Assembly: GCF_000295095.1 (NCBI RefSeq)
Contig: NZ_JH806632.1
Span: 1,336,068 to 1,383,287, forward strand
Direction of reading: 5' to 3'
Source: Actinomyces timonensis DSM 23838
Lineage (GTDB): Bacteria > Actinomycetota > Actinomycetes > Actinomycetales > Actinomycetaceae
Length of the DNA stretch: 47,220 nt
Of this stretch, positions 1 to 47,220 are shown one piece after another. How positions within the stretch are numbered: position 1 is the stretch's first letter; each line of letters begins with the position of its first letter. The position numbers and the translations under genes were made by a program. Under the pieces are notes generated by a model. That model ran no database searches, was not told the origin of the DNA, and saw only the letters and a program-made list of their open reading frames with translations.

Positions 1-1
1 T

Positions 2-109
2 GCGGACTCCAGCCAGTCCGGCGCCTCCGCGGGCGCCACCGGCGCGGCCTCCGGCAAGGACGAGGACATCGTCGACGCCGAGATCGTCGACGACGAGGAG
101 TCCAAGTGA
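2..109 (+). CDS. dnaK: Chaperone DnaK, C-terminal end (partial)
   Basis: Only the last 35 residues are in the window. They form a Ser/Gly/Ala-rich stretch followed by an acidic tail containing DAEIVDDEE, which is the typical C-terminus of actinobacterial Hsp70. The stop codon overlaps the GTG start of grpE (GTGA), so translation is probably coupled. The identification rests on the tail and on the grpE-dnaJ-hspR order that follows. The ATPase and substrate-binding domains, and the operon promoter, lie upstream of the window. Confidence 0.9.
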   Translation, partial: ADSSQSGASAGATGAASGKDEDIVDAEIVDDEESK

Positions 110-762
110 GCACCGGCGCTTCCGCTCCCGAGGGCGACGGCGCCGGCCACGAGCCCATCGACCCGGGCCTGGCCGAGGAGGTCGAATCCGCCTTCGACGG
201 CGTCGACCTCGGCGCCGCCCAGGCGGCGGGCGCCCCGGGGCAGACGGCCCAGGCGGGCCCGGATGCCCAGGCGCCGCAGGGCTCGGAGGCCCCGGGGGAT
301 GAGTCCGATCCCCTGGCGGCCGCCCAGGCCGAGAACGCCCGCCTGACCGACGAGCTCGCCCGCGCCCGCGCGGACCTGTACAACCTCCAGCAGGAGTACC
401 AGGGCTTCGTGCGCCGCTCGCGCGAGTCGGTGGCGGGCCACCAGGAGGCAGGCGCCGCCGGCGTCGTCGAGGCCCTCATCCCGGTCCTCGACGAGGCCGA
501 GCTCGCCCGCCAGCACGGCGACCTCACCGGTCCCTTCGAGACCACGGTGACCAAGCTCGAGTCGATCCTGGCGGACAAGTTCTCCCTGGAGCGCTTCGGC
601 GCCGCCGGCGAGGCCTTCGACCCCACCATCCACGAGGCGCTCATGGCCGTGGAGTCCACCGAAGTCACCGAGCCGACGATCGCCCTCGTCCTCCAGCCCG
701 GCTACCGCCTCGGCGAGCGGGTCGTGCGGCCCGCCCGCGTGCAGGTCTCCAACCCGGCCTGA
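106..762 (+). CDS. grpE: Nucleotide exchange factor GrpE
   Basis: GrpE releases ADP from DnaK and resets the Hsp70 cycle in the cytoplasm. The 218-residue protein has an acidic, Ala/Gly/Pro-rich disordered N-terminus (about 1-68), a long helix of coiled-coil character (about 70-125, with ENARLTDELARARADLYN), and the C-terminal beta domain containing EAFDPTIHEALM and the end motif GYRLGERVVRPARVQVS, both GrpE hallmarks. The GTG start overlaps the dnaK stop by four bases, which decides the start. Length is normal for an actinobacterial GrpE. It belongs to the dnaK-grpE-dnaJ-hspR operon, whose expected regulator HspR is the last gene. Confidence 0.97.
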   Translation: MSTGASAPEGDGAGHEPIDPGLAEEVESAFDGVDLGAAQAAGAPGQTAQAGPDAQAPQGSEAPGDESDPLAAAQAENARLTDELARARADLYNLQQEYQGFVRRSRESVAGHQEAGAAGVVEALIPVLDEAELARQHGDLTGPFETTVTKLESILADKFSLERFGAAGEAFDPTIHEALMAVESTEVTEPTIALVLQPGYRLGERVVRPARVQVSNPA

Positions 763-786
763 GCCGGCAGCACTGGCGATACCGAC

Positions 787-817
787 GGCGCGGGCCCGGC
801 CCGCTCGGGCCCGCGCC
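787..817 (+). other. GC-rich hairpin in the grpE-dnaJ gap
   Basis: A perfect 12-bp inverted repeat (787-798 and 806-817, arm GGCGCGGGCCCG) encloses a 7-base loop. No T-run follows. It lies in the 162-bp gap between grpE and dnaJ, the only sizeable gap in this operon. It may be a partial terminator or an RNA processing site that lowers dnaJ and hspR levels relative to dnaK and grpE. That role is inferred. Confidence 0.5.
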
Positions 818-924
818 GCCGCCCGCCACCCGCCCCGGGCGCGCGTGCGGCAGACACCCAGACACTCAGATACCCAGACACAAGGAACGAACCAACGACC
901 ACCCCAGTAAGGAGGAGGTGACCC

Positions 925-1962
925 ATGGCCAGCCAGGACTGGATGACCAAGGACTTCTACGCGGTCCTCGGCGTCGCCAAGGACGCCGACTCCGCGGCCA
1001 TCAAGAAGGCGTACCGCAAGCTCGCCAAGCAGTACCACCCCGATCGCAACCCCGACGACGCCGTCGCCGCTGAGCGCTTCAAGGAGGTCGGCGAGGCCTA
1101 CGCGGTCCTGTCCGACCCCAAGGAGCGCGAGCAGTACGACGCCATCCGCAACATGACCGGCGGCGGCGCCCGCTTCACCGCCGGGGGCACCGGCGGCGGG
1201 GGCGGCTTCGAGGACATCCTGTCCTCCATGTTCGGCGGGGGCGGCAACGTCCGCTTCTCCACCGGCGGAGCGGGAGGCGCTGGCGGCGCCGAGCCCGATC
1301 TCGACGAGCTCCTGCGCATGTTCGGCGGCACCCCCAGTCCCACCCGGAAGAACGGCCGCCCCGGTGCCTTCAACTTCGGGGGATTCGGCGGCTTCGGCGG
1401 CACGCCCGAGGCCACCAAGGGCCCCGACGTCCTCACCTCCGCCACCCTGTCCCTGCGCGACGCCGTGGCCGGCACCACCGTGGAGCTCACCGCGGACAAG
1501 CGCACCATGACCGTGCGCATCCCCGCCGGCGTCCACGACGGCCAGAAGATCCGTCTGTCCGGCAAGGGCCGGCCCGGCAACCACGGGGGCCCCAACGGGG
1601 ACATGATCGTCACGATCTCCGTGGCCAAGCACCCCGTCTACTCCATCGACGGCGCCAACCTGCGCATGGACCTGCCCGTCTCGCTGGCCGAGGCCGCGCT
1701 CGGCGCCGACGTCGAGGTGCCGCTCCTGGACGGGACCACCAAGAAGGTCCGCATCAAGCCCGGGACCCCCTCGGGGACGGTCATGCGGATCTCCGGCGCG
1801 GGCATCGCCACCACCAAGCGCACCGGCGACCTGCTCGTCACCATCGAGGTCGCCGTGCCCAAGAAGCTCTCGAAGGCCGCCAAGAAGGCCCTCCAGGACT
1901 TCGACGCCGCCATGGAGGGCACTGACCCGCGCGCCACGCTGAGGGACGAGGCCGCGAGATGA
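925..1962 (+). CDS. dnaJ: DnaJ-family co-chaperone lacking the zinc finger
   Basis: This is the J-domain co-chaperone that stimulates DnaK ATPase activity and delivers substrates. The J domain spans residues 10-75 with the HPD motif at 38-40. A Gly/Phe-rich linker (about 78-160) and two C-terminal substrate-binding beta domains follow (from [15 protein letters not shown] to the end). No CxxCxGxG repeats are present, so it is a class II (CbpA-like) DnaJ although it sits in the dnaK operon. A near-perfect Shine-Dalgarno (TAAGGAGGAGGTGA, 908-921) precedes ATG 925. The stop overlaps the hspR start (ATGA). Length (345 aa) fits class II. Confidence 0.95.
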
Positions 1963-2411
1963 GTGCCCGGCGAGCCTCGCGCGCCACCGGCCAGGGACTC
2001 GGCTTCCTCGCCGACGACGCCGCCGACCGCGCTGTCTATGTCATCTCCGTGGCCGCCGAGCTCGCCGGCATGCACCCCCAGACCCTGCGCCAGTACGACC
2101 GCCTCGGCCTCGTCAGCCCCGCCCGGACCTCCGGGCGGGGGAGGCGCTACTCCCACCGCGACGTCGAGCAACTGCGCCGTATCCAGGCCCTCAGCCAGGA
2201 GGGCGTCAACCTGGAGGGCATCGCCCGCATCCTCGACCTCGAATCCCGCCTGGAGGAGCTGGAGGGGGAGAACCGGCTCCTGCGCCTGAGGCAAGCCGCC
2301 GTCGAGAGGGTCTTCGCCGCGGCTGCCGACGGCGAGGTCCAGGTCGTGCCGTCCAGGGGAGGCCACCCCATCCGGATTGAGCGGCAGGCACCAGGCGCAC
2401 AGAGGCGTTGA
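1959..2411 (+). CDS. hspR: Heat-shock repressor HspR (MerR family)
   Basis: HspR represses the dnaK operon and clpB by binding HAIR inverted repeats, with DnaK as co-repressor (known from Streptomyces and mycobacteria). The protein has 150 residues. The MerR-type winged HTH (about 25-95) contains [19 protein letters not shown] and [17 protein letters not shown], and a leucine-rich helix follows ([18 protein letters not shown]). The ATG overlaps the dnaJ stop by four bases. Its predicted target is visible in the window: a HAIR repeat at 12757-12779 upstream of clpB. The C-terminus is basic and probably flexible. Confidence 0.95.
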
Positions 2412-2504
2412 GGCGCGCCGCGCGGGAAAAATAGGCCCCCACCTGGGCGAATGTTCTCGTGTCTGGGAAGGGAAACCCTCAGCTTCCACAGACATTCACC
2501 CACG

Positions 2505-2522
2505 GACGCTGTGCGGAGCGTC
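2505..2522 (+). terminator. Weak hairpin after the dnaK operon
   Basis: A 6-bp inverted repeat (GACGCT and AGCGTC) with a 6-base loop lies about 95 bases after the hspR stop. There is no U-tract. It may help end the dnaK-operon transcript, but the evidence is thin. Confidence 0.25.
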
Positions 2523-2585
2523 ATGCCATGACCATCCAATGACCTTGTAGTCTGAGTCAGTCACCCCTATCAAGGAGATCCCACA

Positions 2586-3053
2586 ATGTCTCAGCCGATG
2601 ACACCCGGCCAGCCCTACAACCCGCAGTCCGCGCCCTCCGCGCCCGGAGTCCCCGGTGGGTACCAGGCCCAGTACCAGCAGCCCCAGCCGGCGCAGTATG
2701 CCCCGGGCCAGCAGATGCCCGGCCAGCCCGGCCCCGCCAACCCCGCGGGCGGCTCGATGTTCAGCACCCTCCTCGACGGCACGTCGGAGTTCGCGGTCAA
2801 GAGCGGTAAGCAGATCATGCAGTTCGCCGTTATCGGCGTGCTCGTCGCCTGGGCCATGTTCTTCCTCGCTGGCCTGATCGACGCCGCGACGGGGATCGAT
2901 CTCGGCTCCTCCGGGAGCACGAAGTTCTTCACCGTCAGCTGGTGGGACGTCATCTTCACCCGCGGCATCGGCGGCCTGGGCGTCTCGCTGTTCGCCCTCG
3001 TGACTCTGCGCACCCTCCTCGACATCGCGCGTCACGGCGTCCCGCGCGCCTGA
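2586..3053 (+). CDS. Small membrane protein with Pro/Gln-rich N-terminus
   Basis: Function is not recognised. The 155-residue protein begins with about 55 residues of low-complexity Pro/Gln/Gly/Ala sequence. Two hydrophobic segments follow, about residues 78-100 (around VIGVLVAWAMFFLAGLI) and about 125-145 (GGLGVSLFALVTLRTLL), separated by a short polar loop. The layout resembles actinobacterial DUF4282-type membrane proteins, but I cannot confirm the family. AAGGAGA (2572-2578) lies 7 bases before ATG 2586, and a strong hairpin terminator follows at 3115, so it looks monocistronic. Confidence 0.75.
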   Translation: MSQPMTPGQPYNPQSAPSAPGVPGGYQAQYQQPQPAQYAPGQQMPGQPGPANPAGGSMFSTLLDGTSEFAVKSGKQIMQFAVIGVLVAWAMFFLAGLIDAATGIDLGSSGSTKFFTVSWWDVIFTRGIGGLGVSLFALVTLRTLLDIARHGVPRA

Positions 3054-3114
3054 GCCGTACCGCGCCCCACGGGTGCGAGATGGCTCGTCACACATGATGA
3101 CGCTTGCGCCGCAA

Positions 3115-3149
3115 GGCTGCCCCACTCCGTCTCTCGGGGTGGGGCAGCC
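3115..3149 (+). terminator. Hairpin terminator after the 2586 gene
   Basis: A 15-bp stem with one mismatch (GGCTGCCCCACTCCG at 3115-3129 against 3135-3149) encloses a TCTCT loop. CTCTCTACG follows, a weakly pyrimidine-rich tail. It isolates the small membrane protein from lysX. Confidence 0.7.
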
Positions 3150-3278
3150 CTCTCTACGCCGGGCGGCTGAGCGGCCACTGAAGCGCCTCGGCCTCGCGGA
3201 TGAGGGGGCCGCTGCCGCCTTGGGGGAGAATCACCCCATGCTCTCTGATCCCCGCCCCACTCCCTCAGGAGGACGGCT

Positions 3279-6200
3279 GTGACCAACCGTTCCGCCTTCG
3301 CCGTCCGCTTCCTGTCCCGCTACCTCTTCACCGCAGGCATCCTCTCCCTGCTCAACAGCACCTCGCTGTCCTCAGTTCCGGGCCTCGGCAAGGCGATGGA
3401 CATCGTCCTCACCTGGCTCATCCCCCTGCCGATCGTCGACTGGGTCTCAGCCGTCCTCCTGCTCCTGCTCGGCTCGGGCATCGCCCGGCGCAAGCGCGCG
3501 GCATGGATCATCATGCTCATCGGCGTCGCCTTCAGCGCGCTCGCCTTCACGGGGCTGCTCGCCTCGCTCCACATGGCCCCCGACAACCTCGCGGTCCCCG
3601 ACGCTAGATGGCCGCTCCTCGTCAACCTGCTGACGCTCGTGGCGCTCCTCATCCTGCTCGTGCGCCACCGGAAGGCCTTCAGCGTGCGGTCCCCGCGGGG
3701 CAATTCGGGTCGCGTCATCCTTGTCCTCATCGTCGGCATCGCCATCGTCCTACAGCTCGGGATCCTCGGCTCCTTCCTCTACACGGGTGTCGGCTGGAGG
3801 CAGGCCAAGCGCTTCCTCCTCGAGCTCGTCGCCAATCGATCCGAGCCCTCGCCCGTGCCCGAGTGGGTTTTCGCGCTCGTCGGCCTCGGGCTCGCCCTCA
3901 GCCTCCTCGCCGCCTTCGCCGTCCTGCTGCGCTCCCAGCGCAGCGAGGCCCGCCTCACCGTCGACGAGGAGATGCGTGTGCGCGAGCTCCTCGCGGCCCA
4001 CCCCTCCGACTCCCTCGGATACTTCGCCACCCGGCGGGACAAGTCCGCGTTCCTCTGCGAGCACGGCGGGGTCGTCTACCGGGTCGGCCTGGGCGTCGCG
4101 CTCGCCTCCGGCGATCCCCTCGGCGATCCCGCCAGCTGGGCCTCCTCCGCCCTGGCCTTCAAACGGCACGCCGAGTCCTACGGCTGGGTGCCCGCCGTCA
4201 TCGGCGCCTCCGAGGCCGGCGCGCGCGCCTACACCGAGGCCGGGCTGCGCGCACTGCGCCTGGGCGATGAGGCGGTCCTGTCCACCGCCTCGTTCGCCAT
4301 CAACAACCTGCCCGAGGTGCGCCGCGCCGTCGTCAAGCTCACCGAGCTCGGCTACACCACCCGGATCCGTCGGCACTCCTCGATCCCCGTCGGCGAGCTG
4401 GAGCACCTCGCCCGCCTGGCCGGGCACTGGCTCGACGGCGAGCCCGAGCGCGGCTTCTCGATGGCGCTGGGCCGCTTCGCCGACCCCTCCGACGGCGAGT
4501 GCGTCATGGTGGAGGCCCTCTTCCCCGAGGGCGACGAGCGCGGGACGATCGCCGGGCTCCTCTCCTTCGCACCCTGGGGCGCCGACGGCGCCAGCCTCGA
4601 CGTCATGCGCCGCCACCCCCAGGTGGACAACGGCGTCACCGAGCTGATGGTGTCCGCTCTCATGAACGACGGCCGCGAGCTCGGCATCCACCGCGTCTCC
4701 CTCAACTTCGCCGTCTTCCGCTCGGCCTTCACCGAGGGCTCGCGGATCGGCGCCGGTCCCATCCAGAGGCTCTGGCGGCGAGTTCTCCTCTTCGCCTCCC
4801 GCTGGTGGCAGCTCGAGGCCCTCTACCGCTCCAATGCCAAGTACGAACCCGAATGGGTGCCGCGCCTCATCTGCTACCCAGAGCCCAGCGACTTCACCCG
4901 GGTCGCCGCGGCCATGGGCATCGCGGAGGGCTTCGTCAACGCGCCCCGGTGGCTGTGCCCCGTGCCCGACCAGGACCGGCGCAGCGCGGAGGAGTCGGCG
5001 GCGCTCCTGGCCGCCAGTGCCGGATCGACGGTCGCGCGCCCCGAGCCCAAGCACTCCGACCAGCTCGTGGCCCGCGCCGCCACCCGCGAGGCCATGCTCG
5101 CCGAGGGGATCGAGCCCTACCCCGCGTCGGTGGGAGTCGACGCCGAGTGCGCCACCGCCGACGGCCCCTGCACCGTGGCCGGGCGGGTGCTCACGATCCG
5201 CGACCACGGCGGCGTCATCTTCGCCACCATGCGCGACGCCAGCGGCGACCTCCAGATCATCCTGGAGTCCGGGCGCGCTGGCGCCCAGTCCCTCGCCTCC
5301 TTCCGACGCCTCGTGCGCGGGGGCGACCAGATCGCCGTCCCCGGAACGATCGGGGCCTCGCGCACCGGGACGCGCAGCCAGCTCGCCGACTCCTGGATGA
5401 TGACCTCCAAGGCGCTGCGCCCCCTGCCGGACAAGCGCCGGGGCATCCAGAACCCCGAGGCGCGCGTGCGCCTGCGTCACGTGGACCTCATCGTCAACCA
5501 GCGCCAGCGCGAGATGGTTCGCTCCCGCTCAGCGGCGATCCAGGCCGTGCGCGACACCCTGCTGGGCCGGGACTACCTGGAAGTGGAGACACCGATCCTC
5601 CAGCCGGTCCACGGCGGCGCCAACGCCCGTCCCTTCCGCACCCACATCAATGCCTACGACCTCGACCTCTACCTGCGGATCGCCCCCGAGCTGTACCTCA
5701 AGCGCCTCATGGTCGGCGGCATGGGGAGGGTCTTCGAGATCGGCCGCAACTTCCGCAACGAGGGCGCCGACGCCACCCACAACCCCGAGTTCACGATGCT
5801 CGAGGCCTACCAGGCCCATGCCGACTACACCATCATGAAGGACGTCATGCGGGACATGGTCATCGCGGCCTCCCGCGCCGCGACCGGATCGACCATCGTG
5901 CGCGGCAGCGTCGACGGCGTCGAGCACGAGATCGATCTCGCCGCCCCCTGGCGCACCGTCACGATCGCCGAGGCGGTCTCAACCGGGCTCGGTGAGGAGG
6001 TCGGCACCGAGACGCCGGTGGCCGAGCTGCGTCGCCACGCGGACCGCATCGACATGCCCTACGACCCCAAGTGGGGCTGGGGCACGATGATGCAGGAGCT
6101 CTACGAGCACCTGGCCGAGGGAACCACGGTGGAGCCGACCTTCTTCTCCGACTTCCCAGCCGAGACCTCGCCGCTGACCCGCCAGCACCGGAGCGATCCG

Positions 6201-6491
6201 CGCCTGGCGGAGCGCTGGGACCTCATCATCTTCGGCTCCGAGGTCGGCACGGCCTACTCCGAACTGGTCGACCCTGTCATCCAGCGCGAGCGCCTGACCG
6301 CGCAGTCCCTGGCCGCGGCTGGCGGCGACCTGGAGGCGATGGAGCTCGACGAGGCCTTCCTGGCGGCCCTCGAGCAGGGCATGCCCCCCTCGGGCGGCCT
6401 GGGCATGGGCCTCGACCGCCTCGTCATGATGCTCACGGGAGCCTCGATCCGCGAGACCATCGCCTTCCCACTGGTCAGGCCGGGCCGGTGA
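3279..6491 (+). CDS. lysX: Bifunctional lysyl-phosphatidylglycerol synthase / lysyl-tRNA synthetase LysX
   Basis: LysX charges tRNA-Lys and transfers the lysine to membrane phosphatidylglycerol, which lowers surface charge and gives resistance to cationic peptides (known from mycobacteria). The 1070 residues comprise about six membrane segments (1-225), the DUF2156/MprF-type aminoacyl transferase domain (about 230-560), an OB-fold anticodon-binding domain (about 625-710) and a class II LysRS core. The core has motif 2 near 818 (FEIGRNFRNEGADATHNPEF) and motif 3 near 1040 (GLGMGLDRLVMML). AGGAGG (3267-3272) lies 6 bases before GTG 3279. It overlaps the next gene and is slightly shorter than the roughly 1170-residue mycobacterial protein. 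Confidence 0.96.
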   Translation: MTNRSAFAVRFLSRYLFTAGILSLLNSTSLSSVPGLGKAMDIVLTWLIPLPIVDWVSAVLLLLLGSGIARRKRAAWIIMLIGVAFSALAFTGLLASLHMAPDNLAVPDARWPLLVNLLTLVALLILLVRHRKAFSVRSPRGNSGRVILVLIVGIAIVLQLGILGSFLYTGVGWRQAKRFLLELVANRSEPSPVPEWVFALVGLGLALSLLAAFAVLLRSQRSEARLTVDEEMRVRELLAAHPSDSLGYFATRRDKSAFLCEHGGVVYRVGLGVALASGDPLGDPASWASSALAFKRHAESYGWVPAVIGASEAGARAYTEAGLRALRLGDEAVLSTASFAINNLPEVRRAVVKLTELGYTTRIRRHSSIPVGELEHLARLAGHWLDGEPERGFSMALGRFADPSDGECVMVEALFPEGDERGTIAGLLSFAPWGADGASLDVMRRHPQVDNGVTELMVSALMNDGRELGIHRVSLNFAVFRSAFTEGSRIGAGPIQRLWRRVLLFASRWWQLEALYRSNAKYEPEWVPRLICYPEPSDFTRVAAAMGIAEGFVNAPRWLCPVPDQDRRSAEESAALLAASAGSTVARPEPKHSDQLVARAATREAMLAEGIEPYPASVGVDAECATADGPCTVAGRVLTIRDHGGVIFATMRDASGDLQIILESGRAGAQSLASFRRLVRGGDQIAVPGTIGASRTGTRSQLADSWMMTSKALRPLPDKRRGIQNPEARVRLRHVDLIVNQRQREMVRSRSAAIQAVRDTLLGRDYLEVETPILQPVHGGANARPFRTHINAYDLDLYLRIAPELYLKRLMVGGMGRVFEIGRNFRNEGADATHNPEFTMLEAYQAHADYTIMKDVMRDMVIAASRAATGSTIVRGSVDGVEHEIDLAAPWRTVTIAEAVSTGLGEEVGTETPVAELRRHADRIDMPYDPKWGWGTMMQELYEHLAEGTTVEPTFFSDFPAETSPLTRQHRSDPRLAERWDLIIFGSEVGTAYSELVDPVIQRERLTAQSLAAAGGDLEAMELDEAFLAALEQGMPPSGGLGMGLDRLVMMLTGASIRETIAFPLVRPGR

Positions 6492-7117
6492 GACGCTGGG
6501 TTCTGGCCCTCAGCGCCGTCGTCCTCTACAACACCTGGCTGGCCTGGCCCCTCAACGGCAGCCCTGACGCCCTCCTCGGCTACCTCTCCGAGCTCGCCGC
6601 CGCCGACCAGCCCTTCGCCTGGTTCTTCCGCGCCGCCGACATCGCCGCGGCCGCCGTCTTCGCGATCATCGCCCTCACGGGCTGGCGGGGCTGGGAGGCT
6701 TGGCTCGGGCAGCCCTGGTCCCGGCGCCTCGCCGTCGCCCTGGCCGGGGTGGCGCTGGGCACGGCCCTCGATGTCATCTTCAAGCTGCCCTGCGCGGAGA
6801 GCCGGGACGCCGCCTGCGCCGCCACGCCGAGCCTCCAGAGGCATTTCCATGAGGCCGCCTCGGTCATCACCTCGACGGCGCAGGTCGCCATGATCGCGTT
6901 CGTCGCCCTGGCGCTCGCGGCCCGCAGCGGATGGACCCGGCTCGCCCGGCAGGTGGCCTGGCTGGCTGGAGTGGTGAGCGCGCTGCTGCTGTCCAGCGTG
7001 GCCGCGCCCTATGTGCTCCGAGGCGCGCAGGGACCTATCCAGATCATCCAGATCCTCCTATGCTCACTATGGATCGCCTACCTGGCATGGCACCTACCCC
7101 AGGAGCAACATGACTGA
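6488..7117 (+). CDS. DUF998-like integral membrane protein
   Basis: The 209-residue protein has about six hydrophobic segments, starting with LALSAVVLYNTWLAWPL, and a loop CAESRDAACA between segments 3 and 4. Topology and motifs resemble DUF998 (Frag1/DRAM-like) membrane proteins; this family call is by eye. The GTG start at 6488 overlaps the lysX stop by four bases, so translation is coupled. I chose it over upstream in-frame codons because those lie inside lysX. A role in lipid remodelling or in Lys-PG handling together with LysX is inferred from the operon only. Confidence 0.85.
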   Translation: MRRWVLALSAVVLYNTWLAWPLNGSPDALLGYLSELAAADQPFAWFFRAADIAAAAVFAIIALTGWRGWEAWLGQPWSRRLAVALAGVALGTALDVIFKLPCAESRDAACAATPSLQRHFHEAASVITSTAQVAMIAFVALALAARSGWTRLARQVAWLAGVVSALLLSSVAAPYVLRGAQGPIQIIQILLCSLWIAYLAWHLPQEQHD

Positions 7118-7949
7118 CGCGCAGGACCGGTGGGAGGCCCGGCTCGCCGAGCACACCGTCTACCGCCGCCCGGGCGGCGGGCCCGCCGTCGTCCTTCTCA
7201 ACGGGTGCGGGCTGGCCTCGGTGGCCTGGGACGCCGTCGTCGAGGCCCTGCCGGGTCGCGCCATCATCGCCGTCGACCGCCCGGGCCGCTGCGGCACCGT
7301 CAACGATGGCCTCCCCGATCTGCGCCAGGAGGCGCGCATCCTCTCCCGGATCATCGGCGACGACGCCCCGGCGATCGTCGTCGCCCACTCCATGTCCTCC
7401 TTCCAGGCCGAGGCGCTGGCGCGCCTGCACCCGCAGGCGGTCAGCGGGATCGTCCTCGCCGACCCGGCGGTGGAGGCGAGCGCCCACTCCGGCAGGCTGC
7501 GCCGCGCGGGGGCCGCGAGCATCGCTCGCGCGCTGGGCTCGGCGGTCCGGGCCGAGCCCGTGCGCCGCGTGGCGGCGGCCGCGATCCGCTACGGGATGCG
7601 CCACGAGACCTCCCATCCTGAGGCCCTCGACGACGAGCTGTGGCGCGCTTGCCACGACACCCCCGAGGCGCTGGCCGCCTCGGCTGCGGAGCTCGCCTCC
7701 TACGGAGGCCAGGCCGCCGATCTTGCCGCGCTACGGGCTGAGCAGGCGGCGCCCGCGGCGGCGCCCGCGATCCTCCTGGAGGGCAAGCCCTTCCACCCAG
7801 CGGGCCAGGAGGAGACTCTCGAGGCCGCCTTCTCCCATCTGGAGATCAGGCGGGTGCCGCAGTCGCGCCACCTCATGATGCTCGATGCGCCCGAGGAGAT
7901 CGCCCGGGCCGTCGACGACCTCGGCACGGCCGCCGCGCCCGAGGCATAG
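7110..7949 (+). CDS. Alpha/beta-hydrolase in the lysX operon
   Basis: This is an alpha/beta-hydrolase fold protein of 279 residues. The nucleophile elbow is A-H-S-M-S with Ser94 in place of the usual G-x-S-x-G. A likely acid is the Asp in VLADPAVE, and the likely catalytic His is His254 in SRHLMML. An oxyanion region with LLNGCGLAS lies near residue 32. There is no signal peptide. ATG 7110 overlaps the end of the upstream gene by 8 bases, so it is the third gene of the lysX operon. It could hydrolyse an aminoacyl-lipid ester, as AcvB/VirJ and PA0919 do elsewhere, but sequence alone does not show the substrate. Confidence 0.88.
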   Translation: MTDAQDRWEARLAEHTVYRRPGGGPAVVLLNGCGLASVAWDAVVEALPGRAIIAVDRPGRCGTVNDGLPDLRQEARILSRIIGDDAPAIVVAHSMSSFQAEALARLHPQAVSGIVLADPAVEASAHSGRLRRAGAASIARALGSAVRAEPVRRVAAAAIRYGMRHETSHPEALDDELWRACHDTPEALAASAAELASYGGQAADLAALRAEQAAPAAAPAILLEGKPFHPAGQEETLEAAFSHLEIRRVPQSRHLMMLDAPEEIARAVDDLGTAAAPEA

Positions 7950-7960
7950 CGCCGCCGCGC

Positions 7961-7985
7961 GTGCGGAGTACGGAGTACTCCGCAC
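7961..7985. terminator. Hairpin after the lysX operon
   Basis: A perfect 10-bp inverted repeat (GTGCGGAGTA at 7961-7970 and 7976-7985) with a 5-base loop begins 11 bases after the hydrolase stop. It is probably the first of two terminators between convergent genes. Confidence 0.6.
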
Positions 7986-8016
7986 GGCCGGCCCTCGCGC
8001 CACCGCCCGCAGCGCG

Positions 8017-8053
8017 CGTGGGGCCCCCGCACGTCGTGCGCGGGGGCCCCACG
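8017..8053. terminator. Strong GC-rich bidirectional hairpin
   Basis: A perfect 14-bp stem (CGTGGGGCCCCCGC at 8017-8030 and 8040-8053) with a 9-base loop lies between the plus-strand hydrolase and the minus-strand antitoxin-like gene. It probably terminates both. Confidence 0.7.
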
Positions 8054-8117
8054 TTCTGGCGGCTGGGCCGCCGTGCTCATCAGCGCGAGCGGGTCGGCGT
8101 CGCTGCGCCGCTGGGTG

Positions 8118-8342
8118 TCACTCGTTGCCGATCTTGGAGTCGGCGGCCTCGACGGCGGAGTCGATCTTCTCGTCGAACTTGCCGCCGGTGACCTTCTTGG
8201 CGGCACCAGCCGCGGCACCGAGGACCTTGTCGCTGACGCCCTCGGCCTTGTCGCTCTTGAGCGCCTCGCCGGCCTTGCCCGCCAGGTCGCCAGCCTTGCC
8301 GGCGAGGTCGCCGGCCTTGTCCTTGAGGTCATCGATTCCCAT
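8118..8342 (-). CDS. MT0933/Rv0909-like antitoxin family protein
   Basis: The 74-residue, highly charged, helical protein begins MGIDDLKDKAGDLAG. It has KAGDLAG repeats and ends GKFDEKIDSAVEAADSKIG, matching the MT0933_antitox family (Rv0909, the antitoxin of the Rv0909-Rv0910 pair). I take ATG 8342 rather than the in-frame start nine codons upstream because AAGGGA lies about 8 bases before it. No SRPBCC-type toxin (Rv0910-like) is adjacent, so it is an orphan here, and a general stress role is equally possible. The internal repeats are also visible in the DNA (about 8270-8320). Confidence 0.7.
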   Translation of the reverse strand: MGIDDLKDKAGDLAGKAGDLAGKAGEALKSDKAEGVSDKVLGAAAGAAKKVTGGKFDEKIDSAVEAADSKIGNE

Positions 8343-8509
8343 GATGTGATCCCTTCCGTCGGGGGACACCGCGCCGGGCGGCGCGTGCCTGACATGATGG
8401 AATCAGACACAGTCCCATAGGGCAAACTGACCACGTCGCTGCCATGTCGCGGGAAGTGCGAATGGGTGCTCCGGATCGGCCGGTGCCTGGCTTGGGCGAG
8501 GCCTCCGGA

Positions 8510-8935
8510 TCACCACTGCCATGTGGGGCGCGGAGGCTCCCCTGCGGCGTCAGCCAGGCTCAGCGCCTCGCGGACGGCCCGGGGGAGGAGCGAGTGGACG
8601 AGTCGGTAGGAGTCCTCGACGAGCTCGTGGGCGGTGGGGGCCTCGTAGCCGGGCGCGGTGAGGTCGATGCTCACCCAGTGCTTCTTGGCCTGGTGGAAGC
8701 CGGGCTCGGTCCAGGGGATCGAGCGGCGCACGGCGACGGCGTCCTCCGGCTCCAGCTTCACGTTGACGATGAGCCGACCATCGGTGTGGGTGAGGAGCAG
8801 CGCGAAGAGCCTGGGGCCGATGCTCGCCACGCTCGTGTCCCACTCGGGTTTGTGCCCCACCCAGGCCCCGGGGAGCGTGGCGGCGTACTCGAGGAGCTCT
8901 GAGGCGCGGTCCAGGGCGAGGTCGGCGGCGGTCAT
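8510..8935 (-). CDS. MmcQ/YjbR family protein
   Basis: The 141-residue protein matches the MmcQ/YjbR (CyaY-like) fold family: an N-terminal helix, a central PRLFALLLTHTDGRLIVNVKLEPEDA strand-turn-strand region and a C-terminal EDSYRLVHSLLPR helix. Members are small, widespread and often called DNA-binding without strong proof. The Met at 8935 (MTAADLALD) is preferred to the longer frame because upstream residues are Arg/Pro-rich and fall in the repeat-bearing gap. No clear Shine-Dalgarno is visible. The 113-bp palindromic element (8982-9094) lies directly upstream of its start. Confidence 0.8.
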   Translation of the reverse strand: MTAADLALDRASELLEYAATLPGAWVGHKPEWDTSVASIGPRLFALLLTHTDGRLIVNVKLEPEDAVAVRRSIPWTEPGFHQAKKHWVSIDLTAPGYEAPTAHELVEDSYRLVHSLLPRAVREALSLADAAGEPPRPTWQW

Positions 8936-8962
8936 GCCAGAAGAGTAGGACGCGGGTGCGGG

Positions 8963-9094
8963 GCGCCGACGGCGACCTTCTCCACCGACGGCGACATTTT
9001 CCACCGATGGGTGCGCCTAGCACCCAGGGGTGCAGTGAGAACGCACCTCTCGGTGCTCACCGCACCCACCGGTGCTCGCGGCAACCACCGGTGA
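8963..9094. repeat. 113-bp palindromic-unit element, copy A (plus one extra unit)
   Basis: 14-bp units start at 8963, 8982, 9001, 9020, 9043, 9062 and 9081, most of the form GCACC-N4-GGTGC. Spacers are 5 bases (CTTCT, ATTTT, GCCTA, TCACC, TCGCG) except one of 9 bases (AGTGAGAAC, 9034-9042). The six units from 8982 to 9094 match the 113-bp architecture of the other three copies, in inverse orientation to copy D. The unit at 8963 is an additional degenerate one. The array is intergenic, between an XRE gene's 3' end and the start of the YjbR gene. The 19-bp period is not a multiple of three, so it is not coding. Confidence 0.85.
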
Positions 9095-9109
9095 CTGCCA
9101 GGCCATCCC

Positions 9110-9313
9110 TTAATCGACGACCTCCAGGAGCTCTCCGACGCCGCAGTCGAGGGCCTCGCAGATCGCGGCGAGGGTGGAGTACCGGATGGCCTTGGCGCGG
9201 TCGTTCTTGAGCACTGAGAGGTTGACGGTGGTCACGCCGACCCTCTCGGAGAGCTCGACGAGCGTCATGCCGCGCGCGGCCAGGAGCTCGTCGAGGTGGC
9301 AGACCACCCTCAT
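9110..9313 (-). CDS. Small XRE-type transcriptional regulator
   Basis: The 67-residue protein is a single helix-turn-helix domain (HTH_26/YozG-like), with VELSERVGVTTVNLSVLKN as the HTH and STLAAICEALDCGVGELLEVV at the end. Regulators of this size usually pair with a DUF2975 membrane protein, and that is the gene immediately upstream. The ATG at 9313 overlaps the upstream stop (ATGA). Because the partner lacks its 5' end, expression of this regulator may depend on transcription from further upstream. Targets are unknown. Confidence 0.85.
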   Translation of the reverse strand: MRVVCHLDELLAARGMTLVELSERVGVTTVNLSVLKNDRAKAIRYSTLAAICEALDCGVGELLEVVD

Positions 9314-9864
9314 ACGAGCCCCTCGGTGTCCTCGCGCAGCGAGGCGTTCTCCGCTTGGAGCTCCTTGCTGCTGTGATGGAGTCGGGTCAGGGCGGCCACG
9401 AGGTACGTCATCCCCCAGATGACGACGGCCGAGGCGAGGATCCCGATGAAGGTGATGCCCCCGACGCTCATCGGTGATGAGCCGTGCCCTTTGGGTGTCC
9501 AGGAGACGGGGATCATGTACCCGAAAGCCCATGCCGCCAATAGCGCGGCCGTGCCGAGCCGCCGCACGCGCCGCGCAGCCCTCTCGATCCGCTCCCACGG
9601 CGTGCCCCTGCCCTGCCAGTGCGGGGAGGTGGGGGCCACGAGCCGCCCGATCTCGACGGCGCAGAGGAAGACGAGCACCACGTACGCGATGATGAGAACG
9701 GCTTCCAGGGCCAGGCTCCACGTTGGCGCCCCTGTGTAGTAGGCGTAGACCTTCGCCCGATCGAGCCCGACATAGGTCAGGAGCCCGTTGTACTCACGCG
9801 GGATGGGCGTCCCCTCCCCGAGGACGTCGATGAACGCCGTCGTCCCTCGGCCTGGTGGTCGCGC
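9310..9864 (-). pseudogene. DUF2975-like membrane protein, 5'-truncated
   Basis: The open frame runs from the stop of the neighbouring gene (9865-9867) to 9310. It reads as plausible protein throughout (loop GEGTPIPREYNGLL, then membrane segments LALEAVLIIAYVVLVFL, a middle pair, and a C-terminal coiled segment ELQAENASLRED). No ATG, GTG or TTG occurs before the GTG at 9681, which lies inside a membrane helix. The expected first membrane helix of a DUF2975 protein is missing. The simplest reading is loss of the 5' end by a deletion that joined this gene to its neighbour. A start at GTG 9681 would give 123 residues. Confidence 0.65.
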
Positions 9865-10611
9865 TCAGTGAGCGGAAGCGGCGATGCTCTTCGTGAGCGC
9901 GGTCGCGTCGGCCTCCGTGGGGGCGACGATCAGCACGGTGGCCGCGCTGCCCGAGGTTGTTGGGATGAACGCAATGGATCCGTACGACACCGTGCTCGAG
10001 TAGCTCATGAAGTAGGCGACGGTCGCGGTGCCATTCGGAGTGTCGATGTTCCTGCAGGATGTGACTCCCACCGTGTTGAGGCTTTCCGTGACCATCCTGG
10101 CCATCGCTCCATTCGGCACGTAAGGGAAAGGGTCCTTGGCGATCCGCACCTGCCGGGATTCATCGGCGTCGTGAGCATAGGCGTCAAAGCCTTCCGTGTA
10201 CTCGACGATGCCCGAGGGGTCAGGGGCGCTGCCATCGCCGGTGATCCACGTGCTCGGCACGGAGACCGTGATGCCCACGCTCTGGCTTGTCAGACTGGTC
10301 ATGTCCTCCGCCTGCGTGGAGTCGTCGCCGCGCATGAGGAGGAAGGCGCCGACGCCAGCGGCGATGAGGGCGACGACGACGCCCACGACGATGCCCACGA
10401 TGAGCCCGGTGCGCTTCTTGGGCTGCCCGGGGCCCTGCTGGCTGGGAGCGCCGTTGGCACCGTCACCGTAGGCGGGATCGAAGGGAGGGAAGGGGCCCTG
10501 CGCACCCGGCTGGGTGGCGATCTGCGCCGAGGGCGTGTCGCCGGGCTGACCGCCGGTGCCGTACTCCGTTCCATCGCCCGACTGTGGACCATCAGGAAAC
10601 CGCGCTTACAT
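9865..10611 (-). pseudogene. LpqN-like surface protein with a stop at codon 2
   Basis: The frame encodes a Pro/Gly/Gln-rich N-terminus, one membrane helix (around VALIAAGVGAFLLMRG) and an outside domain (about 130 residues; VSVPSTWITG, NGTATVAYF). It parallels the 10799 gene along its whole length. ATG at 10611 is followed at once by TAA (10608-10606), and after it the codons align with the N-terminus of the paralogue (M-S-T-Y-P-P-N-G against M-stop-A-R-F-P-D-G). A single C-to-A change in a serine codon would explain this. The only other start is GTG 10398 at the membrane helix (177 aa). The domain resembles LpqN (Mog1/PsbP-like), by eye. Confidence 0.65.
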
Positions 10612-10798
10612 GCTGTGATTGCTAGATGAGCGTCGTCGTGGTGGTAAGGCGTGGGGGCGCGGTGGGACCCACTGTCTCCGGGACGACTCGCCGCAGAGCG
10701 AGAGGCGGAGAGGCGCGTGAACGACGGCGCGGGTGGACCCGCCTCCTCAGAGGCTGGCCCACCCGCAGTGGTGGGTGAGGTTGGCGCTGCGCGACCGA

Positions 10799-11746
10799 TC
10801 AGCGAAGACCGTTGGCGACTTGGGTGATGCGAGCCTTGACCTTCTCCGGGGTCAGTGCGATCACCTCGACCACGGCGACCGCGCCGGACTTGGCTGGGAC
10901 GAATAGGAGGCAGCCGAATCCCGGGATACCGGAGGCGTTCGTGTAGTAGGCCACCTTCCCCGCTCCGTTCGCCGTGGAGATGTCCTCGTAGGAGGAGAGC
11001 GTGGAAGTGCCATCCTTGGTGATGACATCGTTCACCGTGGTCTGATCCGGGAGGTTGGGAAGCGGCGTGTTCCCGATCTCGACTCGCTCGAACGCGGCCG
11101 TGTCATGCGCGTAGGCATCCATGTAGCTCGTGTCCTTGAGGAGCCCCGAGGGGTCCGGCGCGCCCGCCGTCCCGCTCACCCAGGTGCTCGGCACAGGGAC
11201 GGTGAGCCCGGTGACCGGGCCGGAGAGATCTGTCATGGTCTCTGCCGGTGATGCGCTCGGGGTCGGTGATGTGCTCGGGGTCGCCAACATCGTGGGTCGC
11301 CTGGTGCGGGTGGGCTCCTCAGTGGGCTCGGTGCGACTGGTCTTTGTGGCGGTCGCGGTGGCTTCCGCCTTGGGGTCGGAGTCATCGTCGCCGCGCATGA
11401 GGACGAAGGCGCCGACGCCGGTGGCGATGAGGGCAACAACGACGGCGCTGACGATGCCCACGATGAGCCCCGTGTTCTTCTTCGGCTGCTGGGGGCCCTG
11501 CTGGCCGGGGGAGCCGTAGCCGTAGGCGGCGTCGATGGGCTGGAAGGGGCCCTGGGCTCCCAACTGGTTCCCGGCCTGCGTCGACGGCGTGTACCCGGGT
11601 TGGTTGCCGCCGCCGTATCCCGGCTGCTGGTAGCCGGGATACGGGTAGGCCTGGGCGGGCGGCTGCGAGGATGGATCAGGGTACTGGCCAGGGTATTGAC
11701 CCGGGTACTGCCCGGGATACTGCCCATTCGGGGGGTAGGTGGACAT
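10799..11746 (-). CDS. Membrane-anchored LpqN-like surface protein
   Basis: The 315-residue protein starts with a cytoplasmic Tyr/Pro/Gly/Gln-rich tail (1-95) including a four-fold GQYP repeat. A single membrane helix follows (about 100-122, TGLIVGIVSAVVVALIATG), then a Thr/Pro-rich linker and an outside domain (about 175-315) with LTVPVPSTWVSG and NGAGKVAYYT. This domain is shared with the genes on either side and resembles the LpqN/PsbP-like fold. Function is unknown. No Shine-Dalgarno is visible, but TAAGAT ends 6 bases before ATG 11746, so the transcript may be leaderless. It is the only anchored paralogue here with an intact reading frame. Confidence 0.8.
   Translation of the reverse strand: MSTYPPNGQYPGQYPGQYPGQYPDPSSQPPAQAYPYPGYQQPGYGGGNQPGYTPSTQAGNQLGAQGPFQPIDAAYGYGSPGQQGPQQPKKNTGLIVGIVSAVVVALIATGVGAFVLMRGDDDSDPKAEATATATKTSRTEPTEEPTRTRRPTMLATPSTSPTPSASPAETMTDLSGPVTGLTVPVPSTWVSGTAGAPDPSGLLKDTSYMDAYAHDTAAFERVEIGNTPLPNLPDQTTVNDVITKDGTSTLSSYEDISTANGAGKVAYYTNASGIPGFGCLLFVPAKSGAVAVVEVIALTPEKVKARITQVANGLR
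11682..11727 (-). repeat. 12-bp tandem repeat encoding GQYP
   Basis: Four consecutive copies of a 12-bp unit within the 10799 gene encode GQYP-GQYP-GQYP-GQYP near its N-terminus. The length could vary by slippage in frame, because the unit is a multiple of three. Confidence 0.75.
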
Positions 11747-11907
11747 GCACTGATCTTAGGGGAAGCGCGGGGTGGGGCTCTCGACGACGAGTGGGGGTGG
11801 GCAAGCGGCCAGAGGGTGGCTGGAACGGCGCGCCCCGACGCGCCGAAGAGGCGCGTCGGGGCGGGTGCGGGCCCTCCGGGAGAGAAAGGCTCAGAGGATC
11901 GAGAGCG

Positions 11908-12630
11908 TCACTTGACGCTTCCGGTGACCCGGGCAACGAGCTCGTCAACGGTGGACGGGTCGGTGGCGGAGACGGTGATGCCCGCGTAGTTGCCGCCGGA
12001 GGCGGGGGCGAAGATCACAGCACCGTAGCCCGTGCCGTCCTGAATCGTCATGTCGTAGCGGATGACGGTGGCGTCACCGTTAGCAGTGCCGATCTTCTCA
12101 TACTTCGTCATGTTGTTGGCGCCGGTCGCCTTGGCGAACGTGGTCGCGGATGCCTCATCCGTAGGGACCTGGGACTCGGGGTAGGCCTGACGCGCCACGA
12201 CGATGTTGTCGGCGTAGGGGAGGGATCCGATCGACTTGGCCTCCTTGCTCGAAACGATCAGGTCGACCTGCTTCATGGTGTTCTTGAAGGTCGTCGGATC
12301 CTGGCCCATCGCCTCCGCGGCAGCGCTCAGAGCGGCCTCGTCGAGGTTGGCCGGGTCGGAGATGACCGTCCAGTCGCTGGGTGCGAGGAAGGTGATGCCG
12401 GCTGTTGGGGCTTTTGCCTCCTGGCCATCGGTCACGGTCGCGGCCATGGATGCACCGGATGACGGGGCGGCTGTCGAGGCCTCTGCGGTGGTGGCTGTCG
12501 AGGCCTCTGCGGTGGTGGCTGTCGTGGTCTCTGCGGAGCCAGAGTCCTTGGAGCTGTCGGAGGAGCAGGCTGCGAGCGGCAGCGCCAGCGCGAGCACCGC
12601 GACGGCGGCGAGGGAGCGGGTCGTCTTCAT
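11908..12630 (-). CDS. LpqN-like lipoprotein
   Basis: The 240-residue secreted lipoprotein has signal peptide MKTTRSLAAVAVLALALPL and a lipobox ending in Cys22 (LAAC). A Thr/Ala/Ser linker (about 30-60) follows, then a domain of about 170 residues with GITFLAPSDWTV and a late NGDATVIRYDMT strand. The domain is of the same type as in the two genes downstream, here anchored by lipid rather than a membrane helix. AAGGAG lies 6 bases before ATG 12630; the longer upstream frame has no such support. It diverges from clpB. The fold resembles LpqN (Mog1/PsbP-like) by eye; the ligand is unknown. Confidence 0.82.
   Translation of the reverse strand: MKTTRSLAAVAVLALALPLAACSSDSSKDSGSAETTTATTAEASTATTAEASTAAPSSGASMAATVTDGQEAKAPTAGITFLAPSDWTVISDPANLDEAALSAAAEAMGQDPTTFKNTMKQVDLIVSSKEAKSIGSLPYADNIVVARQAYPESQVPTDEASATTFAKATGANNMTKYEKIGTANGDATVIRYDMTIQDGTGYGAVIFAPASGGNYAGITVSATDPSTVDELVARVTGSVK
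12471..12540 (-). repeat. 24-bp tandem repeat in the lipoprotein linker
   Basis: About three copies (two close, one degenerate) of a 24-bp unit encode TATTAEAS in the linker between lipobox and folded domain. The unit is in frame and probably sets the distance of the domain from the membrane. Confidence 0.7.
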
Positions 12631-12756
12631 GAGAATCTCCTTGGTGTAACGACGTGTGTCCACCATAACCCCCTCCACGCAGCAGCTACTCCGACATCTT
12701 GACAAGAAGGCCTGTGGAGTTCTCCCCATCACGCAGGAGCCTCGGCGCCTACGAAA

Positions 12757-12779
12757 GTTGAGTGGAATAGACTCAACTC
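12757..12779. promoter_or_regulatory. HAIR operator (HspR site) upstream of clpB
   Basis: A perfect inverted repeat AGTTGAGT-N7-ACTCAACT (12757-12764 and 12772-12779) matches the HspR-associated inverted repeat, consensus CTTGAGT-N7-ACTCAAG, in spacing and in 6 of 7 bases per arm. It lies 93 bases before the clpB start. With hspR encoded at 1959, clpB is predicted to be repressed by HspR and induced by heat or misfolded protein. Confidence 0.9.
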
Positions 12780-12872
12780 GTCGGCGGTTGAGGTGCCTGG
12801 AGGGAGCGGCCCGCGCGCTGGGCCCTCCCGCACAGACCCGCCCACCAGGCATGACATCCCAAGGAGAACCAT

Positions 12873-15623
<2,751 letters not shown>

Positions 15624-15637
15624 GGGCGCCGCATCAT

Positions 15638-15674
15638 GGGGCGCGCCCGGTCCGGAAAAGACCGGGCGCGCCCC
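15638..15674 (+). terminator. Terminator hairpin after clpB
   Basis: A perfect 15-bp stem (GGGGCGCGCCCGGTC at 15638-15652 against 15660-15674) with loop CGGAAAA starts 15 bases after the clpB stop. No T-run follows, as is common in high-GC actinobacteria. Confidence 0.8.
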
Positions 15675-16209
15675 TGCGCATAGCGTGTGTGGCGCGCCTC
15701 CTCGCGCCCCGACAAAGAGTCCATGCGAACGATCATCAGGACACCCGGTGGGGTATGAATCATAGGTGATGGTGAACGTGGACCATGTATGTCGGATGAC
15801 CATGAGAATGGTGGTATCCCACTAAGAGCGAGAGGCGTTTCAGGATGTTATCTTTTCGTTATTATTAATGTGAGAGACGACTCCAAAGAGTCGTGTGTCG
15901 CATGCCCTGATTCGCATGTGTTCTCCCTGGGGAGCGAAAAGGGGGCCCCGCACCTCAACACGGTGCGGGGCCCCGGTCGGGTACGGGGGCGCGGTCCCTG
16001 AATCGCGCGGGTCCCGAACGCCGCGGCATGTCATCGGAGTCCCTGATCTCCTCGTGCCGGGGCGTTTCCCGACGGCGTCATCATATGCGACGTGATGGCC
16101 CTGAAGCACATTCGCGTCTCGGAAGTTCTCGTGGAATGGGACCTCGTCGCTCCTCAATCGGTTCAAAACGGCGGAGAATCGCCAGATCGGGGCTGTTGCG
16201 CCCATGGGA
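15675..16209. other. Gene-free region, partly AT-richer
   Basis: No convincing gene is present. Around 15840-15875 the composition drops well below its surroundings in GC (TTATCTTTTCGTTATTATTA). A perfect 7-bp hairpin with a CAAA loop lies at 15877-15894 (ACGACTC and GAGTCGT). A minus-strand terminator lies at 15942-15974. 15975-16209 is the downstream flank of the broken phosphodiesterase gene and holds no recognised feature. Lower GC in a region like this can mark a promoter, a small RNA or transferred DNA, and I cannot decide which. Confidence 0.5.
15942..15974 (-). terminator. Rho-independent terminator, minus strand
   Basis: A perfect 13-bp stem (GGGGCCCCGCACC at 15942-15954 against 15962-15974) with a 7-base loop. 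Read on the minus strand it is followed by CTTTTCG (plus-strand AAAA at 15937-15940), so it terminates transcription coming from the HAD-phosphodiesterase genes about 235 bases upstream. Confidence 0.7.
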
Positions 16210-17038
16210 TCACATTTCCGTAACGAGGTGTCCGAACTCGTGGATCCGGTCGGTGAATATGCCGGAGACCCCCCATGAGAAGAGCTCCTCCGCGCGCTGG
16301 GGCGAATTGATGGTCCAGACATTGACCCCGTAGCCCAACGCGCGGATCTCCTCGACCAGGGCGCGCTCCAGGCCCTCATCGGCTGGGTTGATCGCCTCGA
16401 CCCCCAGCATCTCCGCGTAGGAGCGCCAGGCCCCGGTGGGCATGCCCGCCGCCATGAGAAGCGCGAGCCGCGTGGCCGGGCGGCGCCGGCCCAGGCGATC
16501 CAGGAGGAGAGGGTTGAAGGAGGAGGCCACCGCCTGGCTCCCCGGAGCCGTGGCGGCGAACTGATCCAGATGCCTCGCGACGGCGTCGACGAGCTCCGCG
16601 CACACCCTGGCCCCCGCCTCACAGGGCTTCATCTCCACATTGACGCTCAGGCCCTCCGCGGCGACCATCTCCAGGACCTGCCCCAGCGTGGGCAGCGGCT
16701 CGCCGGAATAGGGGCGCGAGCCGTCCTCGGCGATGAACCACGAGCCGGCGTCGATCCCGTGCAGGTCCGCCTGGGACAGGTGGTCGTAGGGCCCGCTGCG
16801 GTTGGTGGTGCGGTCCAGTGAGGAGTCGTGGATGACGATGGGAGTGCCGTCACCGAGGACATCCACATCGATCTCCACCCAGGTGGCCCCCGCCCGCGCG
16901 GCCTGACGGATCGACGAGAGCGTGTTCTCAGGCGCGAGGGAAAGGGACGCCCCGATGGCCCAGGACCATTCGGCTGCCCTCCGGCACCGGCCGGGGGCAG
17001 GGCAGGGGCTCATGGCCCCATCGCGCCCGCGCGCTCAT
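16210..17038 (-). pseudogene. Glycerophosphodiester phosphodiesterase, frameshifted
   Basis: The enzyme family hydrolyses glycerophosphodiesters to glycerol 3-phosphate and an alcohol. The start at 17038 overlaps the HAD stop (ATGA), and its frame reads to the catalytic motif GHRG before ending at TGA. The next motif APENTL, then EIDVDVLGDG, HDSSLDRTT and the remaining TIM-barrel residues, lie in the frame shifted by one base. One extra base between 16934 and 16951, in a run-rich segment (GTCCCTTTCCCT), explains it. Without a correction the protein lacks His-Arg-Gly and should be inactive. A sequencing error is the main alternative. Confidence 0.8.
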
Positions 17039-17766
17039 GGCCGCTCTCGCGAGAGCGCCGGATCTTCTCGCTCGGCCCACAGCAGCAGATGCGGCGTGAT
17101 CGAGGCAAGGTCCGGCACGACAACGAGCCCGGGGTCGGCGGGGAATACCTTGGTCGCTCCGATCTGCACCACATGGATCCCATTGGAGCGGGCCGAGGCC
17201 GCGCCCGTCGCCGAGTCCTCCACGACGACGCAGTCCGCGGGGGCCAGGCCGAGCCTCTCGACCGCCGTGGCGTAGGGGAGGGGGTCGGGCTTCGCTCCCG
17301 CGCCGTCGTCCCCCGTGACCGTCACGGCGAACACATCGCCCAGTGCGCGCGCCACGCTCTCGACGATCCTGCGGGGAGAGGCGGACACGATCGCCTGCGC
17401 CACCCCGATCTGGGCCAAGGCCGAGGTGATGCGCTCGGCGCCCGGGAGCAGGGGAGGGGAGGCCGCCACCCGCGCCGCGACGTCGTCGGCGATGGTGGCG
17501 AAGAGATCCGCTGCAGCAGGGTCCCGCCAGTCGGCGACGGCGCCGGTGGCGGCGATGAGGTGCCGTGCCGTCTCGATGGAGGCACCGGTCAGGCGCTCCA
17601 CGATCGCCGGGGTGGGGGTCCCCCCGGCGTCGCGCGTGCGGGCGATGAAGGACTCGTCCCAGAACGGCTGCGAGTCCATGAGCGTGCCGTCCATGTCCCA
17701 CAGGACCGCTCGGATCGTGAAGCCGGGGAGGGAGGGGGGACGGGAGGGAGGGACTGTGACCGCCAT
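17035..17766 (-). CDS. HAD-superfamily phosphatase (beta-phosphoglucomutase-like)
   Basis: This HAD subfamily IA hydrolase (243 aa) acts on a small phosphorylated metabolite. Motif I is DMDGTLMDS, motif II is the Ser in IVSAS, the conserved Lys is in AKPDPLPYATA, and motif III is VVEDSATGAASARSNG. A four-helix cap lies between motif I and motif II. It is the first gene of an apparent two-gene unit with the broken phosphodiesterase, which would make glycerol 3-phosphate a possible link, though the substrate cannot be read from sequence. It is divergent from the LacI-type gene, with 85 bases between the starts. Confidence 0.88.
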   Translation of the reverse strand: MAVTVPPSRPPSLPGFTIRAVLWDMDGTLMDSQPFWDESFIARTRDAGGTPTPAIVERLTGASIETARHLIAATGAVADWRDPAAADLFATIADDVAARVAASPPLLPGAERITSALAQIGVAQAIVSASPRRIVESVARALGDVFAVTVTGDDGAGAKPDPLPYATAVERLGLAPADCVVVEDSATGAASARSNGIHVVQIGATKVFPADPGLVVVPDLASITPHLLLWAEREDPALSRERP

Positions 17767-17851
17767 CCCATGAGCGTAGCGCGCGCCGCGCGCCCGTGGG
17801 GCCGCCCTGTGGCATCGTGGGTCCCGGAGCAGATCTGGGAGGAGGTTGGCC

Positions 17852-18862
17852 GTGAGACCTCATGAGCACCGGGCGACGATGGCGGATATCGCGATCGCCG
17901 CCGGGGTGTCGCGGACCACCGTCTCCTTCGTGCTCAACGACCGCCCCGACTCCCGCATCCCCGAGGCGACCCGGGCGCGGGTCCTCCAGGCGGCCAAGGA
18001 GCTCGACTACCGGCCGCAGGGCACGGCGCGCCTCGCCCACCCCCGGCCCAGCAGCGCCCTGGGCGTCGTCACCGATATCGTCACCGGGCCGCACGCCTCC
18101 TCCATCATCCGGGGCATGCAGGACGCCGCCCTGCGCGAGGGCATGCCGCTCCTCCTGATCCCCACAACGGGGCGCGCGGAGGACGACCGCCGCGCCGTCG
18201 CCTCGCTCCTGGAGCACCGGGTGGGCGCGATCCTCCACGCGCGCGCCAGCTGCGTCCAGGTCGCCATGCCGGCCGAGGCCCGCGGCACCCCCACCGTCCT
18301 CGTCAACTGCCAGGACTCGGCCGGCGAGCACCCCAGTGTCCGCCCCGACGAGGAGGCCATCGCCCGCCTCGAGGCCGACGCCCTCCTCACAGGCGAGCAC
18401 CGGGACATCGGCGTCATCGAGGTCTCCGGCGCCGACGTCGGCGCCCAGCCCCGGCGCGACGGCTACCGCGCCAGTTTCGCGCGCGCCGGGATCGACTGGG
18501 GCAGCGCCGCCATCGCCGTCGGGTACGGCACCATCCAGGGCGGTTACCGGGCCGCGGGCCAGCTCCTCGAGGCCAACCCCTGGATGACCGCGATCCTGTG
18601 CGGCAACAACAGGATGGCGATCGGCGCCTACGATGCCGTGCGCGAGCGCGGCCTGCGCGTGCGCGACGACGTCGCCATCATCGGCATCGACGACGAGGAC
18701 CTCGCCCCCGCCCAGCTCCGCCCCGGCCTGACCTGCGTGGCCCTGCCCTTCGAGGAGATGGGGAGGGTCGGCGTCGAGCGGCTGGCGGCCATGCTGCGAG
18801 GCGAGAGCGTGCCCACTCAGACCCTGTTGCCCGGGCGCCTCGTGCGCCGCGCCTCCATCTAG
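17852..18862 (+). CDS. LacI-family transcriptional regulator
   Basis: The 336-residue repressor has the LacI-type HTH near residues 10-60 (MADIAIAAGVSRTTVSFVLND and RVLQAAKELDYRPQGTARLA) and a periplasmic-binding-like effector domain with VTDIVTGPHASSIIRGMQ and the late [32 protein letters not shown] at 17837-17845 fits GTG 17852 (6-base spacing) better than the TTG six bases upstream. It is divergent from the HAD gene and may regulate the HAD-phosphodiesterase pair or itself. No palindromic operator was evident in the 85-base gap. The effector is unknown. Confidence 0.9.
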   Translation: MRPHEHRATMADIAIAAGVSRTTVSFVLNDRPDSRIPEATRARVLQAAKELDYRPQGTARLAHPRPSSALGVVTDIVTGPHASSIIRGMQDAALREGMPLLLIPTTGRAEDDRRAVASLLEHRVGAILHARASCVQVAMPAEARGTPTVLVNCQDSAGEHPSVRPDEEAIARLEADALLTGEHRDIGVIEVSGADVGAQPRRDGYRASFARAGIDWGSAAIAVGYGTIQGGYRAAGQLLEANPWMTAILCGNNRMAIGAYDAVRERGLRVRDDVAIIGIDDEDLAPAQLRPGLTCVALPFEEMGRVGVERLAAMLRGESVPTQTLLPGRLVRRASI

Positions 18863-18953
18863 GGGCTCTGCCCGGGCGGGCCGGGACGGGCGGGACGCCC
18901 CGCCAGGCCGGGCCCGCTGGCGGATCCGGGCAGGATCGGGGCAGGATCGGGGC

Positions 18954-21194
18954 ATGGCAACCCAGGACACCCAGGCCCCTCAGGACTCCGCCGCCCCCCA
19001 GGGCGACGGCGCCCCCGACCGCCCGAGCATCGCCTTCCACTCCGCCTACGACCAGGGCTTCGCGCGCGTCGCCGCCGTCACCCTGCCCGTCGTCCCCGGC
19101 AACCCTGGCAAGAACGCCGCCGCCATCATCGACCAGGCCCGCGCGCTGGGGGAGGAGGGCGTCTGCCTCGCCGCCTTCCCCGAGCTGTGCCTGACCGGCT
19201 ACGCCATCGACGACCTCCTCCACGCCGAGGTCCTCCTCGACGAGACCCTTGCCGCCATCGAGGCCATCCGGGCCGCGAGCGAGGGATTCCTGCCGGCCGT
19301 CGTCGTCGGCGCCCCGATCCGCCTGGGCAACCGGCTGTTCAACTGCGCCGTCGTCATCGCCGGCGGGGCCGTGCGCGGCGTCGCCCCCAAGTCCTACCTG
19401 CCCACCTACCGCGAGTTCTACGAGACCCGGCACTTCGCGGCCGGCGACGCCCCCGAGTGCGCCGAGCGCCGCGCGGTCCTGAGGGGGGTGCGGGGGCCGG
19501 GCGGCACCGGTGATTCCAGCACTGCTGGCGGCACAGGAAGCGCTGGCGCAAGTGTGCCCTTCGGCCCCAATCTGCTCTTCGACGTCGCCGACGTCCCCGG
19601 CCTCACCTTCCACGTGGAGGTCTGCGAGGACATGTGGGTTCCCGTCCCGCCGTCGTCCGTGGCCGCGCTCGCGGGCGCCACGGTGCTGCTCAACATCTCC
19701 TCCTCGCCGATCACCGTCGGCCGCGCCGAGGACCGCCATCTCATGGCGCGCTCCTCATCGGCGCGGGGCCTGGCCGCCTACGTCTACGCCGCGGCCGGGC
19801 AGGGCGAGTCCAGCACCGATCTGGCCTGGGACGGCCAGACCATGATCTACGAGAACGGCGAGCTGCTCGGATCCTCCGAGCGCTTCCCCGACGGGCCGAG
19901 GGCCACCATCGCCGACGTCGACATCGAGGGGATGCGCGCCGAGCGCCTGCGCCAGGGGACCTTCGAGGACAACGCCCGCACCCTGGCGCGCGCCGCCGGG
20001 GGAGCGGCCCCAGGGCCCGCCTCCTTCACCGACCCGCGCGCCTTCGAGCGCATCGAGATCCCCGCCGTCGACCTGCGCGCCCCCCGGACGGATATCGGAC
20101 TGCGGCGGCGCGTGGACCGCTTCCCCTTCGTTCCCGACGACCCTGCCCGCCTGGCGCAGGACTGCTACGAGGCCTACAACATCCAGGTCGAGGCGCTTGT
20201 CCAGCGCCTGCGCGCCATCGGCAACCCGACAATCGTCATCGGCGTCTCCGGGGGCCTGGACTCCACCCAGGCGCTCATCGTGGCGGCGCGCGCCATGGAC
20301 CGGCTCGGCCGGCCCCGCTCGGACATCCTGGCCTACACGATGCCCGGCTTCGCCACGAGCGCCACCACCCGCCGCAATGCCGAGGACCTTGCCGTGGGCC
20401 TGGGCTGCTCCTTCTCCGAGCTCGACATCCGCCCCACCGCCACGCAGATGCTCACCGAGATGGGCCACCCCTACGGGCGCGGCGAGCGCGGCCCGGAGGT
20501 CTACGACGTCACCTTCGAGAACGTCCAGGCCGGGCTGCGCACCGACTTCCTGTTCCGCATCGCCAACGCCCGGGGCGGGATCGTGCTCGGAACGGGAGAC
20601 CTCTCCGAGCTGGCGCTGGGCTGGTGCACCTTCGGCGTGGGCGACCACATGGCCCACTACGGGGTCAACGCCGGGATCCCCAAGACCCTCATCCAGCACC
20701 TCATCCGCTGGGTGGTGGCCGAGCAGATCTTCGACGACGCCGTCGGGCGCACGCTGCTGTCCATCCTCGACACCGAGATCAGTCCCGAGCTGGTGCCCGG
20801 CAGCGAGGACGAGCCCATGCAGTCCACCCAGTCGCGGATCGGCCCCTACGCCCTGCAGGACTTCACCCTGTGGCACGTGCTGCGCCGGGGCTCGCGGCCC
20901 AGCCGCATCGCCTTCCTGGCGGAGAAGGCGTGGGCCGATGCCTCCGAGGGCGACTGGCCGCAGGGGCTGCCCGAGGCGGACCGGGTGGCCTACTCGCTGC
21001 CGGAGATCCGGCGCTGGGAGCTGCTGTTCCTCAAGCGCTTCTTCGCCAACCAGTTCAAGCGCTCGACCCTGCCCAACGGCCCGAAGGTCGTGGCCGGGGG
21101 CTCGCTGTCCCCCCGCGGGGACTGGCGCATGCCCTCCGACGTCAGCGGCGCCGCCTGGATCGCCGAGCTGGAGCGCAACGTCCCCGAGGCCTAG
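18954..21194 (+). CDS. nadE: Glutamine-dependent NAD+ synthetase
   Basis: NadE amidates nicotinate adenine dinucleotide to NAD+, using ammonia from glutamine. The N-terminal nitrilase-like glutaminase has Glu77 (AAFPELCLTG), Lys146 (APKSYLP) and Cys224 (EVCEDMW). The C-terminal synthetase has the P-loop SGGLDST at 432-438 and late motifs GTGDLSELALGWCTFGVGDH and FKRSTLPNGPKV. At 746 residues it is longer than the usual 680, owing to an acidic N-terminal extension and a Gly/Ser/Thr-rich insert near 180-205. ATG 18954 has only a weak purine-rich upstream sequence. It is followed by the dispersed-repeat hairpin at 21230. Confidence 0.97.
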   Translation: MATQDTQAPQDSAAPQGDGAPDRPSIAFHSAYDQGFARVAAVTLPVVPGNPGKNAAAIIDQARALGEEGVCLAAFPELCLTGYAIDDLLHAEVLLDETLAAIEAIRAASEGFLPAVVVGAPIRLGNRLFNCAVVIAGGAVRGVAPKSYLPTYREFYETRHFAAGDAPECAERRAVLRGVRGPGGTGDSSTAGGTGSAGASVPFGPNLLFDVADVPGLTFHVEVCEDMWVPVPPSSVAALAGATVLLNISSSPITVGRAEDRHLMARSSSARGLAAYVYAAAGQGESSTDLAWDGQTMIYENGELLGSSERFPDGPRATIADVDIEGMRAERLRQGTFEDNARTLARAAGGAAPGPASFTDPRAFERIEIPAVDLRAPRTDIGLRRRVDRFPFVPDDPARLAQDCYEAYNIQVEALVQRLRAIGNPTIVIGVSGGLDSTQALIVAARAMDRLGRPRSDILAYTMPGFATSATTRRNAEDLAVGLGCSFSELDIRPTATQMLTEMGHPYGRGERGPEVYDVTFENVQAGLRTDFLFRIANARGGIVLGTGDLSELALGWCTFGVGDHMAHYGVNAGIPKTLIQHLIRWVVAEQIFDDAVGRTLLSILDTEISPELVPGSEDEPMQSTQSRIGPYALQDFTLWHVLRRGSRPSRIAFLAEKAWADASEGDWPQGLPEADRVAYSLPEIRRWELLFLKRFFANQFKRSTLPNGPKVVAGGSLSPRGDWRMPSDVSGAAWIAELERNVPEA

Positions 21195-21229
21195 CCCGTG
21201 CCCTTCTCCCCACCCCCGCTCCCCCTTTG

Positions 21230-21310
21230 CCGAGACCGGGCGATCAGCACGGCGAGATTCCGATCTGTGGAAAACCGCCCGGTTTCGCGGTGCTGTTCGC
21301 CCGGTCTCGG
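21230..21310. repeat. Dispersed 3'-end motif, copy 1, with inverted partner
   Basis: 21230-21259 carries the motif with core CGAGACCGGGCGATCAGCAC and continuation GGCGAGATT. 21287-21310 is its reverse complement over 24 bases with two mismatches, so the segment can fold into a long hairpin. It begins 35 bases after the nadE stop. The same motif occurs at 39922-39952 and, inverted with four changes in 28 bases, at 43007-43034, each time just after a gene's stop and in that gene's direction. The hairpin could also terminate nadE transcription. Confidence 0.8.
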
Positions 21311-21594
21311 TGAGGGGTGGGGTCGGAAACTGAGAGGAAGGCTCGCTGTGTGACGAAGATCATAGTTAGCGATGAAGGTGATGGGCAGGGGCTGTGACCC
21401 ACGCAATATCGCCGATGTGCTGGGCGTCTCATTGCTAACGTTCTCCCACTCGCGTTACTAACGCTTGTTAACGCCTGCCTGATCGGGTGTCATCTCGTCG
21501 CATTCGCGCGGAATCGCGCCTATCGTCCGCCTCACCACACCGTTCGCCGGTGGCGGAGATCCCCGCGACCGGCCCGACTGGAAGGCGGTTATCC
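21311..21594 (+). promoter_or_regulatory. Upstream region of the PTS operon with repeated TAACG boxes
   Basis: This leader is less GC-rich than the coding sequence. It holds three direct boxes GCTAACG (21434-21440), ACTAACG (21457-21463) and GTTAACG (21467-21473), and an inverted half-box GTTAGCG at 21365-21371. The clustering before the first PTS gene suggests binding of a regulator that controls the operon. The regulator is not identified. Confidence 0.45.
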
Positions 21595-22038
21595 GTGGTT
21601 TCCGTGATCATCGCTGCTCATGGGCACATGGCTGAGGGGCTGCTCGGCTCCTCCGCCATGATCGTCGGTCCCAGCGACGACGTCGTCGCCGTCACCTTCG
21701 AGCAATCGGAGGGGCCCGACGACCTCCTCGCCAAGTACGCCGCTGCCGTCGAGGCCTCAACCTCCGAGCAGCACCTCATCCTGTGCGACCTCTTCGGAGG
21801 AAGCCCCTACAACGCCGCGGCGCGCTTCGCGGCGGAGCGCCCCGACGCAGACGTCGTCTCCGGCGCCAACCTGCCGATGCTCGTCGAGGTCCTCGCCCGC
21901 CGTATGGCCGGCGCCGACCTGCCCGAGCTCGTCGAGGTCGCGCGCACCGCCGGCAAGGCCGGCATCAAGATCCTCTCCGAGGAGTTCACCCCCACCACAA
22001 CCCCCACTATCTCTGACGACGAAGGAGACGAGCTCTGA
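21595..22038 (+). CDS. PTS mannose-family EIIA component
   Basis: EIIA accepts phosphate from HPr and passes it to EIIB. The 147-residue EIIA-man domain starts VVSVIIAAHGHMAEGLLGS, with active-site His9, and contains LCDLFGGSPYNAAAR, a family signature. GTG 21595 is chosen because GGAAGG lies 9 bases upstream; the longer frame is Ser/Arg-rich and not family-like. The stop overlaps the next ATG (TGATG). It is the first of four PTS genes. Mannose-family systems carry mannose, glucose, amino sugars, gluconate or sorbose, and the substrate cannot be fixed here. Confidence 0.93.
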   Translation: MVSVIIAAHGHMAEGLLGSSAMIVGPSDDVVAVTFEQSEGPDDLLAKYAAAVEASTSEQHLILCDLFGGSPYNAAARFAAERPDADVVSGANLPMLVEVLARRMAGADLPELVEVARTAGKAGIKILSEEFTPTTTPTISDDEGDEL

Positions 22039-22529
22039 TGGACATCAAGCTCCTGCGCATCGATTCCCGCCTGGTTCACGGACAGGTCGCCAACAACTGG
22101 GCAGGCTCCCTGGGCGCCGAGGCCATCCTCGCGGTCTCGGACAGCGCCGCCAACGACGAGCTGCGCAAGTCCCTGCTCCTCCAGACCGGCGGCGGCAAGG
22201 TCAAGGTCTACGTCCTGGGCGTGGAGAAGGCGGCCCGCGTCTACAAGAACCCCAAGTACGCCTCCCTCAAGGCCATCATCGTCGTCGAGACGCCGGCGGA
22301 CATCGTCCGCCTCCTCGACCTCGGCATCGAGGCCAGCGAGGTCAACGTCGGCGGCATGACCTTCAAGCAGGGCACCTCCCAGGTCTCCCAGGCCGTCTAC
22401 GCCTCCCCCGAGGATGTCGCCGCGTTCGCGGAGATCGACTCGCGCGGCATCCCGCAGTACATCCAGCAGGTCCCCTCCACGGGACGCTCCGACCTCATGC
22501 CCGCCCTCAAAGCGAAGGGAATGCTGTGA
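22038..22529 (+). CDS. PTS mannose-family EIIB component
   Basis: EIIB carries the phosphate to the incoming sugar. The 163-residue domain begins MDIKLLRIDSRLVHGQVANNW, with the phosphorylated His14 in the family motif R-L-V-H-G-Q-V. It also has VIVVETPADIVRLLDLG and NVGGMTFKQGTSQVS, characteristic of EIIB of the mannose/sorbose group. The start overlaps the EIIA stop by one base, so translation is coupled. EIIA and EIIB are separate proteins here, unlike the fused ManX of E. coli. Confidence 0.95.
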   Translation: MDIKLLRIDSRLVHGQVANNWAGSLGAEAILAVSDSAANDELRKSLLLQTGGGKVKVYVLGVEKAARVYKNPKYASLKAIIVVETPADIVRLLDLGIEASEVNVGGMTFKQGTSQVSQAVYASPEDVAAFAEIDSRGIPQYIQQVPSTGRSDLMPALKAKGML

Positions 22530-22568
22530 GGCCGGCCCCGAGCCGCCTCGCATGAGAAAGGTTCTGCC

Positions 22569-23504
22569 ATGCATGACATCTCCACGTTCCAGATCATTCT
22601 GGTCACCATCGTCGCCTTCGTCGCGGGCATGGGGAGCGTCCTCGACGAGCGCCAGTTCCACCGGCCCCTCGTCGCCTGCACCCTGACGGGATTCGCCCTG
22701 GGGCAGCCCACCGTCGGCATCGTCGTCGGGGGCACCCTGGAGCTCATCGCTCTGGGCTGGATGAACGTCGGCGCCGCGATGGCCCCTGACGCCGCCCTGG
22801 CCTCGACTGTCTCCACCGTCATCGCGGTCGCCTCGATGGACGGCGCGGGCGGCACGAAGGCAGCCATCGACGCCGCCATCAGCGTCGCCGTGCCACTGGC
22901 CGTCGCTGGCCAAGCGCTGACCATCTTCGTGCGAACCATCGCCGTGTTCTTCGCCCACCAAGCCGACCGGTACGCCAAGCAAGCGAACTACCGCGGCATC
23001 GCCATCATGCACTTCACCGCCCTGTTCCTCCAGGGCCTGCGCGTGGCCGTGCCCACCGCGATCGTCGCCGCACTGGCCTCCGGTGACGCCGTCCACCGCG
23101 CGCTGGACGCCATCCCCGAGGTCATCACCAAGGGACTGGGGATCGCCGGTGGATTCATCGTCGTCGTCGGATACGCGATGGTCATCAACATGATGAAGGC
23201 GCGCAAGCTCATGCCCTTCTTCTTCCTGGGCTTCGTCTTCGCCACCTTCGCCACGACGATCGCCGGCAATGGATCCGTCTCCGACCCCCAGGGCGCTGGG
23301 GACATGGCGAACTGGGTCCTCAAGGTCATGCCGACGGGCGTGACGCTGGTGGGCCTGGGCATCATCGGCGCTTGCCTCGCCGTCATCTACACCCAGCTCA
23401 ACCCCGAGTTCGCCAAGCCGGCTCCCTCGTCCCAGCCGGCCCCCGTGGCCGCTGGAAACGGCGCCGCCTACGCGGACGACGACCTCGACGACGAGCTCGA
23501 CTGA
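22569..23504 (+). CDS. PTS mannose-family EIIC component
   Basis: EIIC is one of the two membrane subunits that form the sugar channel. The 311 residues include about eight hydrophobic segments, among them FQIILVTIVAFVAGMGSVLD and VGIVVGGTLELIALGWMNVG. The latter contains the family's GGxxELxxLGxxxVG signature. The C-terminus is a polar tail rich in Ala, Pro and Asp. GAAAGG lies upstream of ATG 22569. It sits 39 bases after EIIB and ends 19 bases before the EIID start. Confidence 0.94.
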   Translation: MHDISTFQIILVTIVAFVAGMGSVLDERQFHRPLVACTLTGFALGQPTVGIVVGGTLELIALGWMNVGAAMAPDAALASTVSTVIAVASMDGAGGTKAAIDAAISVAVPLAVAGQALTIFVRTIAVFFAHQADRYAKQANYRGIAIMHFTALFLQGLRVAVPTAIVAALASGDAVHRALDAIPEVITKGLGIAGGFIVVVGYAMVINMMKARKLMPFFFLGFVFATFATTIAGNGSVSDPQGAGDMANWVLKVMPTGVTLVGLGIIGACLAVIYTQLNPEFAKPAPSSQPAPVAAGNGAAYADDDLDDELD

Positions 23505-23523
23505 GCGAATGGAGAACGTGATC

Positions 23524-24375
23524 ATGACTTCCACCACGACCGCCGCCCCGGAGCGCTCGCTGACCAACAGGGACCTGCGGTCCATGTACTGGCGCTCGAC
23601 GACCCTCCTGGGCTCGTTCAACTTCGAGCGCATGCAGGCCATGGGCTTCTGCCTCACCCTCATGCCCGCGATCAAGAAGGTCTACAAGGACGACAAGGCC
23701 GCGCAGGCCGCCGCCCTCGAGCGCCACTTGGAGTTCTACAACACCCAGCCCTGGGTCTCGTCCGTCGTCTTCGGCGTCACCGCCGCCATGGAGGAGCAGC
23801 GCGCCAAGGGCGAGCCCATCGGCGATGACACCATCACCAACGTCAAGATCGGCCTCATGGGACCGCTCGCCGGAGTCGGCGACCCGATCTACTGGGGAAC
23901 CGCCCGTCCCGTCCTGGCGGCCCTGGGCGCCTCGCTGGCGCTCAACGGCTCCATCGTGGGACCACTGCTGTTCTTCCTGGGCATCAATGTCCTGCGCGTG
24001 GTCACGCGCTGGTACGGCCTCAAGCTCGGCTACGAGCGCGGTACCGCGATGGTTGCCGATGTCGGAGGGGGCCAGCTCAAGAAGATCACCCAGATGGCCG
24101 CCGTCATGGGTCTGTTCGTCATGGGCGCCCTGGTCTCGAAGTGGACCACGATCAACTTCCCGGCCGTGGTCAGCTCGGTCGAGGACAAGGACACCGGCAT
24201 CGTCACCGACACCACGCTGCAGACGGTCCTCGACCAGTTGCTGCCCGGAGCGGCCGCCCTGGGTCTCACCTTCCTGTGCATGTGGCTGCTCAACAAGAAG
24301 GTCAACGCGCTGTGGATCATCCTCGGCATGTTCGTCGTTGGCATTCTCGGCGCCTGGTCCGGCTTCCTCGGCTGA
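23524..24375 (+). CDS. PTS mannose-family EIID component
   Basis: EIID is the second membrane subunit, found only in the mannose family. The 283-residue protein has the cytoplasmic region LGSFNFERMQAMGFCLTLMP and the signature MGPLAGVGDPIYWGTARPVL, followed by several membrane segments and a hydrophobic C-terminus. ATG 23524 (MTSTTTAAP) is chosen over 23509 because GGAGAA at 23512-23517 gives normal spacing to it. A strong hairpin (24405-24442) follows, so the four genes form the core transcription unit. Confidence 0.94.
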   Translation: MTSTTTAAPERSLTNRDLRSMYWRSTTLLGSFNFERMQAMGFCLTLMPAIKKVYKDDKAAQAAALERHLEFYNTQPWVSSVVFGVTAAMEEQRAKGEPIGDDTITNVKIGLMGPLAGVGDPIYWGTARPVLAALGASLALNGSIVGPLLFFLGINVLRVVTRWYGLKLGYERGTAMVADVGGGQLKKITQMAAVMGLFVMGALVSKWTTINFPAVVSSVEDKDTGIVTDTTLQTVLDQLLPGAAALGLTFLCMWLLNKKVNALWIILGMFVVGILGAWSGFLG

Positions 24376-24404
24376 GCCGGGCAGCCGCCCTCATGCCCTA
24401 GGCT

Positions 24405-24442
24405 GCGAGGGGCGCGGGGAGCACCGCTCCCGCGCCCCTCGC
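24405..24442 (+). terminator. Terminator hairpin after the PTS operon
   Basis: An approximately 17-bp stem with a single bulged G (GCGAGGGGCGCGGGGAGC at 24405-24422 against 24426-24442) and a 3-base loop. It separates the PTS genes from the Cof-type phosphatase, which may be expressed by read-through or on its own. Confidence 0.75.
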
Positions 24443-24523
24443 GCGCGTCCTGGCACCGCCGCCCGCGCCAGACCCGCCAGCCCTGAGATCCGATATTCCA
24501 GCCAGAAGCCCAACGGAGGGCCC

Positions 24524-25321
24524 ATGCGCCGCCTCATCGTCACCGACCTCGACTCCACCATCATCTTCAACCGCGGCGTCTCCCCGGCCGACCGCGAGGC
24601 CATGGGGCGATGGCGGGCCGCCGGCAACCTGCTCGCCGTCGACACCGGCAAATCCATCTTCGCCACGCGCGGCGTCCTGGAGCCCGCGGGCGTCCGCTTC
24701 GACTACGGCATCGTCTTCACCGGCGCCGTCCTCATCGACGGCGACTACCAGGTCCTCGCGGCCCGCTACCTCCCCGACGGCGTCGCCCGCGCCGTCGCCG
24801 AGGACACCGCCGACCTGCCGGGCGTGTCCACCTACGCCACCACCATCACCCAGGACTACATCCTGTCCGACAACAACGGCGATGTGTCCTCCATCCTCCA
24901 GGTCTTCGAGCCCATGACCGCAGCGCAGATGGGCGAGCACCGCTTCATCGGCGTGCCGCTGCGCGTCACCGACGACTTCCTGCGCGAGCGCATCGAGATC
25001 GAGGCCGCCGAGCGCTGGGGCGCGGGGATCGAGTGCCATCGCAACCTGGAGTTCCTCGACATCGTGCCGACCGGATCCTCCAAGGGCGGAGGGCTCGCCG
25101 AGCTTCTCGCGGGTCCCCTGGCGGCGCTCCGGGCCTCCGAGGGTCTCGAAGTGTGGACTCTCGGGGACTCCTACAACGACGTCTCCATGCACGCCCTCGC
25201 CGACCACCCCATCACCCTGCCGTGGGCCCCGCCCGAGGTGAGCCAGGCCTGCGAGCGCGTCGTCGGCTCCATGGCGGAGCTCATCGACGGCCTTCTCCGG
25301 CAAGGGCCCCAGACTTCCTAG
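24524..25321 (+). CDS. Cof-type HAD-IIB family phosphatase
   Basis: This is a cytoplasmic sugar-phosphate phosphatase of HAD class IIB, 265 residues. Motif I is DLDSTIIF (Asp8, Asp10), motif II is the Thr in VDTGKS, the conserved Lys is in GSSKGGGLAELL, and motif IV is TLGDSYNDVSMHALAD. The C2-type cap lies between motifs II and III. CGGAGGG ends 3 bases before ATG 24524. Its place behind a sugar PTS suggests it dephosphorylates a PTS-derived sugar phosphate and so prevents sugar-phosphate stress; that is inferred. Confidence 0.9.
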   Translation: MRRLIVTDLDSTIIFNRGVSPADREAMGRWRAAGNLLAVDTGKSIFATRGVLEPAGVRFDYGIVFTGAVLIDGDYQVLAARYLPDGVARAVAEDTADLPGVSTYATTITQDYILSDNNGDVSSILQVFEPMTAAQMGEHRFIGVPLRVTDDFLRERIEIEAAERWGAGIECHRNLEFLDIVPTGSSKGGGLAELLAGPLAALRASEGLEVWTLGDSYNDVSMHALADHPITLPWAPPEVSQACERVVGSMAELIDGLLRQGPQTS

Positions 25322-25359
25322 GATGTGACGATCGTCATCATTTTGATATCCTCTGGGAT

Positions 25360-25989
25360 ATGACGCGACGCCGCATCTCCCTGATCCCCGCCCGGGCCCT
25401 CCCGGCCGCCATGACGGCGCTCATCGCCGTCGTCGGAGGGGCCGGATGCGCCGAGTCGACACCCGCCGCGGACTCCGGAACCTCGACGGCGGGTACCGCC
25501 CAGCCCGGCGCGGGGCTTCCCACGGAGCTGCGCACCGCCACATCGACCCCCGCCCCGCTCTCCACCGTCTCCGCATCCTCGCAGTGCACGGCGATGGACG
25601 GCGTCGTCTCGCAGGCCCTGGCCGATACCCCCGAGGGCCAGAAGTACACGGCTCTGGCCGCCTCAGGGGACTCCGTGGCCACGCAGCAGGCCTGGGAGGC
25701 CTTCGCCGGAGTGCTCGCATCGACCTACCGGGACCAGCTGACCAGCGCCGCCGGCTCCGACCCGACGGCCACCGCCGCGCTGACCTCCCTGGATACCTAT
25801 ACCAGCGTCAGCGGCAAGCTCTCCCGCGGCGAGATCGCCGAGTACGCGGACCCGGCCCAGGCCGAGGACGACATCAAGTCCGGGAGGACCCCGACGCCCA
25901 ACCCCGAGTACCAGACCGCAACCGACTCCCGGACCCAGGCGCAGATCACCCTCACGGGCTGCCTGTCGACCTGGCCGGTGGTCTTCTGA
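25360..25989 (+). CDS. Secreted lipoprotein of unknown function
   Basis: The 209-residue protein has a basic start (MTRRRISLIP), a hydrophobic core and a lipobox ending GGAGC (Cys near residue 30). A Thr/Pro/Ala linker follows, then a helical domain (from SSQCTAMDGVV) with two further Cys residues (in SSQCTAMD and LTGCLSTW) that could form a disulphide. I do not recognise the family. No Shine-Dalgarno is visible; TATCCT ends 7 bases before the ATG, which suggests a leaderless transcript. A short inverted repeat (ATATCC at 25346-25351 with GGATAT at 25356-25361) overlaps that start. Confidence 0.75.
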   Translation: MTRRRISLIPARALPAAMTALIAVVGGAGCAESTPAADSGTSTAGTAQPGAGLPTELRTATSTPAPLSTVSASSQCTAMDGVVSQALADTPEGQKYTALAASGDSVATQQAWEAFAGVLASTYRDQLTSAAGSDPTATAALTSLDTYTSVSGKLSRGEIAEYADPAQAEDDIKSGRTPTPNPEYQTATDSRTQAQITLTGCLSTWPVVF

Positions 25990-26086
25990 CACATCACCAT
26001 CCCACGCCCTGACACACGAAGCGCCCCGCAGAACCTCACCCAGCTGGCGCGATGGGGCGCCCGCCTCCCCACGAGAGAAGACACCT

Positions 26087-27634
26087 GTGCACTGGACACG
26101 GAGCACCACCCGCCGCCTCGCGGCCGCGGGCCTCGCCGCCGCCCTCTCCCTTCCCCTCGCCGCGCAGGCGAGCGCCGTCGACGACCCGGGGGCCACGCCG
26201 TCGCCCAGCGCCTCGGCGTCGGCCTCCCCTGCCGGAGATGAGAACCGCCTGGGGCCCGCGCCCTCGGAGCAGCCCGACCCCGCCGCCTCGGCCTCGGCAG
26301 CACCGACGAGCCCCGATGCGACTACCCCCGCCGGCGAGGAGGATCCCGACGCCGTCGCCGAGGCCGCAGTCGAGCCCTCCTCCTTCAACCCCGCCGGCAC
26401 CTGGGTCAAGGCTGGCTGGCGCTGGTGGTGGAAGAACCCCGATGGCAGCTTCCCCTACTCCCAGTGCGCTCCCATCAACTACGCCATCTACTGCTTCGAC
26501 GCCGAGGGGTACATGCGCACCGGCTGGTGGCGCGACGCCGCCGGCTGGCACTACAACCGCGACTCCGGCACTCAGTACACCGGCTGGCTCAGGGACCGCG
26601 GGCACTGGTACTACCTCGACACCTCCAGCGGCATCATGCGCACCGGCAGCCTCGTCGTCGGCGGGGCGCGCTACTTCCTGGACTCCGACGGCGCCATGGC
26701 GCTGGGATGGGTCAAGCACGCCGACGGCTGGCGCTACTACGCCCCCGCCACCGGCGCCATGGCCACCGGCTGGCTGGGCCTGGACGAGTGGTACTACATG
26801 GACCCCTCCAGCGGCGTCATGGCCACTGGGAGCCGGAGCATCGACGGCAAGACCTACTGGTTCTACGACTCTGGGGCCTGGTGGGCCTACTGGGCGCCGG
26901 CCTGGTTCCTCCAGCCCACCAACACCATCACCCCGTTGGGCGGCGCCAGCAACAACCTCACCAAGGGCATGAACGGCGTCAAGGTGAGGGTCGTGCAGCA
27001 GTCACTCGGCATGTGGAGCCCCTCGAAGCTCGCCTCGGTGGACGACGCCCTCATGTCCGCCGTCGCCAACTTCCAGAGCCGCGCCGGGCTGCCGCCCACC
27101 GGCGTCGTCGACAAGACCACCTGGGACGCCCTGGGCACCGGCTACGACTGGTTCGCCATCGAGGCCTACCACGCCACCCCCATCCGCCTGAGCGCCACCC
27201 GCGGCGAGCGCATCGAGGCGATGATCGGGTACGCGCAGAACCAGATCGGATCGAGCTACACCTGGGGCGGGGCAGGCCCCTACGCCCTGGGCTACGACTG
27301 CTCCGGGCTGGTCCTGCAGTCGCTCTACGCGGGCGGCCTCGACCCCCAGCCCATCAACACCCACCGGCACGCCTGGCCCGACTACCGCACCTCGCAGGAG
27401 CTCTTCCGCCATCCGAAGATGCAGCACATCCCGCTGTCCCAGCGCCAGCGCGGCGACCTCATCTTCTACGTCAACGGCTCGGGGACGATCACGCATGTGG
27501 CCATCTACCTCGGCGGTGACCAGGTGGTCCACACCGACTGGATGGGCAACCCCGCGCGCATCGAGCACATCACCGTCAGCTACGGCTGGGGCAACATCGT
27601 CGGCGACGTCGTGCGGCCCTTCCCGGAGAACTGA
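26087..27634 (+). CDS. Secreted NlpC/P60 peptidoglycan hydrolase with cell-wall-binding repeats
   Basis: The 515-residue export protein has a signal peptide (about 1-34, cleavage near AQASA), a Pro/Ala/Ser linker, and about seven repeats of choline-binding type (residues 105-270: GWWRDAAGWHYN, GWVKHADGWRYY, GWLGLDEWYYMD). A PG_binding_1 domain follows (about 290-350, NFQSRAGLPPTGVVDKTTW). The C-terminal NlpC/P60 endopeptidase has Cys405 (YDCSGLV), His470 (ITHVAIYLGG) and a third polar residue in VHTDW. It cleaves peptidoglycan stem peptides in cell separation or remodelling. A GTG start is used, and a strong terminator hairpin follows. Whether the repeats bind choline is unknown. Confidence 0.93.
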   Translation: MHWTRSTTRRLAAAGLAAALSLPLAAQASAVDDPGATPSPSASASASPAGDENRLGPAPSEQPDPAASASAAPTSPDATTPAGEEDPDAVAEAAVEPSSFNPAGTWVKAGWRWWWKNPDGSFPYSQCAPINYAIYCFDAEGYMRTGWWRDAAGWHYNRDSGTQYTGWLRDRGHWYYLDTSSGIMRTGSLVVGGARYFLDSDGAMALGWVKHADGWRYYAPATGAMATGWLGLDEWYYMDPSSGVMATGSRSIDGKTYWFYDSGAWWAYWAPAWFLQPTNTITPLGGASNNLTKGMNGVKVRVVQQSLGMWSPSKLASVDDALMSAVANFQSRAGLPPTGVVDKTTWDALGTGYDWFAIEAYHATPIRLSATRGERIEAMIGYAQNQIGSSYTWGGAGPYALGYDCSGLVLQSLYAGGLDPQPINTHRHAWPDYRTSQELFRHPKMQHIPLSQRQRGDLIFYVNGSGTITHVAIYLGGDQVVHTDWMGNPARIEHITVSYGWGNIVGDVVRPFPEN

Positions 27635-27668
27635 GCGGAGGGCCGCGCCGGCCACCCGCTGGAACGAC

Positions 27669-27705
27669 GAGGCGCCCCCGCCCTGGGCAAGGGCGGGGGC
27701 GCCTC
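27669..27705 (+). terminator. Terminator hairpin after the NlpC/P60 gene
   Basis: A perfect 16-bp stem (GAGGCGCCCCCGCCCT at 27669-27684 against 27690-27705) with a 5-base loop, between convergent genes. A tract of G-rich imperfect repeats (CGGGCTCGG-type, about 27715-27805) follows and contains nothing else recognised. Confidence 0.8.
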
Positions 27706-27810
27706 GCGCGCGGGAGCCGGGCTCGTAGCGGGCTCGGGCGGAGGCTCGAGCCCGGGCCCGGGGCTCGGCTCCGAGGCGCGGGCCCGGCTCGGGCTCGGCT
27801 CTCGTGGAGC

Positions 27811-28266
27811 TCAGTTCTTGGGGGCGCTGTGCCGGTAGACGTTCGTCTCGCGCAGCTCGAAGCCGCAGCGCTGGTAGAGGCGGTTGGCCGCCTCGCGGGA
27901 CGGGCGCGAGGTGAGGTCGACGGTGCGCGCGCCGAGCTCCTGGGCGTGGGCGACCGCCGCCTCCACGAGCTGGCGGCCGGCGCCCTGGCCGCGCGCCTCG
28001 GCGTCGACGACGACGTCCTCCACCCAGGCCCGCAGGCCCGTTGGGATCGTGAAGGTCGCCAGGGTCAGCATTCCCAGGATCGGGGCGGGGGCGGCGCCGG
28101 CGGGGGAGTCCGGGCGGAAGACGAAGAGGTAGACGCCGTCCTGTGCGAGAAGGGCCTCGCACTGCTCGGCGGTGAGCGCCGGGGCGCTGCGGGAGAGCTG
28201 GGGGATGAGGCGCTCCATCGCCTCGACGAGTTCGGGTCCTGCCTGGGTGACGATCTCGGTGGCCAT
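27811..28266 (-). CDS. GNAT-family N-acetyltransferase
   Basis: The 151-residue acetyl-CoA-dependent transferase has the acetyl-CoA-binding motif A as DVVVDAEARGQGAGRQLVEAA (R-G-Q-G-A-G), preceded by the strand ILGMLTLATFTIPTG. Motif B follows as VDLTSRPSREAANRLYQRCGFELRETNVYR. The Met at 28266 is chosen because the upstream frame is Arg/Ser-rich and AGAGAGG precedes it. The acceptor is unknown. It is convergent with the NlpC/P60 gene and divergent from the PAS gene. Confidence 0.9.
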   Translation of the reverse strand: MATEIVTQAGPELVEAMERLIPQLSRSAPALTAEQCEALLAQDGVYLFVFRPDSPAGAAPAPILGMLTLATFTIPTGLRAWVEDVVVDAEARGQGAGRQLVEAAVAHAQELGARTVDLTSRPSREAANRLYQRCGFELRETNVYRHSAPKN

Positions 28267-28451
28267 CGTGGTGCCTCTCTTGAGTGAGTGCCGCGGGGAC
28301 GCGCGCCGCGTGAGGGTCGGCGCGAATGCCCTGAGCCTAGCGGCGATGGGGAGCTGGCGAGGGCGGGCACACGGTGTCAGCATCGGGGGTAGTCTCAGGG
28401 GACCCAGCATGGGACCGTTGGGACGAGCATCTGGCCGGAGGGAGCCCCGCC

Positions 28452-29882
28452 ATGACCGAGCACACTGAGCCGACCCAGCCGACGAGTCAGAGCGAGCCGG
28501 TCGGAGCCGGCGCGCCGCCCGCTCAGGAGCGCGCTTTCGAGGCCCACGAGATCTTCTTCTCCACCACGGACGCCGCGGGCCGCATCCGCCGGGCCAACTC
28601 GATCTTCATGCGCCTGTCCGGCTACCCGCGCGGGGCGCTCGTGGGGCGGGCCCACAACGTCGTGCGCCACGCCGTCATGCCCGCCGGGCTCTTCCGCGGG
28701 GTGTGGGAGGACATCGAGGCCGGCCACGCCGCCAGCGCCTACATCACCAACCGCGCCTCCGACGGCGGGCACTACCGGGTCTTCGCCACCATCGTCCCCT
28801 CGGGCAGCGGCTACCTGTCCATCCGCACCCTCCCGCAGCTGACCGAGCAGCGCGATGCCTTCGAACGGGCCTTCGCGCGGGTTCGGGAAGTCGAGGCCGC
28901 CTCGGCCGCGGGAGGCTCCACCCGCCGGGAGGCCGCCGCCGCGGGGCAGGCCGCCCTGGCCCGCGAGCTCGAGGCGCTGGGGTATGAGTCCACCGTGGAC
29001 TTCACCCGGCAGGCCGTGGCCGCCGAGGTCGCCGCCCTCGTGGCCGCCGGGGTGGGCATCCCGAGCGCCGACGGGGCCGAGGGGCCCGTGGCCCGCGTTC
29101 TCGCGGAGATGCACGCCATCGAGGAGGCCACCAGAGGCCACCTCGCCCTGCTCGACGAGCTCGCCCGCCTCGTTCGCCTCCTCGACAGTCGCGCCACCGA
29201 GATCCAGGCGCTCGCGGCCAGGCTTGCCGAACTGCGAGTGGCCCTGCGCGCCACGAGGGACGAGGTCGCGCGCCTTGGCTCGCGGCCTGGGGCTGAGGGA
29301 GAGGGCGCCGACGGCTTCGAGGAGCGCTACCAGCGCGTCGACGCCCTCGTCCTCGAATGCGCCGAGGAGCTGCGCCCCCTGGCCGGGCAGGTCTCCGAAC
29401 TGCGCGGCGACGCCTACTCCGTGCGCTTCGCCATCGCCCTCATGCGCCTGCACAACCTCGCCTCGGGATTCTTCGCCGCCCAGATCCTGGCCGGGGACGA
29501 CGACGTCACCGAGAACGACGCCGTCGGCTCCCTCGAGGAGCTGACGAACGCCCTGAGCGAGGGCATCTCACGGCTCACCGACCACCGCGCCCTGCTGGAG
29601 GCCCGTCGCGAGCTCGTCGGCGGGGAGCTCGACGCCGTCGCCGAGGAGCTCACGGCCACGCACGGCCCCCTCACCGAGCTGCTGGCCGAGGCCGCCGCGG
29701 CGGGCGCGGGGCAGAGCAAGCCGGTGCGGCGCGCCACTGCCCTCGTCGCGGACGGCTTCCCCGAGGCGCGGGACCTGGCGGACCTGGCTGGAGCCGTTCG
29801 CGACCTGGAGATCCCGATGCTGGCCGCCGAGATCCAGGAGCGCATCACTGCCGTGCGGCGCGCCCTGGCCGAGCTGCGCTGA
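28452..29882 (+). CDS. Aer-type PAS domain protein without a signalling domain
   Basis: The 476-residue soluble protein has a PAS domain (about 30-130) with ANSIFMRLSGYPRGALVGRAHNVVRH. The HNVVRH stretch at 68-73 with MP following matches the FAD-binding PAS of the aerotaxis receptor Aer (HNIVRHPDMP). The remaining 340 residues are almost all helix, with long Ala/Leu/Glu/Arg segments that look like coiled coil. There is no membrane segment, HAMP domain or MCP hairpin motif, nor a kinase or cyclase. It may be a redox or oxygen sensor with a helical output. GGAGGGA lies 8 bases before ATG 28452. Palindromic element B starts at the base after its stop. Confidence 0.85.
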   Translation: MTEHTEPTQPTSQSEPVGAGAPPAQERAFEAHEIFFSTTDAAGRIRRANSIFMRLSGYPRGALVGRAHNVVRHAVMPAGLFRGVWEDIEAGHAASAYITNRASDGGHYRVFATIVPSGSGYLSIRTLPQLTEQRDAFERAFARVREVEAASAAGGSTRREAAAAGQAALARELEALGYESTVDFTRQAVAAEVAALVAAGVGIPSADGAEGPVARVLAEMHAIEEATRGHLALLDELARLVRLLDSRATEIQALAARLAELRVALRATRDEVARLGSRPGAEGEGADGFEERYQRVDALVLECAEELRPLAGQVSELRGDAYSVRFAIALMRLHNLASGFFAAQILAGDDDVTENDAVGSLEELTNALSEGISRLTDHRALLEARRELVGGELDAVAEELTATHGPLTELLAEAAAAGAGQSKPVRRATALVADGFPEARDLADLAGAVRDLEIPMLAAEIQERITAVRRALAELR

Positions 29883-29995
29883 GCACTGCCGGGTGCGCCT
29901 GGCACCGGTGGTTGCGGCAAACACCTTCGGGTGCGTTGCCACCGCAACCCACGGTGCTCGGCGCGACCACCGGTGCTGGAGGCACCCGCCGATGG
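29883..29995. repeat. 113-bp palindromic-unit element, copy B
   Basis: Six 14-bp units start at 29883, 29902, 29921, 29944, 29963 and 29982. Spacers are GCCTG, GGCAA, GTTGCCACC (9 bases, 29935-29943), TCGGC and TGGAG. Units 2 and 5 are reverse complements at 13 of 14 positions. It starts at the first base after the PAS gene's stop and lies between convergent genes. Same orientation as copy D. Confidence 0.9.
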
Positions 29996-30019
29996 CGCGG
30001 GGGAGGCGCCCCTCTCCGG

Positions 30020-30712
30020 CTATGCCGGCGTCGGCGCGGCGGCGGGGACCACGTGCAGGCGCCGCCAGCCCAGCGCCCCGCTGACCACGACGAGCGCCGC
30101 CGTGTAGACGGCCGCGTGCCCGAGGCCGCCCGCGAGCGCGCTGGAAGCGTCCGCCACCGGCCCGACGGCGAGGCTCGCCAGCTCACGGGCCGACCACAGA
30201 GGCAGGGCGCGCGTCCACGACTCCTGCGGGTCCACGAGGAGCTGGACCGCCATGATCCCGATGAGCAGGAGCGCCCCCTCCAAGTCCCGGGGCACGAGGG
30301 CCGCCGTGAGCGCGCCCAGCGGGGCCGCGACGGTGGCGCCAAGGAGCAGGAGCGGCACCACCGCCGTCGGCCGCTCGAGTGAGTCCCCGATCGTCGCGAT
30401 CGCCACGATCGAGTAGGCGCAGGCGAGCGCCCAGCCCATGGCGAGGACCGCCAGGAGGCGGCCCGCGAGCAGCGCCAGGGGCGGCGCCCCCGCAACGGCG
30501 AGGCGGCGGTCGATGCCGCGCGAGGAGACGTGGGTGAACAGGGCGAGGGTCGCCACCGCCCACCCCAGGCCCATCGACAGCAGCCGCAGCGCCGTCCAGT
30601 GGGTGTCCACGCGCACCGCGAAGAACGCCAGGGGGAGAAGGCAGGTGAGAGCCAGAGCGCCGCGGCGCCGAAGGAGCTCGACCACAGTGGTGCGGGCGAC
30701 GAGCAGGGTCAT
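30020..30712 (-). CDS. ABC transporter permease (ABC-2-like)
   Basis: The 230-residue membrane protein has about six hydrophobic segments (GALALTCLLPLAFFAV, LGWAVATLALFTHV and further pairs). It has the size and topology of a compact ABC-2 exporter subunit. ATG 30712 overlaps the stop of the ATPase gene (ATGA), so the two are translationally coupled. Substrate unknown. The set PadR, HAAS-ATPase and permease reads as one self-contained, PadR-controlled export unit. Confidence 0.85.
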   Translation of the reverse strand: MTLLVARTTVVELLRRRGALALTCLLPLAFFAVRVDTHWTALRLLSMGLGWAVATLALFTHVSSRGIDRRLAVAGAPPLALLAGRLLAVLAMGWALACAYSIVAIATIGDSLERPTAVVPLLLLGATVAAPLGALTAALVPRDLEGALLLIGIMAVQLLVDPQESWTRALPLWSARELASLAVGPVADASSALAGGLGHAAVYTAALVVVSGALGWRRLHVVPAAAPTPA

Positions 30713-31581
30713 GATGCCACCTCCTCGGGGCGCTCGGGGCTGGGGAGCTCGATGACGCGGTCGACGTGGTCGAGGTCGCGCAGCAGGTGGGTGACGAGGA
30801 GGACCCCCGCGCCGCTCGAGCGCCAGGCCTCCACGAGCCCCCACAGGTCCTCGTAGGCCAGCGAGTCGAAGCCCTGGTAGGGCTCATCGAGGAGGAGCAG
30901 GTCCGGGGAGTCGATCTGGGCGAGGGCGAGGTTGAGCTTCTGCTGGGTCCCGCCCGACAGTGTGCCAGCGCTCTGCCCTCCCCGCGCCCGCCATCTCAGG
31001 CCGGCCAGCAGCCCATGCCCGACGGCGACCGCGCGGCGCGGCGCCATGCCCCGGGCCGCGCCGAAGAGGCGGCAGTGCTCGTCCACGGTGAGCAGCGGGG
31101 CCAGGCCATTCAATTGGGGCGCGTAGCCGAAGCGGGGAGCGCGCTCCACCCGGCCCGCGCTCGGGCGCAGGAGCCCTGCGCAGATCTGCAGCAGGGTGGA
31201 CTTGCCCGCCCCATTGGCGCCGACGACGGCCATGACCTCCCCGCGCCGCAGTTCGAGGCTGATCCCGGTGAGGACCGGGCGGTGGGACCGCATGGCGCTC
31301 ACGCCGTCGAGCCGGAGGACCACCTCTCCGGGAGCGGAGGGCAGGGGGTCGGGGCGGGAGCCTGCGCGCAGGGCGGTGACGAGCTCGCGCGCGTAGATCG
31401 TGGCGGGGCCGAAGAGCGCCTCGGGCGGGGCGGCGGCCGCCAGGGCCTCACTGCTCGCGGAGGTCGCGGCGTCGTCGCAGGCGGGGCCGGGCAGGCCGAG
31501 GGCGGCGAGCTCGGCGCGCAGGGTGGCGCACCAGGCGGCGTGAGGATCGTGCGGCGCGGGGACCGTGCGCAGGGAGGTCAT
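30709..31581 (-). CDS. ABC transporter ATPase with N-terminal HAAS-like domain
   Basis: The 290-residue ATPase has Walker A GANGAGKST, a Q-loop in FGYAPQLNG, signature LSGGTQQKLNLALAQ (canonical LSGGQ altered to LSGGT), Walker B LLLLDEP and a switch His in LVTHLL. The first 85 residues are unusual: an alpha-helical segment (AAWCATLRAELAALGL to LFGPATIYARELVTAL) that resembles HAAS domains, which normally are separate membrane-protein modules found beside PadR genes. The start at 31581 overlaps the padR stop, so translation is coupled. Confidence 0.88.
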   Translation of the reverse strand: MTSLRTVPAPHDPHAAWCATLRAELAALGLPGPACDDAATSASSEALAAAAPPEALFGPATIYARELVTALRAGSRPDPLPSAPGEVVLRLDGVSAMRSHRPVLTGISLELRRGEVMAVVGANGAGKSTLLQICAGLLRPSAGRVERAPRFGYAPQLNGLAPLLTVDEHCRLFGAARGMAPRRAVAVGHGLLAGLRWRARGGQSAGTLSGGTQQKLNLALAQIDSPDLLLLDEPYQGFDSLAYEDLWGLVEAWRSSGAGVLLVTHLLRDLDHVDRVIELPSPERPEEVAS

Positions 31582-31967
31582 GTGGTCCTCCCGGTGCTGC
31601 GCTCGGGGGCGGTGCCCGGGGTCGCGGGGGCGAGGGGGGTGAGCGGGCGCGGGCTCATGATGCCGCCGACCGCCTGGCTGAAGGAGGCCCACTCCTCGCG
31701 GTGGGAGGCCAGGGCGCTCCGACCGGCGTCGGTGATCTCGAAGTACTTGCGCGCCGGGCCGGAGGTGGAGGGCTGCCAGGAGGCGGTGATGAGTCCCTGC
31801 TTCTCCAGGCGCAGGAGCGCGGGGTAGAGGGTTCCGCCCGGGATCGTGCCGAGGCCCGCGGCGTCGAGGCGCTGGGCGAGGGCGAGGCCATAGTCCGGGG
31901 CCGTCTCCAAGAGGGACAGGAGACAGGGGGCGAGGAAGCCGTGGAGGATCTGCGTTGACGGCGTCAT
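31578..31967 (-). CDS. PadR-family transcriptional regulator
   Basis: The 129-residue repressor has a PadR winged HTH at residues 5-90 with FLAPCLLSLLETAPDYGLALAQRL, the recognition segment GGTLYPALLRLEKQGLI and the wing PARKYFEITDAGRSAL. The C-terminal dimerisation part is short and ends in a flexible Pro/Thr tail. It is the first gene of the unit padR, HAAS-ATPase, permease. TAGCCT ends 7 bases before ATG 31967, suggesting a leaderless transcript, and an inverted repeat next to it (31978-31992) is a likely autoregulatory operator. Confidence 0.92.
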   Translation of the reverse strand: MTPSTQILHGFLAPCLLSLLETAPDYGLALAQRLDAAGLGTIPGGTLYPALLRLEKQGLITASWQPSTSGPARKYFEITDAGRSALASHREEWASFSQAVGGIMSPRPLTPLAPATPGTAPERSTGRTT

Positions 31968-31977
31968 GCTAGTCAGG

Positions 31978-31992
31978 CTACCTAGTTAGTAG
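31978..31992. promoter_or_regulatory. Candidate PadR operator
   Basis: CTACCTAGTTAGTAG has dyad symmetry (CTAC and GTAG arms, CTAG core) and lies 11 bases upstream of the padR ATG, beside the putative -10 TAGCCT. Position and symmetry fit autorepression, as is common for PadR genes. It does not match the classical TACAT-type PadR site exactly. Confidence 0.45.
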
Positions 31993-32003
31993 AAAGTCTG
32001 TCT

Positions 32004-32098
32004 AGGGATGGCCTGCGGCGATGGTGTGGGGTGATGGCCGGCGACGATAGCGGGATGCCGTGGGGTGATGGCGTGCGGCGATGGCCTGCGGCGGTGGC
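32004..32098. repeat. Degenerate GATGG-rich tandem repeats
   Basis: About 95 bases made of repeated blocks such as TGGGGTGATGGC (twice) and GCGATGGCCTGCGGCG (twice), lying between padR and palindromic element C. No open frame of note is present on either strand. It is probably slippage-prone non-coding DNA. Confidence 0.5.
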
Positions 32099-32149
32099 GT
32101 CCTCGCGCACGAGCGGCTGTGCGAGCGATGTCGGGAGCTTCCTTCTCGC

Positions 32150-32285
32150 GCGTTCCCGGGTGCGCTGAGCCCGTGCTGACAGGCGCGCTGCGCACTGATG
32201 GGTGCCTCCAGCACCGAGAGGTGCGGAGACAACGCACCTCTCGGTGCTGGGCGCACCCGTCGGTGGAGGAAGCACCTGTCGGTTT
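32150..32285. repeat. 113-bp palindromic-unit element, copy C (plus one extra unit)
   Basis: The six-unit core runs 32173-32285, with units at 32173, 32192, 32211, 32234, 32253 and 32272 and spacers GCTGC, CTCCA, GGAGACAAC (9 bases, 32225-32233), TGGGC and AGGAA. The two central units (GCACCGAGAGGTGC and GCACCTCTCGGTGC) are exact reverse complements. A further degenerate unit lies at 32150-32163 across a second 9-base spacer. The last unit overlaps the stop codon of the 32284 gene, so the array has contributed the gene's 3' end. Confidence 0.85.
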
Positions 32286-33267
32286 AGGCGCGCAGCGGCC
32301 AGGGCGCGGGCATCTGCTCCAGGCCTGCGCGGACGAGGCACTCGATCATCGCCGCGCCGTCGTGGTACCACGCGTCGTTCCAGCCCCAGCGCCGGACTAT
32401 GACGCCATACAGATCCTCCAGTTCGTTCTGCCTGTCCTTCTCATCGAGCAGTACGGCCCGTGTGTCCCTGCCGAAGGAGGCGGGGTCGTACTTGATCCGG
32501 CCGTCGTACTCGCCGACCAGGTTGATCGAGGCCCAGTAGAAGTCGACGCGGATCACCCGGCCACCGGCGTCGAGCACGTACTGCAGGACCGGCTGCGGCA
32601 AGCGGCCCTGCCACTGGCGAACCCGCGACACCGACTCGCCCGGGGACTCCGCCCTCTCGTCGGCCAGGCCGAGGGCGGTCCGCGCTACCCGCAGGCCCCG
32701 GGAGCCCGCTGGGATCCGCTCCAGCGCCTCGCGGAGCTCCTCCCACACGCACAACTCCTGGTGGAGCGCGGAGTCCATCGCGCATACGCCCGGGATGAGG
32801 CCTCCCCATCGGGCGATGTCCACGGCGGCGTCGGCAGCGCTCGCCAGGAGGAGCCCTCCGTGCTCGACGATGTCGAGGTTCCCTGCCCGGTGCCGTCGCC
32901 GCATGAGTGTTGTTCGAGAGCGTGAGGCTTGGCGTCGGAGCACCTCCACACGCTCCAAGCGCATCCCGACGACGGGGATCCCATAGGCGATGGCAGCGGA
33001 GGGACCGACAAGGACCGCCTCATCATCTGTCCGACGGACCGCCTCGATGAGAAGGCGGTGGCGCTCGGCGGGACGCATCGCCTTCCAGGCCTCAGCCTCG
33101 GCGTAGACACCACGGGCGACGCGCACCAAGCCGTCGATGCGTTCCGGGTGGAGGGGCCCGATGGCGGTGCTCGCGGACTCGTGGGCGATGACGATGACGG
33201 GGAGCGGGGGCGGCGGCGGGACGGCCGGTGTGGTCTGGGAAGCGGCGCGCTGGGCTGAGATGTGCAT
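32284..33267 (-). CDS. AbiEi-like / DUF559-type nuclease-fold protein
   Basis: The 327-residue protein follows a common actinobacterial two-part layout. The N-terminal half has GLVRVARGVYAEAEAW and VGPSAAIAYGIPVV, like the antitoxin domain of type IV AbiEi proteins. The C-terminal half has a Vsr/DUF559 PD-(D/E)xK fold: Glu in GESVSRV, Asp in RVDFYWASI, and LVGEYDGRIKY with Glu and Lys. It looks cytoplasmic. No AbiEii nucleotidyltransferase toxin is adjacent. The Met at 33267 has no clear Shine-Dalgarno, and the longer frame runs into repeat D. It is bracketed by palindromic elements C and D. It may act in phage defence or be a domesticated repair nuclease. Confidence 0.7.
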   Translation of the reverse strand: MHISAQRAASQTTPAVPPPPPLPVIVIAHESASTAIGPLHPERIDGLVRVARGVYAEAEAWKAMRPAERHRLLIEAVRRTDDEAVLVGPSAAIAYGIPVVGMRLERVEVLRRQASRSRTTLMRRRHRAGNLDIVEHGGLLLASAADAAVDIARWGGLIPGVCAMDSALHQELCVWEELREALERIPAGSRGLRVARTALGLADERAESPGESVSRVRQWQGRLPQPVLQYVLDAGGRVIRVDFYWASINLVGEYDGRIKYDPASFGRDTRAVLLDEKDRQNELEDLYGVIVRRWGWNDAWYHDGAAMIECLVRAGLEQMPAPWPLRA

Positions 33268-33385
33268 GAGATCCAGATTGCGGCGCGTTTGTCGGCATTG
33301 CCGCGCCTCTCCACAGCGCGCGGAGTGCGGCGTGCGTGAGGAGGCCTGTGGATCCCGGCGCGTCCTGGGCGCGGGGGCTCCGCGC

Positions 33386-33498
33386 GTATCGCCGGGTGCG
33401 TCTAGCACTGGTGGGTGCGGCAAGCACCGAGAGGTGCGTTGTCGCCGCACCCGTGGGTGCTGGGCGCACCTGTCGGTGGAGGAAGCACCTCTCGGCGA
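33386..33498. repeat. 113-bp palindromic-unit element, copy D
   Basis: Six 14-bp units start at 33386, 33405, 33424, 33447, 33466 and 33485. Spacers are GTCTA, GGCAA, GTTGTCGCC (9 bases, 33438-33446), TGGGC and AGGAA. The last two spacers equal those of copy C, and the second spacer equals that of copy B. It lies between the start of the 32284 gene and the end of rlmC. Its reverse complement aligns with copy A unit by unit. Confidence 0.9.
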
Positions 33499-33535
33499 GG
33501 GGCGCGCGGGGATGGAGAGCGCTCTCGACGGCGCC

Positions 33536-34876
33536 TCAGCGCACGAGCTCGACGAGCACCTCGGCGTGCGGGGTATGCGGGAACATGTCGAACAAGCGCG
33601 CCCGGCGCACCCGCAGTGACGGCATCCGCCCCAGATCAGCGGCGAGCGACGCCGGATTGCACGAGGAGTACAGCACCCGCGCCACCCCCGAGGCCTCGAT
33701 CCTCCCCGCCAGCTCCTCCCCGATGCCGCGTCTGGGAGGGTTGACGACGAGCAGGTCCGGCAGGCCGCCGAGCCCGCGCGCCGCCGAGGGATCGAGCACG
33801 CGGGCGTCGCCCGCCTCGAAGCGCGCCTGCTCAGCGCTCAGCCCCGCCAGCGCCGCCGAGGCCCGCGCGCCGTCGATCGCCGACGCCGAGATCTCCACCC
33901 CGAGGACGCTCGGCCCGGGACTCCTCTCCTCCCCGCTCGCCGCTCCTGCCAGCGCCAGCGCGAAGCCGCCCACCCCGCAGAACAGGTCCCACGCCCGCCG
34001 CATCGGGCCTGTGCCAGCGGGCGCGTCCGCCGCCCAGTCGCGGGCAGTGGCGTACAGTGCCTCGGCCACGGCGGTGTTCGTCTGGAAGAAGGAGCGCGTC
34101 GGCAGGTAGAGAGCCAGCTCGCCCCGGGCGGCGGCCCCTCGCCCGCCCGACGGCGCGGCCCCTCCCATCAGGGCGGCCGCCCCCGGCGCTCCCGCGTCCC
34201 CGGGCAGGGACAGGCGCATGAGCAGGCGATCCTCCTCGGTGAGCACGATCTCCTCGGGCCCCTCCAGGATGGCCTGGTGCACGGGCTGGATATTCGCGCT
34301 GGCCACGGCGAGCATCGGCAGGAGCGTTCGCAGGCGCCCCAGCCCATCGCGCAGGCGCCCCACAAGGCGATCGGAGCGCAGGACGAAGCGCACCATGAGA
34401 TCGCCGTCCGGCGAGGCCGTCACCAGGAGGTGCTTGAGCTCCCCGCGCCTGCCGGGGATCGAGTACGGCTCCAGCCCTGCCTCGCCGATGAACCCGGCCA
34501 GGACCGGCAGGGCCTCCTCGATCGCTGGCACGTGGAGCGGGCAGGAGCGCAGGTCGACGGCGCCGCCCCAACGATCCGCCAGGCCCAGGACTGGCGCGCT
34601 CGCCGTTCCACTGACCGCCATCTTCGCCTTGCCGCGGAAGCGCAGCGGCGCGCTCGCGACCGGGGGCTCCCAGGCGCCGTCAGGCACATGAGGGCCCAGC
34701 CGCTGGGCGACCGCCCCCTGCTTGGCGGCCAGTTGATCGGCAAGCGCCACACCCATTCGCGGGCAGGAGCGGCAGGCGCCGGAGTCGTGCAGCGCGCACG
34801 CGGCCTTCGATAGCGCAGACGGCGCGGACGGAGCGCTCGAGCCGACGGCGCGCGCGGCACGGTGATCAACGGGCAC
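33536..34876 (-). CDS. rlmC: 23S rRNA (uracil-C5)-methyltransferase, RlmC-like
   Basis: This is a SAM-dependent m5U methyltransferase of the RumA/RlmC/TrmA class, 446 residues. Iron-sulphur ligands are Cys27, Cys35, Cys38 ([12 protein letters not shown]) and a fourth Cys near 112 (RSCPLH). This N-terminal pattern is close to RlmC of E. coli. The methyltransferase domain has [24 protein letters not shown] and the catalytic Cys in [12 protein letters not shown]. The substrate would be U747-like; RlmCD-type double specificity is possible. A GTG start without a clear Shine-Dalgarno (TATCCT lies 5 bases upstream). Longer than the roughly 375 aa of E. coli through internal Gly/Ala inserts. Confidence 0.9.
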
Positions 34877-34977
34877 ACCCGAGGATATCCCGGCTCTCGC
34901 GCCGGGCTCTCGCGCGGCGCTGGTCCCAGGCGGTGGCCGCCTCGTCGGCGGCGTGGGCCATCAGGCGCCGGTGAGGC

Positions 34978-35340
34978 TCACAGCTTGCCGATGCCGGAGA
35001 TGATCAGGCCGACCCCCAGCGACGCGAAGACGACCGAGAGCCACTGGATCGGGATGAAGAACAGGGTGTGGACGTTGCGGTGCGAGCGGAGCGGCCCTGG
35101 CCGCATCTCGTCGATCAGGCCCTCGATCTGCGCCCGCGCCTCCTCCTCGCTGGCGGGGGCGGGGGAGCCGGGGGCCGCCTGGAATGCCCCGGTGTGGAAC
35201 CGCTCCCACATCTCGGCGCGCTGCAGCTCGAGATGCTCGTCGATCTTCTTCGCCGGCCGGCTGATGTTGAGGTACTGGCCGAGGTACCAGCAGGCGACGG
35301 CGGCTAGGAGGAATCCGAGCAAAACCGCGGCAAGGCGCAT
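34978..35340 (-). CDS. Small two-helix membrane protein
   Basis: The 120-residue protein has a first membrane helix at 3-22 ([19 protein letters not shown]), a charged middle part of about 70 residues ([18 protein letters not shown] and an acidic helix), and a second helix at the C-terminus ([21 protein letters not shown]). I do not recognise the family. Its start is only 34 bases from the divergent ispF start, so the two promoters overlap. No Shine-Dalgarno is visible. Confidence 0.75.
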
Positions 35341-35374
35341 GCCACAGGAGTGTCGGCGCGGGCACACTGCTCCT

Positions 35375-35926
35375 ATGACCTCACCCGACGCCAGCCCCGC
35401 AGCCGCCCCCGCCGCCCACCCCGCCGTCGTCATCCCGCGAACGGGGATCGGCACCGACGTCCACGCCTTCGCCGCTCCCGACTCCGGCACCCCCCTTCGC
35501 CTCGCCTGCCTCGACTGGCCGGGGGAGACCGGGCTGGCAGGGCACTCCGACGGCGACGTCGTCGCCCACGCCTGCTGTGACGCCCTCTTCTCCGCCGCCG
35601 CCCTGGGCGACCTCGGCTCCAACTTCGGCACCGCCGAGCCGCAGTGGAAGGGCGCCGCGGGCAGCGCGCTCCTGGCCGAGGCGGCGCGGCGCGTACGAGC
35701 CGCCGGATTCGAGATCGGCAATATCGCCGTCCAGCTCGTCGGCGAGCGCCCCCGCATCGCCCCCCGCATGGCCGAGGCCACCGCCGCTCTCACCCAGGCC
35801 GTGGGCGCCCCTGTCCACTTCTCCGCCACCACCACCGACCACCTCGGCTTCCTCGGCCGCGCCGAGGGCCTGCTCGCCATCGCCACGGCCCTCGTCCACG
35901 CCGCCGAGGCGCCCACGCGCGCCTGA
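35375..35926 (+). CDS. ispF: 2-C-methyl-D-erythritol 2,4-cyclodiphosphate synthase
   Basis: IspF forms the cyclodiphosphate in the MEP isoprenoid pathway; it is a trimer with Zn and Mg at the interface. The 183-residue protein has the metal ligands Asp and His in GTDVHAF (about residue 28), His in [18 protein letters not shown], and the motifs [21 protein letters not shown] and [20 protein letters not shown]. The first 20 residues are an Ala/Pro-rich extension. ispD, its usual partner, is absent from the window. ATG 35375 lies in the 34-base divergent gap with no Shine-Dalgarno. Confidence 0.95.
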
Positions 35927-35968
35927 CCACGGCCGACCCGCGAAAGGCCCACCGGCTAGGCTGCCCCC

Positions 35969-37486
35969 GTGAGCACCGCGACCACCGACGCCCCAGCACT
36001 GGCACTGCGCCTGTACGACTCCGCCGCGCGCGACGTCGTCCCCCTGGCCCCCACCGTCACCCCCGGGGTGGTGGGCATCTACCTGTGCGGCGCCACCGTC
36101 CAGGGCTCCCCACATATCGGCCACATGCGCTCGGGCATCGCCTTCGACGTGCTGCGCCGCTGGCTGGAGCGCTGCGGGCAGAAGGTCGTCCTCATCCGCA
36201 ACGTCACCGATATCGATGACAAGATCCTGTCCAAGTCCGCCGCCGCCGAGCCCTCCGTTCAGTGGTGGGCCTGGGCCCAGCGCTTCGAGCGCGAGTTCGA
36301 CGCCGCCTACCGCGCCCTCGGCGTCGCGCCCCCCACCTACGAGCCGCGCGCCACCGGCCACGTCCCCGAGATGATCGACCTCATCTCCCGCCTCATCGAC
36401 GCCGGCCACGCCTACGTCGGCTCGCCGGGCAACGTCTACTTCGACGTCGCCTCCCTGCCCGACTACGGCTCGCTCACCAACCAGCGCCTCGAGGACCTCG
36501 CCACCACCGAGGACGAGGCCCAGATCGACGACGACGTCGAGGCGGACAAGCGCTCCCCGCGCGACTTCGCCCTGTGGAAGGCCGCCAAGCCCGGCGAGCC
36601 CTCCGACGCCGCCTGGGACACCCCCTGGGGGCGCGGCCGCCCCGGCTGGCACCTGGAGTGCTCCGCCATGAGCCGGCGCTACCTCGGCGATGAGTTCGAC
36701 ATCCACGGCGGCGGCATCGACCTGCGCTTCCCCCACCACGAGAACGAGCAGGCCCAGTCCCACGGCGCCGGCTGGGGCTTCGCCCGCCACTGGGTCCACA
36801 ACGCCTGGGTGACCATCAAGGGCGAGAAGATGAGCAAGTCCCTGGGCAACTCGCTCGTCGTCGCCGAGCTGCTCAAGGCCTACCCCGCGCCCGTCCTGCG
36901 CCTCGCGCTGGGCACCGTCCACCACCGCTCCACGGTGGAGTTCTCGCAGGAGACCCTCGGCGACGCAGCCGCCCTCTGGGAGCGCCTGACCGGAGCGATC
37001 ACCCGCGTGTTCAAGCAGTACGCTGACGGCGGGGGCAACCTTGTGGACGCCCCCGCCTCCGAGCTGCGCTCGCGGCCCCTGCCGGCCGAGTTCACCGCCG
37101 CCATGGATGAGGACCTCAACCTCGCCGCCGCCATGGCCAGCGTCCACGCGGCCCTCAAGGCCCTCAACGCCGCCCTCGCCGCGCCCGCCCCCGAGCCCGC
37201 GGCGATCGCCGCCGCGGCCCTCGACCTGCGCGCCATGCTCGACGTCCTCGGGCTCGACCCGCTCGCCGAGCCCTGGCGGGCGGGCGTCCTCGGCGGCGCC
37301 GGGTCCGACGGCTCCGATGCCGCCATGGGCGCCCTCGACCACCTCGTCGCCGCGCTCCTCGATGAGCGCGCCCAGGCCCGCGCCGCCAAGGACTGGGGCC
37401 GCGCCGACGCCCTGCGCGACCAGCTCGCGGCGGCCGGCGTCGTCGTCGAGGACTCCGCGGGCGGCGCCCGCTGGCACCTCGGCTGA
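35969..37486 (+). CDS. cysS: Cysteinyl-tRNA synthetase
   Basis: This class I synthetase of 505 residues charges tRNA-Cys. It has the Zn ligand Cys and HIGH motif in [19 protein letters not shown] (near 30-50), further Zn ligands around WHLECSAMS and [15 protein letters not shown], and the KMSKS loop [12 protein letters not shown] (near 287). The C-terminal helical anticodon domain ends [24 protein letters not shown]. The GTG start at 35969 has TAGGCT ending 6 bases before it and no Shine-Dalgarno, so the transcript may be leaderless. It follows ispF by 42 bases and precedes rlmB, the common actinobacterial order ispF-cysS-rlmB. Confidence 0.97.
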
Positions 37487-37552
37487 GCAGCCTCTCTCCC
37501 CCCGACCACCAGCCACCACCCCCATGACGACCCGCTGATAGGAGGGCATGCG

Positions 37553-38548
37553 ATGCCCGGCAACGAGCAGTACCCGGGCCCCCGGCGCCGCCCCGGGACC
37601 AAGAAGGGCGCCACCAAGGGGTCGGGCGGCAACCGCCGCCAGCGCCTCGAGGGCAAGGGCCCCACCCCCAAGGCCGAGAACCGCGTCGGCCACCCCAAGG
37701 CCCGCGCGAAGGCCCGGGCGGAGGCCCGCGCCGTCGGCGCCAACCAGCGCGTCAACCAGATGGAGCGCCTCAAGAAGGGCTTCGGCGTGCCCGAGGGCTT
37801 CGAGGTCGTCTGCGGCCGCAACGCGGTGGCCGAGGCCGCCCGCGCCGGTGTGCCCATCAGCCGCGTCTTCATGGCCGTCTCGGCCGCCTCCGATGACCGG
37901 CTCGGCGCCGTCGTCCGGCGCGCCGCGCTGCTCGGAGCCCCGGTCCTGGAGACCACTCGACTCGACCTCGACGCCCTCACCGACCGCGCCGCCCACCAGG
38001 GCGTGGCCATCGAGATCCCCGCCTACGAGTACGCCACCGCCGCCGACCTGCTCGACCGCGCCCGCTCGCTCGGCCACACGCCCCTGCTCATCGCCCTCGA
38101 CCAGGTCACCGACCCCCACAACCTCGGGGCGGTCCTGCGCTCGGCCGGGGCCTTCGGCGCCGACGGCGTCATCATCCCCGAGCGCCGCAGCGCCGGGGTC
38201 ACCGCCACCGCCTGGAAGGTGTCCGCCGGCGCGGCCGCCCGCGTGCGCGTGGCCCGCGAGACCAACCTCGTGCGCGCCCTGCGCGAGCTGAAGAAGGAGG
38301 GTTGCTTCGTCGTCGGGCTCGACGGCGGGGGCGACACGCCCGTGGGAGAGCTCTCCCTGGCGGACGCGCCGCTCGTCATCGTCACCGGCGCCGAGGGCGC
38401 GGGGCTGTCCCGCCTCGTGCGCGAGACCTGCGACATCATCGCCTCCATCCCGATCTCGGCGAGCGTGGAGTCCCTCAACGCGGCCGTCGCCACGGGCATC
38501 ACCCTCTACGAGGTGGACCGCCTGCGCCGCGCGGCGGCCGAGGGCTGA
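37553..38548 (+). CDS. rlmB: 23S rRNA (guanosine-2'-O)-methyltransferase RlmB
   Basis: This is a SpoU-family (SPOUT knot) 2'-O-methyltransferase of 331 residues that modifies G2251 of 23S rRNA. A long basic N-terminal tail (about 1-75, Lys/Arg/Gly-rich) is typical of actinobacterial members. The L30-like substrate domain begins VVCGRNAVAEAARA. The knot has motif 1 DQVTDPHNLGAVLRSAGAFG, motif 2 VTGAEGAGLSRLV and motif 3 IPISASVESLNAAVATGI. TAGGAGGG lies upstream of ATG 37553. It is the third gene of the ispF-cysS-rlmB set. Confidence 0.95.
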   Translation: MPGNEQYPGPRRRPGTKKGATKGSGGNRRQRLEGKGPTPKAENRVGHPKARAKARAEARAVGANQRVNQMERLKKGFGVPEGFEVVCGRNAVAEAARAGVPISRVFMAVSAASDDRLGAVVRRAALLGAPVLETTRLDLDALTDRAAHQGVAIEIPAYEYATAADLLDRARSLGHTPLLIALDQVTDPHNLGAVLRSAGAFGADGVIIPERRSAGVTATAWKVSAGAAARVRVARETNLVRALRELKKEGCFVVGLDGGGDTPVGELSLADAPLVIVTGAEGAGLSRLVRETCDIIASIPISASVESLNAAVATGITLYEVDRLRRAAAEG

Positions 38549-38681
38549 GCTGGCGGGGCGGGAACCACGGGGCGGCACTGGGCGCCCCTGGGTGGCTCTG
38601 GGCGCCCTTGCGCCGCCCTCCATTCACACGCGGGCCGGATTGCTGCCACAATGGGCCGCAGTCAACCCCGAGGAGACCGCC

Positions 38682-39917
38682 ATGGCACAGGACGCATCGC
38701 AGCGCTGGAACCGCACGGAGGGCGTCGTCATCGCCCCCGGCACAGCGCCCCAGGACGTGGCCGCGCGCCTGGACTCCGAGCGCGTCGTCGCGCGCCTCGA
38801 GTGGTACCCGAGCACACCGCACCTGCTGTCGATCACCCTGCTCACCGACGCCGAGGCGCGGGTCGCCGTCACCCCGCCCAGCCGCGGCGGCGTCGTGCCC
38901 GGCATGGGGGTCAGCGAGCTGGCCGAGACCCTCGCCCGAGCCTTCAGCGCCTCGGTGACAATCGGCCCCGCCTCCTTCGACGCCCTTCCCGACGACGCCG
39001 AGCTGCCCGAGCTCGCCCGCCACGCCACCCCCACGGCGCGCACCGTCATCGTCTCGCCGATCAGCGCCTACATGGTGCCCCTGCAGGCCACGCTCCTCGA
39101 GCGCCCCCTCGCCGTGGCCACCCTCCCGGAGATCGACCGCCGCATCGTCCTGCACTCCGGCGAGGGCCTGTCGCTCGGCATGTTCGGCTGGGACGAGGAG
39201 TCGCTGCCCGCGCTCGTCCTGACCGTCGACGAGGGGGATATGACCGTTCGCGCCGTCACCACGGGGGACTCCGAGGACGACGCCGTCTTCTCCTGGGGCA
39301 TGACCTCCCAGTACGTGTGGGGCGGGGTGGCCGAGCCGGGGCCCGCGCTGAGCGCCGTGGTGGACGACCTCCTCACCGATGTCACTGACGCCTCGGCGAT
39401 CGCCGCCGCCATTCCGGGCGCCGACGCCGAGGCCGTCGCCAAGGCACTGGCCACCCCGGGCGCCGCCGGTCTGACCGCGATGGTCGAGGCCCTGGGGCTG
39501 CCGGGCTGGGTGGACCAGGTGCTCTCCGGCGCGCTGGCGCCCGTGGAGGTGCCCGGCGTCGTCGTCCACGAGCCCCGCGGCCTGGCCAACGCCGTGACCC
39601 GCTCCGTGGGCCTCATGGTGAGCGACCCGGGCACGCCCGGCCAGGCGATCCGGCAGGCCTACGTGGAGACCGTCACGGAGAAGCCGTGGACGGTGCGCGC
39701 CGCCCTCGTCCTGGAGGGCGGGGTCGGCGGGGCGCTGCTGGGCGCGGCCATGCGCCGTCGCGGCGGGGTCCACAAGGGGGTGGCGGCGGTGGGCGCCATG
39801 GTGCTCGTCGACGCGATCCTCCAGGCCTCACTGGCCTCCGTGGTGCGCCACCGCGAGCTGCGCCGTCGCGCTGACGAGGAGACGCGCCTCGTCGACGCCC
39901 AGCTCGTCTCCGACTGA
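38682..39917 (+). CDS. Conserved protein of unknown function
   Basis: The 411-residue protein matches no family I can name. The N-terminal half (1-215) is mixed alpha/beta with a strand-rich middle (TARTVIVSPISAYMVPL, RRIVLHSGEGLSLGMFGW). The C-terminal half is Ala/Val-rich and helical and contains two moderately hydrophobic stretches (VLEGGVGGALLGAAM and GVAAVGAMVLVDAILQASL) that could sit at the membrane. GAGGAG lies 7 bases before ATG 38682, which decides the start. It is followed within 5 bases by the dispersed repeat motif at 39922. Confidence 0.75.
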   Translation: MAQDASQRWNRTEGVVIAPGTAPQDVAARLDSERVVARLEWYPSTPHLLSITLLTDAEARVAVTPPSRGGVVPGMGVSELAETLARAFSASVTIGPASFDALPDDAELPELARHATPTARTVIVSPISAYMVPLQATLLERPLAVATLPEIDRRIVLHSGEGLSLGMFGWDEESLPALVLTVDEGDMTVRAVTTGDSEDDAVFSWGMTSQYVWGGVAEPGPALSAVVDDLLTDVTDASAIAAAIPGADAEAVAKALATPGAAGLTAMVEALGLPGWVDQVLSGALAPVEVPGVVVHEPRGLANAVTRSVGLMVSDPGTPGQAIRQAYVETVTEKPWTVRAALVLEGGVGGALLGAAMRRRGGVHKGVAAVGAMVLVDAILQASLASVVRHRELRRRADEETRLVDAQLVSD

Positions 39918-39921
39918 TCCA

Positions 39922-39952
39922 CCGAGACCGGGCGATCAGCACGGCGAGAATT
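39922..39952 (+). repeat. Dispersed 3'-end motif, copy 2
   Basis: It matches copy 1 (21230-21258) exactly over its first 29 bases, then reads AATT where copy 1 reads ATTC. It starts 5 bases after the stop of the 38682 gene and reads in that gene's direction. Unlike copy 1 there is no clear inverted partner nearby. Confidence 0.8.
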
Positions 39953-40036
39953 GCTCTGGCCCGTCGCGCGGAGGCTCGCCCCCTCCGCAACCGGCTTGGG
40001 CAGGTCGGAGTCGGAGAGGACTCACGCGCGGCGTCC

Positions 40037-40816
40037 CTACTCGGTCCGGCGCCAGTCGCGTAGGCCGATCAGCGCCAGCGCCGTCCCCAGGGCCAGCATG
40101 AGGAGTGCTCTCCACACGGTCCCGGACGAGACGTCCGCGCCCGCGTACACGCGGACCAAGGCGTCGAACCAGATCTTCAAGGGATTCCACTCCAGGGCTC
40201 CCTTGAACCACTCGGGCAGGGGGTCGATCGGGCCCGCCGCGCCTGAGCCGAAGAAGAGGATGAAGAAGATGGCCGCCGTCAGCGCCTGGATGGTGCGGGC
40301 CCCGAATGGCAGCGTCCCGAAGAAGAAGCCGACGGCGCACAGGAACGCGATGAGGCTGAGGTTCAGGACGATGAACGCCGGGCTCGCTGCCTCGGCCCGC
40401 AGCCCGTGGGCGAGCCCCACCACGGCGATGATGATGGCTGAGGCGAGCGCCATCATCACGAGCATGGCGATCGTGATCGCGGCGCCGAAGACCTTCCCGG
40501 GCAGGGGGAGGGCCTTGTACCTGCGGTCGACCTGGCGCGAGCGCAGCTCGGCGACGTAGATGGGCAGTCCCATGAGGAGGAGGTTCGCCCCGATGGTTCC
40601 GATCAGGGAGGGGAACATCGTGTCGATGAACCGCAGATCCGTGTCGGGGATCGGCTCCTCCGCGTATGGGAGGCACAGGAACACGTAGACCACCAGGGGG
40701 AGGGCCAGGGAGAAGAAGACGGCCACGGGCTCCCGCAGGAGCAGGAGCAGCTCCTGGATGGACCAGACGCGCAGCATCCTTCGCTGCGATCCCGCCTTGT
40801 CGTCGCGCGCCATCAT
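40037..40816 (-). CDS. ABC-2 type transporter permease
   Basis: The 259-residue integral membrane protein has six hydrophobic segments: AVFFSLALPLVVYVFLC, FPSLIGTIGANLLLMGLP, IAMLVMMALASAIIIAVVG, FIVLNLSLIAFLCAVG, ALTAAIFFILFFGSG and ALLMLALGTALALIGL. The layout is that of ABC-2 exporters. The start at 40816 overlaps the ATPase stop, so the pair is coupled. It is the last gene of the unit LytTR, DUF3021, ATPase, permease; such exporters in LytTR-controlled units often handle peptides or antimicrobial compounds. Substrate unknown. Confidence 0.88.
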   Translation of the reverse strand: MMARDDKAGSQRRMLRVWSIQELLLLLREPVAVFFSLALPLVVYVFLCLPYAEEPIPDTDLRFIDTMFPSLIGTIGANLLLMGLPIYVAELRSRQVDRRYKALPLPGKVFGAAITIAMLVMMALASAIIIAVVGLAHGLRAEAASPAFIVLNLSLIAFLCAVGFFFGTLPFGARTIQALTAAIFFILFFGSGAAGPIDPLPEWFKGALEWNPLKIWFDALVRVYAGADVSSGTVWRALLMLALGTALALIGLRDWRRTE

Positions 40817-41814
40817 GCCGCCTCCTCGCCTGAGAGCGCCGCGGGCCGCGGCACCGGGCCATCGCTCCTGCTTCTGCTGCTCGTGCTGTCCGCCACGACG
40901 ATGGCGAACACGTCCTCCAGACGGACCGGGCCCATGCGGGTCTCCATGCTCCCCGCGCCGGGGGCGCGGTCGATGGACCGGGCCAGGTCCTCCATCTGGG
41001 CGGCGCTGCCGACGACGACCAGGGAGTTCCCGCTGCGCCCGTAAGGGCGCCCGGAGGCGCGCACCAGGGACGACGCCTCGGGCGTCGGAGACATGATCCG
41101 CAGGCGCCGGTCCCCGTCCAGGGCGGCGAGCACCTGCTCGACCGAGCCGCGCAGGCGGATCCGCCCGTCCGCCATGACCAGCAGGTCGTCGCAGAAGGCC
41201 TCCGCCTCCGCCATATCGTGGGTGGTGGCCAGCACGGCGCAGCCCGCGGCGCTCTGGGAGCGGATGAAATCCCATACGGTCGCCCGCCCCTCGGGGTCGA
41301 TACCGCTGGTCGGCTCGTCGAGAACCAGCAGGGAGGGGCGGCCCAGCGTCGCGCACAGGATGTCCAGGCGCCGGCGCTGCCCACCGGACAGGTTGTCCAC
41401 CGTGGCGCCGAGGAAGGCGTCCACGCGCAGCCTCTCGGCGAAGGGCCGCCAGTCTGCGGGGTCGCGGTACAGGCACGCCACAGCCCGGATGACCTCGCGG
41501 ACCTTGATCTTGGCCGGCAGGCCGGAGGTCTGCAGCTGGACGCCGACGTGGAAACGGTGCTCGCCGCCGGGGACCACCGGGATCCCGGCGATCGTGGCCC
41601 GCCCCGCGCTGGGACGGCGCAGGCCGATGAGCATCTCGACCGTCGTCGTCTTCCCGCAGCCGTTGGGGCCCACCAGGACCGCTGCGCGCCCTGCCTCCAG
41701 GGTGAGGTCCACGTGGTCGACGACGTTCACGCCGTCGTAGGTCTTGGTCACCCCCTCCAGGGTGGCGACGGCGGGGCCGGAGCGCCGGTCGCGGTTGGGC
41801 CAAGCGGTGGTCAT
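40813..41814 (-). CDS. ABC transporter ATP-binding protein
   Basis: The 333-residue ATPase has Walker A GPNGCGKTTT, Q-loop VGVQLQTSGLP, signature NLSGGQRRRLDI, Walker B LLVLDEPTSGIDPEG and switch His in LATTHD, which is the DrrA-type exporter pattern. After the nucleotide-binding domain (about 18-235) comes a C-terminal extension with a beta-rich part (DGDRRLRIMSPT, NSLVVVGSAAQMEDL) and a Ser/Arg-rich tail. It follows the DUF3021 gene with a 49-base gap and overlaps the permease start. Confidence 0.92.
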   Translation of the reverse strand: MTTAWPNRDRRSGPAVATLEGVTKTYDGVNVVDHVDLTLEAGRAAVLVGPNGCGKTTTVEMLIGLRRPSAGRATIAGIPVVPGGEHRFHVGVQLQTSGLPAKIKVREVIRAVACLYRDPADWRPFAERLRVDAFLGATVDNLSGGQRRRLDILCATLGRPSLLVLDEPTSGIDPEGRATVWDFIRSQSAAGCAVLATTHDMAEAEAFCDDLLVMADGRIRLRGSVEQVLAALDGDRRLRIMSPTPEASSLVRASGRPYGRSGNSLVVVGSAAQMEDLARSIDRAPGAGSMETRMGPVRLEDVFAIVVADSTSSRSRSDGPVPRPAALSGEEAA

Positions 41815-41863
41815 CGTGGTCTCCTTCCTGGTGGCGGGGCTCAGAGACGGGCGGCGCGCGGGC

Positions 41864-42310
41864 TCAGCGCTCGCTCAGGCGGGCGTTGACGGCATTGATC
41901 GTGCGGCGGTAGCGCAGGTAGTTGGCCACCCAGATCACGGTGTAGATGATCAGGAAGACCACGGCGAAGCCGAGGGCCGTGGAGGCGGAGAACCACTTGA
42001 GGTACCAGCCGGCCGTGAGGACGGAGCCACCCACGAGGCCCAGGTGCGCGAGGGTGCTCGTGGCGATGCTCAGGCGGTCGGAGCGGTAGACCTCGGAAGC
42101 GAGCATGCAAACCCCGCCGAGCAGGGCGTAGACGAGCAGCTCGACGAGGACGGCGACGTTCTCGTTGGCGAAGCCCGACAGGAAAGCGGGGTTCCCGGGG
42201 GTGTATCGCGTGCCGCCGGCGGAGGAGACGACGAGCGTCTGAAGGGTTCCGACGGTCACGCCCGCGAGGGATCCGGTCCCGAGGCTCTTGAGGAGGTGTG
42301 CGGCGATCAT
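41864..42310 (-). CDS. DUF3021 membrane protein (likely LytTR partner)
   Basis: The 148-residue protein has four hydrophobic segments (GTGSLAGVTVGTLQTLVV, VAVLVELLVYALLGGVCMLAS, LAHLGLVGGSVLTAGWYLKWF, LGFAVVFLIIYTVIWVANYLRYR) and a conserved-looking last helix with W-x-x-x-Y-L. Size, topology and its place between a LytTR gene and an ABC exporter fit DUF3021. In streptococcal LytTR regulatory systems a membrane partner restrains the LytTR activator, and the same role is inferred here. The gap to the LytTR gene is 26 bases. Confidence 0.85.
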   Translation of the reverse strand: MIAAHLLKSLGTGSLAGVTVGTLQTLVVSSAGGTRYTPGNPAFLSGFANENVAVLVELLVYALLGGVCMLASEVYRSDRLSIATSTLAHLGLVGGSVLTAGWYLKWFSASTALGFAVVFLIIYTVIWVANYLRYRRTINAVNARLSER

Positions 42311-42336
42311 TGGGATTCTGTCCTGTCTGTATGGGG

Positions 42337-42780
42337 CTAGAGGCCGAGCGCGGCCTTGAAGCGGGGGATCGAGCGCCGCGAGACGAAGCAGCGGGTGCCG
42401 TCGCGCAGTTGGACGCAGATCGTCCCGGCGCCGGACATATCCATGAAGGCCACGTGCGCCAGGTTGACGATCTCTCCCTGGTTGATGCGGATGAAGTCAC
42501 TGCCTGGCAGGAGGCGCTCCAACTCGTGCAGGCGCGGCTGGACGCGCCAGGTGCCGGCGGCGTCGTGGGCGTAGACCCGCTTGTCGCGAGTGAAGAAGCG
42601 CAAGACGCGGGCGGGCTCCAACAGGACGGTGCGATTGCCGCCAGTGCCGGTCAGGCGGGGAGGAGCGCCCAGATGGGTCAGTGCCGACTCGATCTGGCGC
42701 ACCTCCTCGTCCAAGGCCTGGGCCCGGACGCTCACCTCCGTCTCCTCGACACGGGGATCGACGTGGATGCTGATCTTCAT
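42337..42780 (-). CDS. LytTR-domain transcriptional regulator
   Basis: The 147-residue regulator has a short N-terminal part (1-45) and a LytTR DNA-binding domain (about 50-147) with VLRFFTRDKRVYAHDAAG, WRVQPRLHELERLLPGSDFIRINQGEIVNL and RCFVSRRSIPRFKAALG. There is no receiver domain, so it is not a classical response regulator. It is the first gene of the four-gene unit with DUF3021, ATPase and permease. Two 13-bp direct repeats with a 21-base period (42867-42900) upstream fit a LytTR binding site. Confidence 0.92.
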   Translation of the reverse strand: MKISIHVDPRVEETEVSVRAQALDEEVRQIESALTHLGAPPRLTGTGGNRTVLLEPARVLRFFTRDKRVYAHDAAGTWRVQPRLHELERLLPGSDFIRINQGEIVNLAHVAFMDMSGAGTICVQLRDGTRCFVSRRSIPRFKAALGL

Positions 42781-42866
42781 GACTACCTCAGGCGCGTGCG
42801 GTGGGGCGGGGCTCGCGCCCCGCTATCCAGTCAAGCGCAGCCGCGGGCGGGAGTGGGCATGGATCC

Positions 42867-42900
42867 GGACAAGCGGTCGGTGCCGGGGGACAAGTGGTCG
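42867..42900. promoter_or_regulatory. Candidate LytTR binding site (21-base-spaced direct repeats)
   Basis: GGACAAGCGGTCG (42867-42879) and GGACAAGTGGTCG (42888-42900) differ at one base and are 21 bases apart, which is two helical turns. LytTR proteins bind tandem direct repeats with this kind of period. The pair lies 87-120 bases upstream of the LytTR start. Confidence 0.65.
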
Positions 42901-42958
42901 TCGGACTGCCTCGATCCCGATCGGCCGCCACCGCCCCAGCCACCGCCCAGACCGCTCC

Positions 42959-42995
42959 AGGACATCCGAGACACGATCGATGCCTCAGATGTCCT
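42959..42995. other. Hairpin in the LytTR-DUF4032 intergenic region
   Basis: A 12-bp inverted repeat with one mismatch (AGGACATCCGAG at 42959-42970 against 42984-42995) encloses 13 bases. It lies beyond the DUF4032 stop on the minus strand and may serve as a terminator. Confidence 0.5.
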
Positions 42996-43006
42996 GACGC
43001 ACCACA

Positions 43007-43034
43007 GTCTCGCCGTGCCGTTCGCCCGTTCTCG
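43007..43034 (-). repeat. Dispersed 3'-end motif, copy 3 (diverged)
   Basis: Read on the minus strand this is the CGAGACCGGGCGATCAGCAC-type motif with four differences in 28 positions. It lies 16 bases beyond the stop of the 43050 gene, in that gene's direction, like copies 1 and 2. Confidence 0.6.
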
Positions 43035-43049
43035 TGCAGGGAGGGGCGT

Positions 43050-44426
43050 TCACTCGCCCTTGAACTTCATGCCGGCGGTGAAGCCGAAGGGGTTGGCGCT
43101 GTAGGCCTCGGCCGTCTCCTCGTCGCGGGCCGCGAACTCGGCGTCGTCCTCGATCGGAGCTTCCTCCTCGTCGTCGACGAAGATCGCCGCCATCTCCTGG
43201 GTGTCCCCGAGCGACAGGTAGGACTCCTCATCCCAGTGCTGGGGGAGCACATGGGCGATGTAGTCCTGCACGGCCTCCTCGGTGGACACATCCCGCTGCT
43301 GGGCCTCCGACATGTACCAGCGGTGCTCCAGGACCTCGTGGAAGATCTCCGCGGGCTGGAGCTTGCGGCGCAGCTCGATCGGCACGGACTGGATGGTCGG
43401 CTCGAAGACCTCGGCGAGCCAGCTGTGCGCCACCTGCTCGATGGGACGGTCCCGCATCCCGCGCGTGGCGCGGTAGGCCTCCAGGTCGTTGAGCATGCGG
43501 CGCCCCTGCCGCTCCTGGACATCCAGGCCCGTCAGGCGCAGCAGGCGGCGGTGGTAGTAGCCGGCGTCGACGACCTTGGGCTGGATGACGAGGTGCTCCC
43601 CGGTCTCGTCCGTGCGCATGTTGAGCTCGCCGACGTCGAATCCCTGCTCGTTGAGCTGCTCGATACGGCTGCGCACCCGCCAGCGCTCCCCCATGGCGAA
43701 GGACTCCTCGCCGGTGAGGATCTCCCACAGGTCGTGGTAGCGCTCGACGATCCGGTCCCCGACCTCGATCGTGTCGACGCTCGGCTCCAGGAGCGCCCCC
43801 GCCTGCAGGTCCATGAGCTCGCCGATGATATTCGTGCGGGCGACGTCGATGTCGTAGAGGCGCTTGCCCTCCGTGAGCCCGCCCTCGGGGTAGAGCTCGC
43901 CCGTCTCCGCGTCCACGAGGTAGGCGGCGAACTCGCCGGCGTCGCGGCGGAACAGCGTGTTGGACAGCGAGACATCCCCCCAGTAGAAGCCCAGGAGGTG
44001 CAGGCGCACGAGGAGCACGGCGAGGGCGTCGATGAGGCGGGTGGCGGTGTCCGGGCTCATGTACTGGCTGAACAGGGCGCGGTAGGGCAGCGAGTAGGAC
44101 AGGTGCTCCGTGACGAGGGCGGAGTTGAGATGCTCGCCGTCGACGCCCATGCGGCCCGTGATGACGGCGGTCGGGATGACGCAGGGGGCGCCCAGGCGCA
44201 CGAGGTCTCGCAGCAGCTCGTACTCGCGGTGGGCGACCGACTCGCCGATCTCCTTGACCGCGATGACGCGCTCGGAGAGGTTGACGAAGCGCACGACGTG
44301 CCGTGACAGGCCGCGCGGCAGGGCCGCCAGGACATCCTGGGGCCACTCCTCCAGGGGGAGCTCCCAGGGCAGGTCGAGGAGGGCCGGGTCGATCGTCGCG
44401 GCCGAGATCTGCATGGACATGAGCAT
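43050..44426 (-). CDS. DUF4032 kinase-like protein
   Basis: The 458-residue cytoplasmic protein is of a family found mainly in actinobacteria. The N-terminal half is kinase-like (related to the LPS kinase group): a candidate ATP Lys in RVIAVKEIG, a catalytic loop WGDVSLSNTLF and a DFG-like VDAETGE. The C-terminal half is the DUF4032 domain, ending in an acidic tail. Three in-frame ATGs lie close together (44426, 44420, 44414), and the first is given here. It stands directly downstream of the MsmK/UgpC-type ATPase, an association I recall as common in actinobacteria. Substrate unknown. Confidence 0.85.
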   Translation of the reverse strand: MLMSMQISAATIDPALLDLPWELPLEEWPQDVLAALPRGLSRHVVRFVNLSERVIAVKEIGESVAHREYELLRDLVRLGAPCVIPTAVITGRMGVDGEHLNSALVTEHLSYSLPYRALFSQYMSPDTATRLIDALAVLLVRLHLLGFYWGDVSLSNTLFRRDAGEFAAYLVDAETGELYPEGGLTEGKRLYDIDVARTNIIGELMDLQAGALLEPSVDTIEVGDRIVERYHDLWEILTGEESFAMGERWRVRSRIEQLNEQGFDVGELNMRTDETGEHLVIQPKVVDAGYYHRRLLRLTGLDVQERQGRRMLNDLEAYRATRGMRDRPIEQVAHSWLAEVFEPTIQSVPIELRRKLQPAEIFHEVLEHRWYMSEAQQRDVSTEEAVQDYIAHVLPQHWDEESYLSLGDTQEMAAIFVDDEEEAPIEDDAEFAARDEETAEAYSANPFGFTAGMKFKGE

Positions 44427-44513
44427 GGGACGATTCTTGCAGGAATCCCGCGGCGACGGGCCGCCCAGGTGGTCACGGCCCGGCGGCGGGCCGCCCGGTG
44501 CCCGCGCATGCGA

Positions 44514-44549
44514 GGAGCCCCGCCCCCGCCGTGGTGGGAACGGGGCTCC
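44514..44549 (-). terminator. Hairpin terminator after the sugar ABC ATPase gene
   Basis: Arms GGAGCCCCG (44514-44522) and CGGGGCTCC (44541-44549) are perfectly complementary, with a smaller GC stem inside. It lies 41 bases beyond the stop of the 44590 gene. Confidence 0.6.
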
Positions 44550-44589
44550 GGTGCGGGCCCGGCCCGGAGGCCGCGGCTCGCGGATGCGA

Positions 44590-45717
44590 TCAGGCGGGCA
44601 GGCGCTCGCCGGTGGCCGCGGAGAAGATGTGCTCCTGGCCGGGCTTGATGCGCACGTAGACCGTCTCGCCAGCGCCCGGCGCGGTGCGCGGGGGAACGCG
44701 GACGATGATCTGGCTGGAGTCCTCGCCGCTGCCGAGCTTGTCCTCCGAGCCCTCAGCGCCCACGAGCTCGCCGTAGATGTAGGCGTCGGAGCCGAGCTCC
44801 TCGACGAAGGACACGCGCACCGGGATCGAGTGCTCGTCAGAGGCGGAGACCACCTCGAGGGACTCGGGGCGGAAGCCGATGGCGACCTTGCCGCCGTCCT
44901 CAGGCTTGATGGCGTCGAGGGTGGCGCGGCTCAGCTGGATCTTCGCCGAGCCGATGGAGGCGACGTCGCCGCTGACGGTGAAGTGCCCCAGGTTCATCGC
45001 GGGGGAGCCGATGAAGCCGGCAACGAACTCGTTGGCGGGCTTGTCGTACATCTCGCGCGGGGTGCCGACCTGCTGGAGGAGTCCGTCCTTGAGGACCGCG
45101 ATGCGGTCGCCCATGGTGAGGGCCTCGGTCTGGTCGTGGGTGACGTAGACCGTCGTGACGCCCAGCGAGCGCTGGAGGGAGGCGATCTGCGTGCGGGTCT
45201 GGACACGGAGCTTGGCGTCCAGGTTGGACAGCGGCTCGTCCATGAGGAAGACCTTCGGCTTGCGCACGATGGCGCGGCCCATGGCCACGCGCTGGCGCTG
45301 ACCACCGGAGAGGGCCTTCGGCTTGCGGTCGAGGTACTCGGTCAGGCCGAGGATCTTGGCGGCCTCGCGGACGCGCTTGTCGATCTCCTCCTTGGGAGTA
45401 CCGGCGATCTTCAGAGCGAAGCCCATGTTGTCGTGCACGCTCATGTGCGGGTACAGGGCGTAGTTCTGGAAGACCATGGCGATGTCGCGGTCCTTGGGCT
45501 GGACATCGGTGACGTCGCGGTCGCCGATGAGGATGCGGCCGGAGTTGACGTCCTCCAGGCCGGCGAGCATGCGGAGCGACGTCGACTTCCCGCATCCGGA
45601 CGGGCCGACGAGGACGAGGAACTCGCCGTCGGCGATCTCGAGGTTGAGCTGATCCACCGAGGGGCGGTCGTTGCCCGGGTAGATGCGGGTGGCGTGATCA
45701 AAGGTCACGGTAGCCAT
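44590..45717 (-). CDS. ugpC: Sugar ABC transporter ATP-binding protein (MsmK/UgpC type)
   Basis: This ATPase energises carbohydrate importers and is often shared by several of them. The 375 residues have Walker A GPSGCGKST, Q-loop FQNYALYPHM, signature LSGGQRQRVAMGRAI, Walker B VFLMDEPLSNLDAKLR and switch His VTHDQTEA. A C-terminal TOBE/MalK-type regulatory domain follows (GFRPESLEVV, SFVEELGSDAYIYGELV). AAGGGA lies before ATG 45717. No permease or binding protein genes are near, which fits a shared ATPase. A perfect palindrome (45919-45936) and an imperfect one (45734-45751) lie upstream. Confidence 0.93.
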   Translation of the reverse strand: MATVTFDHATRIYPGNDRPSVDQLNLEIADGEFLVLVGPSGCGKSTSLRMLAGLEDVNSGRILIGDRDVTDVQPKDRDIAMVFQNYALYPHMSVHDNMGFALKIAGTPKEEIDKRVREAAKILGLTEYLDRKPKALSGGQRQRVAMGRAIVRKPKVFLMDEPLSNLDAKLRVQTRTQIASLQRSLGVTTVYVTHDQTEALTMGDRIAVLKDGLLQQVGTPREMYDKPANEFVAGFIGSPAMNLGHFTVSGDVASIGSAKIQLSRATLDAIKPEDGGKVAIGFRPESLEVVSASDEHSIPVRVSFVEELGSDAYIYGELVGAEGSEDKLGSGEDSSQIIVRVPPRTAPGAGETVYVRIKPGQEHIFSAATGERLPA

Positions 45718-45733
45718 GGAGTTATTCCCTTCA

Positions 45734-45751
45734 CCGGCAGGTACGTGCCGG
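45734..45751. promoter_or_regulatory. Imperfect palindrome next to the ABC ATPase start
   Basis: CCGGCA (45734-45739) and TGCCGG (45746-45751) flank GGTACG, 17 bases upstream of the 45717 start. It could be an operator or a 5' UTR hairpin of the ATPase transcript. Confidence 0.35.
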
Positions 45752-45918
45752 ACGATCCGTAGTGGAGAGGTGCCGGGATGTCAGCGTTGACGAAATTCGA
45801 TCGAGTCGGGCAGCGCGTGGCGTCCTTGGCGCGGTGCCGGGGCGGGAGCCCTCGACGGGTGTCATAATGTCATGGCCCACTCCGAAGCGCGACATCCGAT
45901 GGGAGGAGACCTGGGCAA

Positions 45919-45936
45919 ATGCAGTGTGAACTGCAT
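45919..45936. promoter_or_regulatory. Palindromic operator candidate in a divergent promoter region
   Basis: ATGCAGT-GTGA-ACTGCAT is a perfect 7-bp inverted repeat in the 261-base gap between the divergent sugar ABC ATPase and the Ser/Thr kinase gene, 43 bases upstream of the kinase start. It is probably the binding site of a dimeric repressor. Which of the two genes it controls cannot be told. Confidence 0.5.
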
Positions 45937-45978
45937 CACATGCTGTGGTCCCTTCTGCTCGGCCGGTACTCTGGCCGC

Positions 45979-47220
45979 ATGACGCAGTCCCCTGTCTCTC
46001 TTCCTCCGTCGATCAGCGGACTGCGGGCGGGCGCCACCGTCGGCGGCTACAGGCTCCTGCGGCGCCTCGGCGCCGGGGGCATGGGCGCGGTCTGGGAGGT
46101 GGCCGATGAGGCTGGCGACCGCGTCGCCATGAAGATCCTCCACCCGCAGATCGCCGCCGACCCCATGGCCCGGCGCCGCCTCGATCGGGAGGCCCAGGTC
46201 CTGGCCCGGGTCCGGGACGCCCGCGTGGCCCGCATCCTCGACATCGAGACCGGCGACTCCGAGTCCGCCCACGGCATGACCTTCGTCATCACCGAGCTCG
46301 TCGAGGGCCCCACCCTCCAGCGCGAGGTCGACCACGAGGGCGCCTACGACCTCGTCACCGACGCCCGCGACCTCTCCGACCTCGCCCACGGCCTGGTCGA
46401 CGCCTTGCGGGCCGTCCACGCGGCCGGCGTCATCCACCGGGATCTCAAGCCCTCCAACGTCATGCTCGGCGCCCAGGGGCCGGTCCTCATCGACTTCGGC
46501 ATCGCCCAGGTCGCCGACGACGTCCGCCTCACCCAGACCGGCCAGGTCACCGGGACCCCCGGATTCATCCCACCCGAGATGCTCGACGGTGACGAGCCCT
46601 CCCCCGGCGTCGACTGGTACGCCTGCGCGGGCGTGCTCCTCTTCGCGGTGACCGGCCGCGCGCCCTTCGGCTCCGGCCCCTGGCAGGTGGTCTTCCGCCG
46701 CGTCTATGCCGGGACGCCCGAGCTCGGTGATCTGCCCGAGGACTGCCCCGCCCTGGCGCGCGCCTTCCGCGCGGCCCTGGAGCCCAGGGCCGCGGACCGC
46801 CTCTCGATCGACGACCTGCTCTCCGTCCTCGACGAGATCGCCGACGGCGGGGACGGCTCGCGCGCTCTCGCCGCGGTCCTGCCCGGGGCCGGTGGCGTTG
46901 AGCCGCGGCCGTCCTTGGGCTCCCAGGGCCCGCTCTATCGCGCCCCGTCGGTGGGCGAGCCGAGCCCGACGTCGGTCCAGCGCCCGGGTGGCAGTCCGAC
47001 GATGAGCCCGGCGGCCTCCGGATATGGGACCTCCCCCGGCGCCTACGGGCGGGCTCCCGCGCCGAGCCCGTTCCAGGGCGCCGCCCCCGATGCGAGGTCT
47101 GGGGCCCAGGCGATCCCGGCCTCCTACGCCCCCGGCTCCGGCGCTGGGGGCGCGGGTGGGCCCGGCGGGGCGGTTGGCGCTGGCGGGAGTGTGCCCGGTG
47201 GTGCCTCGCCCGTGGGCCTG
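45979..47220 (+). CDS. Serine/threonine protein kinase (partial, runs off the window)
   Basis: The open frame continues to the last base without a stop; 414 codons are visible. It is a Hanks-type kinase: glycine loop LGAGGMGAVWEV (31-42), ATP Lys52 in VAMKIL, catalytic loop HRDLKPSN (153-160), DFG at 172-174, and activation segment with QVTGTPGFIPPEM. A long Pro/Gly/Ser/Ala-rich juxtamembrane-type linker begins near 300 and a membrane helix would be expected later. TACTCT ends 6 bases before ATG 45979 with no Shine-Dalgarno, which suggests a leaderless transcript. It resembles PknB-type kinases; the outside part is unseen. Confidence 0.93.
   Translation, partial: MTQSPVSLPPSISGLRAGATVGGYRLLRRLGAGGMGAVWEVADEAGDRVAMKILHPQIAADPMARRRLDREAQVLARVRDARVARILDIETGDSESAHGMTFVITELVEGPTLQREVDHEGAYDLVTDARDLSDLAHGLVDALRAVHAAGVIHRDLKPSNVMLGAQGPVLIDFGIAQVADDVRLTQTGQVTGTPGFIPPEMLDGDEPSPGVDWYACAGVLLFAVTGRAPFGSGPWQVVFRRVYAGTPELGDLPEDCPALARAFRAALEPRAADRLSIDDLLSVLDEIADGGDGSRALAAVLPGAGGVEPRPSLGSQGPLYRAPSVGEPSPTSVQRPGGSPTMSPAASGYGTSPGAYGRAPAPSPFQGAAPDARSGAQAIPASYAPGSGAGGAGGPGGAVGAGGSVPGGASPVGL

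Follow-up and report, generated by a model that had tools for sequence, protein, structure and literature searches.

The 47,220-bp stretch of the Actinomyces timonensis DSM 23838 genome analysed here (the window) contains four members of a dispersed family of palindromic arrays. Most members follow a single gene's stop codon or occupy a gap in which two genes converge, and both orientations occur. The reading that we favour, at a shade below even probability, is a REP/BIME-like extragenic family of a small Actinomyces clade, whose core hairpin would act at transcript ends. The original prediction gave neither the polarity of the array centre nor the location at gene 3' ends, and it lacked both the copies at syntenic sites of other species and those borne by MITE-like repeats.

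Four arrays in the window

The arrays, their 37-bp cores (the centre with units 3 and 4 on its two sides) and one copy of a second family are as follows, with unit scores counted against GCACC-N4-GGTGC (maximum 10).

8982..9094, minus strand: array A, six units (6, 9, 10, 10, 10, 8; sum 53/60); centre at 9034-9042, GTTCTCACT on the minus strand; in a tandem gap, 15 bp past the stop codon that ends the HTH gene 9110-9313(-)
9020..9056, minus strand: core of A, the part that covaries across copies
21230..21311, plus strand: second-family copy whose inverted arms are of the GAGACCGGGCGATCAGCACGGC type, 36 bp downstream of the stop codon of gene 18954-21194(+)
29883..29995, plus strand: array B, six units (9, 9, 9, 9, 8, 8; sum 52/60); centre at 29935-29943, GTTGCCACC; convergent gap, beginning right after the TGA of gene 28452-29882(+) and leaving 24 bp to the stop end of gene 30020-30712(-)
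29921..29957, plus strand: core of B
32173..32285, minus strand: array C, six units (6, 9, 10, 10, 9, 8; sum 52/60); centre at 32225-32233, GTTGTCTCC on the minus strand; touches the stop codon of gene 32284-33267(-)
32211..32247, minus strand: core of C, predicted to fold into a 15-bp stem with a 7-base loop
33386..33498, plus strand: array D, six units (8, 9, 10, 10, 9, 8; sum 54/60); centre at 33438-33446, GTTGTCGCC; 37 bp downstream of the stop codon of gene 33536-34756(-)
33424..33460, plus strand: core of D

These are the four copies of the original prediction, and all have its order 14-5-14-5-14-9-14-5-14-5-14 and its unit consensus, with six-unit sums of 52-54 of 60 and a weak first unit (6/10) in both A and C. 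The next places in the window score 44, and the maximum in 100 dinucleotide shuffles of the window was 37; adjacent unit pairs at 19-bp pitch with at most 3 mismatches occur at 13 places, compared with 0.02 expected. The internal symmetries that had been described were also found: by eye, C has two central units that are each other's exact reverse complement, in B units 2 and 5 pair at 13 of 14 positions, and the spacers are shared among copies in the way stated; in an alignment, A matches the reverse complement of D over 87 nt at 84%. The copy at 21230..21311 is a companion and not a member of the GCACC family.

A family with rigid pitch and variable unit number

The genome search that the original prediction had called for recovered a fixed-pitch family with 31 copies in the host genome (G000), a figure with which a second count agrees. 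The proposed fixed architecture did not hold, because the number of units varies and six units in 113 bp is one size among several. Counting a unit when at least 7/10 consensus positions match, the 31 copies have four units (one copy), five (nine), six (six), seven (twelve) or eight (three), which sums to 193 single units. By the same rule genome G033 has up to 20 units in one run; a separate scan read runs there as 34 and 80 units. Neither the 14+5 pitch nor the 9-base centre is flexible. Towards the neighbouring unit, the 5-base spacer is kept in 31/31 G000 copies on the left and 30/31 on the right.

Each element is a polar inverted array in which the right-hand units are reverse complements of the left-hand ones. 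In the core, a polar 9-bp centre (GTTCTCACC in the host species, GTCCTGCCC in the other three) stands between two 14-bp units that are for the most part reverse complements, and further unit copies follow on either side at strict 19-bp pitch. The half-sites GCACC/GGTGC are conserved and the middle bases are freer. Because outer units resemble their same-side neighbours (pairs 1-2, 4-5, 5-6 and 4-6, z 4.3-5.0), they appear to have grown by tandem duplication.

The family is present in 4 of 49 genomes of the genus, the host genome included, with many arrays in G004, G033 and G036 and species-specific sequence types. A fifth genome (G045) has one transferred copy, within a 1.9-kb segment 97% identical to G000. 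An exact-core scan of named genomes returned 37 stretches (17 in A. denticolens, 5 in A. gaoshouyii and 15 single matches in unrelated organisms, the last at about chance level by rough arithmetic), and a search of a phage collection with copy D gave no match.

Arrays lie at gene ends

Across four genomes, 87 array clusters comprise 32 in convergent gaps, 44 in tandem gaps, 10 in divergent gaps and 1 inside a called gene, compared with 40, 148 and 84 among 272 control gaps of at least 120 bp (gene calls are from our own codon-usage caller). The convergent excess (Fisher's test, P = 2e-5) and divergent deficit (P = 2.4e-4) come from counts that are not fully independent, because syntenic arrays of two species were counted separately. 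The median distance from an array is 33 bp to a stop codon and 182.5 bp to a start. Orientation shows no bias: in 27 tandem gaps with the array less than 100 bp from the stop, 14 have the same orientation as the genes and 13 the opposite. The arrays thus share the REP-type trait of being extragenic, mainly 3' of genes and in inverted arrangement. A 3' location could also be where insertions do least harm, which is a point counter to a role at transcript ends.

Signs of pairing in the core

On the strands that were folded, arrays A-D have predicted energies of -62.6 to -76.9 kcal/mol, with z-scores of -5.1 to -9.6 (0/200 shuffles each); A, B and C form one long stem and D a shifted fold. To measure covariation we used an alignment (A1) of 72 of 76 non-redundant copies, omitting two at L191 near 9000, one at L205 and one at L211; the 76 were obtained from 111 scored cores by keeping one per G033 cluster and dropping copies more than 85% identical. 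A first covariation test had used 23 of 29 G000 copies.

In pairing between the left and right arms, changes affecting both sides number 155, compared with 98.8 +/- 7.4 in shuffles (0/500). Only the innermost unit pair covaries clearly: in units 3:4, 345/456 inner positions are paired, compared with 316.4 +/- 7.8 in within-species shuffles (1/4000 reaches it), and a second within-species shuffle test gave 2/5000. Over all species, neither the outer units nor the spacers withstand within-species shuffling, so that a fully selected 113-bp hairpin is rejected; in G000 alone units 2:5 reach z 2.2. Spacer pairing, at 0/500 in plain shuffles, was discounted because the signal vanished under within-species shuffles (1996/5000). 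Mini-hairpins of single units are likewise rejected, their covariation being no higher than in shuffles (74/500). The suggestion of selection on structure thus stands for the core, where there are signs of selection for pairing, and falls for the separate 14-mers as folding units.

The control pairs are not clean. In G000 alone the non-partners 3:6 and 2:4 reach z 2.89 and 2.75, compared with 2.80 for 3:4, and over all species they reach 2.13 and 1.82, compared with 3.65. In G033 alone units 3:4 have z 0.13. Ranked by mutual information, the highest mirror pairs take places 9 and 10 of 5995.

Strong predicted folds after stop codons also occur where there are no arrays. Among G033 convergent gaps that lack both array families, 25/50 reach a fold z below -3 within 120 nt downstream of the stop, compared with 2/127 before starts in divergent gaps, a point in favour of a hairpin role at transcript ends; against it, the four scored convergent gaps with an array fold no better than array-free ones (median z -2.47 vs -2.88). 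A canonical intrinsic terminator (GC-rich hairpin plus U-tract) was not found, the interval 28300-35000 holding no U-tailed terminator with 0.5 expected by chance. Since U-tailed hairpins in G033 are no commoner after stops (6/100) than before starts (12/127), canonical intrinsic termination is not supported. Nor do the arrays belong to a known RNA family in Rfam 15, where at gathering score the only match was msiK, elsewhere in the window.

Turnover of sites and possible mobility

Sites A-D are all occupied in A. denticolens, by arrays of the A. denticolens sequence type. The syntenic arrays have the same orientation at A and C, and two of the four are flipped: site B, with the centre flipped in both A. 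denticolens and G033 (there at a B/C junction), and site D, where both A. denticolens, with two overlapping centres, and G033 have flipped arrays. For these site assignments we used only anchors with strong flanking matches (hundreds to thousands of bits) and set aside many weak chance anchors. A clear G033 array lies at 3 of 15 fully syntenic G000 array sites, compared with 1 of 42 control gaps. The other 12 of these 15 sites have no clear array in G033, which rejects universal positional conservation; two further G000 sites have weak array matches there. Inspection by eye of B, C, D and four more solo sites revealed no clean insertion with a target duplication.

Most array copies lie outside any MITE-like repeat, and seven G000 copies lie within MITE-like repeats of ~0.8-1.0 kb with terminal inverted repeats, ~70-100 bp from the left terminus where that terminus is present (the repeat at L040 lacks its left end). 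Flanking 8-bp duplications were seen by eye at the three of the seven that were inspected (L039, 8/8; L030, 7/8; L042, 7/8). The MITE-like terminus was found in none of four other genomes tested, G004, G033 and G036 among them (at most 3 mismatches), and five MITE-borne copies are absent at the syntenic G033 site, where the gaps measure -14 to 127 bp, compared with 575 to 2119 bp in G000. Terminal inverted repeats with a target-site duplication were not seen around solo arrays.

Two candidate movers were rejected. As mover of the MITE-like repeat, G000 has an ISL3-type gene (a 403-aa open frame), but the terminal repeat of that ISL3 element, beginning GGCTCTTCG, differs from GGCTTATAGGACG of the MITE-like repeat. 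The report that the window lacks a RAYT-type transposase extends to the whole host genome, in which PF01797 has no match. The same Y1_Tnp domain was found in 0/20 genomes, including all four carriers with the host among them, and in 5/14 control genomes, so that RAYT-driven spread is also rejected.

The second gene-end family has a similar design with another sequence (GAGACCGG) and a 22-bp pitch, beside GCACC-N4-GGTGC at 19 bp, and a third design was noted by eye, CCGTCTCRGCCCG at about 19-20 bp. It is conceivable, if on balance unlikely, that gene ends in this clade carry exchangeable inverted tandem arrays: several unrelated families of one design (inverted arms, rigid pitch) would replace one another at the same 3' ends, position and hairpin would be selected and sequence would not, and each species would homogenise its own dialect.

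Alternative explanations

Under the reading that we favour, a transcript made from either side would form a strong hairpin by pairing of its left and right arms. This hairpin would halt or stall RNA polymerase with no need of a U-tract, or shield the new 3' end from exonucleases. Being near-symmetric, one array could serve both neighbouring genes. Copies would spread by MITE-like carriage and some other route; because arrays would be homogenised or replaced within a species, a site could keep an array while its sequence turns over. It counts against this reading that, with only 31 copies per genome, most genes do without one. The main competitor, which we think rather more probably wrong than right, is that the arrays are selfish REPIN-like or MITE-like repeats without a cell function, spread by some transposase and found at gene ends because insertions elsewhere have been removed. 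Species-specific sequence types and bursts such as the long G033 runs fit this reading, as do the copies in MITE-like repeats whose terminus is known only from G000, the five missing from syntenic G033 sites, the G045 copy in its shared segment and the G000 covariation controls that are partly as high as the partner pair. Against it, when all species are taken together no non-partner pair covaries as strongly as units 3:4, A. denticolens has an array at each of the four window sites and G033 has weak matches at two further sites, the carriers have no Y1_Tnp gene, and the solo sites inspected lack clean insertions.

Another possibility is that a dimeric protein, a nucleoid protein or repressor, uses each 14-bp dyad as its operator, with the 19-bp pitch seating dimers side by side. 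Conserved half-sites, a freer middle and a fixed pitch would suit such an array, but a single dyad site has no need of middle bases that, as here, are polar and covary from unit 3 to unit 4, and the second family, of similar design, has a different pitch and sequence. Regulators often act between divergent genes, and few arrays lie there (10/86); we regard this explanation as improbable. The arrays might also be an internal satellite of the MITE-like element and mark the remains of its insertions, as the seven copies inside it, ~70-100 bp from its left terminus where that is present, would suggest, but the terminal repeat was not found in G004, G033 or G036, all of them array-rich, and we disfavour this origin as very improbable.

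Relationship to known repeats

In the parts of two surveys drawn on here (PMC3733652, PMC2817692), REP/BIME repeats and REPINs are short palindromic extragenic units, often in inverted pairs or clusters and with species-specific sequence, located between unidirectional and convergent genes and downstream of coding regions. The Actinomyces arrays resemble them in palindromic units, inversion, gene-end placement and species-specific sequence. They differ in that no Y1_Tnp (RAYT) gene was found in carriers, the consensus of the 72 copies has no GTAG at the unit border, and the unit is a 5-bp stem with a 4-base middle at strict 19-bp pitch. REPs are given as usually exceeding 100 copies per genome in the relevant part of PMC2817692; G000 has 31 arrays, or 193 single units. 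Because REPtrons can be lost by deletion, according to a passage in PMC3733652, the absence of RAYT only lowers the case for REP membership. The word start "Actino" does not occur in the main texts of these surveys.

CGTC-tagged REPs (dRS3, RPE-4/6) are similar in having inverted dimers and no dedicated transposase, and in the other three species the core sequence, GGTGCGTCCTGCCC, places CGTC at the border of unit 3. However, as described in the section on these families in PMC3733652, their stems are 8-9 bp long and open with two complementary A/T positions, their loops have 4-5 bases and their tails are CCA-like. The arrays instead have a GCACC/GGTGC stem, with CGTC on one side of the centre only and mostly CGTT in the host genome, so they lack the stem length, the initial A/T and the terminal CGTC of that class. 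BrickBuilt of Porphyromonas gingivalis, in the part of PMC4596501 that describes it, is a ~20-bp tandem repeat in an intergenic MITE-like element with 19 copies in ATCC 33277, built of 23-nt direct repeats without spacers. In contrast, the palindromic units of the Actinomyces arrays are separated by spacers and inverted about a centre, and the majority of copies lie outside the MITE-like repeat.

The family looks like a new, RAYT-less relative of REP/BIME repeats, which the cited parts of the surveys tie to RAYT transposases or the CGTC tag (PMC3733652, PMC2817692). It combines the lack of a detectable RAYT with rigid geometry, signs of selection for pairing in the core, and occupation of the same gene ends in relatives despite replacement of the sequence. 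It thereby offers a natural way to ask whether bacterial intergenic hairpin repeats persist because of an action at transcript ends or are only tolerated there.

Geometry of the arrays

The arrays are real, occur as a family, and are rigid in design. Each consists of 14-bp palindromic units (GCACC-N4-GGTGC) on both sides of a core, units 3 and 4 around a 9-bp centre (37 bp). The original prediction placed four copies in the window with the spacing 14-5-14-5-14-9-14-5-14-5-14, and both coordinates and spacing proved exact.

Arrays in the window: coordinates, strand, six-unit geometry score (maximum 60), predicted RNA fold of one strand with its z, and position relative to the stop codon
A, 8982-9094 (-): score 53; -72.0 kcal/mol, z -6.8; 15 bp behind the stop
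B, 29883-29995 (+): score 52; -71.8 kcal/mol, z -5.1; begins at the base after TGA
C, 32173-32285 (-): score 52; -76.9 kcal/mol, z -9.6; touches the stop
D, 33386-33498 (+): score 54; -62.6 kcal/mol, z -6.5; 37 bp behind the stop

No other place in the window scores above 44, and 100 dinucleotide-preserving shuffles reach 37 at most; adjacent unit pairs at 19-bp pitch number 13 against 0.02 expected. Unit 1 is weak in A and in C (6 of 10 conserved positions).

The fixed 113-bp length that had been proposed does not hold: arrays have 4-8 units in A. timonensis, 3-9 in A. denticolens DSM 20671, 3-6 in A. gaoshouyii pika_113 and 3-20 in G033 (a fourth Actinomyces carrier), and exactly six in only 6 of 31 A. 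timonensis copies. The best neighbouring unit lies 5 bp away, on the left and right respectively, in 31/31 and 30/31 copies in A. timonensis, 25/27 and 26/27 in A. denticolens, 10/10 and 10/10 in A. gaoshouyii, and 42/43 and 43/43 in G033. Since unit number varies and spacing is rigid, the constants are the pitch and the centre, not the length. The centre is GTTCTCACC in A. timonensis and GTCCTGCCC in the other three carriers and, when copies are oriented by it, the consensus left units are reverse complements of the right units. Consecutive G033 arrays fuse into runs, which a looser parse resolves into 34 and 80 units. The 80-unit run of the 19-bp repeat, from position 698 on in region L096 (G033:C1:2108200-2111200), has a GTCCTGCCC centre every few units and lies inside a 1.76-kb gap; it is possibly a hypervariable locus.

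Distribution in Actinomyces

A genome-wide search of the kind the original prediction called for found the two-unit core at 32 places in the 2.93-Mb A. timonensis genome (up to 3 mismatches), compared with 1 for a reversed control pattern; 31 copies are left in fetched regions once a recognisable centre or neighbouring units are required. We built a covariance model of units 2-5 from 72 sequences and scanned 49 genus genomes under strict filters, with 99 candidates scored per genome and the larger counts being lower bounds. Counting both strands, it has 62 matches in A. timonensis (in agreement with 31 copies), at least 70 in A. denticolens, at least 96 in G033, 38 in A. gaoshouyii, 2 in a fifth genome (G045), and none in the remaining 44. 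A pattern search of 79 genomes likewise found many copies in the first four only, and a single match in each of seven others. The only array found in G045 (L231) sits in a 1.9-kb segment that is 97.4% identical to an A. timonensis region (L190), and we read it as a putative recent transfer between Actinomyces genomes.

Synteny, turnover and MITE-like carriers

The gaps that hold A, B, C and D are all occupied by arrays in A. denticolens too, with flanks about 76-86% identical (64% for the weaker right flank of A); orientation agrees at A and C, and the arrays at B and D are flipped. G033 has a flipped array at D and another where the flanks of B and C join, with the intervening stretch absent; recombination between arrays could be the cause. 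The interval missing from G033 (window 30000-32200, 2.2 kb; G033 region L221) holds ABC transporter and PadR-type genes.

Judged by sequence identity, the arrays are species-typed. Syntenic arrays average 0.644, against 0.633 for non-syntenic copies of other species and 0.740 among A. timonensis paralogs (12 syntenic comparisons at six sites, some of which were compared with more than one species, two or three, or with both of two overlapping centres; computed on units 2-5 in whichever orientation matched better). The exception is the L158 site in G033, at 0.75.

When the 31 A. timonensis arrays were compared with G033 (1.6 Mb fetched, plus further stretches), both flanks were syntenic for 15, one for 10 and none for 6. 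Three of the 15 fully syntenic sites have a clear G033 array (L157, L158 and D) and 12 do not; five of these 12 are copies carried inside a MITE-like repeat (L154, L163, L164, L165 and L187). Four other arrays are absent at their G033 sites (L153, L166, L185 and L188), at L156 the G033 array is outside the syntenic gap, and weak covariance-model matches occur in the G033 gaps at L159 (24.5 bits, E 0.06, gap 330 bp) and L148 (18.8 bits, E 0.7, gap 183 bp), with E computed over all 160 kb searched. For array-free A. timonensis gaps, used as a control, 41 of 42 syntenic G033 gaps had no array. By eye, G033 has a different inverted repeat array (units of about 19-20 bp) at the L185 site and a different hairpin at the L166 site.

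The MITE-like repeat, a non-coding element of about 0.8-1.0 kb, contains seven of the A. timonensis copies together with other short tandem and inverted repeats. Its terminal inverted repeats are GGCTTATAGGACGTTT...TGTTGGTTC (28-nt arms, 86% complementary in the L042 copy); L040, one of the seven carriers, has no left end. There are 16 such termini in A. timonensis, and a search of A. denticolens, G033, A. gaoshouyii and G045 found none. Flanking 8-bp duplications were seen by eye at three insertions (8/8, 7/8 and 7/8). The repeat could be assigned to no transposase. Separately from the repeat, matches to ISL3-type transposases lie near an array in each of two genomes, at about 1.7 kb in A. 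timonensis (C1:717105-717842, L155) and 0.4 kb in G033 (C1:670809-670988, L209).

Folding and covariation

The predicted fold is one long interrupted stem in A, B and C and is shifted in D; for each array, none of 200 shuffles was as good. In the 72-copy alignment, pairing the left arm with the right gave 155 cells changed on both sides, compared with 98.8 ± 7.4 in shuffled data (0/500), and pairing inside each 14-mer gave 10 compared with 6.9 (74/500). Because copies fall into species types, the test was redone with within-species shuffling on 76 non-redundant copies. Signal was retained for units 3:4, both at inner positions (345/456 against 316.4 ± 7.8, z 3.65, 1/4000) and at all positions (899/1064 against 874.1, 2/5000; z by species 2.3 in A. 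timonensis, 2.1 in A. denticolens, 1.3 in A. gaoshouyii and 0.1 in G033), and was gone for units 2:5, units 1:6 and the spacers. Two mirror pairs rank 9th and 10th of 5995 by mutual information.

Same-side neighbours are alike beyond chance for units 1-2, 4-5, 5-6 and 4-6 (z 4.3 to 5.0) and not for 2-3 and 1-3, a likeness such as tandem duplication would give. On our reading, selection for pairing probably acts on the 37-bp core hairpin, and the outer units were probably added by duplication.

Position at gene ends

Gene calls came from a codon-usage model that had these sequences as its training set, in regions picked for holding arrays (those with up to 2 mismatches in A. denticolens, G033 and A. 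gaoshouyii). The 87 array clusters comprise 32 in convergent gaps, 44 in tandem gaps, 10 in divergent gaps and 1 inside a called gene; the remaining gaps of 120 bp or more in these regions number 40, 148 and 84 of the three kinds. With syntenic arrays of different species counted separately, this is a convergent excess (odds ratio 3.4, P = 2 x 10−5) and a divergent deficit (odds ratio 0.29, P = 2.4 x 10−4). The median distance is 33 bp to a stop codon and 182.5 bp to a start codon, and of the 44 tandem arrays 32 are closer to the stop than to the start. Among the 27 tandem gaps with an array less than 100 bp from the stop, the centre points along the direction of transcription in 14 and opposes it in 13; relative to the nearer gene in convergent gaps, 13 run with and 17 against.

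A second array family and other hairpins

The commonest intergenic 12-mers in G033 gaps are part of another unit, GAGACCGGTCGA, which defines a family similar in design and has a pitch of 22 bp in 111 of 115 spacings. It occurs at least twice in 15/81 convergent, 26/320 tandem and 7/156 divergent gaps; its arms face each other in 18 of these 48 gaps, run in one direction in 30, and have any other order in none. In a smaller A. timonensis sample (11 gaps) spacings were 44 (four), 22 (three) and 59 (one). A two-unit pattern turns up in 15 of the 49 genus genomes. Most of its places are in the four carriers, with 81 to 162 in each and no more than 20 in any other genome, and the family has species dialects across these four.

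Other features of the window
10322-10485 and 11385-11548: a 164-nt stretch repeated directly, 1063 bp on, at 81% identity
21230-21311: second-family copy following the stop codon of gene 18954-21194; its arms are of the GAGACCGGGCGATCAGCACGGC type
42957-43004: intergenic hairpin CCAGGACATCCGAGACACGATCGATGCCTCAGATGTCCTG
45719-45778 (-): msiK RNA (Rfam RF01747), adjoining gene 44590-45717 (-)

Hairpins like CCAGGACATCCGAGACACGATCGATGCCTCAGATGTCCTG adjoin array copies in L159 and L231. The 164-nt repeat overlaps two neighbouring minus-strand ORFs, perhaps paralogous genes.

Relation to known repeats and possible role

The arrays are a REP/BIME-like variant without a detectable RAYT gene. RAYT transposases carry a Y1_Tnp domain, and the Pfam family searched for was Y1_Tnp, which we take to be their marker. 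Unlike GTAG-type REPs and BIMEs, the arrays have no GTAG tag, and no Y1_Tnp gene was detected in the carriers. REPs, as the literature presents them, are palindromes outside genes that form inverted pairs and clusters; they lie between unidirectional or convergent genes and beyond the ends of coding regions, and some have GTAG tags and RAYTs, others CGTC tags without a transposase (PMC3733652, PMC2817692). The Actinomyces arrays resemble these in position and arrangement and differ in their stem from the CGTC-tagged type as depicted there (PMC3733652). The nearest case found of a short tandem repeat in a MITE is BrickBuilt of P. gingivalis (PMC4596501). Among the open-licence papers searched, no title or abstract opening reports such a family from Actinomyces. 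The genus also goes unmentioned in the main text of a 40-genome survey (PMC2267715).

Two readings of the arrays have to be weighed: that the core hairpin acts at transcript ends, and that the arrays spread selfishly. Over all species the non-partner control pairs are raised too (3:6, z 2.13; 2:4, z 1.82), and in A. timonensis alone they match the partner pair (3:6, z 2.89; 2:4, z 2.75; 3:4, z 2.80), which weakens the first reading and strengthens the second. In A. denticolens, G033 and A. gaoshouyii together, 3:4 (z 2.43) stands out against 0.76 for 3:6 and 0.41 for 2:4. Selfish spread, the main rival, is a serious possibility that we place well below even and far from remote; the inference with most support is that the arrays act at transcript ends, and we hold it tentatively at just short of an even chance.

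In G033 convergent gaps of 100-600 bp with neither family, the first 120 nt behind the stop have a median fold z of -2.88 (25/50 below -3). For divergent gaps, the 120 nt upstream of starts give a median of -0.08 (2/127 below -3). U-tailed hairpins in G033 are rare and not enriched (6/100 gap ends behind stops compared with 12/127 before starts), and window 28300-35000 has none (0.5 expected by chance). Given the fold bias behind stops and the rarity of U-tails, G033 gene ends usually have hairpins that lack a U-tract, and arrays would be one source of them. The four array-bearing convergent gaps in the same G033 test fold no better than the others.
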